Source: Leisingera sp. M658
GTDB taxonomy: Bacteria; Pseudomonadota; Alphaproteobacteria; Rhodobacterales; Rhodobacteraceae
Length of the DNA: 64,000 bases
Direction of reading: 5' to 3'
Assembly (NCBI RefSeq): GCF_025144145.1
Contig: NZ_CP083546.1
Coordinates: forward strand, 3,054,501-3,118,500
Shown: positions 1-64,000 of the stretch, piece by piece
Numbering within the stretch: the first letter of the stretch is position 1
Layout of the letters: each line of letters begins with the position of its first letter
Notes under the pieces: generated by a model
Databases searched by the model: none
The model's input: the letters and a program-made list of their open reading frames with translations, nothing else
Told to the model about the DNA's origin: nothing
Program-made: the position numbers and the translations under genes

Positions 1-453
1 GGCTGCGGGTTGCGGATCTCAGAAGCACTGAACCTGACGGGCTCCGACGCGCCGCTGCCGCCGGTGCTGCGTATTCTGGGCAAGGGTAAAAAGGAGCGGA
101 TTGTGCCGGTTCTGCCAGCAGCGCGCGACTCGGTGGACCGCTACCTTGCGCTCTGCCCGCATCCGCAGGAGGCGCAAGCACCGCTGTTCCGCGGTGTGCG
201 GGGCGGGGCGCTGAACCCGCGCCAGATCCAAGGGGTGATGGCCCGGACCCGCGCCCAGCTGGGGCTGCCCGCGACGGCAACACCGCACGCGCTGCGCCAC
301 AGCTTTGCCACCCACCTGCTGGAGGCCGGCGGCGATTTGCGGGCCATTCAGGAGTTGCTGGGGCACGCGTCCCTGTCGACCACTCAGGCCTATACGGCGG
401 TGGATACCACGCATCTGATGGACGTCTACATGCGGACCCACCCAAAGGCATGA
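1..453 (+). CDS. xerC: Tyrosine recombinase XerC/XerD family, 3' part (5' end outside window)
   Basis: The frame is open from base 1 and reads GCGLRISEALNL, the box I region of tyrosine recombinases, so the gene begins upstream of the window. Catalytic residues of the family can be seen in order: Arg in GLRISE (bases 13-15), Lys in the GKGKKER beta-hairpin, HALRH (His-x-x-Arg), LLGHAS (second His) and the nucleophile Tyr in TTQAYT. About 150 C-terminal codons are present, i.e. about half of a usual 300-residue Xer protein. The family resolves chromosome dimers at dif sites together with FtsK. XerC rather than XerD is inferred from the GCGLRISE and TTQAYT context; a phage-type integrase is less likely because the protein ends normally and no phage genes follow. 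Confidence 0.85.
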   Translation, partial: GCGLRISEALNLTGSDAPLPPVLRILGKGKKERIVPVLPAARDSVDRYLALCPHPQEAQAPLFRGVRGGALNPRQIQGVMARTRAQLGLPATATPHALRHSFATHLLEAGGDLRAIQELLGHASLSTTQAYTAVDTTHLMDVYMRTHPKA

Positions 454-504
454 CTTGACCCCAGGTCCTGGCTGGGTTTTGCTGAAGCCAGGGAGGCCTG
501 CCGA

Positions 505-732
505 ATGTCTGCAACTGACCCTGAAAAACCCGTCCTGACCAGTGTTCTTACCTGCCCTGCTTGCGGGCATGAGGCCGCAGAAGAGATGCCGCAAGACGCC
601 TGCCAATGGTTTCATGAATGCCCGGCCTGCAGCGCCCTGCTGCGGCCAAAACATGGGGATTGCTGCGTTTTCTGCTCCTATGGCAGCATCCCCTGCCCGC
701 CGGTACAGACAGGCAGAAACTGCTGCGGCTAG
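505..732 (+). CDS. Small cysteine-rich GDCCVxC-domain protein
   Basis: A 75-residue protein with a ribosome-binding site GGGAGG 8 bases before the ATG, 51 bp after the xerC stop. The N-terminal half has two CxxC pairs (CPAC at about residue 17 and 39) that could bind zinc. The C-terminal part holds GDCCVFCSYGSIPCPP, the signature of the GDCCVxC family, which in other bacteria is sometimes a selenoprotein; here all positions are ordinary Cys codons. The role of the family is not known; a metal-binding or redox role is inferred only from the cysteines. No signal peptide or membrane segment is seen. Confidence 0.8.
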   Translation: MSATDPEKPVLTSVLTCPACGHEAAEEMPQDACQWFHECPACSALLRPKHGDCCVFCSYGSIPCPPVQTGRNCCG

Positions 733-846
733 CGCGGCCGCGCATGTGCATTCGCTAAAATGCGCTCTATTTTCACGGCGGCGGGAAAGCTGCTGTTAAG
801 GCGCCGCGGGCTTGATGGCAGAAACCGATCCAGAAAGGATTCTGCT

Positions 847-1059
847 ATGACCTGTAACGGCTATTCAGCCTTGTTTGCCGATGGCGCCCCTGCGGCCCCT
901 GCCCCGCCGCCCGGGACGCACCCCTGGGAGCGGGCACGCGATATACCTTCCAAAGCCCCCTTTTCCTCGCCTGACATTACAGCGCCTGCCCCCTTTGGCC
1001 AGCGCATGGCCCGCATCCAGTTCTCCAACGGTACGGATTTCCGCCCAAAGCTGCATTGA
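847..1059 (+). CDS. Possible small protein of unknown function
   Basis: A 70-codon frame with an AAAGGA ribosome-binding-like site about 8 bases before ATG. Its stop TGA directly abuts an ATG at 1060 that is in frame with pcs. The product is rich in Pro and Ala in its first half and has no motif I recognise. It fills most of the otherwise gene-free stretch 733-1098, in which I see nothing else. It could equally be the untranslated leader of pcs. Low confidence. Confidence 0.2.
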   Translation: MTCNGYSALFADGAPAAPAPPPGTHPWERARDIPSKAPFSSPDITAPAPFGQRMARIQFSNGTDFRPKLH

Positions 1060-1098
1060 ATGCTTGCGGGATTCGGCCAAATTCGCCATCAGGGGCGC

Positions 1099-1809
1099 AT
1101 GACACCTCAGATCCGCGCCCTCTCCGTTCATCTGCTGACTGCAACCGGTGCCGTGTTCGCCATGCTGGCGATGCTGGCAGCGGCGGACGGCAAGTGGAGC
1201 CTGATGTTTGTCTGGCTGGTGATTGCATTTGCCGTTGACGGCGTCGACGGCCCGCTGGCCCGGCATTACCATGTCAAACGCTACTCGCCGGAATTCGACG
1301 GGGTGCTGCTGGATCTGATCATCGACTACCTGACCTATGTTTTCATTCCGGCCTTTGCGCTGTTCCAATCGGGATTGATGGCAGGCTGGACCGGCTGGTT
1401 TGCAATCATCGTCATCACCTTTGGCAGCGCGATGTATTTTGCTGACACAAGAATGAAGACCAAGGACAATTCCTTTGCCGGCTTTCCCGGCTGCTGGAAT
1501 ATGCTGGTGCTGGTGATCTTTGCGCTGGAGCCGAGCCATTGGACCATCCTGGTGCTGGTGACCCTGCTGTCCGCCGCTATGTTCCTGCCGCTGAAGTTCA
1601 TTCACCCGGTGCGCACCGCGCGCTGGCGCAAGGTGTCATTGCCCATGGCGCTCGCCTGGACCTTCTTTGCCGGCTGGGCCGCCTGGGTTGATTTCCACCC
1701 CGCCAGCTGGGCGCATTGGGGGTTGGTGGTGACGTCGGTCTACCTGCTGTTTGTCGGCATTGCCCAGCAGATCGCGCCGGAACGGCGGCGCAAATCCACA
1801 GCGGTTTGA
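1099..1809 (+). CDS. pcs: Phosphatidylcholine synthase (CDP-alcohol phosphatidyltransferase)
   Basis: An integral membrane enzyme of 236 residues expected to condense CDP-diacylglycerol with choline to give phosphatidylcholine and CMP, the one-step pathway of many alphaproteobacteria. The CDP-alcohol phosphotransferase motif is visible as DGVDGPLAR followed by FDGVLLDLIIDY, which fits D-G-x2-A-R-x8-9-G-x3-D-x3-D with all acidic residues. Several hydrophobic segments follow. The frame is open back to 1060, but ATG 1099 (MTPQIRAL, AGGGG about 5 bases upstream) is preferred because the extra 13 residues look like leader; 1060 remains possible. It is followed by a convergent ogt gene and a hairpin repeat. 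Confidence 0.88.
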   Translation: MTPQIRALSVHLLTATGAVFAMLAMLAAADGKWSLMFVWLVIAFAVDGVDGPLARHYHVKRYSPEFDGVLLDLIIDYLTYVFIPAFALFQSGLMAGWTGWFAIIVITFGSAMYFADTRMKTKDNSFAGFPGCWNMLVLVIFALEPSHWTILVLVTLLSAAMFLPLKFIHPVRTARWRKVSLPMALAWTFFAGWAAWVDFHPASWAHWGLVVTSVYLLFVGIAQQIAPERRRKSTAV

Positions 1810-1821
1810 TGCGTAGCTGAC

Positions 1822-1889
1822 AGAGGGGCGCTGCCCCTCTGCGTCCCTGGCAGGATGCATTCACCCCGGGATACTTCCAGCCAGAAGAA
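1822..1889. repeat. Intergenic hairpin plus 30-bp tail, family 2 copy 1
   Basis: A perfect 8-bp stem AGAGGGGC/GCCCCTCT with a 3-base loop (1822-1840) is followed 20 bases later by TTCACCCCGGGATACTTC and then CAGCCAGAAGAA (1860-1889). The same hairpin-plus-tail arrangement recurs at 33490-33550, where 26 of the 30 tail bases are identical. Both copies lie between convergent genes (here pcs and ogt), so the hairpin may act as a two-way terminator; the conserved tail is not explained by termination. Confidence 0.65.
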
Positions 1890-1921
1890 GCTGCAGCAGC
1901 GCTGCAGGCTGGACCCTGCGT

Positions 1922-2374
1922 TCAGATCAGCAGGCCCGCAGCGCCTTCATGTTTCAAAAGCGCGACTTTGGTTTCGACCCCGCCCTGGCCCGAAAAGCCG
2001 CCCAGTCCCGTGGCGCTCAGCACCCGGTGGCAGGGAATGATCACCGGGATCGGATTGGCGCCGCAAGCATTGCCAACCGGCTGCGGCGGGGCGCCGAGAT
2101 CCTTGGCGATTTCTCCATAAGTGCGGGTTTCGCCAAGCGGGATTGCCAGCATCGCATCACAGACCGCGCGCTGAAAGTCCGAGCCCTCTACAAACAGCGG
2201 CAAATCGAAGGCCGTCAGTTCACCGGAAAAGTAGGCACGCAACTGTGCCAGCGCGCGGTCCAAAAGCGCCGACTGCCCGTCCGCCTGAGCTGACCAGGCA
2301 AGGCGCACAATGGCGCCGTCCCGCTCTGTCACGCTGAGCGCACCCACGGGTGTATCAAGGCTCGCTGAAATCAT
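1922..2374 (-). CDS. ogt: Methylated-DNA--protein-cysteine methyltransferase
   Basis: A 150-residue repair protein that takes the methyl group from O6-methylguanine onto its own cysteine. The active site is seen as IIPCHRVL, preceded by the helix-turn-helix part TYGEIAKDLG and NACGANPIP, all typical of the family. There is an N-terminal ribonuclease-H-like half (residues 1-65) but no Ada regulatory domain. The frame is open further upstream, but the start at 2374 has GGGGAGGA about 4 bases before ATG and gives the usual length. It converges with pcs. Confidence 0.92.
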   Translation of the reverse strand: MISASLDTPVGALSVTERDGAIVRLAWSAQADGQSALLDRALAQLRAYFSGELTAFDLPLFVEGSDFQRAVCDAMLAIPLGETRTYGEIAKDLGAPPQPVGNACGANPIPVIIPCHRVLSATGLGGFSGQGGVETKVALLKHEGAAGLLI

Positions 2375-2475
2375 GGGTCCTCCCCGGAGCGTCTTCTGCC
2401 TGTGCATCTTCTGCAGGAATGGCATCAGAGGCAAGGGCGTCTCCGACCGGCTGGCCGCACCCCCGCAGCACCGCA

Positions 2476-2500
2476 TTAACACCATGTTAACCAGTGTTAA
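2476..2500 (+). promoter_or_regulatory. CtrA-type box upstream of the 2570 gene
   Basis: TTAA (2476-2479), seven bases, TTAA (2487-2490): the full TTAA-N7-TTAA site bound by the cell-cycle regulator CtrA in Caulobacter. A third TTAA follows after six more bases (2497-2500). It lies about 80 bp before the ATG at 2570. CtrA binding is inferred from the motif and from three similar boxes nearby. Confidence 0.65.
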
Positions 2501-2569
2501 GGTTTCGCCGCCACATTGCATCAAATTATAATAAAGTGAGCATCAAGAACGATCCTAAAGGTCAGCAAG

Positions 2570-2956
2570 ATGATTACTGCAGTTTCCAGCACCGCCAGTC
2601 TGTACAACAGCATGAAACAGATGCAGGCCGCCTATCAGCGCCAGCCCGCAGTCGCGCAAGCAGGCGGCCAGCCGGCGGATGCACCGCTGATCGAGGGCAC
2701 TGCCCAAGGGCTCGCCCGGGCCGCGGCCCGGGAACAGGCGCTGAGCGGTGAACGGCCGGATGCCCTGACAGCCCAGTACGTCGGCCCTGCCCGCGCAGCA
2801 GCCCGCACCGCGGCGCTGGACCTCAGGCAGATGAATGGTATCGACATGGCCGCCTATTTCCTGGATCTGGCCAGCGGCTGCCAGGCCGGCCCCAAGCCGG
2901 TCAGTGCCCTGGAGGCGGAAAACCAGTATGCCAAAGCCCGGCGCATCACCGGCTGA
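2570..2956 (+). CDS. Small protein of unknown function, putative CtrA target
   Basis: A 128-residue protein, MITAVSSTASLYNSMKQMQ at the start, mostly helical by composition (Ala, Gln, Arg and Leu rich), with no signal peptide, membrane segment or known motif. A weak Shine-Dalgarno (AAGGTCAGC) precedes the ATG. Pointing to a real gene are the CtrA-type box 80 bp upstream, normal codon use and a second CtrA-type box just after its stop. Short helical proteins next to CtrA boxes in roseobacters are often motility- or cell-cycle-linked, but I cannot assign a function. Confidence 0.65.
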   Translation: MITAVSSTASLYNSMKQMQAAYQRQPAVAQAGGQPADAPLIEGTAQGLARAAAREQALSGERPDALTAQYVGPARAAARTAALDLRQMNGIDMAAYFLDLASGCQAGPKPVSALEAENQYAKARRITG

Positions 2957-2985
2957 TCCACTCTCCCGACGCGCTGCGGACTGCA

Positions 2986-3014
2986 TTAACCCGCTGTTAA
3001 ACACGCTATGTTAA
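2986..3014 (+). promoter_or_regulatory. CtrA-type box upstream of the 3060 reading frame
   Basis: TTAA (2986-2989), seven bases, TTAA (2997-3000), with another TTAA at 3011-3014. It lies 30 bp after the stop of the 2570 gene and 60 bp before the ATG at 3060. The arrangement (full box plus extra half site downstream) matches the box at 2476-2500. Confidence 0.65.
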
Positions 3015-3059
3015 CTTTTCTGCAAGACCGGTTCTCAGCCACCGCGAAGGTTCCGCTCA

Positions 3060-3467
3060 ATGTTTATACCAGTATCAGGACGGGTTAATCCTGCCAAACC
3101 GAACCGCGGTCTTTTGACCGCCCGCCCGGTTGTCCGCTCGGACGATCCGGAGCGCAGCGAATCTGCCAGCACCAGTCCGCGTGAGCGGCACCCGGACGGC
3201 CATTCGCAAGATCCGCCCGGCGATCAGGGCAGCCGCCGTATCCGGGCGGGAGGAAACCAGCGCGATACAGACCGGATACCGGCCCTGTTTCAGGAAAACG
3301 ACGTTCTGGCTGCCCATCTGCTGCTGCAACGTGCGGGGCAAGACCCGCATCCCGAGGCGGGATCCGAAGCTGCTTATCATGGCTATGAGGCCGCCAGGTC
3401 CGTGTCGGCATGGCGGCCTGAAATTACTGCAGCTGAGCCCAGAACAGTTCCAGATGGCGTGACATGA
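3060..3467 (+). CDS. Hypothetical protein behind a CtrA-type box
   Basis: A 135-codon frame with GAAGG nine bases before ATG and a CtrA-type box 60 bp upstream. The N-terminal two thirds is polar and probably disordered (many Arg, Asp, Ser). Residues about 72-95 (IPALFQENDVLAAHLLLQRA) could form an amphipathic helix, and this part looks more protein-like than the other frames. Its last 44 bases overlap the 3' end of the convergent LysM gene. Other frames are open here too, so the call depends on the promoter element and ribosome-binding site. No function can be given. Confidence 0.4.
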   Translation: MFIPVSGRVNPAKPNRGLLTARPVVRSDDPERSESASTSPRERHPDGHSQDPPGDQGSRRIRAGGNQRDTDRIPALFQENDVLAAHLLLQRAGQDPHPEAGSEAAYHGYEAARSVSAWRPEITAAEPRTVPDGVT

Positions 3468-4449
3468 TTTCCTCGAAGCGGCCGCTGTCACGGAGCTTTT
3501 TCAGGCCTGCGTTGATCCGGTACAGATGCGACGTGCCGCGCCAGTGACGCTTGGAAATCACCACGTGCAAGCCCTCTTCGGACAGCGGTTTTTCCAGCGG
3601 CAGCACAGTGTCGCGCAGACCTTCCCGGACAATCGTGCTGGCGCCCAGGAACAGGTTCACCGCCACCGCATCCACCTGCCCCTCGGACACCATGCGGAAA
3701 CAGTCGGCCGGTGATTGCGGCTGCACCAGGGTGATCTTGCCGTCATCCAGCCAGCGGCGCCCCTGCCGGTTCAAATCGTGGGTGAAATAGCCTTTGGGAC
3801 GGCACAGGGTCTTGCCCTCGATATCCTTGTCGTCTGCATAGGCGAACTGATCCTCAACCCGCACAAACAGCATGATTGGCAGCGCCATCACCGGTTCGGA
3901 AAAGTGAAAGTTCACGCAGCGCTCGTTGTCCGGCTCTGCCGCGCAATCGGGCTTGAACCAAGGGAAGCCCATATCGAACTCCTTTTGGTCCAGCATCGGA
4001 AACAGATGCTTGGACCAGTCGTCCTCCCAGTTGATCGCATAAGACACCGGCGAAGGCGCCAGTTCCAGCGCCGCATTGACCAGCTCGGTCACCATGCCCT
4101 GGCCCGGCAGCCCGCGGTCGGTAAAGGGCGCATAGCCGCCGCCGGTCAGCAGCGTCATCTCTGCCTCCTGCCTGCGCAGCGGGGTGGCGTCCGGGGCGGT
4201 CGCCTGTTTGATGCAGGGGATCTGCAGTTTGCGGCCCGGCACCACCGACGATCCTACAAGAACATCCTGGTTGCGGTAGTAAATCATGGTCCAGCGTTCG
4301 CGGTCGCCGTAATGGGTCTCGGCGATCGAAAACAGGTTGTCCCCCGGCTGCACGACATAATCCACATCGCAGATCGCCAGGGCCGCCGAGGGCAGCAGCC
4401 CCAGCAGCGCGCCTAAGCCCAGCAAGCGGCGGCAGAAGCTGTTCAGCAT
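3424..4449 (-). CDS. LysM plus solute-binding (SBP_bac_3-like) periplasmic protein, paralogue B
   Basis: A 341-residue exported protein. Residues 1-25 form a signal peptide ending PSAALA. A LysM repeat follows (VVQPGDNLFSIAETHYGDRE, about residues 32-75), a fold that binds peptidoglycan. The remainder resembles family 3 solute-binding proteins (YAPFTDRGLPGQGMVTELV, DMGFPWFKPDC, GRRWLDDGKI). ATG 4449 is chosen over an upstream TTG because GAGGGGGA precedes it and the signal peptide begins there. It starts 11 bp after the stop of its paralogue at 4461-5540 and shares with it the motif GFPW-x-KPDC plus two further cysteines. The combination suggests a wall-anchored periplasmic sensor or binding protein rather than an ABC transporter subunit, since no permease is nearby. 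Confidence 0.75.
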   Translation of the reverse strand: MLNSFCRRLLGLGALLGLLPSAALAICDVDYVVQPGDNLFSIAETHYGDRERWTMIYYRNQDVLVGSSVVPGRKLQIPCIKQATAPDATPLRRQEAEMTLLTGGGYAPFTDRGLPGQGMVTELVNAALELAPSPVSYAINWEDDWSKHLFPMLDQKEFDMGFPWFKPDCAAEPDNERCVNFHFSEPVMALPIMLFVRVEDQFAYADDKDIEGKTLCRPKGYFTHDLNRQGRRWLDDGKITLVQPQSPADCFRMVSEGQVDAVAVNLFLGASTIVREGLRDTVLPLEKPLSEEGLHVVISKRHWRGTSHLYRINAGLKKLRDSGRFEEIMSRHLELFWAQLQ

Positions 4450-4460
4450 GCTCTTCCCCC

Positions 4461-5540
4461 TCAAAATCCGGCCCAGACCCGGGCCATGTGGTCTTCGATG
4501 ATCGCCTGATAGGTGCCGTCCTCGCGGATACCCTGCAGCGACGCGTTGACCATCTGCATCAGCTGCTTTGCCTGGGGGTGGGTCTTGTGGACGATCACGT
4601 GCAGCGCCTGGATCGAGATCGGTTCGGGCACCGCGTCAAAGCGGTCCGACAGGCCCAGCTCCTTGATCTGCGCGCGGCCGGTGAATTCGTTCATTACGAC
4701 CGCATCCGCCTTGCCCGCCAGCACCATCTCGTAGCATTCGGCTGTGGTCAGCGGTTGCACCACCTCAACCTTGCCGTCGCGCAGCCAGTGGCGGCCCTGC
4801 TGTTCGAACAGATAGGTCTCATAGCCCTGCGGGCGGCAGAATGTCTTGCCGAACAGGTCTTCGTCCTTGGTGAAGGTCAGGGGCCGCGCCTTGTCGGTGA
4901 ACATCAGCACCAGCACTTCGAACAGCGGGTCCGAGAACAGGAAGTTCTTGCAGCGCGGTTCTTCGGGGTTGTTTCCGCAATCCGGCTTGTACCAGGGGAA
5001 GCCCGCGTCCAGCAGCGCATTGGACAGCAGCGGCTCTTCATGCGCCGTCCACAGGTCGACCCAATGAACGGCGTATCCCTGCTCAGGATTGGCATGGCGC
5101 ATTGCCGCGTTCAGCACGTCGGTCATCATGCCGCCGTTGTGCAGGTCCTTGCCGGTAAAGGGGGCAAAGTCATCCGCAGTCAGCAGGTTGATGCGGTGTC
5201 GCACCTCGGCGCTGCCTGAGGCGATCTGCACCGGTTTGGCAGCCACAGGCACGCTGGCAGAGATTTCCTTGCCGCCTTCCAGACCTAGGGGCAGGCCCTC
5301 AAGACAGGCCAGCGACAGCTTCATGCCGACGCGCAGGGCACTGGGCTTGGGGCCAATGGTATCAATGTTGCGGCTGTGGATCGCGCTCCATTTGCCCGCA
5401 TCCTTATACAGCTTGTCAGCGATCACCGACAGGCTGTCGCCCGGCTGCACGGAATAGACTCCGCCGCAAGTCTCAGCCGCAGCAGAATTGGCTGCAAAGG
5501 CAAACAGGCCCATAGCAGCGGCTGCAATGTATGTCTTCAT
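4461..5540 (-). CDS. LysM plus solute-binding (SBP_bac_3-like) periplasmic protein, paralogue A
   Basis: A 359-residue exported protein with signal peptide MKTYIAAAAMGLFAFAANSA, a LysM repeat (YSVQPGDSLSVIADKLYKDA, roughly residues 27-70) and a solute-binding domain (FAPFTGKDLHNGGMMTDVLN, DAGFPWYKPDC, GRHWLRDGKVEVV). The start at 5540 has GGGGGGACT immediately before ATG; the longer open frame upstream is discarded. Middle gene of a three-gene minus-strand operon (5691-6485, this gene, 3424-4449). The two LysM genes are clear tandem paralogues. Likely controlled by the CtrA-type box at 6545-6559. Ligand unknown. Confidence 0.75.
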   Translation of the reverse strand: MKTYIAAAAMGLFAFAANSAAAETCGGVYSVQPGDSLSVIADKLYKDAGKWSAIHSRNIDTIGPKPSALRVGMKLSLACLEGLPLGLEGGKEISASVPVAAKPVQIASGSAEVRHRINLLTADDFAPFTGKDLHNGGMMTDVLNAAMRHANPEQGYAVHWVDLWTAHEEPLLSNALLDAGFPWYKPDCGNNPEEPRCKNFLFSDPLFEVLVLMFTDKARPLTFTKDEDLFGKTFCRPQGYETYLFEQQGRHWLRDGKVEVVQPLTTAECYEMVLAGKADAVVMNEFTGRAQIKELGLSDRFDAVPEPISIQALHVIVHKTHPQAKQLMQMVNASLQGIREDGTYQAIIEDHMARVWAGF

Positions 5541-5690
5541 AGTCCCCCCGGGAAATAGTCTGCACCGCAGCCGGTTCCGGTCTGCAGCGCCCGTCGTTCT
5601 GGTTGTTATGAGAGGTCCCCGGCCTGCACCGGCAGCGCGCCCAAGGGGCAAACGGGAACGGCCCCGGCGCAGCCGCCGGAGCAAAAAAAA

Positions 5691-6485
5691 TCAGTTGCCG
5701 ACAAACAGGGCCAGCAGCGTCGCCGTATCAACCCGCCCGTCAGCCCCGATCAGGCTGGCGGGCACGGTGATTTCCTTGCGCTCATAAGCGCCGTTCACCA
5801 GCTGGTCGATATAGGCTTCGGACTGGCCCTGGGCCGCGGCGGTCAGCACCATCTTGTAGAGCGCAGTTCCTGCCGCCGGGGCCGCAGCTGCCGCCTGGTT
5901 CAGGCTTTCCGGATTTGCCTGCTTGCTGCGCAGCGCGGCCAGGGTTCCGGCAGTGATGCGGGCGACCATGGCGTCTTCGCCGCCGGTACCGTCCTTCTGC
6001 AGCCCCCCCGCCGCAGCGGCACCGGCCGGCTGCACGCTACCGGCAGAGGGCTCCGCTTCTGCCGCCGCTTGCAGGCTGGCCTGCTCAGCTGTTTCTACCG
6101 GGGTTCCGCCGCTGAATTGGAAATACAAAAGCATCGCCGCCGCCACCGCCAGGCCGGCTGCCGCAAGGCCCAGCTTTGGCAGCGCACTGCCACCGTTCGC
6201 GGGAACCGGTGCAAAGGGCTGCGGGCCTGGCACAACTTTCTGTTGATCCGCCGCGGCACTGGCAGGTTTCGCCGTCTTGGCGGAATTGGCCGTTTTGACA
6301 GCAGCGGTTTTGGGCGCGGCAGGCTTTGCAATTGCTGCCGCGGGTTCCGGCTTTGGCCCGGAGCTGTCCGCGACCAGCCCGATTTTCATATTCTTTGGGG
6401 CCGATACCCCGTCAATCCGGATAGATGCACTGCGCGGCTTGCCCGGCTCACCCGCCGGTTGCGCGTCCGCTTTCCGCTTCAGCAT
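5691..6485 (-). CDS. Single-pass membrane protein of unknown function heading the LysM operon
   Basis: A 264-residue protein. Residues 1-100 are a polar, Ala/Lys/Pro-rich cytoplasmic tail, residues about 105-125 a membrane helix (GLAAAGLAVAAAMLLYFQF), and the rest an Ala-rich periplasmic part ending in a short folded-looking stretch (TVPASLIGADGRVDTATLLA). Start ATG 6485 has GGGGGG nine bases upstream; the longer frame has no support. It lies 150 bp before the LysM paralogues on the same strand, with a CtrA-type box 60 bp upstream of its start. No known domain is recognised. Its topology would suit a periplasm-facing partner of the LysM proteins. Confidence 0.65.
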   Translation of the reverse strand: MLKRKADAQPAGEPGKPRSASIRIDGVSAPKNMKIGLVADSSGPKPEPAAAIAKPAAPKTAAVKTANSAKTAKPASAAADQQKVVPGPQPFAPVPANGGSALPKLGLAAAGLAVAAAMLLYFQFSGGTPVETAEQASLQAAAEAEPSAGSVQPAGAAAAGGLQKDGTGGEDAMVARITAGTLAALRSKQANPESLNQAAAAAPAAGTALYKMVLTAAAQGQSEAYIDQLVNGAYERKEITVPASLIGADGRVDTATLLALFVGN

Positions 6486-6544
6486 AATAAACTGCCCCCC
6501 TGCCCCATGCCATATTTTTAAGTCGGCTGAAAACCCACATGGAA

Positions 6545-6559
6545 TTAACGAATTCTTAA
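6545..6559 (-). promoter_or_regulatory. CtrA-type box upstream of the LysM operon
   Basis: TTAA-CGAATTC-TTAA, a perfect TTAA-N7-TTAA site, 60 bp upstream of the ATG at 6485 on the minus strand. The spacing to the start codon equals that at 2986-3000 and 11732-11746. Confidence 0.65.
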
Positions 6560-6654
6560 CCAATTGTAGAAAACCGGTCAACATCTAGAGGAATTCAATT
6601 TGCCAATACACAAGGCCGCACCCGGAAAAAGTGCAGGAAATCCCGCAACAATAG

Positions 6655-6690
6655 CGCAAAAATGATAACGCCCGGCAATTAAGCCGGGCG
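6655..6690 (-). terminator. Rho-independent terminator of ileS
   Basis: An 8-bp stem CGCCCGGC/GCCGGGCG with loop AATTAA at 6669-6690, just downstream of the ileS stop (minus strand). Read on the minus strand it is followed by GTTATCATTTTT, a U-rich tail. Confidence 0.65.
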
Positions 6691-6719
6691 CCACACACAA
6701 GCCAAAGCTGAAGGCCGGG

Positions 6720-9662
6720 TTATCCCAGCGCGCTATCGCAGCGGCCGCAAACACCGTCATGGACGTGATTGCCCACATCCGGCAGGATCTTCCAGCAACG
6801 CTGGCACTTGCCGCCGTCAGCTTTCTCAAACACCACCGAAACACCGTCGACCTCGGGCATACGGAATGCTTCGGCCGGGGCCGGATCATTGGTCAGCATG
6901 ATGTCCGAGGTAATGCAGATATCGGCAAAGTTCACCGATTTCAGCGCCTCCAGCGCCTCGCCGTCGCGCACATGCACCACCGGGGCGGCCTCAAGCGAGG
7001 CACCGATCACCTTGTCGGTGCGCTGTACTTCAAGCGCTGCCGTCACCACCCGGCGGGCCTGGCGGATCTTGGACCATTTCGCCGCCAGCGGCTCATTCAG
7101 CCAGTCAGCGGGGGTGTTGGGAATGTCCTGCAGATGGATTGAGCTGCCCTCGCCCGGGTATTTTTCCAGCCAGACCTCTTCCATAGTGAACACCAGGACC
7201 GGTGCCAGCCATGTGGTCAGCCGGTGGAACAGGATATCCAGCACCGTGCGCGCGGCGCGGGCATTCAGGGTGTCGCCATCGCAATAGAGCGCATCCTTGC
7301 GAACGTCGAAATAGAAGGCCGACAGATCCACCGTGGCAAAGTTGAACACCGCCGAGAACACGCCCTGGAAATCAAACGTCTGATAGCCGGTGCGCACCTT
7401 GTGGTCGAGTTCCGCCAGCCGGTGCAGCACCCACTGCTCCAGCTCCGGCATATCCGCCGGCTCCACGCGCTGTTCCTCGGTGAAATCACTCAAGCTGCCC
7501 AGCAGGAAGCGCATGGTGTTGCGCAGGCGGCGGTAGCTGTCGGCAGTGCCTTTCAGGATTTCCGGCCCGATCCGCTGGTCCGAAGTATAGTCGGTCTGGG
7601 CCACCCACAAGCGCAGGATATCGGCGCCGTACTGCTGCACGATCTTTTCCGGTACGATGGTGTTGCCCAGCGACTTGGACATCTTCATGCCCTTCTCGTC
7701 CAGCGTGAACCCGTGTGTCACCACGTTGCGGTAAGGTGCGCGCCCCTTGGTGCCGCAGGCCTGCAGCAGGGACGAGTGGAACCAGCCGCGGTGCTGGTCG
7801 GTGCCCTCCATATATACGTCGGCAATGCCGTCTTCGGTGCCGTCCTCGCGGTCGCGCAGCACAAAGGCGTGGGTCGAGCCACTATCGAACCATACATCCA
7901 GCACGTCAAACACCTGATCATAGGCGTCTGCATCAACGATGCCATCCAGCACCTTGGCCTTGAAGCCGTCCTGGTACCAGACATCCGCACCATGCGCGTC
8001 GAACTCTGCCACGATGCGCTTGTTCACCTCGTCATTGCGCAGCAGGAAGCCCGCGTCGGTCGGCAGCGCACCCTTTTTGGTGAAGCAGGTCAGCGGCACG
8101 CCCCAGGCGCGCTGGCGGCTCAGCACCCAGTCGGGGCGGCTTTCGATCATCGAATGCAGGCGGTTGCGCCCCGTTTGCGGGTACCATTTCACCAGCTCGT
8201 CGATCGAGCGCAGCGCACGTTCGCGGATGGTATCGCCCATCTGGTCCATGCCGTCGTCCATTTTGCGGTCAACGCTGGCAAACCACTGCGGCGTGTTGCG
8301 GTAGATGATCGGCGCCTTGGAGCGCCAGGAATGCGGGTAGCTGTGCTTGATCTTGCCGCGTGCCAGCAGACCGCCAACCTCGGTCAGCTTGTCGATCACT
8401 GCCTTGTTGGCATCGCCCTCGCCGCCCTTGCGGTTGAGGATGTATTTGCCACCAAAGAATGGCAGATCGGCGCGGAAGCCGCCGTCGTCCATCACGTTGT
8501 AGGTGATGACCTGCTCCAGCATGCCGAGGTCGCGGTAGAGCTCGAATTCCTCCATCCCGTGCGACGGCGCGCAATGGACAAAGCCGGTGCCTTCGGTATC
8601 GGTCACAAAATCAGCGGCGCGGAAGTCGCGGATATCGTCCCATTCGCCATTGCCGCCCTCTGCGCCGTGCAGCGGGTGGGTCAGGCCGATGCCCGCCAGG
8701 TCAGAGGCCGGAACGTTTGCCACACGGGTGTACTGATCCTCAGCCAGGCGCGCGCGTTTGAACACATCTGCCGCCAGATTGTCGGCCAGGATGTATTTCT
8801 CGCCCGCAGCAGCCCAGCACTCATCCGGAGTGCCGGTGACTTCATAGAGGCCATAGGCGATCTCTTCACCGTAGACCACGGCCTTATTCGATGGCATGGT
8901 CCAGGGCGTGGTGGTCCAGATCACGACATTGGCGCCGGCCAGTTTGTGATCAGCAGGCTCTGCCACCTTGAACTTCACCCAGATGGTGAAGCTTTCCTTG
9001 TCGTGGTACTCCACCTCGGCCTCGGCCAGGGCGGTTTTTTCGACCGGCGACCACATCACGGGTTTCGAGCCCTGATACAGCGTGCCGTTCATCAGGAATT
9101 TCATGAACTCATCCGCGATCACCGCTTCGGCGTGGTAGTTCATGGTCAGATACGGATCATCCCAGTTTCCGGTGATGCCCAGCCGCTTGAACTCCTCGCG
9201 CTGGATATCCACCCAAGCATCGGCAAAGGCGCGGCATTCCTGGCGGAATTCAACCACCGGCACCGCGTCCTTGTTCTTGCCCTTCTTGCGGTACTGCTCC
9301 TCGATCTTCCATTCAATCGGCAGGCCGTGGCAGTCCCAGCCCGGCACATAGCGCGCGTCAAACCCCATCATCTGATGCGAGCGCACGATCATGTCCTTGA
9401 TGGTTTTGTTCAGCGCGTGGCCGATGTGCAGATGGCCGTTGGCATAGGGCGGGCCGTCATGCAGGGTGAAGGGCTGGCGCTCGGCGTCACTGCCCTTGGC
9501 TGCGGCGGCCTTGTCACGCAAGCGGTCATAGACCCCGATCTGCGCCCAGCGCTCCAGCCATGAAGGCTCGCGCTTGGGCAGGCCTGCGCGCATCGGGAAA
9601 TCGGTTTTCGGCAGGTTCAGGGTGTCTTTGTAGTCAGGCGTCTGGGGCGTGTCGGCGCACAT
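6720..9662 (-). CDS. ileS: Isoleucyl-tRNA synthetase
   Basis: A 980-residue class I aminoacyl-tRNA synthetase charging tRNA-Ile with isoleucine. The ATP-binding HIGH motif (GHLHIGHALNK, about residue 70), the KMSKS loop (KGMKMSKSLGN) and the C-terminal zinc ribbon (CQRCWKILP with CGRCDSALG at the very end) are all visible, with the long editing insertion between them. Start ATG 9662 has AAAGGA about 9 bases upstream and gives the N terminus MCADTPQTPDYKDTLNLP. The gene stands alone with a hairpin terminator downstream. The large antisense open frames over it are shadows. Confidence 0.97.
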   Translation of the reverse strand: MCADTPQTPDYKDTLNLPKTDFPMRAGLPKREPSWLERWAQIGVYDRLRDKAAAAKGSDAERQPFTLHDGPPYANGHLHIGHALNKTIKDMIVRSHQMMGFDARYVPGWDCHGLPIEWKIEEQYRKKGKNKDAVPVVEFRQECRAFADAWVDIQREEFKRLGITGNWDDPYLTMNYHAEAVIADEFMKFLMNGTLYQGSKPVMWSPVEKTALAEAEVEYHDKESFTIWVKFKVAEPADHKLAGANVVIWTTTPWTMPSNKAVVYGEEIAYGLYEVTGTPDECWAAAGEKYILADNLAADVFKRARLAEDQYTRVANVPASDLAGIGLTHPLHGAEGGNGEWDDIRDFRAADFVTDTEGTGFVHCAPSHGMEEFELYRDLGMLEQVITYNVMDDGGFRADLPFFGGKYILNRKGGEGDANKAVIDKLTEVGGLLARGKIKHSYPHSWRSKAPIIYRNTPQWFASVDRKMDDGMDQMGDTIRERALRSIDELVKWYPQTGRNRLHSMIESRPDWVLSRQRAWGVPLTCFTKKGALPTDAGFLLRNDEVNKRIVAEFDAHGADVWYQDGFKAKVLDGIVDADAYDQVFDVLDVWFDSGSTHAFVLRDREDGTEDGIADVYMEGTDQHRGWFHSSLLQACGTKGRAPYRNVVTHGFTLDEKGMKMSKSLGNTIVPEKIVQQYGADILRLWVAQTDYTSDQRIGPEILKGTADSYRRLRNTMRFLLGSLSDFTEEQRVEPADMPELEQWVLHRLAELDHKVRTGYQTFDFQGVFSAVFNFATVDLSAFYFDVRKDALYCDGDTLNARAARTVLDILFHRLTTWLAPVLVFTMEEVWLEKYPGEGSSIHLQDIPNTPADWLNEPLAAKWSKIRQARRVVTAALEVQRTDKVIGASLEAAPVVHVRDGEALEALKSVNFADICITSDIMLTNDPAPAEAFRMPEVDGVSVVFEKADGGKCQRCWKILPDVGNHVHDGVCGRCDSALG

Positions 9663-9864
9663 CTGGGGCGTCCTTTGGATGATCAAGGCTGGAAATCGGG
9701 ATATTCGGTTCGGCGCGATGGCTCAAGCGCCTTTGCCCGGCGGCTCGATGCTTTCAGAGCGCCGGGGATATAATTCGAATAATGATGGCCGCGAATAGGG
9801 ACATGAACGCCTTATAGGATGGTCCCGCCGGTGGGTAAAGCGGCAGATACGGCACTGCTGACGG

Positions 9865-9896
9865 AAAACACCGCCTGCACGATTTGACAGGCGGTG
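9865..9896 (-). terminator. Rho-independent terminator of the RTX gene
   Basis: A perfect 9-bp stem CACCGCCTG/CAGGCGGTG (9869-9877 and 9888-9896) with a 10-base loop. On the minus strand it is followed by TTTT, about 90 bases after the RTX stop. In the gene-free stretch 9663-9985 this is the only structure I see apart from the ileS leader. Confidence 0.65.
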
Positions 9897-9985
9897 CTGG
9901 ATGTTCTTCAGACCCAGATCGTGGAAACCAGGCGGAAGATCATCACCCGGCTGTGCAGTGCGCATTACCCGAGCGGCAACTGGTG

Positions 9986-11674
9986 TTAGATAAAGATGAT
10001 GTCCCCGATGGCAACACTATCTCCATAAATGGTAAGTGATCTGCTCCCGCCGAAATCGAAAACGGTGCTGTCATCAGCCCCGGACATAGCCAGCGCAAGA
10101 AGGTCGTCTGCATTGTGGATGCCGGAAAAATCCGCAAGATCGAATGCTAGCTGATCCAGCCCTCTATCAAAATCCATGACAGTGTCATGACCGGCCGAGT
10201 ACACAAACTGATCGGCGCCTCCATCTCCAGTCAATTGGTCATTGCCCGCACCGCCTGTCAGTGTGTCGTCGTGGCTTCCGCCGAACAGCGTGTCATTCCC
10301 ATTACCTCCGAACAGCGCGTCAAAGCCCGAACCGCCCTGCAGCATGTCATTGCCGCCTTGGCCCTCTAGCAAATCTTGATCATGGCCGCCGTCCAGACTG
10401 TCATTCCCGGCACCGCCATGCAGCGTGTCGGATCCGCGGTTTCCTACGAGGATATCCTCGCGGATGTAGCCAGTTATGGCGTCGTTCCCACGGCTGCCTG
10501 TGACTGAAGCGCCCCCGCCGCTGGAAACAAAGAGCTGCGAATCCTCCGCGACAGCTCCCCTCATGAACGTCACGTCTGAAAAGTCGTGATTACCGCTCCC
10601 TTCGAGGAAAATTTCGTGCCCTCCGGAATCCACAAATTCAACGTCTGTCATAGAGAATCTCGAACCGAGGGTGATGTTATACAAGCCCTTTTCCAGCTTC
10701 AGCAAATCGGCATGGGAGCCGCCGTCAATGGTATCATTCGAAGGATTATCGTCACCAGACCTCAAAATGAAAGTATCCGTGTTACTGCCGCCGATCAGAA
10801 CGTCATCACCGCCGCCTCCCTCCAGCGTATCGGCACTCTCTTCACCTAACAGCGTGTCATTGCCATCGCCTCCGATCAGCAAGTCGGCATGGTTCCCGCC
10901 GTACAGCATATCATTCCCGTTCCCGCCAAACAGTGTGTCTTCGTTCGCACCGCCTACCAGCACATCATCGCCACCGTCACCCTCCAGTAAATCGTCACCC
11001 CGGCTCCCCACCAGACTGTCATCGCCTGAACCGCCGATAAGCGTGTCAGCCCCATAGTTGCCTTCGAGAGTATCGTTACCGTTGCCGCCAGTGATCGCGT
11101 CATTCCCGCCGCTGCCGGCAACTGTTGTGCTGAAATTGCCGCTGACTGTGAGCTGGGAATCATCCTCAACGGCGCTGTTCATAAACGTTACGTCCGAAAA
11201 GTCGTAATTGCCGCCGCTTTGCAGGAAAATCTCGTGCCCCCCGGAATCCACAAATTCAATGGATATCATAGAGAAATTCGTGCTGAGGGTGATGTCATAC
11301 AAGCCCCTTTCCAGCTTCAGCAAATCGGCATAGGAGCCGCCGTCGACTGTATCATTCAAATAAACGTCAGCTGAACTCAAAATGAGCGTATCTGTGCCAC
11401 CGCCGCCCATCAGCACGTCATCACCCTTGCCCCCTTCCAGTGTATCGGAACTCTCTTCACCGAAAAGCGAGTCATTGCCGTCACTGCCGACCAGAAAGTC
11501 GGCATGGTTCCCGCCGTACAGCGTGTCGTTCCCGTCTCCTCCAATCAGTGTGTCTTCATCCGCACCGCCTAGCAGCAGATCATCGCCTGCGAGACCAATC
11601 AGCGTATCATCGTCAGAAGTGCCGTTCAGGGTGTCTGCACCGCTGGTTCCTTGCAGAGAAATTCCAAGAGTCAT
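9986..11674 (-). CDS. RTX (hemolysin-type) calcium-binding repeat protein
   Basis: A 562-residue protein made almost entirely of Gly/Asp nonapeptide repeats of the GGxGxDxLx type (LIGGDGNDTLYGGNHAD, LFGGNGNDMLYGG, LHGGAGNDSLDGG), which bind calcium in a parallel beta-roll. There is no N-terminal signal peptide, and the C terminus (about residues 480-562, non-repetitive, DQFVYSAGHDTVMDFDRGLD then a hydrophobic end GDIIFI) fits the uncleaved type I secretion signal. Residues about 50-200 are repeated at about 255-405: the DNA shows a tandem duplication with a period of 615 bp (205 residues), each unit holding a non-RTX insert (FVDSGGHEIFL). No toxin or enzyme domain is present. The gene is visibly less GC-rich than its neighbours. 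A CtrA-type box is 58 bp upstream; no type I secretion genes are adjacent. Confidence 0.88.
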   Translation of the reverse strand: MTLGISLQGTSGADTLNGTSDDDTLIGLAGDDLLLGGADEDTLIGGDGNDTLYGGNHADFLVGSDGNDSLFGEESSDTLEGGKGDDVLMGGGGTDTLILSSADVYLNDTVDGGSYADLLKLERGLYDITLSTNFSMISIEFVDSGGHEIFLQSGGNYDFSDVTFMNSAVEDDSQLTVSGNFSTTVAGSGGNDAITGGNGNDTLEGNYGADTLIGGSGDDSLVGSRGDDLLEGDGGDDVLVGGANEDTLFGGNGNDMLYGGNHADLLIGGDGNDTLLGEESADTLEGGGGDDVLIGGSNTDTFILRSGDDNPSNDTIDGGSHADLLKLEKGLYNITLGSRFSMTDVEFVDSGGHEIFLEGSGNHDFSDVTFMRGAVAEDSQLFVSSGGGASVTGSRGNDAITGYIREDILVGNRGSDTLHGGAGNDSLDGGHDQDLLEGQGGNDMLQGGSGFDALFGGNGNDTLFGGSHDDTLTGGAGNDQLTGDGGADQFVYSAGHDTVMDFDRGLDQLAFDLADFSGIHNADDLLALAMSGADDSTVFDFGGSRSLTIYGDSVAIGDIIFI

Positions 11675-11731
11675 AGTTCAACCTTAATTAGTACTGCCAC
11701 GCCTTATCTCAATTAAAAGGCTAACAAGTCG

Positions 11732-11746
11732 TTAAGCCTTCATTAA
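11732..11746. promoter_or_regulatory. CtrA-type box between divergent RTX and globin genes
   Basis: TTAA-GCCTTCA-TTAA, a perfect TTAA-N7-TTAA site, 58 bp from the RTX start (minus) and 65 bp from the globin start (plus). Additional TTAA half sites lie at 11684 and 11713. It could serve either gene. Confidence 0.65.
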
Positions 11747-11810
11747 CGGCCAGGAATTTGCAGCCAGTTGCATAATCCGGTATCAGCGCGGCCAGTCAAA
11801 GGAGCCCGAA

Positions 11811-12233
11811 ATGACCGACGCAGATACCGCAAACCCGCTGGCGCGGTTTGACATCACCGCTAAGGAAATCTCGCGCGTGGTGGCCGTCTTCTACACCCGC
11901 GTGCGGACCCATGAGGTGCTGGGGCCGGTCTTTGCCGCGCATGTCGCCGATTGGGTGGAGCATGAGGAAAAGATTGCGGGCTTCTGGCGCAATGCGATTC
12001 TGCGGGAGCGGAGCTACAGCGGCAACCCGATGCGGGTGCATGTCTCACGGCCAGATGTGAAAGCAGAACATTTCCCGCTGTGGCTGGGCCTGTTTCACGA
12101 GGTGCTGCGGGCCGAACTGCCGGAGCGCACTGCGCTGCAATGGGGGGCCCTGGCCGACCGGATCGGCGAAGGGTTCCGCACCGGCATCGTGGCGATGCGC
12201 CAGCCCGCAGATCAGCCGCCGAAACTGTTCTGA
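11811..12233 (+). CDS. Group III truncated hemoglobin
   Basis: A 140-residue globin. The pattern VVAVFYTRVRTHEVLGPVF (helix B region), WVEHEEKIAGFWRNAIL and the proximal-histidine segment EHFPLWLGLFHE are those of class III truncated hemoglobins, cytoplasmic haem proteins linked in other bacteria to oxygen or nitric-oxide handling and low-oxygen growth. AAAGGAG sits 7 bases before the ATG. The gene is monocistronic, divergent from the RTX gene, and shares the intergenic CtrA-type box. Confidence 0.85.
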   Translation: MTDADTANPLARFDITAKEISRVVAVFYTRVRTHEVLGPVFAAHVADWVEHEEKIAGFWRNAILRERSYSGNPMRVHVSRPDVKAEHFPLWLGLFHEVLRAELPERTALQWGALADRIGEGFRTGIVAMRQPADQPPKLF

Positions 12234-12250
12234 GCACCGCCAGCGGGGCG

Positions 12251-12331
12251 CTCCCGTGCCTGCCGGTGTTCTGGCCTTGCCAGAACACCTTTGCGGCCTT
12301 GGGCATGGCTCATGCTGCGCATGAGCCTGGA
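12251..12331. repeat. Multi-hairpin intergenic repeat, family 1, diverged copy C
   Basis: Begins CTCCCG (12251), then an 11-bp perfect hairpin (GGTGTTCTGGC, 12265-12275, with 12279-12289), the linker TTTGCGGCCTTGGGC, and a second hairpin GGCTCATGC/GCATGAGCC (12307-12315, 12319-12327). The linker and the hairpin positions match copies at 53347-53485 and 62164-62299, though the stem sequences differ. The third hairpin and the closing GCGGGAG of the other copies are missing. It lies between the convergent globin and ycjF genes. Confidence 0.6.
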
Positions 12332-12337
12332 AGCGCG

Positions 12338-13327
12338 TTACTTATCCTTGGAAAACAGACCGGTCAGCGCCCGCTGTATCACCCTGCGCGTCCCAGGCCT
12401 GTGCTGCGGTGAAAACGGCATCGGGCGGCAGACCTCCATTGCAGCTATGCCGACCCGCGCTGACAACGCGCCATTGACCAGCCCCTCGCCGAAGCGGCGG
12501 GAGAGCTTCGACAGCACCGATCCGCCCAGCACCGGCTCCAAGAGGTCATCACCCGCCGCCACCGCGCCGGTGGCAGCCAGATGCGCCAGCACCGCGCGGG
12601 TCAGCCGCCAGGAGCTGAAGAAGCCGGGCCGGCCGCCATAAATCCCTGCCACCCGGCGGATCATCCGCAGGGAGGAGACCAGCGCCGTCAGAATATCCGC
12701 CAGTGCTATCGGCACCAGCGCCGTCACCGCGGCAACCTGCCGGGCGGCGGCCTCGACCTCGCGCAGGGCCAGCGCGTCCAGCGGCACCAGCAGCTCTTCC
12801 TCGGCCAGTATCAGCAGGGCATCGGCGTCCATGACTTCTGCCTTGCGCTCAGCCAGCCGCGCCTGATGCCAGGTAAGATCCTGGCGGGTCTTGTAGAAGC
12901 TTTCCAGCCGGGCCGTGAAGGCACGGGCCGCGGCCAGGTCTGCGGCCTTCTCTGCCTGATGGCGCAAGGCATCGACGCGCCGCAGCCGGGACAGCGCCGC
13001 CAGTTCCTGCAGGGCCATCGCGAGGGCCAGCAGCAGCAGCAGTGCCAGCCCGGCACTTACGGCCCAGCCCAGCAGCGGAATCCGTGCAATCAGCCCGGCC
13101 GCAAAATCCCAGGCCGAGACCGAGGCGATGGCGCCAATGACCGCAACCAGCAGCGCCCAGAACCAGCGGGCCAGCCGCGACGGGCGGCGGGCGGCAATCC
13201 GGGCCGCCTGCTCCATCGCTGACGGCTGGGGTGCGGCGGGTTGCGGCTCGGGCACTGGCGGCGCCTCAGTTACGGAAGGTGCATCCGTCTCGTCCTCAAG
13301 GTCGAACAGAACCGGCTTCTTGCTCAT
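12338..13327 (-). CDS. ycjF: YcjF-type (TIGR01620) inner-membrane protein
   Basis: A 329-residue membrane protein. An acidic/proline-rich N terminus (residues 1-45) is followed by two membrane helices (about residues 55-75 and 85-110, WFWALLVAVIGAIASVSAW and LLGWAVSAGLALLLLLALA) and a long helical C-terminal domain. It is the usual partner of YcjX and is found beside it here. Its ATG overlaps the stop of the GNAT gene (ATGA at 13324-13327), so translation is coupled. The family is associated with envelope stress in E. coli; the mechanism is not established. The frame is open 9 codons further, but the overlap start gives the typical MSKKPVLFDLED beginning. Confidence 0.85.
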   Translation of the reverse strand: MSKKPVLFDLEDETDAPSVTEAPPVPEPQPAAPQPSAMEQAARIAARRPSRLARWFWALLVAVIGAIASVSAWDFAAGLIARIPLLGWAVSAGLALLLLLALAMALQELAALSRLRRVDALRHQAEKAADLAAARAFTARLESFYKTRQDLTWHQARLAERKAEVMDADALLILAEEELLVPLDALALREVEAAARQVAAVTALVPIALADILTALVSSLRMIRRVAGIYGGRPGFFSSWRLTRAVLAHLAATGAVAAGDDLLEPVLGGSVLSKLSRRFGEGLVNGALSARVGIAAMEVCRPMPFSPQHRPGTRRVIQRALTGLFSKDK

Positions 13328-13779
13328 GCCGCCGCCTCCAGGTGGCTGCGCCATTCATAAGCGATGTCGGGCAAGCCTTCCTCGTTGTCTGTGCCGTCAC
13401 CGCGGCCTGTCTCGGCAAAGCCCTCGCGCCGGTAGAACCGCTGCGCCATTTCATTGGCTGCGAAGGTCCGCAGTGTCAGCCGCGGCATGGCGGCCTTGGC
13501 TGCGTCCAGCAGCGCTTTGCCCGCCCCCTGCCCGCAGGCGCCGGGCGCCAGGTAAAGCGCGCAGACCTCCGCGCCGTCACGGGCCAGAAAGCCCTGCACG
13601 CGGCCCCCCCGCACAGCCACTGTGACCCAGCCGCGGTCAATCATGACGCCGCAGAAGGCGATCGCCTCGGCCCAGGTATAGAGTTCAGGCATCCATTCCG
13701 TACCCTGCTGGAAGCGGTAGAGGATCGCGCCGGCGGTTCCGGCGTCCAGAGGGTTTGCGGGCCGCAAAGAGAGTGTCAC
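13324..13779 (-). CDS. GNAT-family N-acetyltransferase
   Basis: A 151-residue acetyltransferase. The acetyl-CoA-binding segment is seen as LYLAPGACGQGAGKALLDAA (Q/R-x-x-G-x-G/A), followed by the FAANEMAQRFYRREGFAETGR motif common to GNAT enzymes. The start is GTG at 13779, overlapping the ycjX stop (GTGA); its own stop overlaps the ycjF start. The gene therefore sits between ycjX and ycjF in one translationally coupled operon, which is not the E. coli arrangement. Substrate unknown. Confidence 0.85.
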   Translation of the reverse strand: MTLSLRPANPLDAGTAGAILYRFQQGTEWMPELYTWAEAIAFCGVMIDRGWVTVAVRGGRVQGFLARDGAEVCALYLAPGACGQGAGKALLDAAKAAMPRLTLRTFAANEMAQRFYRREGFAETGRGDGTDNEEGLPDIAYEWRSHLEAAA

Positions 13780-15161
13780 AGGGCGTCTCCGATCAGAAAT
13801 TCAGCGGCGCGGTCAAGCCGGATATGCGGCGGGCCGCTGCCGTGCTTCAGGGTAAGCGGTGCGGGCGCAAAACCCATCGCCTGATAGTCGCCTTCCAGCC
13901 ATTTTTCAGCCCCTTGCCGCGCCGGGGTGAGCAGCTGCGCAGGATCTTCGGGCAATGCTCCGGGATAGAACGCCGCCTGCTTGCCGCTCTTCAGCAAGGT
14001 TCCGCGGACGCAGGGCAGATCAGTTCCGTTGTGGGCGCGCATCTCTTCGGTTGTGGTGCGCAAGGAAGCCAGCGCCAGTGCCGCGGTTGCGGCGCCGGCA
14101 AAGCGGGCGCGGTCCTGCGCTTCGCGGGTCAGCGCCTCGATGATGGCGGTCATTTGCGGGTGCTGGGCGTGGTGCAGGTGATCGGCTTTGGTGGCGGCAA
14201 AAAGGATCTTCTCCACCCGCTTGCCACCCAGAAGCCGGGTCAGGAAATGATTGCGGCCCGGTTTGAACGTGCTGAGGATATCCGCCATCGCAAGGCGCAG
14301 ATCCTCTACCGCCTGCGGGCCGGAATGGATCGCCGACAGCGCATCCACCAGCACCACCTGCCGGTCGATGCGGGCAAAGTGGTCGCGGAAGAAGGGTTTG
14401 ACGACCTTGGATTTATAGGCCTCGTACCGCCGTTCCATCTCGCGCCACAGGCTGCCGCGCGGCGGGCTGGCCTCAGGCGGCAGCGGCGCAAATGTCAGCA
14501 CCGGCGAGCCCTCAAGGTCGCCAGGCAGCAGGAAGCGGCCCGGGGTGCAGTCATAGAATCCGGCGGCGCGGGCGGCGGCCAGATATTTCGTGAAGGCGGC
14601 GGCCAGCGCCTGGGCTTGCGGTTCGTCATGTGTTCCCGCAGGGAAAGCCTTGGATTTCTCCGCCAGAAACCCCTGTGCCTGCGGGCGGCAGGCAATGCGG
14701 GAAAGGACATCGGCAGACCATTCGCCGTAGGATTTATCCAGCAGCGCCAGATCCAACAGCCATTCGCCCGGGTAGTCGACAATGTCCAAATGCAGCGTGC
14801 GCGGCCCCTGCAGCCCCGACAGCAGGCCGGCGGGCCGCACCTTCAGACTGAGACGAAGTTCAGACACCGCCCTTGTGCTGTCCGGCCAATGGGGTGACGG
14901 CCCGGTCAGGGCTGCCAGGTGGTTTTCATAGTCAAACCGCGGCACGGTGTCGTCAGGCTGGGGCTGCAGAAATGCAGCCTCAATCCGCCCCTCACGCGCG
15001 GCACCCAGTTGCAGCATCCGGCCCCGGTCCATCAGGTTGGCGACCAGCGAGGTGATGAACACGGTCTTGCCGGAGCGTGCCAGTCCCGTCACGCCCAGCC
15101 GCAAGGGCCGGTCGAACAGCGCCGCAGAAACACCGCTGGCGGCACGTTCCACACTGCTCAT
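13776..15161 (-). CDS. ycjX: YcjX-family P-loop GTPase-like protein
   Basis: A 461-residue ATP/GTP-binding protein of the YcjX (DUF463) family. The Walker A motif GLARSGKT is near residue 35, followed by [25 protein letters not shown] (Walker B-like with a DYPG switch) and FAATKADH (NKxD-like) are further downstream, as expected of a GTPase-like fold. First gene of the ycjX-GNAT-ycjF operon. The ATG at 15161 is chosen; a TTG at 15191 in the same frame would add ten residues. It is divergent from truA. Confidence 0.88.
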
Positions 15162-15303
15162 CACCCCATCAGCGAGGGAGGTTATCACCAAGGCCCTGAT
15201 CCTGCTCTGTTCTTGCTGCTGTCAAGATAGGCAGCATGTTGCTGAGATACCAGAGCGCACACGGGGCTTGCCCCGGCCCGGCCCTGTTGCTAGGTGCCCG
15301 TCC

Positions 15304-16071
15304 ATGCCGCGTTTTGCTTTGAAAGTCGAATATCACGGGAAGCCTTTTGCCGGCTGGCAAAGGCAGAAGGACCAGCCCTCGGTGCAGGGCGCGATCGAGG
15401 CTGCGCTGGCACGGCTGGAGCCGGGGGAGCATACGATTGCTGCCGCCGGGCGCACCGACACCGGCGTGCATGGGCTGGGACAGGTGGCCCATTGCGACTT
15501 GGCCAAGGACTGGGATCCGTTCCGCCTGTCGGAGGCGCTGAATTACCATCTGAAGCCAGACCCGGTGGCGATTGTGGACTGCGCCCGGGTGGACGGCGAC
15601 TGGCACGCGCGGTTCTCGGCCGTTGAACGGCAATATCTGTTCCGCATCCTGATCCGCCGCGCGCCGGCCACCCATGAGGCGGGCCAGGTCTGGCAGCTGA
15701 GCCATGATCTGGACGCAGGCGCCATGCAGGAAGCCGCCAGCCATCTGATCGGCAACCATGATTTCACCACCTTCCGGTCGTCAATCTGCCAGGCGGCAAG
15801 CCCGGTAAAGACGCTGGATGAGCTGACGGTGGAACGCGTACAGGGGTTCTCGGGGCCGGAGATCCATTTCCACGTCCGCGCCCGCAGCTTTCTGCACAAT
15901 CAGGTCCGCAGCTTTGTCGGCACGCTGGAACGGGTCGGCGCAGGGGCTTGGAAACCTACGGATGTGAAGGCCGCGCTGGAGGCCTGTGACCGCGCCGCCT
16001 GCGGTCCGGTTTGCCCGGGACACGGGCTCTATCTGGCGCGGGTGGGATACCCGGAAGACCCCTTTGGCTGA
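15304..16071 (+). CDS. truA: tRNA pseudouridine synthase A
   Basis: A 255-residue enzyme converting uridines 38-40 of the tRNA anticodon arm to pseudouridine. The catalytic Asp lies in [15 protein letters not shown] (about residue 52), with the family motifs [12 protein letters not shown] at the N terminus and [13 protein letters not shown] near the C terminus. The open frame extends far upstream over the ycjX 5' end, but ATG 15304 ([14 protein letters not shown]) gives the normal N terminus and length. Confidence 0.95.
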
Positions 16072-16257
16072 ACCGCCGCCGGGGACGGGCAACTCCTGCG
16101 CACCCCGGGCATTGACTGAACCCGCTGAAAGCAGCAGCCGCAGCCCGCTTGCATAACCGCGGGCACACCGCATAATCGGCGCAACCCACCCATCAGGGCC
16201 TTTCGGCAGCTCAATCGCTGGCGGTCCGCCCGCAAAACACACAGGCAGACATCCGCA

Positions 16258-16998
16258 ATGGCAAACCCAACCAAACCGCCGCTTCTGGCCGTCCTGATCG
16301 ACGCCGACAACATCTCGGCCAAGTTCGCCGAAGCAATGTTCGAGGAGATCGCCTCCTTTGGCGAGGCCAGCATCCGCCGCATCTATGGCGATTTTGCCGG
16401 CGGCAGCCCGCAGGGGTGGAACAAGGAGAAGCTGGCAGCCCTGGCGATTGTGCCGCATCAGCAGTTTGCCAATACCACCGGCAAGAATGCCTCGGACATC
16501 GCGCTGGTGATCGACGCGATGGACATCTTGCACTCGGGCCGGTTCGACGGGTTTGTGCTGATTTCATCGGACAGCGATTTCACCCGGCTGGCCAGCCGCA
16601 TCCGCGAACAAGGCGTGGATGTCTTCGGCATGGGCATGCGAAAGACACCGGCGGCCTTTGTTCAGGCCTGCAAACGGTTCATCTATGTGGAAAACCTGCT
16701 GGAGGAGCCGGGCAAGCCGAAGCCCAAGCCGAAGAAAGAAGACGGCGCTGGCAACGGAAATGCTCCGGCGGAACTGGCGGATCCGACCAAACTGGTGGTC
16801 CGTGCGATGGATGCGATCGACCAGGATGACGAATGGTTCACGCTGGGCCAGATCGGCCAGTACATTACCGCAGCCGCGCCGGATTTTGACACCCGCAGCT
16901 ATGGCAAACGCAAGCTGAGCGACCTGATTGCCTCGCTGAAACTGTTTGAGACCAAACGCGGCGACGGCAACCAGATTCTGGTGCGGCGGCTGGACTGA
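16258..16998 (+). CDS. NYN-domain ribonuclease-like protein with C-terminal LOTUS/OST-HTH domain
   Basis: A 246-residue protein. Residues 8-150 form a NYN (LabA/DUF88-like) PIN-type nuclease domain with the expected acidic residues in LIDADNIS, ALVIDAMDIL and ISSDSDFTRL. A charged Lys/Pro linker follows (residues 158-175). The C-terminal about 70 residues (KLVVRAMDAIDQDDEWFTLG onward, ending NQILVRRLD) fit an OST-HTH/LOTUS winged-helix domain that binds RNA. The pairing suggests an RNA-processing or RNA-silencing role; the substrate is unknown. The gene stands alone. Confidence 0.85.
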   Translation: MANPTKPPLLAVLIDADNISAKFAEAMFEEIASFGEASIRRIYGDFAGGSPQGWNKEKLAALAIVPHQQFANTTGKNASDIALVIDAMDILHSGRFDGFVLISSDSDFTRLASRIREQGVDVFGMGMRKTPAAFVQACKRFIYVENLLEEPGKPKPKPKKEDGAGNGNAPAELADPTKLVVRAMDAIDQDDEWFTLGQIGQYITAAAPDFDTRSYGKRKLSDLIASLKLFETKRGDGNQILVRRLD

Positions 16999-17100
16999 CG
17001 CGCCGCGGCGCTGCCGGAATACCTGCGGCAAATACCGCTTTCCCTTGGTCCTGAACCGTGGCTTAGTCCGGCAAATGGGACGCGGACAGGGAGAACGCGC

Positions 17101-18036
17101 ATGGCATTGCTGATCAGCATCGGCCACGACGGCTGGTACACCGAGGAACAGCTGGCAGATGAGCTTCGCTCGGTTGCCCCCGGGGCCGACATCCGGCCCG
17201 TTTCCGACCCCGGCAATCTGGAAGACATCACCATGCTGGCGGTCTCTGCACTGAAGGGCGATCTGGCCGCGCAGCTGCCGAACCTGCAGCTGGTGCAGAA
17301 ACTGGGCGCCGGTGTGGACAGCATCGTGGCGCACCCCAGCGTCGCACCGCATGTGCGTGTAGCCCGCCTGAAGCCGCAAGAGCCGGCATATGAGATTGCA
17401 GATTACTGCCTGGCTTATGTGCTGCGCGGCCAGCGCAACATGGCCGCCCACGCAGCATCCCAATCCCGCAGCGCCTGGGAGCCGCGGGCGCCGGGGCGCC
17501 CGGCGGAAACCACCGTAGGCGTGCTGGGGCTTGGCCATATCGGCGGCATGACCGCGCGGCTGATGCGGGACATGCGGTTCCGGGTGCTGGGCTGGAGCCG
17601 CTCCCCCAAGGAGATCGACGGGGTGGACTGCCGCCATGGCGCAGAGGCGCTGCCGCAGATGCTGGGGATATGCGACTATGTCTGCGCGATCCTGCCGTCC
17701 ACCCCGGCCACCCGCGGGCTGATGGATGCGGGAATGCTGGCCGCAATGAAACCGGGCGCGACGCTGATCAACGCAGGCCGCGGCGATCTTGTCGATGAAG
17801 CTGCCTTGCTGGCAGCGCTGGACAAGGGCACCCCGGGCCATGCGGTTCTGGATGTAGTCAGCAAGGAACCGTTGCCCGCAGACAGCCCGCTGTGGACGCA
17901 TCCGCAGGTCACGGTCACCCCGCATGTGTCAGGCTGGCATCTGGGCGATGCGCTGCGGGATGTGGTGGAGAACTACCGGCGGCTGGAGGCCGGGAAAGAT
18001 CTGCTGCACGAGGTGGACCGGCAGCGGGGCTACTGA
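17101..18036 (+). CDS. D-isomer-specific 2-hydroxyacid dehydrogenase (GhrA-like)
   Basis: A 311-residue NAD(P)-dependent reductase. The Rossmann motif VGVLGLGHIGGMTA is near residue 140, followed by INAGRGDLVDE (catalytic Arg), SKEPLP (Glu) and TPHVSGWH (His), the full catalytic set of the family. Length and the short N-terminal catalytic domain resemble glyoxylate/hydroxypyruvate reductase A. The substrate cannot be fixed from sequence. Monocistronic; a GC-rich hairpin lies about 50 bp after the stop. Confidence 0.85.
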   Translation: MALLISIGHDGWYTEEQLADELRSVAPGADIRPVSDPGNLEDITMLAVSALKGDLAAQLPNLQLVQKLGAGVDSIVAHPSVAPHVRVARLKPQEPAYEIADYCLAYVLRGQRNMAAHAASQSRSAWEPRAPGRPAETTVGVLGLGHIGGMTARLMRDMRFRVLGWSRSPKEIDGVDCRHGAEALPQMLGICDYVCAILPSTPATRGLMDAGMLAAMKPGATLINAGRGDLVDEAALLAALDKGTPGHAVLDVVSKEPLPADSPLWTHPQVTVTPHVSGWHLGDALRDVVENYRRLEAGKDLLHEVDRQRGY

Positions 18037-18084
18037 TCCTGGCACCCTCCTCTGCCCCTTCAGACGGCGGCACAGAACAAAGCG

Positions 18085-18106
18085 GCTCCGCTGAACCCGG
18101 CGGAGC
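18085..18106 (+). terminator. Hairpin after the 2-hydroxyacid dehydrogenase gene
   Basis: GCTCCGC/GCGGAGC, a 7-bp stem with an 8-base loop, 48 bp after the stop codon. No U tract follows, so the terminator role is tentative. Confidence 0.35.
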
Positions 18107-18234
18107 AAGACCCCGGTGTTCAGACTTAGGCGCATCCCCGCAAAGTCAGCTGAGCGGGGCAAACCCGGCCTTGGCAACTTTGTCCGTGATCACCTGAAAT
18201 CCGAAACGGTACTGTACTTGGAAGGAGATTGATC

Positions 18235-18699
18235 ATGCCGGAAATTCCAATACGCGCGTTCCTTGTCTCCCTTGTCGCCATCAGGAAAACCAATGTCCGG
18301 CATGAGGTGCTTCTGCTCAAACGCACCCAGACGCTGGCCGGCGAGTGGTGCCAGGTAGCAGGAAGCATTGAAGAGGGGGAAACCGCTTGGCAGGCCGCTT
18401 TGCGCGAGCTTGAAGAAGAGACTGGCCTGAAGCCTACTGCCTTGTATTCAGCTGATACCTGCGAGCAATTCTATGAAGCGGACAGGGATAGCATAACGCT
18501 CGCTCCGGTCTTTGCCGGCTTCATCGAAAACACCGCTAGAGTAACCTTGAACCACGAACACAGTGATTACTGCTGGGTGAGTTTTGATGAAGCGGCAGAA
18601 ATGGTTGCCTTTGGCGGGCAAAGGCGCGTTCTTCGCTGGATTGAAGACGAGTTCGTGAAGAGGCCTCCTAGCAGGCACCTGCTGATTGGGCGTGGATAG
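18235..18699 (+). CDS. Nudix hydrolase
   Basis: A 154-residue pyrophosphohydrolase. The Nudix box G-x5-E-x7-REU-x-EE-x-G is complete in GSIEEGETAWQAALRELEEE plus TG. GAAGGAG lies seven bases before ATG 18235, making the start clear. The C-terminal half (FAGFIENTARVTLNHEHSDY, then WVSFDEAAEMV) resembles the (d)NTP/dihydroneopterin-triphosphate type, but the substrate is not certain. Stands alone after a 198-bp intergenic stretch. Confidence 0.9.
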   Translation: MPEIPIRAFLVSLVAIRKTNVRHEVLLLKRTQTLAGEWCQVAGSIEEGETAWQAALRELEEETGLKPTALYSADTCEQFYEADRDSITLAPVFAGFIENTARVTLNHEHSDYCWVSFDEAAEMVAFGGQRRVLRWIEDEFVKRPPSRHLLIGRG

Positions 18700-18845
18700 C
18701 CTGCCCCTCCAGCAAAGTCGAAAAAGGCCCTGAACAGACGCAAAACCGCCAGGAACGCGCTCCTATCACAGACAGCAATGTGCCATCCTTGTTTGTTTGA
18801 GGCTGCGCTTTGCTCCCTTCCGGGAACCCGCACCGGGATTCCAAA

Positions 18846-18865
18846 GCGGCCCCAAACGGGGCCGC
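18846..18865 (-). terminator. Terminator of gcvH
   Basis: GCGGCCCC/GGGGCCGC, a perfect 8-bp stem with loop AAAC, just after the gcvH stop on the minus strand and followed there by a short TTT run. It may also stop the convergent Nudix transcript. Confidence 0.5.
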
Positions 18866-18872
18866 CTGCGGC

Positions 18873-19235
18873 TCAGCCGATAAACTTCTTGTAGCCGGCT
18901 TCATCCATGTAGTCGTCCATCGGCGACAGATCCGAGGGCTTCAGCTTGAAGAACCAGGCGCCGCCCTCGGGGTCTTCGTTCACCTTGCCGGGATCATCGG
19001 TCAGCGCCTCGTTCACCTCAACCACTTCACCGTCCAGCGGCGACAGGATGTCGGAGGCGGCTTTGACCGATTCAATCACCACGATTTCTTCATCCTTGGA
19101 GACCTCGGTGCCCACTTCCGGCAGCTCCACAAAGACGACTTCGCCCAGTTGTTCGGCGGCATGGGCGGTGATGCCAACGGTGATCAGATCGTCTTCGGGC
19201 AGCAGCCACTCGTGTTCTTCGGTGTATTTCATCAT
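18873..19235 (-). CDS. gcvH: Glycine cleavage system H protein
   Basis: A 120-residue lipoyl carrier that shuttles the aminomethyl group between the P, T and L proteins of glycine cleavage. The lipoylated lysine is in VIESVKAASD (about residue 59) and the N terminus MKYTEEHEWL is characteristic. Two adjacent ATG codons exist (19235 and 19232) with AAGGGA 7 or 10 bases upstream; either may be used. No gcvT or gcvP lies beside it in this window, unlike the common gcvTHP operon, so it is an orphan copy here. Confidence 0.93.
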   Translation of the reverse strand: MMKYTEEHEWLLPEDDLITVGITAHAAEQLGEVVFVELPEVGTEVSKDEEIVVIESVKAASDILSPLDGEVVEVNEALTDDPGKVNEDPEGGAWFFKLKPSDLSPMDDYMDEAGYKKFIG

Positions 19236-19451
19236 CGTTTATTCCCTTGGAAGAGGCTTGGGTTTTCAGTGCGGGTTGCTATTCAGTGCGTGTTGTGCCG
19301 CCGTAACGGATACCGCGGGAAGAAGAAAGCCGGTCCTGCCGGGCCCTGCATGCGCGGGTATACGCTAACAACGGTGCCGGTCTCCGATCAAGATGGCAAA
19401 TTATGGGGGGCTTGCGTTTTTATGGGCACAGGCCGCGAATGCCCTGTTCGG

Positions 19452-20900
19452 TCAGAACAGATTGAAATACTCCGCCTGCTCCCATTCGCTGACTGTGTCC
19501 AGGTAACGTTCCCATTCGAACTGCTTGAGCTGCAGGAAGTAGCTGAAGGTCTCTTCCCCCAGCGCTGCACGGCACATCTGCGAGCCGCCGAACCCTTCCA
19601 GCGCCTGGCCCAGCGAACGCGGCAGGCGCTCCGCGTCTTCGCTGTAGGGCGACACTGTGGGCTTGGGCGCCTCCAGCCCTTCTTTGATGCCGGCCATGCC
19701 TGCGATAATCTGGGCGGCCAGCGCGTAATAAGGGTTGGCAGTGCTGTCCGGCGCGCGGTTTTCGATCCGGCTGGCGGTATCGCCCGGTTGCATCAGCGCC
19801 CGCAGCATGGCGCCGCGGTTGTCCTCGCCCCAGCCGATGCGGTTCGGGGCCAGCTGGAACGGCAGATAGCGTTTGTAGCTGTTCACCGTCGGCGCGATCA
19901 GCAGTGAGGTCTCAGGGGCGTATTTCAGCAGCCCCGCCATCCACGCACTGGCAGGCGGAGACAGCAGCCCGGCGGTTTCCGGCATGAACAGATTGCGCCC
20001 TGTGGCCGGATCCAGCAGCGACTGATGCACGTGCCAGCCGTTGGCCATGGCACCCGCCAGCCGCGGTTTGGCCATGAAGCTGGCGTGCAGCCCGTTGCGG
20101 GCGCAGACCTCCTTGACCATGGTGCGGAACATCACCATCGCGTCGGCCTGGGCCATGGCGCCATCCGGTGCAAAGGTGAATTCAACCTGGCTGGGACCCA
20201 TTTCAATTTCCACCGAGCGCACCATCAGCCCCAGTTTCTGGGCGTTGCGGCGCAACAGGTCCAGCACCCCCTCCGCTTCGCCATAGCGGGTTTCGCTCAG
20301 GTACTGATACCCTTGCGTCAGGTTGCGGGTTTGAACCGGCGCGCCGGGGCAAGTGGCCTGTTCATGGGCCGATGCCTTGTCCGCCAGCTCGAAAATGTGG
20401 AATTCCACCTCCAAGCCAAAGATGGCTGCCATCCCTTGCACCTCCAGCGCATCAACTGCCCGCTGCAGCACGCCGCAGGACGCAAACGGGACCGGGCTGC
20501 CATCCGGATAGACCGGCGTGCAAAAGATCCAGGCGGAATGGCCGGACCAGGGCAGCGCGCGAAAGGTCTCGGGGCGCGGCACCAGCAGCACGTCGCCGGC
20601 GCCCTGCATCGGGCCGGACAGGCCGGTGCCGCCGTCCCAGACCGGAAAGGCATTGCGGTGGGACGTGTCTTTCAGCAGCAAGGTCGCCGGCATGTTGAGC
20701 CCGCGGTCAAAGACGCTGGCAAAGGCCTCGGCCATCATTGTCTTGCCGCGCAGGATCCCGTGCTGGTCGGGGAACAGCACCCGCACGGTTTCTATCCCGT
20801 CGAACTGCGCGCGGGAGGTGATCTCGGCTGCCTTGCGGCAATCTTCGGACGACAGCAGCCCCAGGCGGGCCAGTTTGCCGGATGTGAAGTCTTGTGCCAT
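19452..20900 (-). CDS. Glutamine-synthetase-family gamma-glutamyl ligase
   Basis: A 482-residue protein with the glutamine synthetase catalytic fold: GLEVEF and EIEMGPSQVE (metal-binding Glu), NGWHVHQSL (HxxxH-type active-site His), and ENRAPDSTANPYYALA near the C terminus. ATG 20900 has AGGAGG 6 bases upstream; about 180 further upstream codons are open but overlap the divergent IclR promoter. It lacks a neighbouring glnB and differs from housekeeping GlnA in the tail, so it is more likely one of the GS-like enzymes that join glutamate to an amine (PuuA or GlnA3/4 type). Probably controlled by the divergent IclR regulator at 21113. Confidence 0.8.
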   Translation of the reverse strand: MAQDFTSGKLARLGLLSSEDCRKAAEITSRAQFDGIETVRVLFPDQHGILRGKTMMAEAFASVFDRGLNMPATLLLKDTSHRNAFPVWDGGTGLSGPMQGAGDVLLVPRPETFRALPWSGHSAWIFCTPVYPDGSPVPFASCGVLQRAVDALEVQGMAAIFGLEVEFHIFELADKASAHEQATCPGAPVQTRNLTQGYQYLSETRYGEAEGVLDLLRRNAQKLGLMVRSVEIEMGPSQVEFTFAPDGAMAQADAMVMFRTMVKEVCARNGLHASFMAKPRLAGAMANGWHVHQSLLDPATGRNLFMPETAGLLSPPASAWMAGLLKYAPETSLLIAPTVNSYKRYLPFQLAPNRIGWGEDNRGAMLRALMQPGDTASRIENRAPDSTANPYYALAAQIIAGMAGIKEGLEAPKPTVSPYSEDAERLPRSLGQALEGFGGSQMCRAALGEETFSYFLQLKQFEWERYLDTVSEWEQAEYFNLF

Positions 20901-21027
20901 GGGCAGCCTCCTGGGTAGCGAGCTGCTTGAAATTGCACCGGAAATACCCCGGCGTCCAGTCCACGGCAGATTTTGACGCAACCCGGTGCGCAATCCGGAT
21001 ATTGCGGGGGTTTTGCGCCTTGACAGC

Positions 21028-21064
21028 ATTCGCAGGGCGAACATTGTGTCGAATATTCGCACAA
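21028..21064. promoter_or_regulatory. Putative operator between GS-like gene and iclR gene
   Basis: Two inverted repeats lie in the 212-bp divergent region: TTCGC-AGG-GCGAA (21030-21041 region) and TTGTG-T-CGAATATTCG-CACAA (21044-21064), whose core CGAATATTCG is a perfect palindrome and whose arms TTGTG/CACAA are complementary with a one-base offset. A TTGACA hexamer at 21020-21025 may be the -35 element of the IclR gene. These are likely sites for the IclR-type regulator. Confidence 0.45.
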
Positions 21065-21112
21065 AGCCACTGCCCCGGGCGGTGCCATTCAAGATCAGGA
21101 CAGCGGTTTCAG

Positions 21113-21889
21113 ATGACAGCAGTTGAACAGGACAGGAATATTTCGTCGAGCTTTGCCAAAGGGCTGGCAGTTCTGGCGGTGTTTGACGCGGCCTCCCCCA
21201 GCATGACCCTGGCCGAGATCGCCCGGCGCACCGGCCAGGACCGCGCCACTGCCCGGCGCGGCGCGCTGACGCTGGTGCAGGCAGGCTATCTGCGCCAGGA
21301 CGGGCGGATGCTGTCATTGACCCCGCGGGTGCTGGCGCTGGCGGGCGGTTTCCTGCAGGCCAATCAGTTCGGGCGCCGGGTGCAGCCGGTTTTGAACCGC
21401 CACGCCCGGCAAATGGAGATCGAGGTGACGCTGGCAATGCTGGATCAGGGCCGGGTGCTGCTGCTGGCGCAATCCACCGTCGAGCATGGCCATATTACTT
21501 ATGGCTTCACTGCAGGTTCCCATATTCCGCTGGCCCATACCAGCCTGGGGCGGATGCTGCTGGCCGGACTGCCGGAGGCCGCGGCGGCTGCGGTGCTGGC
21601 CGCAACAGAAATCCCGCGCCATACCGAGGCCTCGCTCACCGATCCCGGCCGCATTCTGGACTGCGTGGGTGAGGCCCGCACGCAGGGCTATTGCCTCACC
21701 AGCGGCGAATTCGAGGCCGGGATCACCGGTTACGCCGTGCCCGTCTCGCGGCCCGGCCAGACGCCGATAGTTGCGGGCTGTTCAGCACCGCGCGGACTGC
21801 AGCCGGAGGCGGACGCCGAGCGTCTTTTGCGCGGGTTGCAGCTCTGCGCCGCAGAGCTGCGTCAGGCCGAGGCCGTGGACCACCTGTAA
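21113..21889 (+). CDS. IclR-family transcriptional regulator
   Basis: A 258-residue regulator. The N-terminal winged helix (FAKGLAVLAVFDAASPSMTL, then AEIARRTGQDRATARRGALT) is about residues 8-70, and an IclR effector domain follows (HTSLGRMLLAGLP, GYCLTSGEFEAGITGYAVPV, which is the conserved part around the ligand pocket). ATG 21113 is used; earlier codons lie in the promoter region. It is divergent from the glutamine-synthetase-like gene and is its most probable regulator. The subfamily looks like the PcaR/PobR group by the effector-domain end, but this is only an impression. Confidence 0.88.
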   Translation: MTAVEQDRNISSSFAKGLAVLAVFDAASPSMTLAEIARRTGQDRATARRGALTLVQAGYLRQDGRMLSLTPRVLALAGGFLQANQFGRRVQPVLNRHARQMEIEVTLAMLDQGRVLLLAQSTVEHGHITYGFTAGSHIPLAHTSLGRMLLAGLPEAAAAAVLAATEIPRHTEASLTDPGRILDCVGEARTQGYCLTSGEFEAGITGYAVPVSRPGQTPIVAGCSAPRGLQPEADAERLLRGLQLCAAELRQAEAVDHL

Positions 21890-21971
21890 CCGCGCCTTGC
21901 GGGAAAGCCTGCTTTGCATTGCACGCCGCCCTTGCTAGGCTGAAGCAAGATATTTCCGCAGGAGCATTTTG

Positions 21972-22286
21972 ATGATCAAACAGACTGCATTGGCAGTGGC
22001 CCTGTGCGCCGCGCTTGCCCCGGCTGCATCGGCCACGGACGCCGAAGGCACCATGGTCACCGTTCTGGGCCGCGATTGGGCGGTTTTCCCGGTCGCGGAC
22101 ACACCGGGCCGCTACAGCGCCACGCGGATGAATCTGGAGCATTTGCCGTTCCGCCCGCCTGCGGTGCTGACCGCGCGCCAGGCAGTGCAGGCCCTGCGCA
22201 CTGCCACCGGCTGCAGCGTCAACATGGACACGATGGTGCGCAGCATCAACAGCACCTATTACGCCCATGTGATCTGCCGCAAATAG
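21972..22286 (+). CDS. Small exported protein of unknown function
   Basis: A 104-residue protein with a clear signal peptide (MIKQTALAVALCAALAPAAS, cleavage near ASA) and a mature part of about 82 residues with two cysteines (TATGCSVNMD and VICRK) that may form a disulphide in the periplasm. AGGAG lies about 8 bases before ATG. The end of the mature part (MVRSINSTYYAHVICRK) is well structured in appearance, but no family is recognised. It lies between the iclR and gap genes. Confidence 0.7.
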   Translation: MIKQTALAVALCAALAPAASATDAEGTMVTVLGRDWAVFPVADTPGRYSATRMNLEHLPFRPPAVLTARQAVQALRTATGCSVNMDTMVRSINSTYYAHVICRK

Positions 22287-22407
22287 GGGCATGGCTGACG
22301 GCCCTGCAGTTTTGCGGCGTATTTCTGAAACATCCTCTTGGGAAATGTGATCATTTTCCGGGAGGCCATGGATTGAGCGGCCCCGGCGCGCCTGCCATAG
22401 ATTGCGC

Positions 22408-23391
22408 ATGAGACTTGCAATCAACGGATTCGGCCGCATTGGCCGCGCCATCCTGCGCCAGATTCTGACGACCCCGCGCGGAGACGGCATCGACGTGGTG
22501 CGGATCAACGATATCGCACCCTTGGATATGTGCGCCTATCTGTTCCAGTACGACAGCACCTTCGGCCCCTTTGCCCATCCGGTGGAGCATGGCGGCGGAG
22601 CGCTGCAGGTGATGGGGCGCTCGGTCCCCGTCAGTCATGCGCCGGATCTGACATCGGTGGACCTGTCAGGCGTTGATCTGGTGCTGGAATGCACCGGCAT
22701 TGCGCGGACGTCTGATGTTGCCGAGCGCGGCATCAAGGCAGGTGCGTCCAAGGTGCTGATCTCCGGCCCCTCCCCCGCCGCCGAGCTGACCGTGGTGCTG
22801 GGCGCCAACGAAGAGCAGCTGGGCGATGCGCGCATCGTCTCCAACGCCTCCTGCACCACCAATGGGCTCACTCCGCTGGTCAAGCTGCTGGACCAGATCG
22901 CCGGCATCGATACGGCACATATGACCACGATCCACTGCTACACCAACTCGCAGCCGATGGTGGATGCGCCGCGCGGTGATTTTGCCCGTTCGCGCGGCGG
23001 CGCGCAATCAATGGTCCCAACAACGACCTCGGCGATGCATCTGATCGACGAGGTGCTGCCGCATCTGAAAGGCCGGGTCAGCGGTGCCGCGGTGCGGGTG
23101 CCGACGGCCAGCGTTTCCGCCGTGGATCTGGTGGCGCAGCTGAAAACCCCGATGAGCGAAGACGCATTCACTGCCGCCCTGCGCGAAGGCGTGGCAGCAT
23201 CCAAGGTGCTGGGCTGGACCGATATGCCGCTGGTCTCCTCGGACCTGCGGGCGCGGCATGAATCGCTGGTGATTGCCGGGCCCGAAACCCGCATGGCCGG
23301 CGAGCATCAGGCGCGGGTGTTCGGCTGGTATGACAATGAATGGGGCTTTTCGGCCCGGATGCTGGATGTAGCCAGGCTGATGGCGGGATAA
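22408..23391 (+). CDS. gap: Glyceraldehyde-3-phosphate dehydrogenase family protein, variant form
   Basis: A 327-residue NAD(P)-dependent aldehyde dehydrogenase of the GAPDH family. NGFGRIGRA is the nucleotide-binding loop, Cys149 in SNASCTTNGL is the catalytic thiol and His176 in TTIHCY its partner, exactly at the classical positions; GAAVRVPTASVS carries the phosphate-binding Arg. Differences from the usual enzyme are TTNGLTP (normally TTNCLAP) and SMVPTTTSA (normally IIPTSTGA). Roseobacters commonly hold several gap paralogues, so this may be an accessory copy or an erythrose-4-phosphate-dehydrogenase-like enzyme. No pgk or tkt gene is adjacent. Confidence 0.85.
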   Translation: MRLAINGFGRIGRAILRQILTTPRGDGIDVVRINDIAPLDMCAYLFQYDSTFGPFAHPVEHGGGALQVMGRSVPVSHAPDLTSVDLSGVDLVLECTGIARTSDVAERGIKAGASKVLISGPSPAAELTVVLGANEEQLGDARIVSNASCTTNGLTPLVKLLDQIAGIDTAHMTTIHCYTNSQPMVDAPRGDFARSRGGAQSMVPTTTSAMHLIDEVLPHLKGRVSGAAVRVPTASVSAVDLVAQLKTPMSEDAFTAALREGVAASKVLGWTDMPLVSSDLRARHESLVIAGPETRMAGEHQARVFGWYDNEWGFSARMLDVARLMAG

Positions 23392-23419
23392 GATCCGCCC
23401 TTGTCCGAAGACCGGTTTG

Positions 23420-23442
23420 CAAGCCCGCCGCTGGCGGGCTTG
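23420..23442. terminator. Hairpin between convergent gap and membrane-protein genes
   Basis: CAAGCCCGCC/GGCGGGCTTG, a perfect 10-bp stem with a 3-base loop in the 52-bp convergent gap. It could terminate both genes; neither side has a strong U tract. Confidence 0.55.
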
Positions 23443-23443
23443 G

Positions 23444-24052
23444 CTATTCCAGCGGTTTCCGCCCTGCTCCAGACAGCCGGATCCAGCGGAAAATCAGCAT
23501 CAGCGCAACCATGCAGACCGCAAGACCGATCAGATCTCCAGCCGCATAAACAGCCATGACCGGCAGCTGATCACTGGGAAAGATCAGACCGGAAAACACC
23601 ACCGATTGCCCCAGCGAATTGATGACAGAGGCCAGCGCCCCCACGGCCAGCAACCCGGTCCAGGCGATCCGGCGCGCTTGGCCGGCAGAAAGATCCCAGC
23701 CGAATAGCCATGCGATTTTAAAACCCGCAAATGCGGCAAAGGCGCCGACAGCGATGGATTCCAGCAGCACCGGCTCCATTAGCTGCTGAACATTGGATGA
23801 CGTGAACATCAACTCAGACAGAATCGCACCGCCGGCAAGAGGCAGAACCGCTCTCCAGCCGAACAGCCAGACGCTCAGCACCCGCACCCCGTGCGGCAGG
23901 TAGATCAGGCTGGCAAAGACGGTGATCTCCGGCAGAAACAGATTCTGCACCGGCGTGACGGCCCAGGCCGTCAGACCATGGCAAATGACATAAGCCGCGG
24001 TGATCACCGCAAAACTCTGAAACCCGGGCAGGAACTGCAATACTCGTATCAT
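23444..24052 (-). CDS. Multi-pass membrane protein of unknown function
   Basis: A 202-residue protein with about five to six hydrophobic segments, including AVITAAYVICHGLTAWAV, LPLAGGAILSELMF and VMAVYAAGDLIGLAVCMVAL. The layout and the LPHGVRVL motif after the second segment resemble the MASE1-type sensory membrane domain, but no signalling domain follows. No enzyme motif is seen. It starts at ATG 24052, downstream of a small HTH gene on the same strand (64 bp apart), so the two may be co-transcribed. Confidence 0.65.
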   Translation of the reverse strand: MIRVLQFLPGFQSFAVITAAYVICHGLTAWAVTPVQNLFLPEITVFASLIYLPHGVRVLSVWLFGWRAVLPLAGGAILSELMFTSSNVQQLMEPVLLESIAVGAFAAFAGFKIAWLFGWDLSAGQARRIAWTGLLAVGALASVINSLGQSVVFSGLIFPSDQLPVMAVYAAGDLIGLAVCMVALMLIFRWIRLSGAGRKPLE

Positions 24053-24116
24053 GCCGCCCGTTTAGACAGCGTGCAGAGAAGCTGCAATCGGATGTTGGAC
24101 GGCTGACAGGCTGCGA

Positions 24117-24419
24117 TCACCTTGCGGCGGGATCAAAGCAAACCACGTAATGCTTGGCCTTGCTGCCGCCCGCCCGCTCCAGCAATCCTAGGGCCAGCAG
24201 CGACTTCAGTGTCCGGTGAAAAGTCGCCTGGGCAATTTCCGTCACCAGCCGGTGGCTGCGGATTTGCTCGGACTGAACCGGGGCGCCTGGCACGCTGGTC
24301 AGCGCATGCGCGGCCAGCAGCACATCCCGTTCAGCCCTGTTCAACCGGTCCAGGCCAAGGTCGCGTTCCATCTTATGGAGCATATCCCGAAGTTCAAAAA
24401 TTGACTTTAACCGATCCAC
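24117..24419 (-). CDS. Small winged-helix transcriptional regulator
   Basis: A 100-residue protein. The central part (ERDVLLAAHALTSVPGAPVQ) and the following IAQATFHRTLKSLLALGLLE read as a MarR-like winged helix: a recognition helix, then a wing ending SKAKHYVV. GTG at 24419 is chosen as start because CGGAGGT sits 8 bases before it; the longer frame from ATG 24461 has no ribosome-binding site. The N-terminal 25 residues (IFELRDMLHKMERDLGL) could form a dimerising helix. Target genes unknown; the membrane protein gene downstream is a candidate. Confidence 0.6.
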   Translation of the reverse strand: MDRLKSIFELRDMLHKMERDLGLDRLNRAERDVLLAAHALTSVPGAPVQSEQIRSHRLVTEIAQATFHRTLKSLLALGLLERAGGSKAKHYVVCFDPAAR

Positions 24420-24619
24420 AATTGTACCTCCGGGGAACACAAGCTGCTGCTTCAGCACCATTTAATCTGCCAGCATTAGATGACACCACGCGAAAATTAT
24501 CAATCCGACAATTATCTGGACAGAACAATTCCGCGTGGTATCATTCCCGTCAGACTAGGCTGCATGTGAGTGGTGGCTGCGTCTGACGTTTACTCGAAGT
24601 AGCTTTGTTAACCAGTGCC

Positions 24620-24647
24620 AGCTCCGGCAGCTTCAACTGCCGGAGCT
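24620..24647. other. Strong hairpin in a 526-bp gene-free stretch
   Basis: AGCTCCGGCAG/CTGCCGGAGCT, a perfect 11-bp stem with loop CTTCAA, within the divergent region 24420-24945 between the small HTH gene and tamA. A second short repeat AACTG-N7-CAGTT follows at about 24648. There is no U tract directly after either side, so it is not an obvious terminator. The rest of the stretch shows no convincing gene: the short frames there lack ribosome-binding sites and overlap each other. Confidence 0.4.
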
Positions 24648-24945
24648 GAACTGAATAGTACAGTTTCTTTTTCGGTTTCCAACCACCTTTGCAGCCAATA
24701 TTACCGCGCACACGCCAAACCGGCAGGATTGTGCCCGCGGCTTTGCACTCTTCCTCCAGTGCCGCCGCCTGCCAGCCGCTGCCATGCGCGGCAATCCGCT
24801 GCCGGCCGGTGGAGACCGAATCCCGGCGGAAAGCTGCTGCTTTACCGGTTCCATCCTGCAAATTTCCCGTGTTAGGCTTTGACCCAGCCGCCTGCGGCCC
24901 TGCCGGGCTTAGAGGCCGATTTTCCGCCCGCCGCCGGGAGCAGAC

Positions 24946-26748
24946 ATGAATTTTCCTTTCCGCCCGCGACTATTGGCGAGCACCATTGCCTTCAGCCTGC
25001 TGACCTTTCTGCCCCCTGCCGCCTTTGGCGCCGAGGCCACGTTGCAGGCGCCCGGTGCGGATGAAGCCCTGGCCGGGCGGCTGCGCGGCGCCTCGTCTTC
25101 GGTGGCCGCCAGCGGCGAAACCAATGTGCAGGAGCTGCTGGCGGCGGCTTTGTCGGATTACCGCACACTGGTGCAGGTGCTGTATGATGCGGGCCATTTT
25201 TCGCCGGTGGTGAATATCCGCCTGGACGGGCGCGAGGCGGCGCGGATCCAGCCGCTGAACCCGCCAAAGAACGTCAGCAAGATGGAAATCACCGTGCAGC
25301 CCGGCCCGCGGTTCAGCTTTGGCATGGCAGAGCTGGCGCCGCTGCCGCAAACCAGTGACGTGGAGATCCCTGCGGGCTTTGCCTCTGGCCAGCCCGCCAG
25401 CACCGGCGTGATCCGCGACGCGGCGATTGCCGGTGTGCGGGCCTGGCGCCGCAGCGGCCACGCCAAGGCAACGGTGGCGGAGCAGAAGATCACCGCCAAC
25501 CATGTGCAAGCCCGGCTGGATGCAGAACTCCGGCTGGCGCCGGGGCCGCAGCTGCGGTTCGGGCAGTTGCGGATCACCGGCGACACCAACGTCCGCGAGG
25601 ACGCCATACGCCGGATCGCAGGTTTCCCGGAAGGCGACGCGTTCCACCCCGATCTGGTCTCCAAATCCGCGACCCGGCTGCGCCGCACCGGCACGTTTTC
25701 CACCGTGGTCCTGCGCGAGGCCGAGCAGCCGAACCCGGACGGTACCTTGGATTTTGTGGCTCGGGTCGAGGATCTGCCGCCGCGCCGCTTGACCTTTGGG
25801 GCCGAGATCAGCTCCTCCGACGGAATTGAACTGTCGGGCAGCTGGATGCACAGGAACCTGTTCGGTGCCGCGGAAAAACTGCGGATCGAGGCACGGCTCA
25901 GCGGTATCGGCAGCAGCAATGACATTGACGGCCGTATCGCCATTCGGCTGGACCGGCCCGCAGCGCTGGGTCCGGATGACAGTATCTTCTATTTGGCCGA
26001 GGCCGAACGGCTGGACGAGGAACACTACAGCGCCACCCAGCTGCTGGGCGCCATCGGTGTGCGGCGGACGTTTTCGGACCATTTCTTTGCCGAGGCCGCC
26101 TTGGGCGTGACCTCCATCCTGGCAGAGGATGTATTCGGCAAGCGGCGTTTCAAATACCTGGCAGGCCGGATCCGGGCGGAATACGATGGCCGCGACAGCC
26201 GGGTGAACCCGGCCAGCGGCTATTTCCTGCAGGGCGGCGCAACCCCCTTCATCGGCATTGACGGCAACGACTCTGGTCTGCAAATCAAAGCTGACGGGCG
26301 CGCCTATTACGGGCTGGGCGCCGATGACCGGATCGTGCTGGCCGGGCGGCTGCAGATGGGATCGGTGATCGGACCGTCCCTGAGCGGGACCGCCCCCACC
26401 CTGCTGTTCTTTTCCGGCGGCGCCGGATCGGTGCGCGGGCATGAATTCCAGTCGCTGGGCGTACCCGCCAATGGCGGCACCGCCGGCGGGCGCGGTTTTC
26501 TGGCCCTCTCGGGCGAGGTGCGGGGCAAAGTCACCGATAAGATCTCGCTGGTCGGGTTTTACGACCTTGGATTTGTCGATGCAGACAGTTTTGTTTCCGG
26601 CTCATCCGCGCGCCACGCCGGGGCGGGCTTTGGCCTGCGCTATGATGTGGCGGGCATCGGCCCGATCCGGCTTGACCTCGCCTATCCGGTGGACGGCGGG
26701 ACCGAGGACGGGCTGCAATTCTATATCGGGATCGGACAAGCGTTTTGA
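24946..26748 (+). CDS. tamA: Translocation and assembly module outer-membrane protein TamA
   Basis: A 600-residue Omp85-family protein. A signal peptide (residues 1-28, ending AAFGAE) precedes POTRA domains (about residues 60-290, including FGQLRITGDTNVREDAIRRI) and a C-terminal beta-barrel with the conserved Omp85 loop GGAGSVRGHEFQSLG (VRGxE/Y motif, about residue 485). The last residue is Phe, the usual barrel-insertion signal. TamA works with TamB to insert proteins or move lipids at the outer membrane. Its stop overlaps the tamB start, so the two are coupled. Confidence 0.92.
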   Translation: MNFPFRPRLLASTIAFSLLTFLPPAAFGAEATLQAPGADEALAGRLRGASSSVAASGETNVQELLAAALSDYRTLVQVLYDAGHFSPVVNIRLDGREAARIQPLNPPKNVSKMEITVQPGPRFSFGMAELAPLPQTSDVEIPAGFASGQPASTGVIRDAAIAGVRAWRRSGHAKATVAEQKITANHVQARLDAELRLAPGPQLRFGQLRITGDTNVREDAIRRIAGFPEGDAFHPDLVSKSATRLRRTGTFSTVVLREAEQPNPDGTLDFVARVEDLPPRRLTFGAEISSSDGIELSGSWMHRNLFGAAEKLRIEARLSGIGSSNDIDGRIAIRLDRPAALGPDDSIFYLAEAERLDEEHYSATQLLGAIGVRRTFSDHFFAEAALGVTSILAEDVFGKRRFKYLAGRIRAEYDGRDSRVNPASGYFLQGGATPFIGIDGNDSGLQIKADGRAYYGLGADDRIVLAGRLQMGSVIGPSLSGTAPTLLFFSGGAGSVRGHEFQSLGVPANGGTAGGRGFLALSGEVRGKVTDKISLVGFYDLGFVDADSFVSGSSARHAGAGFGLRYDVAGIGPIRLDLAYPVDGGTEDGLQFYIGIGQAF

Positions 26749-29700
26749 GACAGTTTCTTGGCCTTGCCCTTGCCCTTGGGCTGACGGTTGCACCGGCAGC
26801 GGCGCAGGACACCACGACGGAGGATGCCGGCGGGCTGCTGGTCGATTTCCTGGAAGACACCCTGTCCGGCGACAGCCGCTATATCAGCGTGACAGGTCTT
26901 GAGGGTGCGTTTTCCTCTGAGGCCAAGATCAAGCGGATCACGGTGGCGGATGAAGACGGTATCTGGCTGACCGTTGAGGGCGCCGAACTGGACTGGAACC
27001 GGCTGGCGCTGTTAAGCGGGCGGTTTTCTGTCAATGAGCTGTCGGCGGAGCGCATCGAAGTGGCGCGCGCGCCCAAACCGCTGCCGCCGGATCCTGAATT
27101 GCCGGAGCCAGAGGCCACGCCCTTTGCGCTGCCGGAGCTGCCGGTGGCAATTGAGCTGGGCCAGATCAAGGCAGCCCGGATCGAACTGGGCGAGGACTTG
27201 GCCGGTTCGGCGGCCAGCCTGTCGGTCGAGGGCTCGCTGATGCTGGCGGACGGGACGCTGGATACCAAGCTGGCGGCAACCCGGCTGGACAAACCCGGCG
27301 ATCATTTCCGGCTGGAGGCAGGGTATGCCAATGAAACCCGGCAAATCACCCTGGATCTGGCAGTAGAGGAAAGCCCGGGCGGTCTGATTTCGCGCAGCCT
27401 GGATCTGCCGGGCAGCCCCGAGTTGCAATTGACTGCCCAAGGCAGCGGCCCGGTCAGTGATTTCACCGCCGATATCCGGTTCAGCACCAATGGCGCAGAG
27501 CGGCTGACAGGCCAGGTGGTGCTGGCGGCTGTGCCTCTGCCCGCCGACGCCGCACCCGAAGCGCCGCGCGATATCGGCTTCTCTGCCGACCTGGGCGGCA
27601 ATATCGACGTGCTGCTGCCGCCGGTGCACCGGCCGTTCTTTGGCCCCGGTCTGCGGCTCAATGTAAAGGGCACGCGCGCAGGCAGCGGCGCGGTGGCACT
27701 GGACACGCTGGCTTTGCGCACCAATGCGCTGCAGGTTACCGGCGCCGCGGCGCTGGATGCGGGCGGCAAGCTGGACACTGCAAATCTGAAAACGGCCATC
27801 ACCGCGCCTGCCGGCCAGGCAGCTGTCACCCTGCCCTTTGGCGGCGGGCTGACGACGCTGGCGGCGGCAGACCTGCAACTGAAAAAAACCGCCGGGGGCA
27901 ACTGGACCCTGGACGGGGTGCTGGACCAGCTAAGCCACCCCGGCGCCCTGGTGGGCCGGGCCGAGGTTTCCGGACAGGGCACGCTGGACCAAAGCACCGG
28001 CTTTGCACTGAAGGGACGGCTGACTGCCGGCCTCAGCAATTTGCAGCCGCGTGATCCGGCGCTGGCCAAGGCCACCGGCAATGAAATCCGCTTTGAAGGC
28101 ACGCTCAGCACCGAAGGCCCCGGCGCGCTGCAGATCACGGATATGGAACTGCGGGGCAGCGACTATCAGGCCGCGGGGGATGTGGGTTTTGACGGGTTGG
28201 AAGACGGCCTGAAAGTCAGTGCCGACCTGACTGCGGGCCTGGCTGATCTGGCCCGGTTTTCCGATCTGGCCGGGCGCCCGCTGGGCGGCGCGGTGCAGGC
28301 CAAGGTCAAAGGTTCCTTCACGCCTCTTTCGGGGGCGTTTAACACCGATCTGTCGATGCGGGCACAGGACCTGTCGGCAGGCATTGCCCAGGCTGATGAG
28401 CTGCTGAAGGGCACAACCACGCTGGCGCTGAAGGCGGCGCGGGATGAGAACGGCATCGCAATCGACCGCTTTGAGCTGGCGGGCAGCGCGCTGCTGGCCA
28501 GCGCCGCAGGCACGCTCAACAGCGATGCCGGGCGGATGGAGATCACCGCCAGGCTGAACCGGCTGGAGGTGCTGCTGCCGCAAACGCCCGGCGCGCTGGA
28601 GCTGGCCACCACCCTCATCCGCAATGGCGATACCCTGGATGGGGTGGCAGAGCTGAAAGGGCCGCATACCTCCAGCGCCAAACTGGATGGCTCCGTCACG
28701 CTGGAAGGCGATGCCGATTTCACCTTTGCCGCCGCCCTGAACGAGCTGGAGCGGTTTGTGCCGCAGCTGGCGGGCAAGCTGACCGCCCAAGGCACCGCCG
28801 CGCGCCGCAACGGGGAATGGCAGATTGCGGGTCAGGCTGCAGGTCCTGCCGCCATCACCGCGGATATCGAGGGCCGCTTTACCGAAAGCAACGGCAGCAC
28901 CGATCTGCGCTTTGATGCCGCGATCGGCCAGCTGCAGCGGCTGGTCCCCGACCTGCCCGGCCGCCTCGCCGCCAAGGGCACCGCGGCCCGGCGGGACGGC
29001 ACCTGGACCATCGACAGCACCGCCAGCGGCCCCGCAGGCATCGACAGCCGCGTTGCCGGCAGCTGGAGCGAGGCCAAAGGCACTGCAGATGTGACCGCCA
29101 AGGGCACGCTGCGGCTGGAGGGGCTTAACCCGTTCATCTCCCCCAACCTGATGCAGGGCCCTGCGAATTTCGACTTGGCTTTGCGGGGCGTCCCGGCACT
29201 GGATGGCTTAAGCGGTACAATCTCGGTTCCCGGCGCTTCGCTCGCCATCCCGTCGGCGGCACAGCGGGTGGATGATATCAACGCCACTGTTTCCATCGCC
29301 CGCTCCAGCGCGCAGCTGCGGGTCTCGGCCCGCCCGCGTGACGGCGGCACGGTGCGGATCAGCGGCCCGGTGGGGCTGCAGCCGCCGTTCAACGGCAACC
29401 TGCAGATTGCCATCGGCGATGTGGTGGTGACCGACCACCTGTCTTACGAAACCCTGCTGAACGGCAGCCTGGCGATGTCAGGTGCGATGGCGGGTAACAA
29501 CCGGATCGAGGGGCGGATCGATGTGGGCGAGACCAATATCAACTTGAATACCGCCGGCGGTTCGGTCTCAGCGGCGCCGATCCCGCCAATCCGCCATATC
29601 GGAACCCCGCGCGATGTGCGCCAGACCCTGGCCCGCGCCGGGCTGACCGGCAGCAGCGGCGGCGGCGGCGGCTCCGGCAGAACCGAGCTGGACATTCTGA

Positions 29701-30371
29701 TCAGCGCTCCCTCCAGGATCTTTGCCCGCGGCCGCGGGTTGCGCTCGGAATTGGGCGGCGAGATCCGCCTGCGCGGCACCACCGCACGGCTGTCGCCCTC
29801 CGGCCAGATCAGCCTGATCCGCGGCACCTTTGACATTCTGGGGCGGCGGCTGGAGCTGGATGAAGGCCGGATCACCCTGCTGGGGGATCTGAAACCCTAT
29901 CTGGAGTTCAAATCCTCGGCGGCCACGGATCAAGGCACCGCAACGCTGGAAATCTCGGGCCGGGTAGACGCGCCCGAGATCAAGGTCACCTCGGACCCGC
30001 CCCGCCCCAGCGAGGAAGCCCTGGCGCTGCTGCTGTTCGGCGACAATATCCAGGACATCTCGCCGCTGGCGCTGGCGCGTCTGGCGGGGTCCGCGCTGAC
30101 CCTCAGCGGACGCGGCGGCAGTGCGCAAAACAAGCTGCGCAATGCTACCGGTGCGGATGACGTCGATATCGGCGCCGACAATCTGGGGTCCGGGCAGCTG
30201 GGCCTCGGCGGCTATGTGGCGGAAAACGTCTATACCGATTTCAACGTCAACACCCGCGGCGACAGCGAGCTGAGCATTAACCTCGACATGACGGACAGCC
30301 TGACGGTTCAAGGCACGGTGGATAGCGAGGGCGAAACCGGATTTGGCCTGTTCTTCAAACGCGACTACTGA
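26745..30371 (+). CDS. tamB: Translocation and assembly module inner-membrane protein TamB
   Basis: A 1208-residue AsmA-like protein anchored by an N-terminal hydrophobic segment (FLGLALALGLTVAPAAA) and built of a long beta-rich periplasmic groove. The C-terminal DUF490 domain is recognisable (TELDILISAPSRIFARGRGL, RGTFDILGRRLELDEGRI, ending ETGFGLFFKRDY). Start is TTG 26745, overlapping the tamA stop TGA, which fits coupling and gives the membrane segment at the right place. Length is close to the usual 1250. Internal near-repeats such as GKLTAQGTAARRNG and GRLAAKGTAARRDG suggest duplication of beta units. Confidence 0.9.
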   Translation: MRQFLGLALALGLTVAPAAAQDTTTEDAGGLLVDFLEDTLSGDSRYISVTGLEGAFSSEAKIKRITVADEDGIWLTVEGAELDWNRLALLSGRFSVNELSAERIEVARAPKPLPPDPELPEPEATPFALPELPVAIELGQIKAARIELGEDLAGSAASLSVEGSLMLADGTLDTKLAATRLDKPGDHFRLEAGYANETRQITLDLAVEESPGGLISRSLDLPGSPELQLTAQGSGPVSDFTADIRFSTNGAERLTGQVVLAAVPLPADAAPEAPRDIGFSADLGGNIDVLLPPVHRPFFGPGLRLNVKGTRAGSGAVALDTLALRTNALQVTGAAALDAGGKLDTANLKTAITAPAGQAAVTLPFGGGLTTLAAADLQLKKTAGGNWTLDGVLDQLSHPGALVGRAEVSGQGTLDQSTGFALKGRLTAGLSNLQPRDPALAKATGNEIRFEGTLSTEGPGALQITDMELRGSDYQAAGDVGFDGLEDGLKVSADLTAGLADLARFSDLAGRPLGGAVQAKVKGSFTPLSGAFNTDLSMRAQDLSAGIAQADELLKGTTTLALKAARDENGIAIDRFELAGSALLASAAGTLNSDAGRMEITARLNRLEVLLPQTPGALELATTLIRNGDTLDGVAELKGPHTSSAKLDGSVTLEGDADFTFAAALNELERFVPQLAGKLTAQGTAARRNGEWQIAGQAAGPAAITADIEGRFTESNGSTDLRFDAAIGQLQRLVPDLPGRLAAKGTAARRDGTWTIDSTASGPAGIDSRVAGSWSEAKGTADVTAKGTLRLEGLNPFISPNLMQGPANFDLALRGVPALDGLSGTISVPGASLAIPSAAQRVDDINATVSIARSSAQLRVSARPRDGGTVRISGPVGLQPPFNGNLQIAIGDVVVTDHLSYETLLNGSLAMSGAMAGNNRIEGRIDVGETNINLNTAGGSVSAAPIPPIRHIGTPRDVRQTLARAGLTGSSGGGGGSGRTELDILISAPSRIFARGRGLRSELGGEIRLRGTTARLSPSGQISLIRGTFDILGRRLELDEGRITLLGDLKPYLEFKSSAATDQGTATLEISGRVDAPEIKVTSDPPRPSEEALALLLFGDNIQDISPLALARLAGSALTLSGRGGSAQNKLRNATGADDVDIGADNLGSGQLGLGGYVAENVYTDFNVNTRGDSELSINLDMTDSLTVQGTVDSEGETGFGLFFKRDY

Positions 30372-30392
30372 CGGATGGCCCGGCGGCGTGTT

Positions 30393-31343
30393 TCACACGT
30401 CTGCCCCGGCGGCGGCCAGCGCCACCCGCGCAGCCCCGCCGACACCCGCAGCATCATCCGTGATCAGCCACAACGGCGTACCGGCACAGACAGCTCCCAG
30501 CTGGCCGCCCGGCGCCGTATAGCTCTCCAGGAAATGCGGCCGCGCGGGGGAGTTCAGCACACCGCGCGCGACGCTTCCGGCAAAGAACAGACCCTGCGCC
30601 GGCAGGTAGGCCGCCGTCAGCTCGCGCGCCATCAGACCCAGTAAATGCGCCCATTCGCAGACCGTCCGTGCCTCGGGCGAGTCCGGGCTTGCCAGACCGG
30701 CGGCCACAACCCCCTCGGCACTGCTGGCTGTCGAGCCGGTCAGGGCTTGGTGAAACCGCACCAGACCAGCACCCGAGAACAGCATTTCGGTGCTGGCCGC
30801 ATTCTCCGGCTCATGGCCCAGCACCCCCTGCAGGCGGCGGTGCACGGCTTGCGGCAGGCTGGTGCGGCCAAGTTCGGCTGCCAGCACCACGCCGTTCAGC
30901 GCGGCTGAAACATTGAACCCGGTGCCGATGCCGGCAACCAGTGCCTGGCCGCCGCTATGCCGCCCCGGGTGCAGACAGGACAGCTGTCCCGGGATCAGCG
31001 CAGGCAAGGCATGGCACTGGGCTGCAAGGTCGTTGATTACATTGGTCTTGGCACTTGCTGGCAGTTGCAATGCGGCGGCTATGCTGCCCGCATCGCCCTG
31101 CCAATTGCGGTTGCTGAGGTGAAACTGCCCCTCCCGGACCGGACCTGCCACCGCCAGGCAAGCCCCGTGCAGGGGCGGAAATCCCGGCTGCGCGCAATAG
31201 GCCTTCAGCACATCCTCCAAACTGGCGAAACTGCTATTGGCGAAGCTCTGCAATGCTGTGACCCCGATGCCAGGGGCCGCCAAAGCCAGCCGGGTCCGGC
31301 TGCCACCAACATCGCCAGCCAAAACGGTCAGCTCAGCCGCCAT
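30393..31343 (-). CDS. glk: Glucokinase
   Basis: A 316-residue ATP-dependent sugar kinase of the E. coli Glk (PF02685) type. VLAGDVGGSRTRLALA is the phosphate-binding loop, NVINDLAAQ holds the catalytic Asp, VAGIGTGFNVSA and FFAGSVARGVL are the later nucleotide-binding strands. ATG 31343 has AAAAGGA about 8 bases upstream; the longer frame is discarded. Converges closely with tamB (21 bp between stops). The substitution of the usual EGGH region by AELGRTSLP may alter sugar preference, so glucose is inferred from family only. Confidence 0.82.
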   Translation of the reverse strand: MAAELTVLAGDVGGSRTRLALAAPGIGVTALQSFANSSFASLEDVLKAYCAQPGFPPLHGACLAVAGPVREGQFHLSNRNWQGDAGSIAAALQLPASAKTNVINDLAAQCHALPALIPGQLSCLHPGRHSGGQALVAGIGTGFNVSAALNGVVLAAELGRTSLPQAVHRRLQGVLGHEPENAASTEMLFSGAGLVRFHQALTGSTASSAEGVVAAGLASPDSPEARTVCEWAHLLGLMARELTAAYLPAQGLFFAGSVARGVLNSPARPHFLESYTAPGGQLGAVCAGTPLWLITDDAAGVGGAARVALAAAGADV

Positions 31344-31484
31344 CTGCCGCGGTCCTTTTCTGATCACTTTCGTACAATCAAGACTGCAGCAATCCCGCCG
31401 CAATTGCAATTGAGCGCACCCGCAGTGCTTGCAGCCATCGGCGGAAGTCTGCACCTTGACAGGAAAATTCCAGGCAACCGCAAC

Positions 31485-32534
31485 ATGGAACGCATTGTGC
31501 AAAGATCATTCGGTCAAAGGCTGGCAGCCCGCAGCGGGCGCATGGCACATGCCGCAAGGTTCCGCGCGTCGCTGCGCCATTTGCATGGGCCCGCCCGCTG
31601 CTTTGCCGCAGCGGATCAGGTGGTGCTGATCGCCCTGGTACGCAACGGCGCCTTTTACCTTGATGTGTTCTTTGAGCACTACCGGCGGCTGGGCGTCTCG
31701 GCTTTTGTGTTCTTCGACAATGGCTCAACCGATGGCACGCTGAACCGCATCCGGCAGGAACCGGACACGGCGGTGCTGCGCTCGGCCATGCCCTGGCTGG
31801 AATACGAGAACACCTTCCGCGCATATGCCGCCAACCGCTATGGCCGGGACCGCTGGTGCCTGTTTGCCGATATGGACGAGCTGTTTGATTTCGAAGGCAG
31901 CAGCACCGCGGGGCTGGCCGGTTTGACCCGCTACATGGCATCGCAAAACTATACCGCCTTGCAGGCGCAAATGCTGGAGATGTTCCCCAAAGGCCCGCTG
32001 GCGGCAGCCTGCGGTCTCAGCTACGCCGAGGCTGTGGACGCCTTCCGCTATGCCGATATCAGCGCTGTGCGGGCGGTGGACTACGGGTCTAAGGACACGG
32101 GGCTGGCCTATTATCTGCGCCAGAACCGCCTGCCGCCGGGCGGTGCAAAGATGCTGTACGGCGGCGTGCGCGGTAAGGTTTTTGGCGAGAATTGCTGTCT
32201 AAGCAAGCACCCGCTGATCTTCAACGGGCCGGGTGTGCAAGCGGCAGTGCATCCGCATCTCTCCGCCGGTGTGCGGCTGGCGGATATGGACGGGCTGATC
32301 CGCCATTACAAATTTGCCGGCGATAGCCTGGCGCGCGATCTGCAAACCCAGGCCGAGGCCAGGTCCGAACATGGCGAAGACAGGCTGCGTTCCGGTGCTC
32401 TTCAGGCCTGGCCTGACCTGAGCCTGTGGTCGGATGCAGCCCTGCAAGACGCCGGTATCGAAACCCTCCAGCAGCGCGGGTTCCTGCGCCGGACGGCTGA
32501 CTACAGCGCCTTTCTGGCGGGCGGCAGCGCATGA
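31485..32534 (+). CDS. Glycosyltransferase family 2-like protein (Glyco_tranf_2_4/GT92 type)
   Basis: A 349-residue protein. VVLIALVRNGAFYLDVFFEH then FVFFDNGSTDGT, and the metal-binding DMDELFDF at about residue 130 mark the DUF/Glyco_tranf_2_4 group of nucleotide-sugar transferases. A conserved GGVRGKVFGENC and HYKF region follows. The frame is open far upstream over the glucokinase promoter; ATG 31485 is the first that gives a normal N terminus. Its stop overlaps the next glycosyltransferase (ATGA at 32531-32534). It probably adds a sugar to the extracellular polysaccharide made by this locus. Confidence 0.78.
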   Translation: MERIVQRSFGQRLAARSGRMAHAARFRASLRHLHGPARCFAAADQVVLIALVRNGAFYLDVFFEHYRRLGVSAFVFFDNGSTDGTLNRIRQEPDTAVLRSAMPWLEYENTFRAYAANRYGRDRWCLFADMDELFDFEGSSTAGLAGLTRYMASQNYTALQAQMLEMFPKGPLAAACGLSYAEAVDAFRYADISAVRAVDYGSKDTGLAYYLRQNRLPPGGAKMLYGGVRGKVFGENCCLSKHPLIFNGPGVQAAVHPHLSAGVRLADMDGLIRHYKFAGDSLARDLQTQAEARSEHGEDRLRSGALQAWPDLSLWSDAALQDAGIETLQQRGFLRRTADYSAFLAGGSA

Positions 32535-33481
32535 CTGCGCCCTCCATCGCGGCGGTGGTCATTGGCCGCAACGAGGGCGAGCGCCTGATCCGCTGCTTGC
32601 GCTCCTTGCATGGCCAGGCGCAACCGCTGATCTATGTGGACAGCGGCTCCAGCGACGGCTCGGCAGCTGCCGCCCGGGCACTGGGCGCCGAAGTGGTAGA
32701 TCTGGACCTGTCCCAGCCATTCACGGCGGCGCGTGCGCGCAATGCCGGGCTGGCAGTTTTGGGTGAGAGAGCCGGCTGCGTGCAGTTCGTGGACGGCGAT
32801 TGCGAGGTGGATCCGGATTGGATCACCACCGCATCTGCGTTCCTGCAGGCGCATCCCCAGGCGGCCGTGGTTTGCGGGCGGCGGCGGGAGCGGTTTCCCG
32901 ATGCCTCGGTCTACAACCGGCTGTGCGATGCGGAATGGGACACCCCCCTGGGCGAAGCCAAGGCCTGCGGCGGCGACGCGCTGATGCGGGTTGCGGCGGT
33001 CCGTGCGGCGGGCGGATACCGCGGCAGCCTGATTGCCGGGGAAGAGCCGGAACTGTGCTTGCGGCTGCGGCGGGACGGGTGGCGGATCTGGCGGATCGAT
33101 GCGGAGATGACCCTGCATGACGCGCAGATGCAGCACTTTGGCCAGTGGTGGCGGCGCAGCCGCCGGGCCGGCCATGCATTCGCCGAAGGCGCCGCCTTGC
33201 ATGGGGCGGGACCGGAACGCCATTGGGCCGCCGAAACCCGCCGCGCGCTGTTCTGGGGGGCGGCACTGCCGGCAGGTATCATCCTGGCTGGTCTGATGAA
33301 CCCGTTCTTGATGATTGCTATACTGATCTACCCGGCGCAGTTTCTGCGCCTGGCCCGTCGCATGGGATACTCGCAGGCGCTGTTTGCCGTCATCGGAAAA
33401 TTCGCCGAAGCTGCCGGTGCTGTGGAATTCTACTGGCGCCGCTGGCATGGCAGGGCTCGCGGCATTCTCGAGTATAAGTAG
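32531..33481 (+). CDS. Glycosyltransferase family 2
   Basis: A 316-residue GT-A glycosyltransferase. AAVVIGRNEGERLIRCLRSL and YVDSGSSDGS form the nucleotide-sugar site, FVDGDCEVDPDW is the DxD metal site, and GGDALMRVAAVRAAGGYRGS with AGEEPELCLRLRRDGW is the acceptor/catalytic region (the ED-x-x motif). A C-terminal hydrophobic segment (GAALPAGIILAGLMNPFLMI) could anchor it to the membrane. Translationally coupled to the preceding transferase. Confidence 0.88.
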   Translation: MTAPSIAAVVIGRNEGERLIRCLRSLHGQAQPLIYVDSGSSDGSAAAARALGAEVVDLDLSQPFTAARARNAGLAVLGERAGCVQFVDGDCEVDPDWITTASAFLQAHPQAAVVCGRRRERFPDASVYNRLCDAEWDTPLGEAKACGGDALMRVAAVRAAGGYRGSLIAGEEPELCLRLRRDGWRIWRIDAEMTLHDAQMQHFGQWWRRSRRAGHAFAEGAALHGAGPERHWAAETRRALFWGAALPAGIILAGLMNPFLMIAILIYPAQFLRLARRMGYSQALFAVIGKFAEAAGAVEFYWRRWHGRARGILEYK

Positions 33482-33489
33482 CGCCGGCT

Positions 33490-33550
33490 GGGGCTTTGCC
33501 CCTCTTCGCCTCGCGGCCAATTCACCCCAGGATATTTACGGCCAGAAGAA
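33490..33550. repeat. Intergenic hairpin plus 30-bp tail, family 2 copy 2
   Basis: GGGGC-TTT-GCCCC hairpin (33490-33502) followed by TTCACCCCAGGATATTTACG and GCCAGAAGAA (33521-33550). It matches 26 of 30 tail bases of the copy at 1860-1889. Again between convergent genes. Confidence 0.65.
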
Positions 33551-33633
33551 TAATGGATCCAGTCCTCATCTGGCCCTTAATCTTCCTTGAGTACGCGGCA
33601 TAACCTCGCCAAAAGGCTGGGCATTGCCGCCCG

Positions 33634-34386
33634 TCACCGCGCCCGGATGCGCCAAGCCCTGAGCATCTGGCCAGGCAGGATCATCAGGCATTTGGCATAG
33701 CGCGGCAGCAGCCGCGCCGGGCTGGACAACGCCCGCCACAGCCACTCCATCGCCACCGCCCGCACCCAGGCGGGCGCCCGCTTCTGATGGCCGCCAAGAA
33801 AATCCAGCCCAGCTCCGATCGAGGCAAACCCCGTGCACGGCGACATCCGGCGGCCGCGTTGGGCAAACCGTTCCTGCTTTGGCGCGCCCAGCGCCAGGAA
33901 GCACAATGCAACGCCGGTCCCTTCCAGGCGGTGTAGGATCTGATCCGCTTCTGGCCCGTCCGGGTCAAACCCGCCTGATGGCGCATGGACCCAGGCAATG
34001 TCCAGTCCCGGCACCTGTGCCAGCAAAGCGGCCTCGGCGTCCTGCAGCGCCGCATCCGTGCTGCCCACGAGGGCCACCGGAACCCCGGCCTCTGCCGCCA
34101 GGCGGCACAGCGGCAGCACCATGTCCGAGCCGGGCATCAATTCCACCGGGCGGCGGGCAAGCCGCGACAGCCAGACAACCGGACGCCCGTCTGCAACAAC
34201 CAGGTCCTGCGCCTGATAGGCCGCCAGAAAGCCCGGGGACTCCGCCATCTTGACCAGGTGGTCCAGATTTACCGTGGCCAAGGCAAACCCCTGCGAGGCC
34301 TTGAACCGGGCCCGGACCTCGGCTTCAAGCATGGAACGCGCCGGCATGGTCACCGCAACCCGGCGGCCGTGAAATTCGAAATACAA
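33634..34386 (-). CDS. WecG/TagA/CpsF-family glycosyltransferase
   Basis: A protein of about 250 residues of the GT26 family, which adds N-acetylmannosaminuronic acid or similar sugars to lipid-linked intermediates. The pattern ALATVNLDHLVKM, LVVADGRPVVWLSRL, VALVGSTDAAL, LCFLALGAPKQERFA and FASIGAGLDFLGGHQKRAP covers the conserved core. The frame is open to 34587, but TTG 34386 has GGAGG five bases upstream and gives the family length; this start is moderately sure. It is on the opposite strand to its neighbours. The first genes of the polysaccharide locus therefore run in both directions. Confidence 0.82.
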   Translation of the reverse strand: MYFEFHGRRVAVTMPARSMLEAEVRARFKASQGFALATVNLDHLVKMAESPGFLAAYQAQDLVVADGRPVVWLSRLARRPVELMPGSDMVLPLCRLAAEAGVPVALVGSTDAALQDAEAALLAQVPGLDIAWVHAPSGGFDPDGPEADQILHRLEGTGVALCFLALGAPKQERFAQRGRRMSPCTGFASIGAGLDFLGGHQKRAPAWVRAVAMEWLWRALSSPARLLPRYAKCLMILPGQMLRAWRIRAR

Positions 34387-34579
34387 TGCAGCCTCCAACA
34401 ACAATGCCGCCTCCTCATACCGCCGGCACGGCGGCCAGGCCAGCAGACCCGCATCCGCTGCGCCCTGAGCGTGGCAAAGCTGCACGCTGTTTACCTCTTC
34501 TTGCAAATCCGCGGGACAGGGACGTCCGCAACCGGTAAACTTTGATGCAAATCCGGGGAATTGAGGGGGCACGAAGGCT

Positions 34580-36043
34580 TTGCCCAACGCTTTGGCCTAT
34601 CTGATGCTGCTGGCTTGGCCGCTGGCCAGCCTGGTCCTGTTCCGGCGCCTGCCGCTGGAGCGGGCAATCCTGTGGTGCATCATCGCAGGCTATCTGCTGC
34701 TGCCGCCGCTGGCCGAGTTCGACCTGCCGCTGGTGCCGGATATGGACAAATTCGCCATTCCTTCGGTGGTGGCGTTCCTGTTGTGCCTGCTGCTGCTGCA
34801 CAGGCCGGTGCCGCTGCTGCCGCGCCATCCTGCGGTGCGGCTGCTGGCGCTTTTGTTTGTGTTCGGCGTCATCCCCACAGTGCTGACCAATGGCGAGCCG
34901 ATCCTGTTCCGCAGGATCGCCAATTCCGATCCGATTGTCTTTCTGACTGATCAGCTGCCGGGACTGCGCTGGCGCGACCTGGGATCCGTGATCATCAACC
35001 AGATGATCGTGCTGATACCTTTTCTGCTGGCGCGGCGTTACCTCTCTACCCCCGAAGCGCAGCGCGAGCTGCTGCTGGCGCTGATGATCGGCGGGCTGGC
35101 CTATACCGTCCCCTCGCTGATTGAAATCCGGCTCAGCCCGCAGATGAACGTCTGGATCTACGGCTTCTTCCAGCATGACTTCAGCCAGATGATCCGCCAG
35201 GGCGGCTTCCGCCCCATCGTATTCCTGCCGCATGCGCTGTGGCTGGCGTTTTTCATGCTGTCGGCGCTGCTGGCCGCCACAGCCCTGGCCCGCACGGCCG
35301 CAACCGGCCAAAGGCTTCGCCTGATCCTGGCGGCGGTATATCTGTTTGCCGTTCTGGTGCTCTGCAAAAGCCTCGCCTCGCTGGCCTATGCGCTGGCTTT
35401 CACGCCTGTGGTGGCACTGGCGCCGCTGCGCTGGCAGCTGCGGGCGGCGCTGCTGCTGGCGCTGATCGCAGTGGTCTATCCGATGCTGCGCAACACCGGG
35501 CTGGTGCCGACCGAAGCGCTGGTGGCGCAGGCCGAGGCAATCAGCGCCGAGCGGGCGCAATCGCTGAACTACCGGTTCGAGAACGAGGCGCAGCTGCTGG
35601 CGCAGGCTGCGGAAAAACCCTGGTTCGGCTGGGGCGGCTGGGGCCGCAACCTGGTGCGCCACGCCGAGACCGGGCAGATCCTGTCCATCCCGGACGGGCG
35701 CTGGATCATTGTGTTCGGCACCTTCGGCTGGCTGGGATACATCGCTGAGATGGGCTTGCTGGCCGCGCCGCTGGTTCTGCTGGCACAGGCCGCGCGGCAC
35801 GCGCCGCAGGGCAGTGTCTCGCCGTTTGCCGCGCCGATTGCCCTCATCCTGGCCGCAACCATGGTGGATATGCTGCTCAACGCGACTCTGATCCCGATCA
35901 CCTGGATGTGCGCCGGCTCGGTGCTGGGCTACGCTGAGCGGTTGCTCTACCCGAACCTTTTCAGCAGGAAACCTGCCCTGTTCGGCGGGGCGCAGGCGCT
36001 GATGCCTGACACCGCCGGGCCGGAGAAGCGAAGTATTCTGTGA
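34580..36043 (+). CDS. Wzy-like O-antigen polymerase/ligase-type membrane protein
   Basis: A 487-residue protein with about 12 hydrophobic segments and a large periplasmic loop at about residues 335-390 containing ENEAQLLAQAAEKPWFGWGG, the type of loop (G-W-G-G/R after hydrophobic stretch) found in Wzy/WaaL proteins. The family joins sugar repeat units in the periplasm. Start is TTG 34580 with GAGGGGG ten bases upstream; ATG 34604 is an alternative. It is followed after 260 bp by the PKS gene, whose promoter probably lies in that gap. Confidence 0.78.
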   Translation: MPNALAYLMLLAWPLASLVLFRRLPLERAILWCIIAGYLLLPPLAEFDLPLVPDMDKFAIPSVVAFLLCLLLLHRPVPLLPRHPAVRLLALLFVFGVIPTVLTNGEPILFRRIANSDPIVFLTDQLPGLRWRDLGSVIINQMIVLIPFLLARRYLSTPEAQRELLLALMIGGLAYTVPSLIEIRLSPQMNVWIYGFFQHDFSQMIRQGGFRPIVFLPHALWLAFFMLSALLAATALARTAATGQRLRLILAAVYLFAVLVLCKSLASLAYALAFTPVVALAPLRWQLRAALLLALIAVVYPMLRNTGLVPTEALVAQAEAISAERAQSLNYRFENEAQLLAQAAEKPWFGWGGWGRNLVRHAETGQILSIPDGRWIIVFGTFGWLGYIAEMGLLAAPLVLLAQAARHAPQGSVSPFAAPIALILAATMVDMLLNATLIPITWMCAGSVLGYAERLLYPNLFSRKPALFGGAQALMPDTAGPEKRSIL

Positions 36044-36303
36044 TGCCGCAATCTTTCCGCTTTTCAGGCCCAATTCAACACATTGCGTCCACAGGCTGGC
36101 CCTATGGATTGACGAAAATGAAATGATTGACTCCGGGTTGCAGCACAGATGGGGATCTGGTGCTGCAAGGCCGGGATAACCCGCCGGGGAGAACTCCGGC
36201 ACCATAAACCAACCCGTCCGGCGGGCACTTGCCAGCTCTGCAAAGCAGTCTGGCATCGTTGTGCCGGACTGTTTTTAAGGGGCCAGTGGGTCAGGTATTG
36301 GCG

Positions 36304-39300
36304 ATGCAGGATGGGAAACCCGCAGCGGGGGGCGCTGCCGGAGATATAGCAATTGTCGGGTTGTCAGTGACAGTCCCCGGCGCAAATTCTGCTGACGCTT
36401 TCTGGCAGAACCTGCGCGACGGCATTGAATCGATTGAAGTTCTGGACCGGGACACCCTGCTGGCGGCTGGCGAACGGGCGTCTGTGCTGGCCGACCCGGA
36501 CTATGCGCCTGCCTCAGCCCGGCTGCAGGGGTTTGATGAATTTGACGCCGAGTTCTTTGGCTTCAGCCCCAAGGAAGCCGCCATCCTCGACCCCCAGCAC
36601 CGCAAATTCCTGGAAGTGGCCTGGGGCGCCATGGAAAACGCGGGCCACCCGCCCGAAAGCATCGCTGGCCCCATCGGCGTTTATGCAGGCTGCGGCATGG
36701 GCAGCTATTTCTATTTCAACATCTGCTCCAACCCCGCATTGGTCGATGACGTCGGCATGTTCCTGCTGCGCCATACCGGCAACGACAAGGACTTCCTGTC
36801 GACCCGCGTCAGCCATGTGTTCGACCTGCACGGGCCATCTGTCAACGTGCAGACCGCCTGCTCCACCTCGCTGGTTGCGGTGCATTACGCCTGCAAAGCC
36901 CTGCGGGAAGGCGAATGCGATATGGCGCTGGCAGGCGGCGTCACCATCGAGCTGCCGCAGGGCCGCGGCTACCTGTACAAGGAAAACGAAATCCTGTCCC
37001 CGGATGGCCATTGCCACGCCTTTGATCACCGCGCGCAAGGTACCGTATTCGGCTCTGGCGCCGGTGCCGTGGCGCTGCGTCGGCTGGAGGATGCCATCGC
37101 CGACGGCGACCACATCTGGGCCGTCATCAAAGGCTCCGCCATTAACAACGACGGCGCGGACAAGGCCGGTTATCTGGCGCCCTCGGTCGGCGGCCAGTCG
37201 GCGGCGGTGCAGGCCGCGCTGCAGGCCGCAGGCACCCCGGCAGAGACCATTGACTACGTCGAATGCCACGGCACCGGCACCTATCTGGGCGACCCGATTG
37301 AGGTCACAGCCCTGACCGACGCCTACCGCGCCACCACGCCGGACAACGGCTATTGCCGCATCGGCTCGGTCAAGACCAACATTGGCCATCTGGACACCGC
37401 AGCGGGGGTTGCCAGCCTGACCAAAACGGCGCTGGCGCTGCACCACAGGGAAATCCCGCCCTCGCTGGGGTTTGAGACGCCGAACCCGGCAATAGATTTC
37501 GACAGCTCGCCGTTCCGCGTGAACGCTGCCCTGACACCATGGCAGCCGCACAAGGGGCCGCGGCGTGCCGGCATCAACTCGCTCGGTGTCGGCGGCACCA
37601 ATGCCCATGTGATCCTTGAGGAAGCGCCAGAGCGCGCAGCCTCGGAAGAAAGCGATTTTCCGTTTCAGATCTTGTGCATCTCAGGACAGTCAAAGGCCGC
37701 GTTGGACGCTAATACCCAGACACTCGCCGAGTATCTCCACGCCAACCCCGAGGCCGATCTGGCCGACGTGGCCTATACGCTGAAAGAAGGCCGCCGCGGC
37801 TTTGCCAAACGCCGCGTTCTGGTGGCGGAAACCGCCGCCGAAGCGGCTGATCTTCTGACAGAAAACGACCCGCGCAAGGTCTTCACCCATGACCGCCTCG
37901 GCGACGCGCCCGAGGTGGTTTTCCTGTTCCCCGGCGGCGGCGCGCAATATGCCGGCATGGCCCGCGATCTGTACGAGACTGAACCGGTCTTTGCCGATTG
38001 GATGGACCGCGGGCTGGACCACCTGCAACAGAACCTGGATTACGACATCCGCGCCATCTGGCTGCCCGAAGAGGGCGCGGAAGATGCCGCCAACGCCCAG
38101 CTGCAGCGGCCCTCTGTTCAGCTGCCGCTGATCATGATCGTGGAGTATGCGCTGGCGCAGCTGTGGATCAGCTGGGGCGTCAAACCCGCAGCACTTGCGG
38201 GCCATTCGATGGGCGAAAACACTGCCGCCTGCCTGGCCGGCGTTATGCGTTTCGAGGATTGCATTGATCTGGTCCTGCTGCGCGGGCGGCTGTTTGATGC
38301 TGTTCCTGCGGGTGGCATGCTGTCTATCGCCCTGCCGCTGGCCGAGGTTGAGGCGATCATCGGCGATGATCTGGACATTGCCAGCGTCAACGCGCCCGCG
38401 CTGACTGCCGTTTCCGGCCCGCAAGACGCGCTGGACCGGTTGTCCGCCGACCTGACCGCGCGCGAGGTCGACCACCAGCGCATCCAGATCGACATTGCCG
38501 CCCATTCGCGGATGCTGGACGGCATCCTGCAGCAGTATGGCGATTTCATCCGCTCGCTGACCCTGTCGGCGCCAAACCTGCCGGTGATCTCCAACCGCAC
38601 CGGTGTTGCGCTGACTGCGGAACAGGCCACCAGCGCCGATTACTGGGTCGGCCAGTTGCGCAACACCGTGCGCTATGCCGATTGCATTGAAACGCTCGCC
38701 AAAACCCCGAACCGTGTGTTCCTTGAGGCCGGCCCCGGCAAGGCCCTCAGCGCGCTGGCGCAAATGTCGCCCGCCGTTCAGCCGGGCCAGGTGCTCAGCT
38801 CATTGCGCCACCCGGATCAGGACGTGATGGATGACAGCTATTTCTTCGGCGTCATCGGCCGGCTTTGGGCCTGCGGGGTTGAGGCCGACTGGCAGCAGAT
38901 CTGGGGCGAGGCACGGCGCAACCGCCTGCCCCTGCCCGGTTACGCCTTTCAGCGCAGCCGCTATTTCATCGAACCCGGCAAACCCGCAGTTGAAGAAGAC
39001 ACGCCCCCGGCCCGGCATGAAGATCCGGCCGATTGGGGCTACCGCCCCGCTTGGCGGCCCAGGTTCGCCGATTGCACCCTGGACGTGGAACATGAACTGG
39101 ACCAGACACCGCACAACTGGCTGATTTTCGAGGATGAAACAGGCCATGCCACCCGTGCGGCAGACCAGCTGCAGGCCGCAGGCCACAGCGTCACCCGCGT
39201 CCGCGCTGGCGACACTTATGCGCAGCTGTCCCCGGCCTCATACATCCTGCCGCCGGAACAGGGCCGCGCCGCCTATGGTGCATTGCTGGCAGACTTGGCA

Positions 39301-42300
39301 GGCGCCGGGCTGCTGCCGGACCGCATCGCCCATTTCTGGCTGGTGACCGGGGAAGAAACCTATCGCCCCGGCTCCTCCTTCTTTGACCGCAATCTGGAGA
39401 TGGGCTTTCACTCCCTTACCGCATTGGCGCAGGAACTGGGCAATGCCGATCTGCCCGGCCCACTGCATATCAACGTCTTCACCACCGGCGCAGCACAGGT
39501 CCGCAGCGAAGCGCTGCCCTATCCCGAAAAGGCGATGATCGCGGGGCCGCTGGGGGTGATCCCGCGTGAGCTGCCCGGCATCACCTGCGCCGCCATCGAC
39601 ATCGAACTGCCAAAGCCGCCCAAGGCGCTGTTTGCACGCCGCAAACCAGCACAAGCGGACATCACCCCGCGCCTGCTGGAAGAGCTGATGGCGGACCCTG
39701 CAAACACCTCCGCCGCCTGGCGCGGTGAAAAGCGGTATGAACTCACGTGGCGCCCGCTGCCGCTGCCCGCGCCGGAAACGCCGCCATTCAAACCGGGCGG
39801 CCATTACCTGATAACCGGCGGTTATGGCGGCATCGGCCTGACCATCGCAGGCCATCTGATGCGCGAATACGGCGCCAAAATTTCGCTGATCTCCCGCGAA
39901 GGACTGCCCCCGCGCGCCGCCTGGGAGCGCTACTTGCGCAGCCACAGCCCGGCCAACCGCACCGCTTTGCGTATCCGCGCGGTAATGGCGCTTGAGGAGA
40001 CCGGCAAGGGCCGGATCCTGCCGCTGGCCGCCGACGTCTGCAACAGCGGCGAGCTGCGCCGCGCCCGCGCGCAAGGCGAAGCTGCCTTTGGTCCCGTCAC
40101 CGGCGTGATCCACGGCGCCGGTGTTATCGATGACGGCCCGCTGCTGGCCAAAGACGAGAACCAGATCGCCCTGGTGCTGGCCCCCAAGGTCAGCGGGCTG
40201 CGCGCGCTTGATGCGGTCTTCCCCGATGGCAGCCTGGAGCTGATGATATTGTTTTCCTCCTCCTCCGCCGTGACCCGGCCTGCGGGCCAGGTAGATTACA
40301 TTGCCGCCAATGAATTCCTCAACGCCTGGGCCAAGCACCGCACCGGCGGCCTCACCCGTGTGATGGCCGTTGATTGGGGTGTCTGGTCCGATACCGGCAT
40401 GGCCGCCGACGCCATGGCCAGCCGCAACGGCGCCACCGCTGCCGGCACGATGGCCCCCTGTCCCCAGCCGCTGTTACAGAAATGCGGCTATGACACGGCC
40501 GGCAACCGCATCTTCACACCGCGTTTTGAAACCGCTGATTGGCTTCTGGACGAACACCGGACCGCCGATGGCACCGCCCTGGTGCCCGGCACCGGCTACA
40601 TCGAAATGGCGGCAGAAGCGCTGTCAGAAACCGGTTTTGAAGGGCCGGTTGAAATCCGAGACCTCTACTTCATGCGCCCCCTGGTTGCAAAAAATGAAGC
40701 CCCGGCAAGGCTTGCGGTGAAACTCGAAGCTAATGAAAATGGTTATGAACTGTTTGTTTACTCGGCATGTACAAATGGTTACTCTCTAAATTGTCAGGCT
40801 ATGCTGGCCTCAGCGGCGGCGGCAGAACGCCCCGCCGCACTCAACCTCCAGAAGATTTTCACCCGATGCCCGGAGGAGCAGGCGCCAATCAACGGGCGCT
40901 TGCGCTCCGCGCAGGAGGCGCATCTGCGCTTTGGTCCGCGCTGGCATGTGCTAAGGCGCGCGGCACTGGGCAATGGCGAGGGCCTCGCCACTCTCTCACT
41001 GCCGGACATCGCGGCGCAGGACGGCTGTCTGCTGCATCCCGGCCTGCTGGATCTGGCCACCGGCTGGGCGATGGGTCTGATCCCCGGTTATGACGCCAGC
41101 GCGCTTTGGGTGCCGGTGTCCTACCACCTGATCCGGATCTTTGCCCCGCTCACCTCCAGCATCTGCAGCCATGTGCGGCTGGCGGATGCGCCGGATGGCA
41201 GCTCTGCCGGTTTTGATATCACGCTGACCGATCCGGACGGCACTGTGCTGGTCCGGATCGAAGGCTTCCGGATGCAGCGCCTGACCGGCGGGTTCGACGC
41301 CGCAGCAGCCGAAGGGCAAGCCGACGTCACCGCCGCAGAGCTGGGCCTGGAACCTGCCGCCGGCACGCATCCCCTGTCCCCTGAGGAACGGCGCCTGCAG
41401 CTGAACATCGCCAACGGCATCAAATCCGCAGAAGGCGGCGAGGTGCTGGCCCGCGCCTTGGCCACCGGCCTGCCGCAGGTGGTGGTATCCTCTCTGGACC
41501 TGCCCGCACTGATCGCACAGGCAGGGCAGACAGCCGCCCCCGCCCAGGAGGCGCAGACGTTTGAACGCCCGCAATTGGATACTGATTATGCCGCCCCCCG
41601 CAACCCGGTAGAGGAGGAACTGGCCGGCCTCTTTGCCGCCCTCCTTGGGGTGTCGCAAGTGGGGATCGAGGACAGTTTCTTTGACCTCGGCGGCCATTCC
41701 CTGATTGCGGTGCGGCTGTTTGCCCAGGTCAAACGCGGCTTTGGTGTGGAATTCCCCCTGTCGGTGCTGTTCGAGGCCCCCAGCGTCGCCGCGCTGGCAG
41801 AACGGATCATAGACCGGACCGGCGGCGGCGTTGCTGCGGAACCAGGAGCACCTGCCGCAGCTGCAGAGGACACACCATCCTTCACCCATCTGGTGCCGCT
41901 GCATCCGGGCGACGGCACCGGACGGCGGCCCTTCTTTCTGGTGGCGGGCATGTTCGGCAACGTTCTGAACCTGCGCCAACTGGCCCTGCTCGTGGGGAAG
42001 GACCGCCCGGTCTATGGCCTGCAGGCCAAAGGGTTGGTCGGCAATGACGCCCCGCACAGCCGGATTGAGGACGCAGCCCGAAGCTGTCTGGATGAAATCC
42101 GCCGGATCCAGCCCGAGGGCCCCTATCTTCTGGGCGGCTTTTCCGGCGGCGGCATCACCGCCTATGAGATGGCACAGCAGTTGAAGGATCAGGGCCAGGA
42201 AACCGCCGCGCTGATCCTGCTGGACACGCCCCTGCCCGTCCGCCCGCCGCTCAGCCGCCGCGACAAGGCACTGATCAAACTGGCAGAACTGCGCAGCAAA

Positions 42301-42732
42301 GGGGCCGGCTACATTGGCGAATGGGCCAGAAACCGCATCGCCTGGGAGGTTGAGAAACGCCGCACTGCCCCGGTTGAGACCGGCACCCTGCCCGAATTCA
42401 ACAACCGCAAGATTGAGCTGGCCTTCCGCACCGCCGTTGAAACCTACCCCCTGCGCCCATGGATCGGCCCGTTCACCCTGTTCCGCCCGCCGCTGGACCG
42501 CAAATGGCAGGTCAGCGGCGGCAATTGGGTCAGCACCGCGCGCGAATATGTGTTCGATGACAACGACTGGACCCGATGGGCTGCGCAGACAGAAGTGGCC
42601 GAAGTGCCGGGCGATCACGACAGCATGGTTCTGGTGCCGAATGTCAGCGTGCTGGCCGCCGGCGTCAAAGCCCGGCTCGACGCCGCCGATGCGGCGGCAG
42701 GCCGGCCCCGCTATGCCACGGCCGCGGAGTGA
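36304..42732 (+). CDS. Single-module type I polyketide synthase, KS-AT-KR-DH-ACP-TE
   Basis: A 2142-residue megasynthase. KS about 12-440 (Cys186 in VQTACSTSL, His322 in VECHGTG, His362 in NIGHLD). AT about 535-830 (Ser635 in GHSMGE; the position usually HAFH reads IAAH, so the extender unit is unclear). A spacer/structural region follows (830-1160), KR about 1160-1380 (GGYGGIG; Tyr1332 in QVDYIAANEF), DH about 1410-1650 (His1418 in DEHR, Asp1583 in HPGLLDL), ACP Ser1799 in LGGHSL, and TE (Ser1947 in GGFSGGG, His2105 in GDHDSM). All active sites look intact. There is no ER and no N-terminal loading domain. The KR lies before the DH, the reverse of the textbook order. Start ATG 36304 is chosen; the frame is open to 36229. 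It heads a coupled operon and probably extends the aminoacyl starter from the 43750 protein. The product is unknown. Confidence 0.93.
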   Translation: MQDGKPAAGGAAGDIAIVGLSVTVPGANSADAFWQNLRDGIESIEVLDRDTLLAAGERASVLADPDYAPASARLQGFDEFDAEFFGFSPKEAAILDPQHRKFLEVAWGAMENAGHPPESIAGPIGVYAGCGMGSYFYFNICSNPALVDDVGMFLLRHTGNDKDFLSTRVSHVFDLHGPSVNVQTACSTSLVAVHYACKALREGECDMALAGGVTIELPQGRGYLYKENEILSPDGHCHAFDHRAQGTVFGSGAGAVALRRLEDAIADGDHIWAVIKGSAINNDGADKAGYLAPSVGGQSAAVQAALQAAGTPAETIDYVECHGTGTYLGDPIEVTALTDAYRATTPDNGYCRIGSVKTNIGHLDTAAGVASLTKTALALHHREIPPSLGFETPNPAIDFDSSPFRVNAALTPWQPHKGPRRAGINSLGVGGTNAHVILEEAPERAASEESDFPFQILCISGQSKAALDANTQTLAEYLHANPEADLADVAYTLKEGRRGFAKRRVLVAETAAEAADLLTENDPRKVFTHDRLGDAPEVVFLFPGGGAQYAGMARDLYETEPVFADWMDRGLDHLQQNLDYDIRAIWLPEEGAEDAANAQLQRPSVQLPLIMIVEYALAQLWISWGVKPAALAGHSMGENTAACLAGVMRFEDCIDLVLLRGRLFDAVPAGGMLSIALPLAEVEAIIGDDLDIASVNAPALTAVSGPQDALDRLSADLTAREVDHQRIQIDIAAHSRMLDGILQQYGDFIRSLTLSAPNLPVISNRTGVALTAEQATSADYWVGQLRNTVRYADCIETLAKTPNRVFLEAGPGKALSALAQMSPAVQPGQVLSSLRHPDQDVMDDSYFFGVIGRLWACGVEADWQQIWGEARRNRLPLPGYAFQRSRYFIEPGKPAVEEDTPPARHEDPADWGYRPAWRPRFADCTLDVEHELDQTPHNWLIFEDETGHATRAADQLQAAGHSVTRVRAGDTYAQLSPASYILPPEQGRAAYGALLADLAGAGLLPDRIAHFWLVTGEETYRPGSSFFDRNLEMGFHSLTALAQELGNADLPGPLHINVFTTGAAQVRSEALPYPEKAMIAGPLGVIPRELPGITCAAIDIELPKPPKALFARRKPAQADITPRLLEELMADPANTSAAWRGEKRYELTWRPLPLPAPETPPFKPGGHYLITGGYGGIGLTIAGHLMREYGAKISLISREGLPPRAAWERYLRSHSPANRTALRIRAVMALEETGKGRILPLAADVCNSGELRRARAQGEAAFGPVTGVIHGAGVIDDGPLLAKDENQIALVLAPKVSGLRALDAVFPDGSLELMILFSSSSAVTRPAGQVDYIAANEFLNAWAKHRTGGLTRVMAVDWGVWSDTGMAADAMASRNGATAAGTMAPCPQPLLQKCGYDTAGNRIFTPRFETADWLLDEHRTADGTALVPGTGYIEMAAEALSETGFEGPVEIRDLYFMRPLVAKNEAPARLAVKLEANENGYELFVYSACTNGYSLNCQAMLASAAAAERPAALNLQKIFTRCPEEQAPINGRLRSAQEAHLRFGPRWHVLRRAALGNGEGLATLSLPDIAAQDGCLLHPGLLDLATGWAMGLIPGYDASALWVPVSYHLIRIFAPLTSSICSHVRLADAPDGSSAGFDITLTDPDGTVLVRIEGFRMQRLTGGFDAAAAEGQADVTAAELGLEPAAGTHPLSPEERRLQLNIANGIKSAEGGEVLARALATGLPQVVVSSLDLPALIAQAGQTAAPAQEAQTFERPQLDTDYAAPRNPVEEELAGLFAALLGVSQVGIEDSFFDLGGHSLIAVRLFAQVKRGFGVEFPLSVLFEAPSVAALAERIIDRTGGGVAAEPGAPAAAAEDTPSFTHLVPLHPGDGTGRRPFFLVAGMFGNVLNLRQLALLVGKDRPVYGLQAKGLVGNDAPHSRIEDAARSCLDEIRRIQPEGPYLLGGFSGGGITAYEMAQQLKDQGQETAALILLDTPLPVRPPLSRRDKALIKLAELRSKGAGYIGEWARNRIAWEVEKRRTAPVETGTLPEFNNRKIELAFRTAVETYPLRPWIGPFTLFRPPLDRKWQVSGGNWVSTAREYVFDDNDWTRWAAQTEVAEVPGDHDSMVLVPNVSVLAAGVKARLDAADAAAGRPRYATAAE

Positions 42733-42736
42733 GCCC

Positions 42737-43753
42737 ATGAACCCGCAACGCATCCTCACCATCCTCCTCAACTACCGCACGCCGGAGATGACCTTGCAGG
42801 CCGCCGAGGCTGCACTGCGCGAAATGGAGGACCTGCCGGGCGAACTGCTGATCATCGACAATGGATCCGGCGACGGCTCCTATGATCAGATCCGCGCCGA
42901 AGCAGACAAACGCGGCTGGCTTGGCAGCGGACGGCTCCGGGTGATCGCCTCGCCTGTGAACGGCGGCTTTGGTGCGGGCATGAACATCGGTATTAAAGCC
43001 GGTCTCCACGACAACAGCGTGCCGGAATTCTACTACCTGCTGAACTCCGACGCCTTTGTGCAGGGCAGCACCATCCGCACCCTGCGCGACTTTCTGCTGG
43101 AGCGTCCCGGCGCCGGTCTGGCAGGCTCATACGTGCGCGGCACCGACGGCGTGCCGCATCGCACCGCCTTCCGCTTCCCCTCCATCGCGGGTGAGTTCGA
43201 GGCCAGCGTGCGCACCGGCATTTTCACCCGGCTGCTGAATCCCTGGGTGGTCGCCATGGACATGCCGCAGGACGAGCTGCAGGTTGACTGGACCGCCGGC
43301 GCCAGCCTGATGATCCGCCGCGAAGTCATCGAGGCCGTCGGCGGTTTCGACGAGGCCTTCTTTCTGTATTTTGAGGAAACCGACCTCTGCCGCCGCGCCG
43401 CCCGCGCGGGCTGGCGCACCCACTATGTGCCAACTAGCGAAATCGCCCACGTAGGGTCGGCGTCCACAGGGATGAAAGCCTGGCAGCGCACGCCGCAATA
43501 TTGGTTCGACTCGCGGCGGCATTACTTCGTGAAACACCACGGGCATGCTTACGCCGCCGCCGCCACGCTGGCACGGATCACCGGCAGCCTGATCTATGGG
43601 CTGCGCCGCCTGACCTCGGATAAACCACAGGCGGATCCGCCGCATTTCCTGCGCGATCTGGTCCTGTACAGCCTGCGTGCGGCATTTGCACCGCGGCCAA
43701 AACCGTCAAAAGAAACACGCGCGCCCTCTCCGATCGCAAAGGAGCAGAAATGA
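42737..43753 (+). CDS. Glycosyltransferase family 2 (rhamnosyltransferase-like)
   Basis: A 338-residue GT-A enzyme. LTILLNYRTPEMTLQAAEAA and LLIIDNGSGDGS form the donor site, YYLLNSDAFVQ carries the DxD-like metal motif, DWTAGASLMIRREVIEAVGG and FDEAFFLYFEETDLCRRAAR are typical of the WbbL/rhamnosyl group. Start is 4 bp after the PKS stop; its stop overlaps the NRPS start (ATGA). Its place between PKS and NRPS genes suggests that the assembly-line product is glycosylated or is attached to a glycan. Confidence 0.88.
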   Translation: MNPQRILTILLNYRTPEMTLQAAEAALREMEDLPGELLIIDNGSGDGSYDQIRAEADKRGWLGSGRLRVIASPVNGGFGAGMNIGIKAGLHDNSVPEFYYLLNSDAFVQGSTIRTLRDFLLERPGAGLAGSYVRGTDGVPHRTAFRFPSIAGEFEASVRTGIFTRLLNPWVVAMDMPQDELQVDWTAGASLMIRREVIEAVGGFDEAFFLYFEETDLCRRAARAGWRTHYVPTSEIAHVGSASTGMKAWQRTPQYWFDSRRHYFVKHHGHAYAAAATLARITGSLIYGLRRLTSDKPQADPPHFLRDLVLYSLRAAFAPRPKPSKETRAPSPIAKEQK

Positions 43754-46700
43754 CGTCCTTCACATGTGCCCTGATTGGCAATGAATCTCTTCTGATCGGC
43801 TGCGCCGAGGCGCTGCTGGCACGCGGCCACCAGATCCGGGCAGTGGTGTCGCAAGATCCCGATATCCGCAGCTGGGCCGATGGCAAGGGCCTGCCCCTGC
43901 TGGACACCCAGCAGCAGCTGCAAGGCGGGTTCGACTGGCTGTTGTCAATCGCCAACCTGACAGTGATCCCTGACAAGGTTCTGGCGCAGGCCGCCAAAGG
44001 CGCGGTGAACTTTCACGACGGCCCCTTGCCCCATTACGCGGGCCTCAACACCCCGAATTGGGCGCTGATCAATGGCGAGCCACAGCACGGCATCACCTGG
44101 CACCTGATGGACAGCGGCGTCGATGAGGGCGACATCCTGGCCCAGCGGCTGTTCGATGTGGCGGCGGATGAAACCGCGTTCAGCCTGAATTCCAAATGCT
44201 ACGCAGCCGCGATGGACAGCTTTGGCGAGGTGATGGCGCAGCTGGAAACCGGCGATCTGAACCGCCAGCCGCAGGACCTGAGCCAGCGCCGCGTGTTCGC
44301 CAAATCCGACCGCCCCGCCGCAGGGGGGCTGCTGGATCTCTCTCGCCCCGCCGCCGAACTGGCGCGGCTGGTCCGTGCCTTGGACACCGGCGGATACTGG
44401 AACCCGCTGTGCGCCGCCAAATTGCGGATTGGCGGGCAGGTCGCTCTCACCGGGGCCGCGGAACCAGCAGTAGGCTCCGGCGCCCCCGGCACAGTGCTTG
44501 ACGTCCGCAAAGATAGCGTGACAATCGCCACCGCGGACGGCGCGCTGATGCTGTCGCGGCTGACCACGCCGGCAGGCAAACCGCTGGACGCAACCGGGCT
44601 GGTCAAAGCCGGCGATGTGCTGCCGGCGCTAACCGGGGAAGACGCCGGGACTCTCACCGCTCAGATGGCCGCTGCGCAGGGCGGCGAAAGCCACTGGCGC
44701 AAGGCGCTTGCCGCAATGCAGCCGGTCCAGGTACCGCTTGCCACAGATACCGGCGGCGCAGGGGTAACCAGCCGGAAGATCGCCATGCCCGCTCCCCTCA
44801 GCGAAGAACAGGCCGCCGCCGGGGTACTGATCTGGGCCTTGCTCAGCAGCGGCGAGAAATCCGCTGATGTGGCGCTGTCCATCGCCGGTATGAACGCGGT
44901 TCCTGGGCTGATATCCGATTGGGTTCCGCTGCAGGCGCGGCGGGAACAGACCGTGTCCGGCCTCCAGGCTAAAGCAATTCAGGGTATTGAAAAAGCACGT
45001 AAATACGGCGGTTTCGCCGAGGATTTGGTCGCGCGGGCACCGGAAATTTCGGCGTTCTCTAAACCGGCCATAGGCCTGTCTCTGGACAGGGACGGCCCGG
45101 TTTCAGGCTGCGCCGCCACCGTCGCTTTCTGCGATGGCGCACTGGCGCTGCACACAGACAACGCCAAGTTGGACGAACAGACCGCAGAATTGCTGGCCGC
45201 GCGGCTGGCACTGGTGCTGGGCGCCCTCGCCGGTGATGCGGACCAAGAGGTCGCAACCCTCCCCATCCTGCCCGAAGCCGAGCGCAAGCTGCTGCTGGAG
45301 GATTGGAATCAGACCGCCGCGGACTATCCCGCAGATCTGACCATTCACGCCGCTTTCGAGGCCCAGGCAGCCAGCACCCCGGACGCCGCTGCACTGGTGT
45401 TCGAGGACCAAAGCTTCACCTACGCCGAGGTCAACGCCCGCGCCAATGCCGTGGCCGCACGCCTGCGTGAAATGGGCGTGAAACCGGGTGCACATGCAGG
45501 CATCCATATCCGCCGCGCGCCCGAGCTGGTCTTTGCCGCCTTGGGCGTGATGAAGGCCGGCGGCGCCTATGTGCCGCTCGACCCGGCCTATCCTGCAGAC
45601 CGGATTGCCCATTACATCAGCGACAGCCAGGCGCAGGTGATCGTGACGCAATCCGCACTGGCCAGCGCCCTGCCCGCCTCAGCCGCGCAAGTGCTGGAAA
45701 TCGAAACCGTCCCCGCGGGGACAGCCGAAGATACCATCAATGGCGGTGCGGCCGGCAGTGATCTCGCCTATCTGATCTATACTTCCGGTTCCACCGGCCT
45801 GCCCAAGGGGGTGATGGTCACCCATGCCAATGTCGCGAACTTCTTTGCTGGCATGGATCAGCGCATCCCGCATCAGCCCGGCGATGCCTGGCTGGCGGTC
45901 ACAAGCCTTAGCTTTGACATCTCGGTGCTGGAGCTGTTCTGGACCCTGTCGCGCGGGCTGAAGCTGGTCTTGTCCAGCGACGAAAGCCGGCTGGAACTGT
46001 CCAAGGGGCCCGTGGCCCTCAGCAACCGCAAGATGGATTTCAACCTGTTCTACTGGGGCAATGACGATGGGCCGGGGCCGCAGAAATACCGCCTGCTGCT
46101 GGAAGGCGCCAAGTTTGCCGATAGCCACGGTTTCAACGCGGTCTGGACGCCGGAACGGCATTTCCACGCCTTTGGCGGACCCTACCCGAACCCGTCGGTA
46201 ACCGGTGCTGCCGTTGCGGCGGTGACGAAGAACATCGGCGTGCGGGCCGGTTCCTGTGTAGCCCCCTTGCACCATTCCGCGCGGATCGCCGAGGAATGGG
46301 CGGTGATCGACAACCTGACAGCAGGCCGCGCCGGGATCGGCTTTGCCTCGGGCTGGCAGCCGGATGATTTCATCCTGCGGCCCGAAAACACGCCGCCTGC
46401 AAACAAGCCTGCCTTGTTGGAGAGCATTGAAACCGTGCGCAAACTCTGGCGCGGCGAAGAGGTTGCCTTTGCCCGCAAGGACGGCAGCGATCATCGCGTG
46501 GTCACCCAGCCCCGTCCTGTCTCAGCCGAATTGCAGGTCTGGGTCACCACCGCGGGCAACCCCGAGACCTGGCGCGAGGCTGGGACGATCGGGGCAAACG
46601 TGCTGACCCATCTCTTGGGCCAAAGCATCGACGAGGTCGCGGGCAAAATCCGTATCTACCACGATGCCCTGCGCAAAGCCGGCCATGACCCTGCGGATTT

Positions 46701-48327
46701 CAAGGTCACCCTGATGCTGCACAGCTATCTGGCAGCAACCCGCGAGGAAGCCCGCCAAGTGGCGCGCGAGCCGATGAAGGACTACTTGCGCTCAGCCGCC
46801 GGGCTGATCAAGCAATATGCCTGGGCTTTCCCGGCCTTCAAGAAACCCGAAGGCGTAAAGAACCCGTTCGAGGTGGATCTGGGATCGCTGTCGGAAGAGG
46901 AGCTGGAAGCGATCCTCGACTTCGCTTTCGAGCGGTATTTTGAGGACTCCGGCCTGTTCGGCACCATTCAGGACGCCTGCCAGCGGGTCGAGCAGCTGAA
47001 GCGCATCGGCGTGGATGAGATCGCCTGCCTGATCGACTATGGCATCGCACCGGATGTGGTACTGGAGGGGCTAAGGCCGCTGGCCGAAGTGCTGCGCTTG
47101 TCGAACGCACCGCAAGAGCTGGCGGCGGATGACTTCTCTTTAGCTGCACAGATCGTGCGCCACGGCGTCAGCCATATGCAGTGCACCCCGTCGATGGCAC
47201 GGATGATTGCCGCGGATGAAGACGCCAGCGCCTGTTTGGCACAATTACGGCATCTGCTGGTGGGGGGTGATGCGCTGCCGGGCGATCTGGTGCAGGCACT
47301 GCGCGAGGCCACCCCCGCCGAAACCCACAATATGTACGGCCCGACCGAGACGACGATTTGGTCGACGGTGGAGAAAGTCACGGCTGCCCCGGCGGGGACA
47401 ACCGGGATCGGCACGCCGATTGCCAATACGCAGGTTTACGTTCTGGACGAAAAACAATCGCCTGTCCCCGCGGGGACAGCCGGTGAATTGTATATCGGCG
47501 GCGCGGGTGTCACGGCGGGCTACTGGCAGCGGGAAGAGCTGACTTCTGAACGGTTCGTAAACACAGCGTTCGCTGACACTCCGCTTTACCGCACCGGGGA
47601 TCTGGTACGCTGGACAGCGGGCGGCACGCTGGCCTTTCTGGGCCGCACCGACCATCAGGTTAAGATTCGCGGCCAGCGGATTGAGCTGGGCGAGATCGAA
47701 GCCGCAATGGCCGCCTTCCCCGGCGTGACGGGGGCAGTGGTTGTGCCGCGCGGCGATGCCGGCAGCGAGCAACTGACAGGTTATGTCACCGCCGCTGCAC
47801 CTGTTGACGAGAGCCTTGTGAAACAAGCCTTGGCAGCCAGACTGGCCGAGGCGATGGTGCCCGCGCGGATCGTCACATTGGAGGCTTTCCCGCTGACACC
47901 AAACAAGAAAATAGACCGCAACGCACTGCCTGACCCGCAGCCGGCACGGGCCGAAACCCCTGCGGCTGTTGCGCTGGATGCAGGCGCGCAAGCCAGGATC
48001 GCAACCATCTGGAGCCGCATTCTGGGCATCAGCGGCATTGGCGCGCAGGATAACTTCTTTGCGCTTGGCGGCCATTCGCTGCTGGCGGTACAGGTGCACC
48101 GGGAATTGCGCGACGAACTGGGCGAGGCACTGGGGACTGCGAGCCTGTCGATCACGGATATCTTCCGCTTCCCAACGCTGGCCGGTCTGGCGGCCCATAT
48201 CGAAGGGCTTGCAGGCACACCTGCAAATGCGGAACAACAGCCGCAGGACAGCGAAGGACCCGACCGCGCCGGCACCATGTCGAAACGGCGGGCCATGCGT
48301 GCAAACCGCAGAGCAAGGACCGGATGA
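43750..48327 (+). CDS. NRPS-like protein: formyltransferase - half condensation - adenylation[luciferase-like monooxygenase] - carrier
   Basis: A 1525-residue single protein. Residues 1-190 are a formyltransferase with Asn87 and His89 (VNFHDGPLPHYAG) and Asp125 (GVDEGDI), the catalytic triad of methionyl-tRNA formyltransferase; 200-290 its C-terminal domain. Residues 300-500 resemble only the second lobe of a condensation domain, with no HHxxxDG. The adenylation domain begins near 535 (YTSGSTGLPKG at 677) and is interrupted at about 755-1115 by an FMN-dependent luciferase-like monooxygenase of the MupA/Atu3671 kind, then resumes (NMYGPTETT near 1194, LTPNKKIDR). PCP Ser1443 is in LGGHSLLA; the tail is basic. 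The order F-A-PCP matches the initiation module of linear gramicidin synthetase. Hydroxylation of the bound amino acid plus N-formylation is inferred; the amino acid is not predicted. Confidence 0.9.
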   Translation: MTSFTCALIGNESLLIGCAEALLARGHQIRAVVSQDPDIRSWADGKGLPLLDTQQQLQGGFDWLLSIANLTVIPDKVLAQAAKGAVNFHDGPLPHYAGLNTPNWALINGEPQHGITWHLMDSGVDEGDILAQRLFDVAADETAFSLNSKCYAAAMDSFGEVMAQLETGDLNRQPQDLSQRRVFAKSDRPAAGGLLDLSRPAAELARLVRALDTGGYWNPLCAAKLRIGGQVALTGAAEPAVGSGAPGTVLDVRKDSVTIATADGALMLSRLTTPAGKPLDATGLVKAGDVLPALTGEDAGTLTAQMAAAQGGESHWRKALAAMQPVQVPLATDTGGAGVTSRKIAMPAPLSEEQAAAGVLIWALLSSGEKSADVALSIAGMNAVPGLISDWVPLQARREQTVSGLQAKAIQGIEKARKYGGFAEDLVARAPEISAFSKPAIGLSLDRDGPVSGCAATVAFCDGALALHTDNAKLDEQTAELLAARLALVLGALAGDADQEVATLPILPEAERKLLLEDWNQTAADYPADLTIHAAFEAQAASTPDAAALVFEDQSFTYAEVNARANAVAARLREMGVKPGAHAGIHIRRAPELVFAALGVMKAGGAYVPLDPAYPADRIAHYISDSQAQVIVTQSALASALPASAAQVLEIETVPAGTAEDTINGGAAGSDLAYLIYTSGSTGLPKGVMVTHANVANFFAGMDQRIPHQPGDAWLAVTSLSFDISVLELFWTLSRGLKLVLSSDESRLELSKGPVALSNRKMDFNLFYWGNDDGPGPQKYRLLLEGAKFADSHGFNAVWTPERHFHAFGGPYPNPSVTGAAVAAVTKNIGVRAGSCVAPLHHSARIAEEWAVIDNLTAGRAGIGFASGWQPDDFILRPENTPPANKPALLESIETVRKLWRGEEVAFARKDGSDHRVVTQPRPVSAELQVWVTTAGNPETWREAGTIGANVLTHLLGQSIDEVAGKIRIYHDALRKAGHDPADFKVTLMLHSYLAATREEARQVAREPMKDYLRSAAGLIKQYAWAFPAFKKPEGVKNPFEVDLGSLSEEELEAILDFAFERYFEDSGLFGTIQDACQRVEQLKRIGVDEIACLIDYGIAPDVVLEGLRPLAEVLRLSNAPQELAADDFSLAAQIVRHGVSHMQCTPSMARMIAADEDASACLAQLRHLLVGGDALPGDLVQALREATPAETHNMYGPTETTIWSTVEKVTAAPAGTTGIGTPIANTQVYVLDEKQSPVPAGTAGELYIGGAGVTAGYWQREELTSERFVNTAFADTPLYRTGDLVRWTAGGTLAFLGRTDHQVKIRGQRIELGEIEAAMAAFPGVTGAVVVPRGDAGSEQLTGYVTAAAPVDESLVKQALAARLAEAMVPARIVTLEAFPLTPNKKIDRNALPDPQPARAETPAAVALDAGAQARIATIWSRILGISGIGAQDNFFALGGHSLLAVQVHRELRDELGEALGTASLSITDIFRFPTLAGLAAHIEGLAGTPANAEQQPQDSEGPDRAGTMSKRRAMRANRRARTG

Positions 48328-49013
48328 TAGAAGCCGAAAACAAACTGGCAAAGCGGCTGGCACTGGTCCGGCCGCTTTTTGCCGCCGATGTGGCGCTGGC
48401 CGGGGCAGATCCGCTGGGCGCCCCGCCCGCACCGCTGGCAGAGGAAGCCGCGGGGCTGTCGCCGAATGCGGTCGCCAAACGGCGCACCGAATTTGCCGCG
48501 GGCCGCAGTGCCGCGCATCAGGCGATGCGGCAGCTTGGGCTGGCACCTGCTCCTGTGCCCGTGGGCCGCGACCGGGCGCCGGTCTGGCCCAAGGGGCTGG
48601 TTGGTTCAATCACCCATACCAAGAGCTGCGCCATGGCCGTGCTTGCCCATGAGGGCGACGTTCAGGGTCTGGGGATCGACGTGGAAGAGGACACGCCGCT
48701 GAAGGACGAACTGCTGCCTGCAATCTGCTCGGAGCGGGAACAGGCCTGGCTGAAACGGCAGGATAATCCCGGACAGATGGCCAAGGTGATCTTTTCCGCC
48801 AAGGAAGCGGCCTATAAATGCCAGTACACGCTGAGCCGGGCTTTTTATGGATTTGACGGGATGGAGCTGGAGTTTGATCTGGCTGCGGGCGCCTATCAGG
48901 CTGTGTTCACCGCCGCCCGGGCGCCGTTTGCAAGCGGCGAGGCGGTTGGCGGGCGCTTTGCGGTTGGGGTCGGCCTGATCATCACCACGGCGGAAATCCG
49001 GGGGCGCGGATGA
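48324..49013 (+). CDS. 4'-phosphopantetheinyl transferase (EntD/Sfp type)
   Basis: A 229-residue enzyme that moves phosphopantetheine from coenzyme A onto the carrier serines of the adjacent NRPS and PKS. Family motifs are VGSITHTKSC, GIDVEED and FSAKEAAYKC, with Asp and Glu magnesium ligands. ATGA overlap with the NRPS stop shows translational coupling, and its stop overlaps the next gene. A dedicated transferase argues that this assembly line is active. Confidence 0.92.
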   Translation: MIEAENKLAKRLALVRPLFAADVALAGADPLGAPPAPLAEEAAGLSPNAVAKRRTEFAAGRSAAHQAMRQLGLAPAPVPVGRDRAPVWPKGLVGSITHTKSCAMAVLAHEGDVQGLGIDVEEDTPLKDELLPAICSEREQAWLKRQDNPGQMAKVIFSAKEAAYKCQYTLSRAFYGFDGMELEFDLAAGAYQAVFTAARAPFASGEAVGGRFAVGVGLIITTAEIRGRG

Positions 49014-49948
49014 TGGGGCGGCGCGGGTTTCTGGTTTGTGGCGCGCTGAGTGCGGCTCTGGGGCTGATGGCCTTTGCAACACGCAGCCGCGGCGTACCGG
49101 TTCCGCCGCCGCTGGCGCCGCCTGAGGCACCATTGAAGGTGTTTCACCTGGGGCATTCGCTGGTCGGCTCGGATATGCCGCATATGCTGGCGCAGCTGGC
49201 GCCTGCGGGGCATGGGTACAACAGTCAGCTGGGCTCGGGCACATCGCTGCGGGCGCATTGGGAGCCTGGTGAAGACATCCTCGATTTCGCAACCGCCAAC
49301 CAGCCGTCCGCTTACCGGGACGCGCGGGAGGCCGTCGGGTCTGGAGAATACAATGCCGTGGTGCTGACCGAGATGGTCGAGCTGCGCGATGCTCTCCGCT
49401 ATTTCAGCGCTGCTGAATACGTCGCGAATTGGGCCGGGCTTGCGCGGGCGGCGTCACCCGGCACACGTATATATCTCTATGAGACCTGGCACAGGCTGAA
49501 CGACCCGGACGGCTGGCTGGACCGGATCGACGGCGATCTTGAGGCGCTTTGGGTGACTAAGCTGCTGGGTCCGGACAGCCGCCGCAACCCGCAGCACCCG
49601 GTCTATCTGATCCCCGGCGGACAGGTGCTGGCGGCGGTGGCGCGGGCGGCGGTGGCCGGGGAGATCCCTGGCCTGGCTTCACGTGAATCGCTGTTTGCCC
49701 GCACGCCGGCAGGGGAATTGGACACCATACATGTCAATGATCTGGGGGCCTATGCGGTTGCCCTGACCCATTACGCGGTTCTGTACCAGCGTACGCCCAT
49801 TGGGCTGCCGCATCAGTTGACCCGCGCCGATGGCAGCCCGGCGCAGGCGTTCCCGGCGGACGCCGCGGCCAGGGTGCAGCAGATCGTCTGGGAGGTGGTG
49901 CGCGCCCTGCCCCGTACAGGTATCGCCACCGTGGGAGCACCGTCATGA
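49010..49948 (+). CDS. SGNH-hydrolase-like exported protein
   Basis: A 312-residue protein. The N terminus MMGRRGFLVCGALSAALGL looks like a twin-arginine-type or lipid-anchored signal. HLGHSLVGSDMPHML gives the block I Ser (about residue 50, GHSL in place of GDSL) and LDTIHVNDLG the C-terminal Asp-x-x-His, so the catalytic triad of SGNH esterases appears present. It overlaps both neighbours by ATGA, so it belongs to the PKS operon. The next gene encodes a related SGNH domain, and the two share YNWQH/HRLN-type surroundings. A role in removing or transferring acyl groups on the glycan is inferred. Confidence 0.75.
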   Translation: MMGRRGFLVCGALSAALGLMAFATRSRGVPVPPPLAPPEAPLKVFHLGHSLVGSDMPHMLAQLAPAGHGYNSQLGSGTSLRAHWEPGEDILDFATANQPSAYRDAREAVGSGEYNAVVLTEMVELRDALRYFSAAEYVANWAGLARAASPGTRIYLYETWHRLNDPDGWLDRIDGDLEALWVTKLLGPDSRRNPQHPVYLIPGGQVLAAVARAAVAGEIPGLASRESLFARTPAGELDTIHVNDLGAYAVALTHYAVLYQRTPIGLPHQLTRADGSPAQAFPADAAARVQQIVWEVVRALPRTGIATVGAPS

Positions 49949-52482
49949 AGCTGGAGGCGCTGATTACCTCCGTGGTCATGATCGGCCATTCGCTGTTCGG
50001 GCCGGACAACCCGCAGATGCTGGACCAGCTTTTGAATGCGCGCGGGCAGGCCGCAGCGGGGCCGACGGTAGAGGCGCAGATCATCAATGGCGCACCGCTC
50101 AGCTATAACTGGCAGCACAGCAGCACCGCCGAAGGTGTTGATTCACGTGAAAGACTGCGCCGCCCGGCGGATGCGGTGATCGTGACCGAAGCCATTCCGC
50201 TGGCCAACCACCTGAAGTGGAGCGATACCGAAGGCGCTGTGACCCGGTTTTACCAGCTGGCCCGGGCCGCAAACCCGGATGTGGATTTTTATCTGCAGGA
50301 AGCCTGGCACAGTCTGAACAGCGGCACCGGCGCCGAGGTGCCCTTTGACAAGGGGGCGGATGTGCCCTGGCGCGAAAGGATCACCCAGGACCTGCCGCGC
50401 TGGCAAGCGGTAGTTGATGAGGTTAACACAGCCACCGGCGGCACCGTGAAACTGCTGCCTGCCGGGCAGGCCATGGCGCGGCTGGAGGATGCGATCCTGG
50501 CGGGCACCATGCCCGGTCTCAGCAGCATCCGCGATGTGTTTGCCGATGATATCCACCCCAACGCCACTGGGTTTTATTTCCTGGCGCTGCTGCAATATGC
50601 GGTGCTGACCGATCAGGACCCAACAGGCCTGCCGCATCAGCTGAGCGACCGCTGGGGCAAGCCCTATCCCGCGCCGCCGCCGGACCTGGCAGCGCGGCTG
50701 CAGGACATTGCCTGGGCTGCGGCCCAAGGAACCGATATACGCACCGCCGCTTTGCCGCCCGATCCTGCCGCGCTGCCGCGGGAGGCTGCGCTGCCTGCGC
50801 TCAACTCGGTGATGGACGCTGACAGGGCTGACAGGACCGCACCGATGGCCAGCCCCATCCGGCAACCCGTCGCCATCAACCTGGCAGCCATTGCCGACTG
50901 GAGCACCCAGGCGCCGTTCCTGGATCATTTCAAAACGGCGCGCCCCTGGATCGGGCATCTGCCGAAACGCTGGGGCGGTGCGGACCACCAGGATCTGCTG
51001 GCCGCCGGGTATCTGGACCCGGAAGGCTGGCCCACCGCAATCCCGCCTGAGCTGACATCAATCGGCACGGTGATCCTGACCGACCTGCCTGCGGAAGCCG
51101 TCTCGCTGGCGGGCCGCTATGTGCTGCGGTTCGACGGCCAGGGCATTGTCGAGGCTGCCGGTCGGGCGGAGAATGTGCGCTACGGCAAGGGCGAAGTGCG
51201 GTTTGACTATACCCCCGGCCCCGGTCCGGTGGAAATCCGCATCCAGCGGACAGGGCGGCGCGGCGGGAACGGCGATGACTATGTGCGCAACATCCGGGTG
51301 GTAAAGGAAGAGCATCTGGAGGCCCATGAGCAAGGCGCGCTGTTCAACCCCCTGTGGCTGGACCGGCTGGACGGGTTTGCCGCGCTGCGGTTCATGGATT
51401 GGATGGCCACCAATGATTCAGAGCAAACCGGCTGGGAGGACCGGCCGCGGGTTCCTGAATATACTTGGGCGCTGAAGGGCGTTCCGGCCGAGATCATGCT
51501 GGCGCTGGCCAACACGCTGGGGGCCGATCCCTGGTTCACCATGCCGCATATGGCGGATGACACCTATGTCCGCCAGTTTGCACGGGCAGCAGAGCGCGGC
51601 TTGGATGAGGATCTGCGCGCTTATGTGGAGTATTCCAACGAGGTTTGGAACTGGCAGTTCCAGCAAGCGGCCTGGGCTGATGCGCAGGCGCAGGCGCGCT
51701 GGGGCGGCGATGGGTTGTGGATGCAGTTCTACGGCGGCCGTGCCGCAGAGATTGCGCAGATCTGGACGCAGACTTTTGGCGCTGACAGCAAGCGGCTGGT
51801 GCGGGTGATCTCCTCGCAGACCGGCTGGCTGGGATTGGAAGAGCAGGTTCTGACGGCGCCGCTTTGGAAGGCGGAACAGGCGGGGCGCCAAGCCCCTGCT
51901 GCCTATTTCGATGCCTATGCGGTGACGGGGTACTTCGGCGGCATCCTTGGCATCCCGGAACGCGCCGGGCACGTCCGCGCCTGGATCGCCGACAGCCGGG
52001 AGCAGGCCCGGGCGGTGGCGGCGGAACGCGGGCTGACCGGCCCGGCGGCAAGCGCATTTGCAAAGGAACATCAATATGATGCAGCCTCTGCCCAGGCCGG
52101 AGCGGAGTTGCGCGACGGGCTGATCTCGGGGGACGGCACCGATACATTGACCGACTTACTGGGGCGTGTGCTGCCCTATCATGCCCAGGTTGCGCAAAAA
52201 CACGGGCTGGAGCTGATCATGTATGAAGGCGGCAGCCATGTGGTCGGTATCGGCCCATTGGTGGAGGATGAAACACTGACCCGGTTCTTCACCCACTTCA
52301 ACTATACGCCCGAGATGGGCAGGCTGTACCGGGAACTGCTGTCAGGCTGGAGCGTCCTTGGCGGGGATCTGTTCACCGCCTATGCCGATGTTGGCGTGCC
52401 CGGTAAGTGGGGCAGCTGGGGTGCCTTGCGGGTTCTAAGTGATGAGAACCCGCGCTGGGAAGCGCTGGAGGCCGTGAAGTGA
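49945..52482 (+). CDS. SGNH domain fused to a clan GH-A-like glycoside hydrolase
   Basis: An 845-residue protein. Residues 1-250 form an SGNH-like domain (Ser15 in MIGHSLFG, Asp201-x-x-His204 in DDIHPNATG). Residues about 300-440 are beta-rich (ligand or carbohydrate binding). About 460-840 resemble a TIM-barrel glycoside hydrolase with Glu566 in VEYSNEVWNWQ (Asn-Glu acid/base motif of clan GH-A) and Glu761 in LIMYEGGSH as the likely nucleophile. No signal peptide is seen at the chosen start (ATG 49945, overlapping the preceding stop); export could be through partner or non-classical. The arrangement fits an enzyme that cuts or deacylates the locus polysaccharide. Confidence 0.75.
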   Translation: MKLEALITSVVMIGHSLFGPDNPQMLDQLLNARGQAAAGPTVEAQIINGAPLSYNWQHSSTAEGVDSRERLRRPADAVIVTEAIPLANHLKWSDTEGAVTRFYQLARAANPDVDFYLQEAWHSLNSGTGAEVPFDKGADVPWRERITQDLPRWQAVVDEVNTATGGTVKLLPAGQAMARLEDAILAGTMPGLSSIRDVFADDIHPNATGFYFLALLQYAVLTDQDPTGLPHQLSDRWGKPYPAPPPDLAARLQDIAWAAAQGTDIRTAALPPDPAALPREAALPALNSVMDADRADRTAPMASPIRQPVAINLAAIADWSTQAPFLDHFKTARPWIGHLPKRWGGADHQDLLAAGYLDPEGWPTAIPPELTSIGTVILTDLPAEAVSLAGRYVLRFDGQGIVEAAGRAENVRYGKGEVRFDYTPGPGPVEIRIQRTGRRGGNGDDYVRNIRVVKEEHLEAHEQGALFNPLWLDRLDGFAALRFMDWMATNDSEQTGWEDRPRVPEYTWALKGVPAEIMLALANTLGADPWFTMPHMADDTYVRQFARAAERGLDEDLRAYVEYSNEVWNWQFQQAAWADAQAQARWGGDGLWMQFYGGRAAEIAQIWTQTFGADSKRLVRVISSQTGWLGLEEQVLTAPLWKAEQAGRQAPAAYFDAYAVTGYFGGILGIPERAGHVRAWIADSREQARAVAAERGLTGPAASAFAKEHQYDAASAQAGAELRDGLISGDGTDTLTDLLGRVLPYHAQVAQKHGLELIMYEGGSHVVGIGPLVEDETLTRFFTHFNYTPEMGRLYRELLSGWSVLGGDLFTAYADVGVPGKWGSWGALRVLSDENPRWEALEAVK

Positions 52483-53315
52483 CCAGAGGTGTTTCGGTCC
52501 TGATCCCGGCCCATGATGAAGCGGAGTATATCGCGGGATGCCTGCAAGCGGTCTTTGCCTCGGATCCGCTGCCTGCGGGCATGGCCGCTGAGGTTCTGGT
52601 GCTGGCAAATGGCTGCCGCGATGAGACCGCCGCGCTGGCGCGGATTCAGCAGCCTCCTGCTGGCTGGGATCTGCGGGTTCTGGAATTGCCGGAGGGCGGC
52701 AAGCTTGGGGCGCTGAATGCCGGCGATGCGGCAGCCTGCGGCGGTATCCTGATCTATCTGGATGCGGATGTTGCTGTCAGCCCGGCGCTGATCCCGCAAC
52801 TTGCCGCAGCACTGTCGCAGGACGTGCCGCTTTACGCCAGCGGCTGCCCGCAGGTGGCACTGGCGCGCAGTGCGGTGACCCGTGCCTATGCACGGCTCTG
52901 GACCCGGCTGCCGTTTGTCACCGGCGGCGTGCCCGGGTTTGGCGTATTCGCCATGACCCGGGCCGGACGGCAGCGCTGGGGGGATTGGCCGGACATCATC
53001 GCCGATGACATTTTTGCCCGGCTGAATTTTGCACCGTCTGAACGGGTGAAAGTGCCGGCTGTCTACAGCTGGCCGATGGTGGAGGGTTTCCGCAATCTGG
53101 TCCGGGTGCGGCGACGGCAAAACGCAGGCGTGGCTGAGGTGGCAAGCAAATACCCAGGCCTGTTGCAGAACGAGGACAAAATCCCGCCAAGCGCCGGCGC
53201 CGTGCTGAAGCTGCTGCTGTCGGATCCAGCCGGTTTTGTACTCTATGCGATGGTCGGTCTGGCCACAAAAACACCGCTGTTTGCTTCAGCCAGCCGCTGG
53301 ACCCGCGGCCGCTGA
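52479..53315 (+). CDS. Glycosyltransferase family 2
   Basis: A 278-residue GT-A enzyme. SVLIPAHDEAEYIAGCLQAV and LVLANGCRDETAALA form the donor site, IYLDADVAVSPAL the metal site, and WPDIIADDIFARLNF the catalytic region. Start is GTG 52479, overlapping the preceding stop. Last gene of the coupled operon, followed by the multi-hairpin repeat. A C-terminal hydrophobic stretch (AGFVLYAMVGLA) may contact the membrane. Confidence 0.88.
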   Translation: MTRGVSVLIPAHDEAEYIAGCLQAVFASDPLPAGMAAEVLVLANGCRDETAALARIQQPPAGWDLRVLELPEGGKLGALNAGDAAACGGILIYLDADVAVSPALIPQLAAALSQDVPLYASGCPQVALARSAVTRAYARLWTRLPFVTGGVPGFGVFAMTRAGRQRWGDWPDIIADDIFARLNFAPSERVKVPAVYSWPMVEGFRNLVRVRRRQNAGVAEVASKYPGLLQNEDKIPPSAGAVLKLLLSDPAGFVLYAMVGLATKTPLFASASRWTRGR

Positions 53316-53346
53316 GGCCTGGGTTTTGCTGCTGATTTGTCCCGGT

Positions 53347-53485
53347 GGTGCTCCCGCGCCCGCAGGGTGCCCTGGCTGCGCCAGCGCACCCTTGGCGGCC
53401 TTGGGCGTGGCCCGGCGCCTTGGCGCCGGGCCACGCCCAACGGAAGCGGTGCATCTGCAGATGCGGCGGCGCCGGGCGGGAGTGC
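53347..53485. repeat. Multi-hairpin intergenic repeat, family 1, copy A
   Basis: An outer CTCCCGC (53351-53357) and GCGGGAG (53476-53482) enclose three hairpins: GGGTGC..CTGGC-TGC-GCCAG..GCACCC (53364-53391), a perfect 19-bp stem TTGGGCGTGGCCCGGCGCC with 2-base loop (53401-53440), and GCATCTGCAGATGC (53451-53464). The same layout is at 62164-62299 with different stem bases. It lies between the convergent 52479 and 53493 genes, so it may end both transcripts; the cloverleaf-like shape goes beyond a simple terminator. Confidence 0.7.
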
Positions 53486-53492
53486 GCCGGTT

Positions 53493-54698
53493 TTACCCGG
53501 CGATGGCCTTGCGGAAATGGGCGGCGAGTTTAGCGGCCTCTGCGGCACTGTCATGACGTTTCAGTACGCGCCTGCGGCCCGCCTGACCCATGTCGGTCAG
53601 CTGCTGGTGCGGGGTCTGTGCAAGGGTGAGGACGGCCTGTGCCAGGGCGCCCTCATCCCCGGCCGGCAGCAGCCAGCCCGTTTGTCCTGCCACCACCAGT
53701 TCGGGCGTGCCTGCGATATAGGTCGCGATCACCGGGCGCGCGGCGGCCATTGCCTCCATCACCACCATCGGCAGGCCTTCGGCAAATGATGGCATCACCA
53801 GCGCATGGGAGTTTGCCAGCTCTGCCTGCACCTCGGTTTCGGCAAGCCAGCCGGTCAGGGTGACGCTGCCCTGCAAACCATGCGCTGCAATTGCGGCCTC
53901 CAGCGCAGGCCGCATACCGCCGTCACCAACCAGCGACAGGTGCAAATCCGGGATTTCCTGCACCAGCCGTGCCATGGCTTTCACCAGAACCATCTGGCCT
54001 TTCTGCTCCACAAACCGCCCGATCGCCACCAGCCGCAGCGGCCCCTGCGGCAACGGCGCAGGATCGGCAAACCGTTCCGGCTCAATCCCGCAATGCACCA
54101 CTTTGAGACTGTCCCACTTGCCGAAAGCGGCCCAGCGGCTCAGCTGGCTTTTGCCAAAACTGCTGACAGCCACAGTAAAAGCCGCACGGTTGATCTTCTC
54201 ACCCAGCGACAGCGCTTGCGGTGCGTCGAACTCTTCCGGCCCGTGCACGGTGAAACTGTAGCCCGGCCCGCCCAGCACATGGGCCAGCATCGCCACAGCG
54301 GCAGCGTTGGTGCCGAAATGCGCATGCATATGCTGCACGCCTGCCGCGGCGCAGCGCTGTTTCACATAGGCAGCCTCACCCAGGTAGATCAGGTACCGCA
54401 GGAGGCCCTTGTCCGATGCGCGGGCCAATTTCGCCGCCAACCGCAGCGCTTGTGCAAAGCGGGCGGGGGCTGCGGCCTCCCTGGCGAGGGCAGCAAGCAG
54501 GCGCCCGGCGCCGGCCTGCAGCACGTAGCTGGTACGGGCTGCCTCAGCCTGATCCTTCGGATCCGCCAAAGCCGCAGCCGAGGGGCGCATTGCCAAGCGC
54601 AGGATCTCTACGCCCTGATGTTCCAGCGCCTGCAGCTCACGCCGGATGAAACTGTGCGAGGGCTGGGGGTAAGTGTTCAGGACATAGGCAATTTTCAA
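53493..54698 (-). CDS. Glycosyltransferase family 4 (GT-B)
   Basis: A 401-residue glycosyltransferase. The N-terminal half has IAYVLNTYPQPSHSFIRREL (acceptor side) and the C-terminal half the donor-binding core GRFVEQKGQMVLVKAM, LVGDGGMRPALE and MPSFAEGLPMVVMEAMA (E-x7-E). Start is TTG 54698, chosen because it gives the family N terminus (KIAYVLNTYP); upstream open frame lacks support. On the minus strand, divergent from the flippase gene. Confidence 0.88.
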   Translation of the reverse strand: MKIAYVLNTYPQPSHSFIRRELQALEHQGVEILRLAMRPSAAALADPKDQAEAARTSYVLQAGAGRLLAALAREAAAPARFAQALRLAAKLARASDKGLLRYLIYLGEAAYVKQRCAAAGVQHMHAHFGTNAAAVAMLAHVLGGPGYSFTVHGPEEFDAPQALSLGEKINRAAFTVAVSSFGKSQLSRWAAFGKWDSLKVVHCGIEPERFADPAPLPQGPLRLVAIGRFVEQKGQMVLVKAMARLVQEIPDLHLSLVGDGGMRPALEAAIAAHGLQGSVTLTGWLAETEVQAELANSHALVMPSFAEGLPMVVMEAMAAARPVIATYIAGTPELVVAGQTGWLLPAGDEGALAQAVLTLAQTPHQQLTDMGQAGRRRVLKRHDSAAEAAKLAAHFRKAIAG

Positions 54699-54933
54699 CG
54701 CGGCTGGTTCCGTGCAAATCTTGGGTCTGCGGCAGGTTAACGGCGGTTGCACGGCTTGCCCAGCGTCCTGTTGCGCTTGTCGCACAGATGTGGAGAATGG
54801 GCTGCAGGGGCGATGATTGTTAAAGTATTTCCGCCCCTCAATCCCGCATTCCTGTTGCAAGCGGCCCTGTGATTGACGCCCCCTGCCCTGCCGCCTAGCC
54901 TGCGGAACCGGACGTTTGGGGATTGGCGCGGAT

Positions 54934-56304
54934 ATGCAGCGGGTTGCTTCGCTCTTTACCGGTCAGGGGATGATGGCGCGGGTGCTGCGCTCAGCCTCCT
55001 GGCTGATGATCGGATATGGTGGCAGCCAGGCCTTGCGGCTGGCCTCAAACCTGATCCTGACCCGCCTCCTGTTTCCCGAGGCCTTTGGCCTGATGGCGCT
55101 GGTCTCGGTGGTGACAGTGGGGTTGTCGCTGTTTTCAGACGTTGGCATCGGGCCATCAATTGCCCAGAGCCCGCGCGGCGATGATCCGGAATTCTTGGAT
55201 ACGGCCTGGACCATTCAGGTGATCCGCGGTTTTGGCCTGTGGGCATTGACGGTGCTGCTGGCCTGGCCTGCCGCGCAGTTTTATGGGGCGCCGGAGCTGC
55301 TGATCTATCTGCCCATTGCCGGCGCCGGATTGGCGATTGCCGGATTCAACCCGACAAGGATCGAGACCGCGCACCGGCATCTGCTGGCAGGGCGGGTCAC
55401 GGTGCTGGATCTGGCGGGCCAGGTCTTCGGGCTGGCGGCGATGATTGCGCTGGCATTGGCCACCCAGTCGGTGATCGCGCTGGTGCTGGGCGGGGTGATC
55501 CAGGCGGCGGCCAAGCTGCTGCTGTGCCACTACGGCCTGCCCGGTGCTGCAAACCGGTTCCGCTGGGAACGGGCCGCAGCGGGCGAGCTCATTCATTTCG
55601 GCAAGTGGATTTTCCTGTCGACCGCCTTCTGGTTTCTGACCTCGCAAGGCGACCGGGCGATCCTGGGCAAGTTTGTCCCGCTGGAGGTGCTGGGCATCTA
55701 CAACATCGGCTATTTCCTGGCGAGTTTTCCGATGCTGCTGGGCCATGCGGTGAACCAGCGGCTGATGATCCCGGTTTACCGCGGCAAACCCGCACAGGAA
55801 GGGGCGGTGAATCTGCGGCGGCAGCGGCAGCTGCGCATGGGGCTGACGGCGGGGATCCTGACGATACTGATTGCGATGGCCTGGGCCGGCCCCTGGCTGG
55901 TGCAGTTCCTGTATGATGACCGGTACCTGCAAGCGGGGCCGATGATCGTGCTGATTGCCCTGGCGCTGGCGCCTGCAGTGATCACCATGACCTATGATCA
56001 GGCAGCCTTGGCAGCAGGCGACAGCCGCGGGTTCTTTGTGTTCTCGGCTGTGCGGGCCTGCTTGCAAACGGGCATGTTCCTGGGCGGGGTGGCCTGGTTC
56101 GGACTGGCGGGCGGCATTGCGGCGCTGGGGCTGGCGATGCTGGCGGCCTATCCGTTGCTGGTGCAGCTGGCGCGCAGGCATCATGTCTGGGATCCGCTGC
56201 ATGATGCGGGCTATGGGCTGCTGACCCTTGCGGCCGGGGGTGCGGCCCTGCTCTGGCACTGGGATGCTGTAACGGCCATGGCAGCCGCGATGAGCTTTTC
56301 CTGA
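54934..56304 (+). CDS. Wzx-like polysaccharide flippase
   Basis: A 456-residue membrane protein of the MOP/MATE-like polysaccharide_synt family, with about 14 hydrophobic segments (SASWLMIGYGGSQALRLASN at the first helix, MALVSVVTVGLSLFSDVGIG, TAFWFLTSQGDRAILGKF). It would move lipid-linked sugar units across the inner membrane for Wzy. ATG 54934 is chosen; TTG 54916 and ATG 54970 are also open. It converges with the Wzz-like gene (2 bp apart). Confidence 0.82.
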   Translation: MQRVASLFTGQGMMARVLRSASWLMIGYGGSQALRLASNLILTRLLFPEAFGLMALVSVVTVGLSLFSDVGIGPSIAQSPRGDDPEFLDTAWTIQVIRGFGLWALTVLLAWPAAQFYGAPELLIYLPIAGAGLAIAGFNPTRIETAHRHLLAGRVTVLDLAGQVFGLAAMIALALATQSVIALVLGGVIQAAAKLLLCHYGLPGAANRFRWERAAAGELIHFGKWIFLSTAFWFLTSQGDRAILGKFVPLEVLGIYNIGYFLASFPMLLGHAVNQRLMIPVYRGKPAQEGAVNLRRQRQLRMGLTAGILTILIAMAWAGPWLVQFLYDDRYLQAGPMIVLIALALAPAVITMTYDQAALAAGDSRGFFVFSAVRACLQTGMFLGGVAWFGLAGGIAALGLAMLAAYPLLVQLARRHHVWDPLHDAGYGLLTLAAGGAALLWHWDAVTAMAAAMSFS

Positions 56305-56306
56305 CC

Positions 56307-57557
56307 TCAGGCCCCGCGCCTGAACAGTCTGGACAGCCCGCGTTGGGGCCGCCGGGCGTCCATTACCGGGATTGAGACCACTGGCAACAGGCCGGTTTCC
56401 CGCTCCATCTGCGCGGCAGTGCGCAAAACCGGGTGGCGCAGCTCTTGCAGGAAGGCCGCCAGAAGCGCCGCGATAACACTAGCCGCGGCGCCCAAAAGCG
56501 CCTTGGTCTTGCGGGCGCCGGTTACAGGAAAGTCCGGCAGCGGTGCGGGTTCGATCACTGTCAGCCGCTCGGCCTGACGGCCGGTTTCCAGGCGAAAGCC
56601 GACCTCGGCCTCGTTGCGGCGGGCGGTCATTTGCGACAATTCTCCCTGCGCCTGCTCCAGGCGGCGGTCATAAGCGCCCAGCCGGCGTTCAACCTCGGGC
56701 GTGGTCTGCAAGGAGGCCTCAAGCCCGGTCTTGCGCTGGGACAAGAGCTGCTCCTGGGCGTCCAGCGTGGCCAGTTGCTGGTCCGCCTCTGCCAGCAACC
56801 GGCGGGCCGTGGCCGGGCGTTCCGTGGCCTGGGCCTGATCGGCGGCGCGGCGGATTTCGATGCGTTCACGGGCGATCTCCAGCAGCCCCTCGTTCATCGT
56901 GGCGATTTCGGCGCGGCGGAATTCGATGGTGCCGGGCAAGGTCACGTCGTTTTCGTTCCGGTAAGCCGCGATTTCGTCTTCCAGGGCCGCAACCTGATCC
57001 GCCAGTGCGGCCTCCTTTTCGGCAAAGAAGCTGAGGGTCTCGCGGGCCTGGTCAATGCGGGTGGCGACGCTGAGTTCGATAGTGCGGCGGCCGAACTCGC
57101 TGGCGACCTGCTGCGCCTGCACGGCGGTTGGCATCCGGGCGGTGATGGTCAGCACCGAAATAGTGCCGTCATCGGCAAAGCCTTCACGGGCGGCGGCGAC
57201 GCCGGTGATGCGGACCGAGTCCCGCAGCAGCGCCACCTTCTGCAAGGGGGTCAGTGCGGTCATGTCCGCGTAAAGGCCGAATTTTTCGATGATTTCCAGC
57301 ACCGTGCCGCGCGCCATCAGACGTTGTTCAATCAGCTGCATCCGCCGGGCAGAGGAGCCTTCGACCGTTGATTTCGCCAGTTCACCGGCGATCTGCGGCT
57401 GGGTGACCTGCAGCACCTCGGCGGTTTCAAATTCATGCTGCTGCCGGGCGGCAAACCAGAGCGACAGCAAACATCCGAGGACAAAGACGCAAGCGATGGT
57501 GAACAGCCTGCGCCGCACCATATCCAGGAAATCGCCAAGCGAGTATATCGGCCCCAT
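56307..57557 (-). CDS. Wzz-type chain-length determinant / polysaccharide co-polymerase
   Basis: A 416-residue inner-membrane protein with N-terminal (about residues 20-37) and C-terminal (about 362-380) membrane helices flanking a long periplasmic coiled coil (LSFFAEKEAALADQVAALE, ARRLLAEADQQLATLDAQE). This is the layout of Wzz proteins that set polysaccharide chain length. It lacks a fused kinase domain; a separate BY-kinase-like gene lies 131 bp upstream on the same strand. Start at ATG 57557. Confidence 0.83.
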   Translation of the reverse strand: MGPIYSLGDFLDMVRRRLFTIACVFVLGCLLSLWFAARQQHEFETAEVLQVTQPQIAGELAKSTVEGSSARRMQLIEQRLMARGTVLEIIEKFGLYADMTALTPLQKVALLRDSVRITGVAAAREGFADDGTISVLTITARMPTAVQAQQVASEFGRRTIELSVATRIDQARETLSFFAEKEAALADQVAALEDEIAAYRNENDVTLPGTIEFRRAEIATMNEGLLEIARERIEIRRAADQAQATERPATARRLLAEADQQLATLDAQEQLLSQRKTGLEASLQTTPEVERRLGAYDRRLEQAQGELSQMTARRNEAEVGFRLETGRQAERLTVIEPAPLPDFPVTGARKTKALLGAAASVIAALLAAFLQELRHPVLRTAAQMERETGLLPVVSIPVMDARRPQRGLSRLFRRGA

Positions 57558-57688
57558 CTGTCTGCTCTCTTGCAGCTGGTATTCGCCAGCCGGTTGCCAT
57601 CCATGTTTTCAGGCAGCCCGCCGGCCGCCGTAGCCCGTATTTTGACCACAGCAACCGGGCAAAACTATGACCCCCGGCTGCGTGGCCG

Positions 57689-58549
57689 TCAGTTCAGCGG
57701 GCTGTCCGCCTTGCGTGCCCGGTTCAAAACCACACCCAGCATTTGCGTATGGCCCGCCAGCATCTTCTCGCAAGCCGCTAGCTGGGCGGCGGTGGTGCTG
57801 GTGCCATCTGCAATCAGCAGCACCCCGTCCACCTGCGGCAGGAAGGCGGCGGTGTCGTCATGCTCCAGCACCGGCGGCAGGTCGAACAGAACGGTATCGG
57901 CGCCCAACCGCAGCATCATGTCCTCCAGCACCCCGGCACAGCTGCGGCCATGCAGGATTTCGGCGGCATCCTGATCCGCGGCGCTGTTCAGCCCGACTGC
58001 CAGCGAGGGCAGCGGGCGCAGCAGCTGATCCTCCATTTGAACGCGGCCGGACAAAAAGCCCGCCAGTTGCCCAGGTGCTGTCATTCCCAAGGCCTGCGCG
58101 GTACTGGGGCGGCGGAAGTTCATATCCATCAGCACCGTGCGGCTGTCCGGCACCCGTGCCAGGCTCAGCGCCAGGTTCACAGCCGTAAAGGTGGCGCCGC
58201 AGCCGGCGGCGGGCGCCGTCAGGGCAACCCGTTTCCAGCCGCGGGCCTTCAGCGTGTGCAACAGCCGGGTGCGCAGCAGGTCAAACGACTTGGCCGCAGG
58301 ATCTGCGCGGAACCGGCTGACCAGAGGAAGCCGCGCCTGTGCCTGTGCTGCGGCGTCAAATGGCACCTGGCGGATCCTGTCCCAGGGGTCTGGCAGGGTC
58401 GCAGGCAATTGCGCAGACGCCGCAGCAGCAGAGACAGTGGCCGCGAGAGGCGCCAGTGAAGGCTGGCGGCCGCCTTCGTCAGCGGCAAAAGGCATGGTGT
58501 CCGCCGGAGCGCCGCGGCGGCGGAACCGTTTGAAGCCCTGCTCGCTCAT
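57689..58549 (-). CDS. CpsD/CapB-like ATPase with degenerate Walker A
   Basis: A 286-residue protein resembling the cytoplasmic ATPase/tyrosine-kinase part of polysaccharide co-polymerases. The Walker A' motif VLMDMNFRRPS and Walker B-like DTVLFDLPPVLEHDD are present, but the P-loop reads APAAGCGATFTAVN: the lysine of G-x-G-K-T/S is replaced by Ala, and no Tyr cluster is found at the C terminus (ends RKADSPLN). It may therefore bind nucleotide poorly or act as a structural regulator. Start ATG 58549 has GGAGGGGGA upstream. It precedes the Wzz gene, as in other EPS loci. Confidence 0.75.
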   Translation of the reverse strand: MSEQGFKRFRRRGAPADTMPFAADEGGRQPSLAPLAATVSAAAASAQLPATLPDPWDRIRQVPFDAAAQAQARLPLVSRFRADPAAKSFDLLRTRLLHTLKARGWKRVALTAPAAGCGATFTAVNLALSLARVPDSRTVLMDMNFRRPSTAQALGMTAPGQLAGFLSGRVQMEDQLLRPLPSLAVGLNSAADQDAAEILHGRSCAGVLEDMMLRLGADTVLFDLPPVLEHDDTAAFLPQVDGVLLIADGTSTTAAQLAACEKMLAGHTQMLGVVLNRARKADSPLN

Positions 58550-58698
58550 GCCGTTCTGTTCCCCCTCCTGCGGGCTACCTGCCGGACTGGCAGCACATGC
58601 CCCTGATCGTGCAAAATGCTTCACAACCGCGTTCCCCGCAATGGCTGACCGGGCTGCAGCGGGCACTCGGGCCGGGTCTGCAGCGGATCAGACAATAG

Positions 58699-59466
58699 TT
58701 AATATCCAGTCCCTTTCAGCACCACGCCTGCGGTCCGCCAGATCAGCCCCAGATCCCGGCCCAGCGACAGGCTGCGCCGGTATTCGAAATCCGCGTGCAT
58801 ACGGCTGGCAAAGCCGGCTTCATTGCGGACCGAAACCTGCCAGATGCCGGTGATACCCGGACGCAGTTCGTTATAAGCGCCGGCATCACCATACAGCGGC
58901 AGCTGTTCCGGCATCATCGGGCGCGGGCCGACCAGGCTCATATCGCCAACCGCCACGTTCCACAGCTGCGGCAGCTCATCCAGCGAGGTCGCACGCAGAA
59001 AGCGGCCAACCTCTGTGATACGCGGATCGTTCTTCAGCTTTTGGGTGTCATCCCATTCCTGGCGCAGCGCCGGGTCGGTCTCAAGATAATACTGCAGCAG
59101 GTGGTCTGCATCGCGCACCATGGTGCGCAGCTTCAAGATGCGGAAGACCTGCCCGCCGCGGCCCAGACGGGCCTGGGTGTAAAACGGCCGGCCACCCTCC
59201 AGCCAAAGCGCTGCCGCACACAGCGCAATCAGCGGCAGTACCAGCGGCAGGCTTAGAATCACCAGCAGCAGATCCAGCCCCCGCTTGCCTGCCGCGGCAT
59301 ACGCACCGCCTGCCCCCTGCCTGGACCGTCGCGCCTGAGCGATGCCCTTCAAAGCCGCATTTATGTTGGCTGCTTGCATCTGTTGCGCGGCCATTGCTGG
59401 CCGCTGCCGTTCGATTTCAGCCCGCATAAAAGACAGCCCCGCCCCTCCGGGAACCATGTCTTTCAT
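58699..59466 (-). CDS. exoY: Polyprenyl-phosphate sugar-1-phosphate transferase (ExoY/WcaJ family)
   Basis: A 255-residue priming enzyme that moves a sugar phosphate onto undecaprenyl phosphate, the first step in making the polysaccharide repeat unit. A single membrane helix ([20 protein letters not shown], about residues 60-80) precedes the bacterial sugar transferase domain: [37 protein letters not shown] and [10 protein letters not shown]. Start ATG 59466 has GGGGG seven bases upstream; the longer frame from 59574 has no ribosome-binding site. First gene of a minus-strand set with the CpsD- and Wzz-like genes; all three lie at the right end of the locus. Confidence 0.9.
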
Positions 59467-59861
59467 TCGAAAACCCCCGCTCTCCAGCCTTAAATCCTGC
59501 TGGACCGCCGCCTCAATAGACGGCCGTTCAAACTCAACCCCGCATTCCGCAAATCTTTGACAGCGAAATGCCATTACTGATTTTCAGATTCAGAACCGGC
59601 CACGCCCCCACGCGCCCGCATCTATTTTGGAAACCGCCCAATTCCCCGGCGGCAGTTCAGCGCTGCACTTTTCTGCAGCCCGTCTTATTTAAAGCAAATT
59701 TTAGAAATTCCGCACAAAATGTGAAAAAAGGCCGGAAAAACCCGGAAACCCCATTTGAATAGAGATTGCCCGGAGACAATTCGCACTTCTTCCAAGCCAT
59801 TGTTCACGCGGGAGCGCTATGCCTGTTCGGGCTGCGGGGATCTGCGGCGCCACGGGCCGGT
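59467..59861. other. 395-bp gene-free, relatively AT-rich leader of the EPS genes
   Basis: This stretch lies between exoY and the AraC-family gene and is visibly richer in A+T than its surroundings around 59680-59760 (long runs such as AAAGCAAATTTTAGAAATT). It very likely holds the exoY promoter and regulatory sites. I see no convincing gene in it: the short frames there lack ribosome-binding sites. No clear operator palindrome was found. Confidence 0.45.
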
Positions 59862-60878
59862 TTATTTACCCCGGAACTGCCCCGGGCTTTGGCCTGTCCA
59901 GCGCCGGAACGCATCGCTGAAACTATTCAGCCCGGAGTAACCCAGGAGAAAGGCGATTTCGGCCAGGGCCAGGCCGCTTTCGCGCAGATAGCGAATTGCC
60001 AGCGCCTTGCGCAGTTCTTCAAGAATGGTGAAGTAGCTGGTTCCCGTTTGCGCCAGTTTGCGCGACAGGGTCCGCGGGCTCATCCCCAGGTCCGCCGCCA
60101 CAGTGCCAAGCGTGGCCGAGCCGCTGGACAGCCGCGCAGAAACCGCGTCTTCGACCTGTGCTGCAAGACCTGTATTTTTGCGGCCCCGAGCCTGACCCGC
60201 CAGAAGCTGATCTCCATAAGACCGCAGCACGCGCAGCAGAACACCGTCGGCGCCGGCCAGCGGCAGCTCCAGATCTTCAGGCCTGAAGACAAACCGGCTA
60301 GCCGGAGCGCCGAACTCCACCGGGCAGCCGTAGAATGCCGAGACTTCATCCTTTCCGCCGCTGCGCTGATGGCTGAAGGCTGCCTTTTGCGGTTCAATCC
60401 GGGATTCAGTTCCGTCACGAAGGGCGGCAAAGAACACCGCTGCCAGAAATTCAATGTACTGATGCGCGTGCAAACCGGGCTCCGCTCTGCACGTCCAGGT
60501 GAACTCGCCGTGCGAAGCAAGCCGGGAGGTCTCCAATTCCCAGACCTCGCTCATGACGCCGGCGTAACGCGCGATGTTACGCAAAAAACAGCCTGCAGTC
60601 GGCGAACTCCGCGCGATGTAGCCCAATAGCCCAGCCTGCCGCAAATCCGTTGCACAGCCGAGACGGAAGCCGAACAACGGGTCGCCGGTCAGTTCCGCCG
60701 CACGTTCAAAGAAGCCCGCGATTGCCGCAAACGGTGCTGCGGGGTCTTCCTTACTCAGCAGCGCCTGGCCGAAACCGGTTCCCGCAAATACTGCCGCAGG
60801 TGTATAGTCACGGGCCAGAAGATGGCGCGCGGCCAACTGGGCAAAAATCGCATTATGCGGTGCCGGAGTGCCGGGCAT
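59862..60878 (-). CDS. AraC-family transcriptional regulator (Arabinose_bd type)
   Basis: A 338-residue regulator. The N-terminal part (FGFRLGCATDLRQAGLLGYI) matches the arabinose-operon-regulator-like sensor domain of the OruR/ArgR-like AraC group, and the C-terminal about 100 residues are the double HTH (LGTVAADLGMSPRTLSRKLA, then ALAEIAFLLGYSGLNSFSDA, RRWTGQSPGQFR). AGGAGGT sits 9 bases before ATG 60878; the longer frame is discarded. It borders the exopolysaccharide genes and may control them; no site is proven. Divergent from the DgoK-like gene across 349 bp in which I see no other gene. Confidence 0.88.
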   Translation of the reverse strand: MPGTPAPHNAIFAQLAARHLLARDYTPAAVFAGTGFGQALLSKEDPAAPFAAIAGFFERAAELTGDPLFGFRLGCATDLRQAGLLGYIARSSPTAGCFLRNIARYAGVMSEVWELETSRLASHGEFTWTCRAEPGLHAHQYIEFLAAVFFAALRDGTESRIEPQKAAFSHQRSGGKDEVSAFYGCPVEFGAPASRFVFRPEDLELPLAGADGVLLRVLRSYGDQLLAGQARGRKNTGLAAQVEDAVSARLSSGSATLGTVAADLGMSPRTLSRKLAQTGTSYFTILEELRKALAIRYLRESGLALAEIAFLLGYSGLNSFSDAFRRWTGQSPGQFRGK

Positions 60879-61227
60879 ATTTGCAGTACCTCCTGTCACT
60901 GTTACGCGTTCGCCGCCTTGTTCCGGCGCGGCACAAGCCACCGGGCTGCCGGTTCCCGTATTCCGCGCCGCCGTCCCTGGCGGGACCGGCGGGCGAAGGG
61001 CCGCCGGTGCCTGAACTCTAATGGATTTTGGGGACCGGGCGCAGAGCTGGATAGGCTGTCTTTTGCACAAATCCTGCGCGCGTTAGCCCATGACGCGCAT
61101 ACGTTCGGACAGTACCTTCGCCATACGGGTATTCAGCCCTATACCGTCGGGCGGAGCGCCCGCTTGCCGGAGCAGAGAATCAGCGCCATAAGCCCGGTAA
61201 CGCAATGGCAAAGGAAGTGAGGGCATC

Positions 61228-62070
61228 ATGCAGCCTCCCCGCAACGGCACCGGCTGGCTGGCCGCAAATCTGGACGGAGACACGCTTTCAGCCTGGGAAA
61301 TGGCCGGCAGCACAGCGGGGCCGGCCCAAGTGCTGCACCTGCAGGACAGCCGTCCGCCCGCGCTGGCGGCAGCGTTGCGGCAGGTGCTGGGCGGCGCGCC
61401 GCGTCCGGTGCTGCTGGGCGGCACTGCCCTGGCGCCGCCGCATCCGGTTCCGGTGCGGCCGGCCGGGCTGCCGGTGGCAAAAACAGTGTTGGACGGTATG
61501 CCGGTTCACGCGCTGCCAGGGCTGAGCCAGGCCGCACCCTGCGGGTTGATGCAGGGCGCTGCGGCTGCGGTCAGCGGCTTCTTGCGGCTGAACCCGGATT
61601 GGGACGGGGTGATCTGCCTGCCGGGCATGGTGACCCATTGGGTGCAGATCAGCGCCCGGGAAGCTGTCAGTTTTCAAAGTGCTTTGACCGCCCAGCTGGC
61701 ACAGGTTGCGATACAGGGCATGGCACTGGAGGCGGCAGGCGCCTGGGACAAGGCAGTATTAGCAGAGGCGGTGGCAGACGGCATTGCCAAACCCGAGCAG
61801 CTGGCAGCGCGGCTGGCTTCGGTTCAGGCGGCTGCGGCGTTGGGACAGCTGCCCGCTGAAGCTGCGCGGGCGCAGATCTGGGGTTATTTTCTGGGCGCCG
61901 AACTGGCGGCTGCCCGGCCTTACTGGCTGGGCCAGAACCTGGCCTTGATCGCCGACCCGTCTCTGCAGGCTTTCTATGCCGCGGCATTGGACGCGCAAGC
62001 ACTGCCGGTCACCTTGGCGGATCCTGGCCGCATGACGCTGCAAGGGCTGATCGGCGCCTGGCCAGGTTAG
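61228..62070 (+). CDS. 2-dehydro-3-deoxygalactonokinase-like protein, divergent
   Basis: A 280-residue protein similar to DgoK, a kinase of the KDGal pathway, but altered: the expected DWGT-type nucleotide loop reads AANLDGDTLSAW, and the LPGTHSKWV motif reads CLPGMVTHWVQI. The GLMQGAAAAV segment corresponds to the usual VMRGEETQ region, without its acidic residues. The overall length and order of hydrophobic strands fit the family. It may be inactive as a kinase or recruited to a new job. No dgoA or dehydratase lies near. ATG 61228 with GAGGG five bases upstream. Confidence 0.55.
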   Translation: MQPPRNGTGWLAANLDGDTLSAWEMAGSTAGPAQVLHLQDSRPPALAAALRQVLGGAPRPVLLGGTALAPPHPVPVRPAGLPVAKTVLDGMPVHALPGLSQAAPCGLMQGAAAAVSGFLRLNPDWDGVICLPGMVTHWVQISAREAVSFQSALTAQLAQVAIQGMALEAAGAWDKAVLAEAVADGIAKPEQLAARLASVQAAAALGQLPAEAARAQIWGYFLGAELAAARPYWLGQNLALIADPSLQAFYAAALDAQALPVTLADPGRMTLQGLIGAWPG

Positions 62071-62163
62071 GTGTACCGCCTGCCAGCCTTCGCTGCCCTG
62101 GCAGTCCGCCAGCGGGACCGCATCATAAGGGCCGCAAACCAAGGTGTTTCAAGGTCATCCGAA

Positions 62164-62299
62164 GTGCTCCCGCGCCTGCAGGTGTCCCGGCTGTGCCGGG
62201 GCCCCTTGGCAGCCTTGGGCGTGGCGCCGCACAAAGTGCGGCGCCACGCCCAACGGGCACAGGCTTTCCGTCAGGAAGGCCGAAGCCGGGCGGGAGCGC
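62164..62299. repeat. Multi-hairpin intergenic repeat, family 1, copy B
   Basis: Outer CTCCCGC (62167-62173) and GCGGGAG (62290-62296) with flanking complementary bases, enclosing hairpins CCCGGC-TGT-GCCGGG (62185-62200 region), the 18-bp stem TTGGGCGTGGCGCCGCAC with AAA loop (about 62215-62253), and GGCTTTCC-GTCA-GGAAGGCC (62262-62281). Compared with copy A, stem bases change on both sides so pairing is kept. Lies between the convergent DgoK-like and TIGR03084-like genes. Confidence 0.7.
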
Positions 62300-62319
62300 T
62301 CCGCGGATGCCGGGACATT

Positions 62320-63120
62320 TCAAGTTTCTGTCTTGTAACGAATTCCCTTGCCGGGCGGAGTTTCCGGCGGGCCTGCAAAACACTGGGCGATGTTCATCCA
62401 GCTGACGGCAGTTTCACCTGACAGCTGCAGCCCGCTGTCTGCAATGCTGCGCACCTGCGTGACCACCTGGGCAAATTCCACCGCCGAGCCTTTGATAAAT
62501 TCCCTGTCCTGCGGCGCGTTCCAGTCCCAGACTGCTCCGGACGGCCCGGTCAGCTGCACATACGGCGCAGGCTCCGGCACCGCCAGCCCGCGGTTGCGGA
62601 AACTCCAGCCGTAGGTCGCCACGCCCAGATGCGCGATGTTGCGGATGCGGTCCTGCTCTTGCCGCTCCAGCCCTAAAAGATCGAACACTTCCTGGCCATG
62701 CGCCCAGGTCTCCATCTGCCGGGCAGTGACCGAACTGAGCGCGCTCATGTCCGGTCCGATCCATTTCAACCGCTGTTTTGGATCCGCCTTGGCAAAGGCA
62801 TCGGCGCAGGACTCCGCCCCGAGCCGCCAAGCTTCATACAGTGCCCGGCCTGACAGGCCGTTCAACCAGGGAAATTGACAGTCCAGGATGGGTTTGCCCG
62901 CCTGCATGTGCCGCAGCACCGGGGCGATGAAGGCGGCAAATGCCTCATCTCCTTGCAACGCTGCTTCTGCCGCGGCGTTGAATAGATGCAGATGCCCCAG
63001 CACGTGATCAATGGTCCAACCCTTGAACTGGGTCGCACGGTGGAACTCCGCCTCTGGCAGATCCTCCAGAATGGCCGCCAAGGCGCGGCTTTCGGCACGG
63101 AAATCTTCGGCCTGCTGCAT
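62320..63120 (-). CDS. TIGR03084-type (DinB/maleylpyruvate-isomerase-like) metal-binding protein
   Basis: A 266-residue protein of the four-helix DinB-like superfamily. The metal-binding His candidates sit in WTIDHVLGHLHLFN and ARQMETWAHGQEVFD, the classical H-x-x-x-H type pattern of maleylpyruvate isomerase N-terminal domains. The C-terminal part (GPSGAVWDWNAPQD) matches TIGR03084 proteins. GGGGA lies about 8 bases before ATG 63120. The family's reaction is not known; thiol-dependent isomerase or detoxification chemistry is a guess. Confidence 0.8.
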   Translation of the reverse strand: MQQAEDFRAESRALAAILEDLPEAEFHRATQFKGWTIDHVLGHLHLFNAAAEAALQGDEAFAAFIAPVLRHMQAGKPILDCQFPWLNGLSGRALYEAWRLGAESCADAFAKADPKQRLKWIGPDMSALSSVTARQMETWAHGQEVFDLLGLERQEQDRIRNIAHLGVATYGWSFRNRGLAVPEPAPYVQLTGPSGAVWDWNAPQDREFIKGSAVEFAQVVTQVRSIADSGLQLSGETAVSWMNIAQCFAGPPETPPGKGIRYKTET

Positions 63121-63211
63121 ATCTGTTCCCCGGTTGTGTCCGGCCGCAGACTAGCGGCCAGGCCATCAGGCCAGAACCCTGGACCGCACGTCACAAACGG
63201 AAGAAAGGCGT

Positions 63212-64000
63212 TCAGACCCCGGATATTGACTGGAACGCGCGCCCGGCAGCCTCGAAGTTGCGGCAGAGCGGTGCGGTCAGCTTGGACTGCGCGGCATAGT
63301 AGGCACCGGTGCGGCACAGCTGCGCGGCAAACTCCGGGTGCACCCCGGCGTCATCATACTTGCGCACCCGCTCCTGGCTAAGCCAGCCGCGGCTCTTGAC
63401 CTCTTTCTGGATCAGCTCCAGCCGCTGGATGCAATGCAAGGCGGTATAGGCCGAGAGATACTCAAGGTATGCGCCGATCTCATGGCCGCAGCCAGGGTCA
63501 AAAGTCTCAATCATCACATCGGCCATTTGATCGGGAGCGATGGGCCAGGTCTCATCGCCGATCAGCCAGGCGAAATCCTCGGCCCCGTGGCGCAGGCCCG
63601 CATATTCGAAATCAAACCAGCGCACAAACCCGTCGTCCCCGATCGCGGCATTGCCTGCACGGCAATCCCATTTCAGAAACTGAACTCCGGGCTGCTCCAT
63701 GAATTCGGCGACTGCCGGATAGTCGAATGAAGCGGGGATGCCCATGGAATAGGCTTCCAGTGCGCCGGCTGAGCTGACAAAATTGCGGATCCAGCTGCGG
63801 TTGGCGCCAAGATGCGGCAGGACGCTGTGCAGTTCGGTTTTGCGGGCGGCTGCCTGGATGCGGAAGATTGCGGCGCAGGCCTCTGCCGCCAGTTCCAGCT
63901 GGTCGCCCGGCGCATGTTCGATAATCTCTTCGCTGAGCCGGACCTGACCGGTGTCTGATTGAAACAGCACATCGTTGTGAACGCCCAACACCTGCGGAAT
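63212..64000 (-). CDS. Aminoglycoside-phosphotransferase-like kinase, 3' part (start outside window)
   Basis: The frame runs off the right edge (read on the minus strand it is open from base 64000), giving about 263 codons. The catalytic loop FLKWDCRAGNAAI (Asp and Asn of the H-x-D-x4-N loop, with Lys-Trp in place of His-Gly) and the metal-binding WFDFEYAG are those of protein-kinase-fold phosphotransferases (APH/choline kinase type). The N-terminal ATP lobe is mostly missing, so the substrate cannot be judged; antibiotic resistance is not implied. Confidence 0.75.
   Translation of the reverse strand: MPQVLGVHNDVLFQSDTGQVRLSEEIIEHAPGDQLELAAEACAAIFRIQAAARKTELHSVLPHLGANRSWIRNFVSSAGALEAYSMGIPASFDYPAVAEFMEQPGVQFLKWDCRAGNAAIGDDGFVRWFDFEYAGLRHGAEDFAWLIGDETWPIAPDQMADVMIETFDPGCGHEIGAYLEYLSAYTALHCIQRLELIQKEVKSRGWLSQERVRKYDDAGVHPEFAAQLCRTGAYYAAQSKLTAPLCRNFEAAGRAFQSISGV

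Follow-up and report, generated by a model that had tools for sequence, protein, structure and literature searches.

A formylating PKS/NRPS gene block within a Wzx/Wzy-type polysaccharide locus of Leisingera sp. M658, with a proposed role in acyl tailoring of a secreted glycan

D-alanylation (Dlt) systems acylate a cell-surface polymer by means of an A domain, a carrier protein and an MBOAT transferase. Among NRPS modules, the first module of linear gramicidin LgrA loads valine, while the myxothiazol type of A[FMO] module has a full C domain upstream and a TE in the same protein. In the myxothiazol and melithiazol modules, the available part of one account describes an FMO inserted after a4 and before a5 in an A domain that uses glycine, where it alpha-hydroxylates the glycyl residue; hydroxylation leads to amide release, and the TE that follows removes the glyoxyl thioester (PMC10204066). 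Type I PKS genes have also been described in capsular polysaccharide biosynthesis/export clusters (rkp, wcb), and their products, RkpA and WcbR, keep the motif DPQQR in the KS, as given in the accessible portion of that source (PMC3908369).

Hybrid clusters are already in print for Rhodobacterales. From the parts of these papers available, they include a Roseibaca cluster in which an NRPS of 4,527 nt is separated by ~1 kb from a T1PKS of 6,333 nt, one of an NRPS-like/T1PKS hybrid class found in 18 species in a survey of 37 genomes (PMC10584327), a PKS and an NRPS two locus tags apart in Phaeobacter inhibens (Inhi_1972/1974; PMC4062626), and, in Tritonibacter mobilis AK171, T1PKS and NRPS-like clusters that lack known relatives (PMC11225332). 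By layout and size, sequences aside, the first two and perhaps the last resemble the cluster described here. They were handled as secondary-metabolite clusters, unlike the polysaccharide reading proposed below, and in the portion of the Roseibaca text available no word starting with 'polysaccharide' was found (PMC10584327).

Our window is a 64,000-nucleotide stretch of contig NZ_CP083546.1 from Leisingera sp. M658. Domains were called with Pfam/NCBIfam; gene order was taken from open reading frames, their translations and a codon-usage gene caller; comparisons used 80 named loci, which are the best 80 of 557 and therefore lean to close relatives. Domains, motifs, gene order, co-occurrence and transfer were read from the sequences themselves. 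The features of the locus, with the principal evidence for each, are as follows:

30957..32534 (start uncertain), plus strand: GT2-type glycosyltransferase (Glyco_tranf_2_4; PF13704, E 7.7e-18), with homologues in 15/80 named loci
32531..33481, plus strand: GT2 glycosyltransferase (GTb; PF00535, E 1.8e-14), 54/80 named loci
33634..34485, minus strand: WecG/TagA/CpsF-family glycosyltransferase (PF03808, E 1.2e-42)
34580..36043 (start 34580 or 34604), plus strand: Wzy-like polymerase (PF04932, E 2.3e-06)
36286..42732 (start 36286 or 36304), plus strand: type I PKS, KS-AT-KR-DH-ACP-TE (Pfam/NCBIfam; catalytic motifs by eye, also in relatives)
42737..43753, plus strand: GT2 glycosyltransferase between PKS and NRPS (Pfam/NCBIfam, gene caller), called in 78/80 named loci
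43750..48327, plus strand: NRPS with FT, partial condensation domain, glycine-type A with inserted FMO, and PCP (Pfam/NCBIfam; structure model and Foldseek for the partial C)
48324..49013, plus strand: 4'-phosphopantetheinyl transferase, PPTase (Pfam/NCBIfam)
49010..49948, plus strand: SGNH-like protein with hydrophobic N-terminus and GHSL motif (by eye)
49945..52482, plus strand: SGNH-GH, a fusion of an SGNH hydrolase domain with a TIM-barrel glycoside hydrolase (structure model, pLDDT 87.5; Foldseek)
52479..53315, plus strand: GT2 glycosyltransferase (Pfam/NCBIfam)
53493..54698, minus strand: GT4-like glycosyltransferase (gene caller; 42.7% identity to a protein annotated as glycosyltransferase family 4)
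54916..56304 (start 54916, 54934 or 54970), plus strand: Wzx-type flippase (PF13440, E 1.7e-42)
56307..57557, minus strand: Wzz-like chain-length protein (PF02706, E 0.011, under the gathering score)
57689..58549, minus strand: BY-kinase (CpsD/CapB)-like protein (59.5% identity to an annotated CpsD/CapB kinase)
58699..59466, minus strand: ExoY-type initiating sugar transferase (PF02397, E 6.4e-55)

The original prediction of a seven-gene plus-strand block at 4-bp spacing or overlap was borne out by the reading frames, translations and gene caller: PKS, GT2, FT-A[FMO]-PCP, PPTase, SGNH, SGNH-GH and GT2 occupy 36286/36304-53315, with a gap of 4 bp between PKS and GT2 and 4-bp overlaps at the remaining five junctions. 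The PKS frame is open from 36229; the gene caller starts it at GTG 36286, the earlier reading at ATG 36304. Its predicted flanks agree too, the block being embedded in a Wzx/Wzy-type locus with a polyprenyl-phosphate initiating sugar transferase (PF02397), a Wzx-type flippase (PF13440) and four further glycosyltransferases, although the Wzy, Wzz and BY-kinase labels are weak: the Wzy_C match scores 27.9 bits against a cut-off of 31.7, and the BY-kinase-like protein has only sub-threshold P-loop matches in Pfam.

Short junctions also recur among relatives. Counting same-strand neighbours in the 80 named loci, a gap of <=10 bp, overlaps included, separates PKS and GT2 in 71/75 pairs, GT2 and NRPS in 68/77, NRPS and PPTase in 65/74, SGNH and SGNH-GH in 34/36, and SGNH-GH and GT2 in 32/41, so the tight spacing is no chance effect. 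Translational coupling is not universal: PKS and NRPS are divergently oriented in the rhizobial loci. A promoter scan of the window was uninformative (4 sites, 3.0 expected), and its terminator-like sites (24, 12.8 expected) fall on both strands and mostly within genes.

The NRPS has the FT-A[LLM]-PCP architecture proposed for it, which can now be sharpened: the A domain is of predicted glycine type, an FMO (MupA/Atu3671 family) sits between its A4 and A5 motifs, and a structure model with Foldseek shows part of a condensation domain after the FT and before the A domain. The TIGR04020 match at residues 764-1114 is flanked by FDIS (722-725) and MYGPTE (1195-1200). The pocket residues DILQxGM[IV]W, which we take to be a glycine code, occur in 77/77 named proteins, and the FT-site N, H and D (N-x-H and D) are conserved in 76/77, with A and PCP following; active-site and pocket residues are kept among relatives. 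LgrA tops the list of solved relatives and shares the FT-A-PCP start and the FT-site residues, whereas the window protein differs in its glycine-type code, inserted FMO, partial condensation domain, PKS partner and polysaccharide context. With the myxothiazol and melithiazol modules it shares the FMO between A4 and A5 of an A domain, here of predicted glycine type; unlike these, it looks initiating, with an FT, a partial C after it and a TE carried on a separate PKS. The NRPS is probably a starter module that makes an N-formyl-alpha-hydroxyglycyl thioester for the PKS.

That PKS is a single KR-DH module in which the domain search recognised no ER. Like the RkpA/WcbR genes it lies within a polysaccharide cluster, yet it ends in a TE, is probably fed by the formylating starter module, and has the KS motif DPQHR, found in 75/76 called PKS (one gave no match), where DPQQR is stated for RkpA/WcbR; nor does the accessible portion of that source name an NRPS partner (PMC3908369). 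The differing KS motif led us to set aside an assignment to RkpA/WcbR. Dlt is alike in supplying an acyl group to a surface polymer through an A domain and a carrier protein, and differs in having no PKS, FT or FMO; nor did we recognise an MBOAT transferase like that of Dlt in the block.

The GT2 between PKS and NRPS had no PDB match at E 0.001, and at a limit of E 1 Pfam returned nothing for the SGNH-like protein and one DUF (E 0.29) for SGNH-GH. The SGNH-like protein is 36% identical to the SGNH half of SGNH-GH, whose model gave GDSL/SGNH matches and weaker arabinofuranosidase/GH10/GH1-type matches in Foldseek. Apart from the TE and the SGNH proteins, no candidate acyltransferase was recognised within the block.

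Across Rhodobacteraceae the NRPS is present in 88/247 sampled genera and is closely associated with the Wzx subfamily of the locus. Among 248 genomes of the family, 81 have both (Fisher p 2e-50, kinship among genomes ignored), 4 have Wzx only and 155 have neither; 8 of the 89 NRPS-positive genomes lack the subfamily at the chosen threshold. Of 72 NRPS-Wzx pairs that could be placed, 60 share a contig, 56 of these within 25 kb, while two genomes (G034, G055) keep both genes more than 1.4 Mb apart. SGNH-GH behaves similarly (84 family genomes with both, 5 and 6 with one, 153 with neither). Within 10 kb and at E < 1e-10, at least one of Wzx, Wzy, Wzz, BY-kinase and ExoY was found in 75/80 best named loci and at least two in 58/80; of the five loci with none, one is a 9.9-kb contig and the other four have glycosyltransferases or SGNH. 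By eye there are at least three gene orders among the named loci, and the Wzy-like gene lies immediately upstream of the PKS in 36/80. Similar polysaccharide loci without the cassette exist (G104, G189), and some copies of the cluster are plasmid-borne.

A polysaccharide link local to roseobacters was rejected. In Hydrogenophaga (Betaproteobacteria) the core genes are again within an exopolysaccharide locus, at 66-69% (PKS), 62-63% (GT2) and 63-64% (NRPS) identity to Rhodobacteraceae, and SGNH is 58-60% identical in 2/3 loci; WecG is only 30-31% identical, and for several neighbours the compared loci contain no equivalent. These are three records, two of them metagenome-assembled and the third (L168) with a short PKS call of 1,576 residues; the neighbours in L149 are polysaccharide genes. 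In the NRPS tree and in the PKS tree alike, Hydrogenophaga falls within Rhodobacteraceae, indicating that the core genes moved into Hydrogenophaga and into a different polysaccharide locus. In Aminobacter and Shinella (Hyphomicrobiales), PKS, NRPS and PPTase stand beside a flippase and polysaccharide genes.

The link does not extend to every FT-A[FMO] protein. In G144, G855 and Aliiroseovarius sp. M344 the PKS that comes after a related protein is far larger, at about 3,070-3,080 residues, and in the 14-20 kb examined per side we recognised no genes for a polysaccharide. A block far from polysaccharide genes had been named as evidence against the prediction, and these related pairs, which speak against the cassette reading below, are in part such a case; we treat them as a sister type because neither a GT2 homologue nor a 2.1-kaa PKS was called beside them; they offer a natural comparison for the enzymes. 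In G843 the match lies in an NRPS cluster and has no FT part.

Together, the co-occurrence, the linkage in several gene orders, the Hydrogenophaga transfer and the rhizobial loci argue strongly that the PKS/NRPS genes work with the polysaccharide system, as predicted. We consider it reasonably probable that they form an acyl-tailoring cassette of a Wzx/Wzy-dependent secreted polysaccharide. Since the pairing recurs in many relatives, the assembly line probably makes a small glycan group and not a free drug-like molecule.

The TE on the PKS and the adjoining GT2 would also suit a free PKS/NRPS metabolite, glycosylated by the GT2s and exported by the Wzx-type protein, with the polymer genes devoted to another glycan. 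The sister type, having no polysaccharide genes around it, presumably yields a different product, and in the available parts of published surveys such a cluster is entered as an ordinary NRPS-like/T1PKS hybrid. We nevertheless hold this to be unlikely, as homologues of Wzy, Wzz, BY-kinase and ExoY recur alongside in several gene orders and the Hydrogenophaga copies are again among polymer genes. Start/stop codon overlaps with GT2, SGNH and SGNH-GH, Wzx co-occurrence even where unlinked in two genomes, and recurrence in Hydrogenophaga and Hyphomicrobiales next to polysaccharide genes that differ or are only remotely related make it very unlikely that a natural-product cluster and a polysaccharide locus merely co-travel in one island, even though both are patchy and accessory, some copies are on plasmids and similar loci lack the cassette.

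The PKS might instead act iteratively and supply a group that ends or anchors the glycan (a lipid-like primer or cap), in the way that the rhizobial capsule PKS might. That idea seems quite improbable to us: with one KR-DH module and no recognised ER the PKS could iterate, and the rkpA/wcbR PKS genes do sit in capsule clusters, but an ExoY-type initiating transferase is present, and the different KS motif and the lack of a named NRPS partner in the accessible rkpA/wcbR account (PMC3908369) point the other way.

For the acyl-tailoring cassette, we infer reactions, a product and its attachment to the glycan as follows. The PPTase would arm the PCP and ACP. The NRPS would load glycine and formylate its nitrogen, and the inserted FMO would hydroxylate the alpha carbon to give N-formyl-alpha-hydroxyglycyl-S-PCP, which may persist or, by the route described for myxothiazol, break down to a glyoxylyl thioester. 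The PKS would accept this starter, add at least one malonyl-type unit, reduce and possibly dehydrate it, and its thioesterase would release or transfer a short acyl group, which would be attached to one of the sugars in the lipid-linked repeat. The GT2 between PKS and NRPS might add the acceptor sugar or glycosylate the product. The ExoY-type enzyme would initiate the repeat, the dedicated Wzx flip it, and Wzy, Wzz and BY-kinase polymerise it, while SGNH and SGNH-GH, probably periplasmic, may act on the glycan by trimming, shifting or removing its acyl groups and by cleaving the chain. A more speculative and quite improbable extension is that the glycan receives a masked aldehyde from the cassette, either a PKS-extended N-formyl-alpha-hydroxyglycyl group (a carbinolamide) or the glyoxylyl left on collapse; if so, the group could cross-link to amines and let roseobacters and their relatives glue themselves covalently to surfaces.

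The earlier reading knew of no described system of this form. A literature search covering few subscription journals found no recognisable description of a PKS/NRPS cassette for polysaccharide tailoring; the cluster itself, whose NRPS occurs in about one third of sampled genera, seems to be listed in print, in the parts available, as an unassigned drug-like hybrid. If it decorates a polysaccharide, there would be a simple reason why searches for a free product might fail, and the known routes to glycan side groups would be joined by one of assembly-line type. The surface chemistry of many marine bacteria would then be open to single-deletion tests.

Open reading frame analysis and a gene caller bore out the seven gene positions of the original prediction, with 4-bp overlaps at five consecutive junctions (GT2/NRPS through SGNH-GH/second GT2):

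36286 or 36304-42732, plus strand: PKS (ORFs and gene caller; two candidate starts)
42737-43753, plus strand: GT2, 4-bp gap after the PKS
43750-48327, plus strand: NRPS, 4-bp overlap with GT2
48324-49013, plus strand: PPTase, 4-bp overlap with the NRPS
49010-49948, plus strand: SGNH, 4-bp overlap with the PPTase
49945-52482, plus strand: SGNH-GH, 4-bp overlap with SGNH
52479-53315, plus strand: second GT2, 4-bp overlap with SGNH-GH

Of the flanking polysaccharide genes, Wzx, an ExoY-type transferase, a WecG-family glycosyltransferase and other glycosyltransferases exceeded Pfam cut-offs, and the Wzy-, Wzz- and BY-kinase-like products gave weaker matches. The window spans C1:3054501-3118500 of a 4.89-Mb genome, in which the full-length NRPS is single-copy, with weaker partial matches elsewhere. 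Just upstream of the locus, two long coupled genes (24946-30371), which recur beside it in several genomes, are by eye probably tamA and tamB; a homologue, by position only, is annotated as a TamB-domain protein. Farther off, at 9986-11674 in a lower-G+C stretch, lies a protein with repeated calcium-binding-type motifs, seen by eye.

The PKS of the window is ordered KS-AT-KR-DH-ACP-TE. When hand-typed patterns were run on 19 relatives, those for KS, AT, ACP, TE and the first DH motif matched in nearly all, that for KR in 17, and just six matched the second DH pattern, so full DH activity across all relatives is predicted at most. The NRPS consists of a formyltransferase (FT), an A domain and a PCP, with an FMO (residues 764-1114) inserted between A4 and A5. 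The 250-residue stretch that separates FT from A had no Pfam match at E 0.1 in any of 15 members. Their predicted fold (pLDDT 88.2) resembles part of a condensation (C) domain, and a Foldseek search of the model returned 141 PDB chains at E ≤ 0.001, of which the 50 listed are all from NRPS entries, chiefly structures of condensation or C-A domains. Since a partial condensation fold follows the FT, the formyltransferase seems, on this model, to have taken the place of a lost part of the C domain; a longer NRPS relative from another family (G879) begins, by eye, with a C-like region.

The A-domain pocket, with positions numbered by motifs, reads DILQxGM[IV]W in all 77 named relatives, which we take to be a glycine code. 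The A10 lysine at the tenth position, by reading K1387 of the window NRPS, does not vary in the alignment of 15 members. In a comparison with solved structures, the FMO matched PuwE (E 8.5e-100), and LgrA was the best match for the whole protein. According to the excerpted text of PMC10204066, an FMO at the a4-a5 site hydroxylates the glycine alpha carbon in myxothiazol and melithiazol, after which cleavage of the product yields an amide plus a glyoxyl thioester, whereas in solanimycin B the FMO sits at a8-a9 and the hydroxyl is kept. The window FMO shares the myxothiazol/melithiazol site; by analogy, the module product should be an N-formyl-alpha-hydroxyglycyl thioester. The SGNH-GH model (pLDDT 87.5) matches GDSL/SGNH esterases at its N-terminus and TIM-barrel glycosidases, mostly at E > 0.001, at its C-terminus (Foldseek). 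No signal-like sequence was seen by eye in the window fusion; in Jhaorihella (L131) the GH begins with one.

Across 248 family genomes, nearly one per genus (247 genera), and at thresholds of our choosing, the NRPS reached E 1e-100 in 89 (88 of 247 genera), a count that takes in partial matches and one genome, G144, of a sister type. SGNH-GH was found in 90 and the Wzx subfamily in 85. With kinship ignored, NRPS and SGNH-GH occur together in 84 genomes, alone in 5 and 6 respectively, and neither in 153; for NRPS and Wzx the figures are 81 both, 8 NRPS only, 4 Wzx only and 155 neither. All 20 genomes compared over ~44 kb, picked among strong matches on long contigs, carry at least one homologue of Wzx, Wzy, Wzz, BY-kinase or ExoY nearby. 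In G121, where the gene caller took an antisense ORF over the PKS, only ExoY was called nearby and a separate search located Wzx 17 kb away. Similar polysaccharide loci with SGNH-GH (search at E 1e-20), Wzy and ExoY homologues occur in G104 (L197) and G189 (L203/L204), genomes without any NRPS match at E 1e-100, which makes the cassette look like an addition to the locus. In G193, a PPTase (61%) and no more of SGNH-GH than its GH part were found (L199 19138-19851, L200 9-1630), adjoining genes like those at 24946-30371 of the window; they may mark where a locus has been lost.

Scanning named genomes yielded at least 557 relatives, of which the best 80 were analysed, several on contigs that stop inside the flank. 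Among these 80, at E 1e-5, PKS and GT2 were each found in 78, PPTase in 75, Wzx and Wzz in 58 each, SGNH-GH in 55, Wzy in 50, BY-kinase in 47, SGNH in 46 and ExoY in 17. At E < 1e-10, one or more of the five machinery genes are present in 75 of the best 80, and two or more in 58; none was found at that threshold in L112 (a 9.9-kb contig), L162, L168, L171 and L186. Gene order differs from group to group in this set, so the link between cassette and polysaccharide genes does not come down to a single fixed layout.

At E 1e-150 the NRPS matched 16 of the 398 genomes in the phylum sample. Of those opened, G816 and G710 have a PKS, NRPS and SGNH-like gene adjoining a flippase or sugar transferase, G528 and G879 have polysaccharide-related surroundings by eye, and G843 an NRPS cluster; G855, outside the family like these, and G144, inside it, belong to the sister type in other contexts. 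Nine of 28 matching plasmid records were opened, and seven show a polysaccharide context (Aminobacter, Paracoccus liaowanqingii, Parasedimentitalea, Shinella, two Ruegeria and Paracoccus marcusii). The unannotated Rhizobium grahamii plasmid has Wzx- and WecG-like neighbours, and that of Aliiroseovarius M344 is not in such a context. The Aminobacter and Shinella Wzx are distant relatives of the window Wzx (33-36%). No PPTase was called or annotated adjoining the NRPS in Parasedimentitalea (L236); in Paracoccus marcusii (L240) one is annotated ~9 kb away. In the sister type (G144, L193-L195; G855, L224-L226; Aliiroseovarius sp. M344, L241), the FT-A[FMO] protein is followed by a PKS of ~3,070-3,080 residues, and no nearby polysaccharide genes were recognised in these three.

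Among the loci, three carry the name of a betaproteobacterium, Hydrogenophaga: two from metagenome-assembled genomes and one, L168, from H. pseudoflava NBRC 102511. In trees without support values, all three NRPS nest within Rhodobacteraceae, as does the PKS in the two loci where it was long enough; the NRPS-PKS mirror-tree correlation is r 0.91 over 74. Against Rhodobacteraceae, all three match at 66-69% (PKS), 62-63% (GT2) and 63-64% (NRPS), and SGNH at 58-60% in L149 and L168, but PPTase reaches only 40-45% and WecG 30-31%. GTb matches at 58.5% in L168, a GT4 at 51.8% in L144, and the initiating transferase of L144 and L149 at 42-45% over ~185 residues. For the Hydrogenophaga ATPase the figure is 43-45%, against a gene in the G189 locus, which lacks the cassette, and a number of neighbours went unmatched in the compared loci. 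The genes next to the cassette in L149 encode an XrtA/PEP-CTERM-type ATPase, scoring under its curated threshold, as well as a WcaJ-type transferase, a WecG-family glycosyltransferase and a nucleotide-sugar dehydrogenase. Because PKS, GT2 and NRPS are close but the neighbours distant or unmatched, the cassette most likely moved into a different polysaccharide locus in Hydrogenophaga, taking GT2 along and, in two of three loci, SGNH. The L168 PKS was called at only 1,576 residues, from a broken gene or draft error. Also in L168 (18735-24740), overlapping its polysaccharide-locus neighbours, is a further 2,001-residue NRPS-like protein, by eye acyl-ligase, carrier, C, A, carrier, TE.

Capsule loci containing a PKS are known (rkpA/wcbR; excerpt of PMC3908369), so the new part here is the predicted formylating, glycine-oxidising NRPS. 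In the literature excerpts, such a cluster was met only as an unassigned hybrid, matched by layout and not by sequence: in 18 species of a 37-genome survey (PMC10584327), as PKS/NRPS neighbours in Phaeobacter inhibens (PMC4062626), and as T1PKS and NRPS-like clusters in Tritonibacter mobilis AK171 (PMC11225332). The simplest account of the gene content is that the predicted acyl group from the assembly line would be carried by the glycan.
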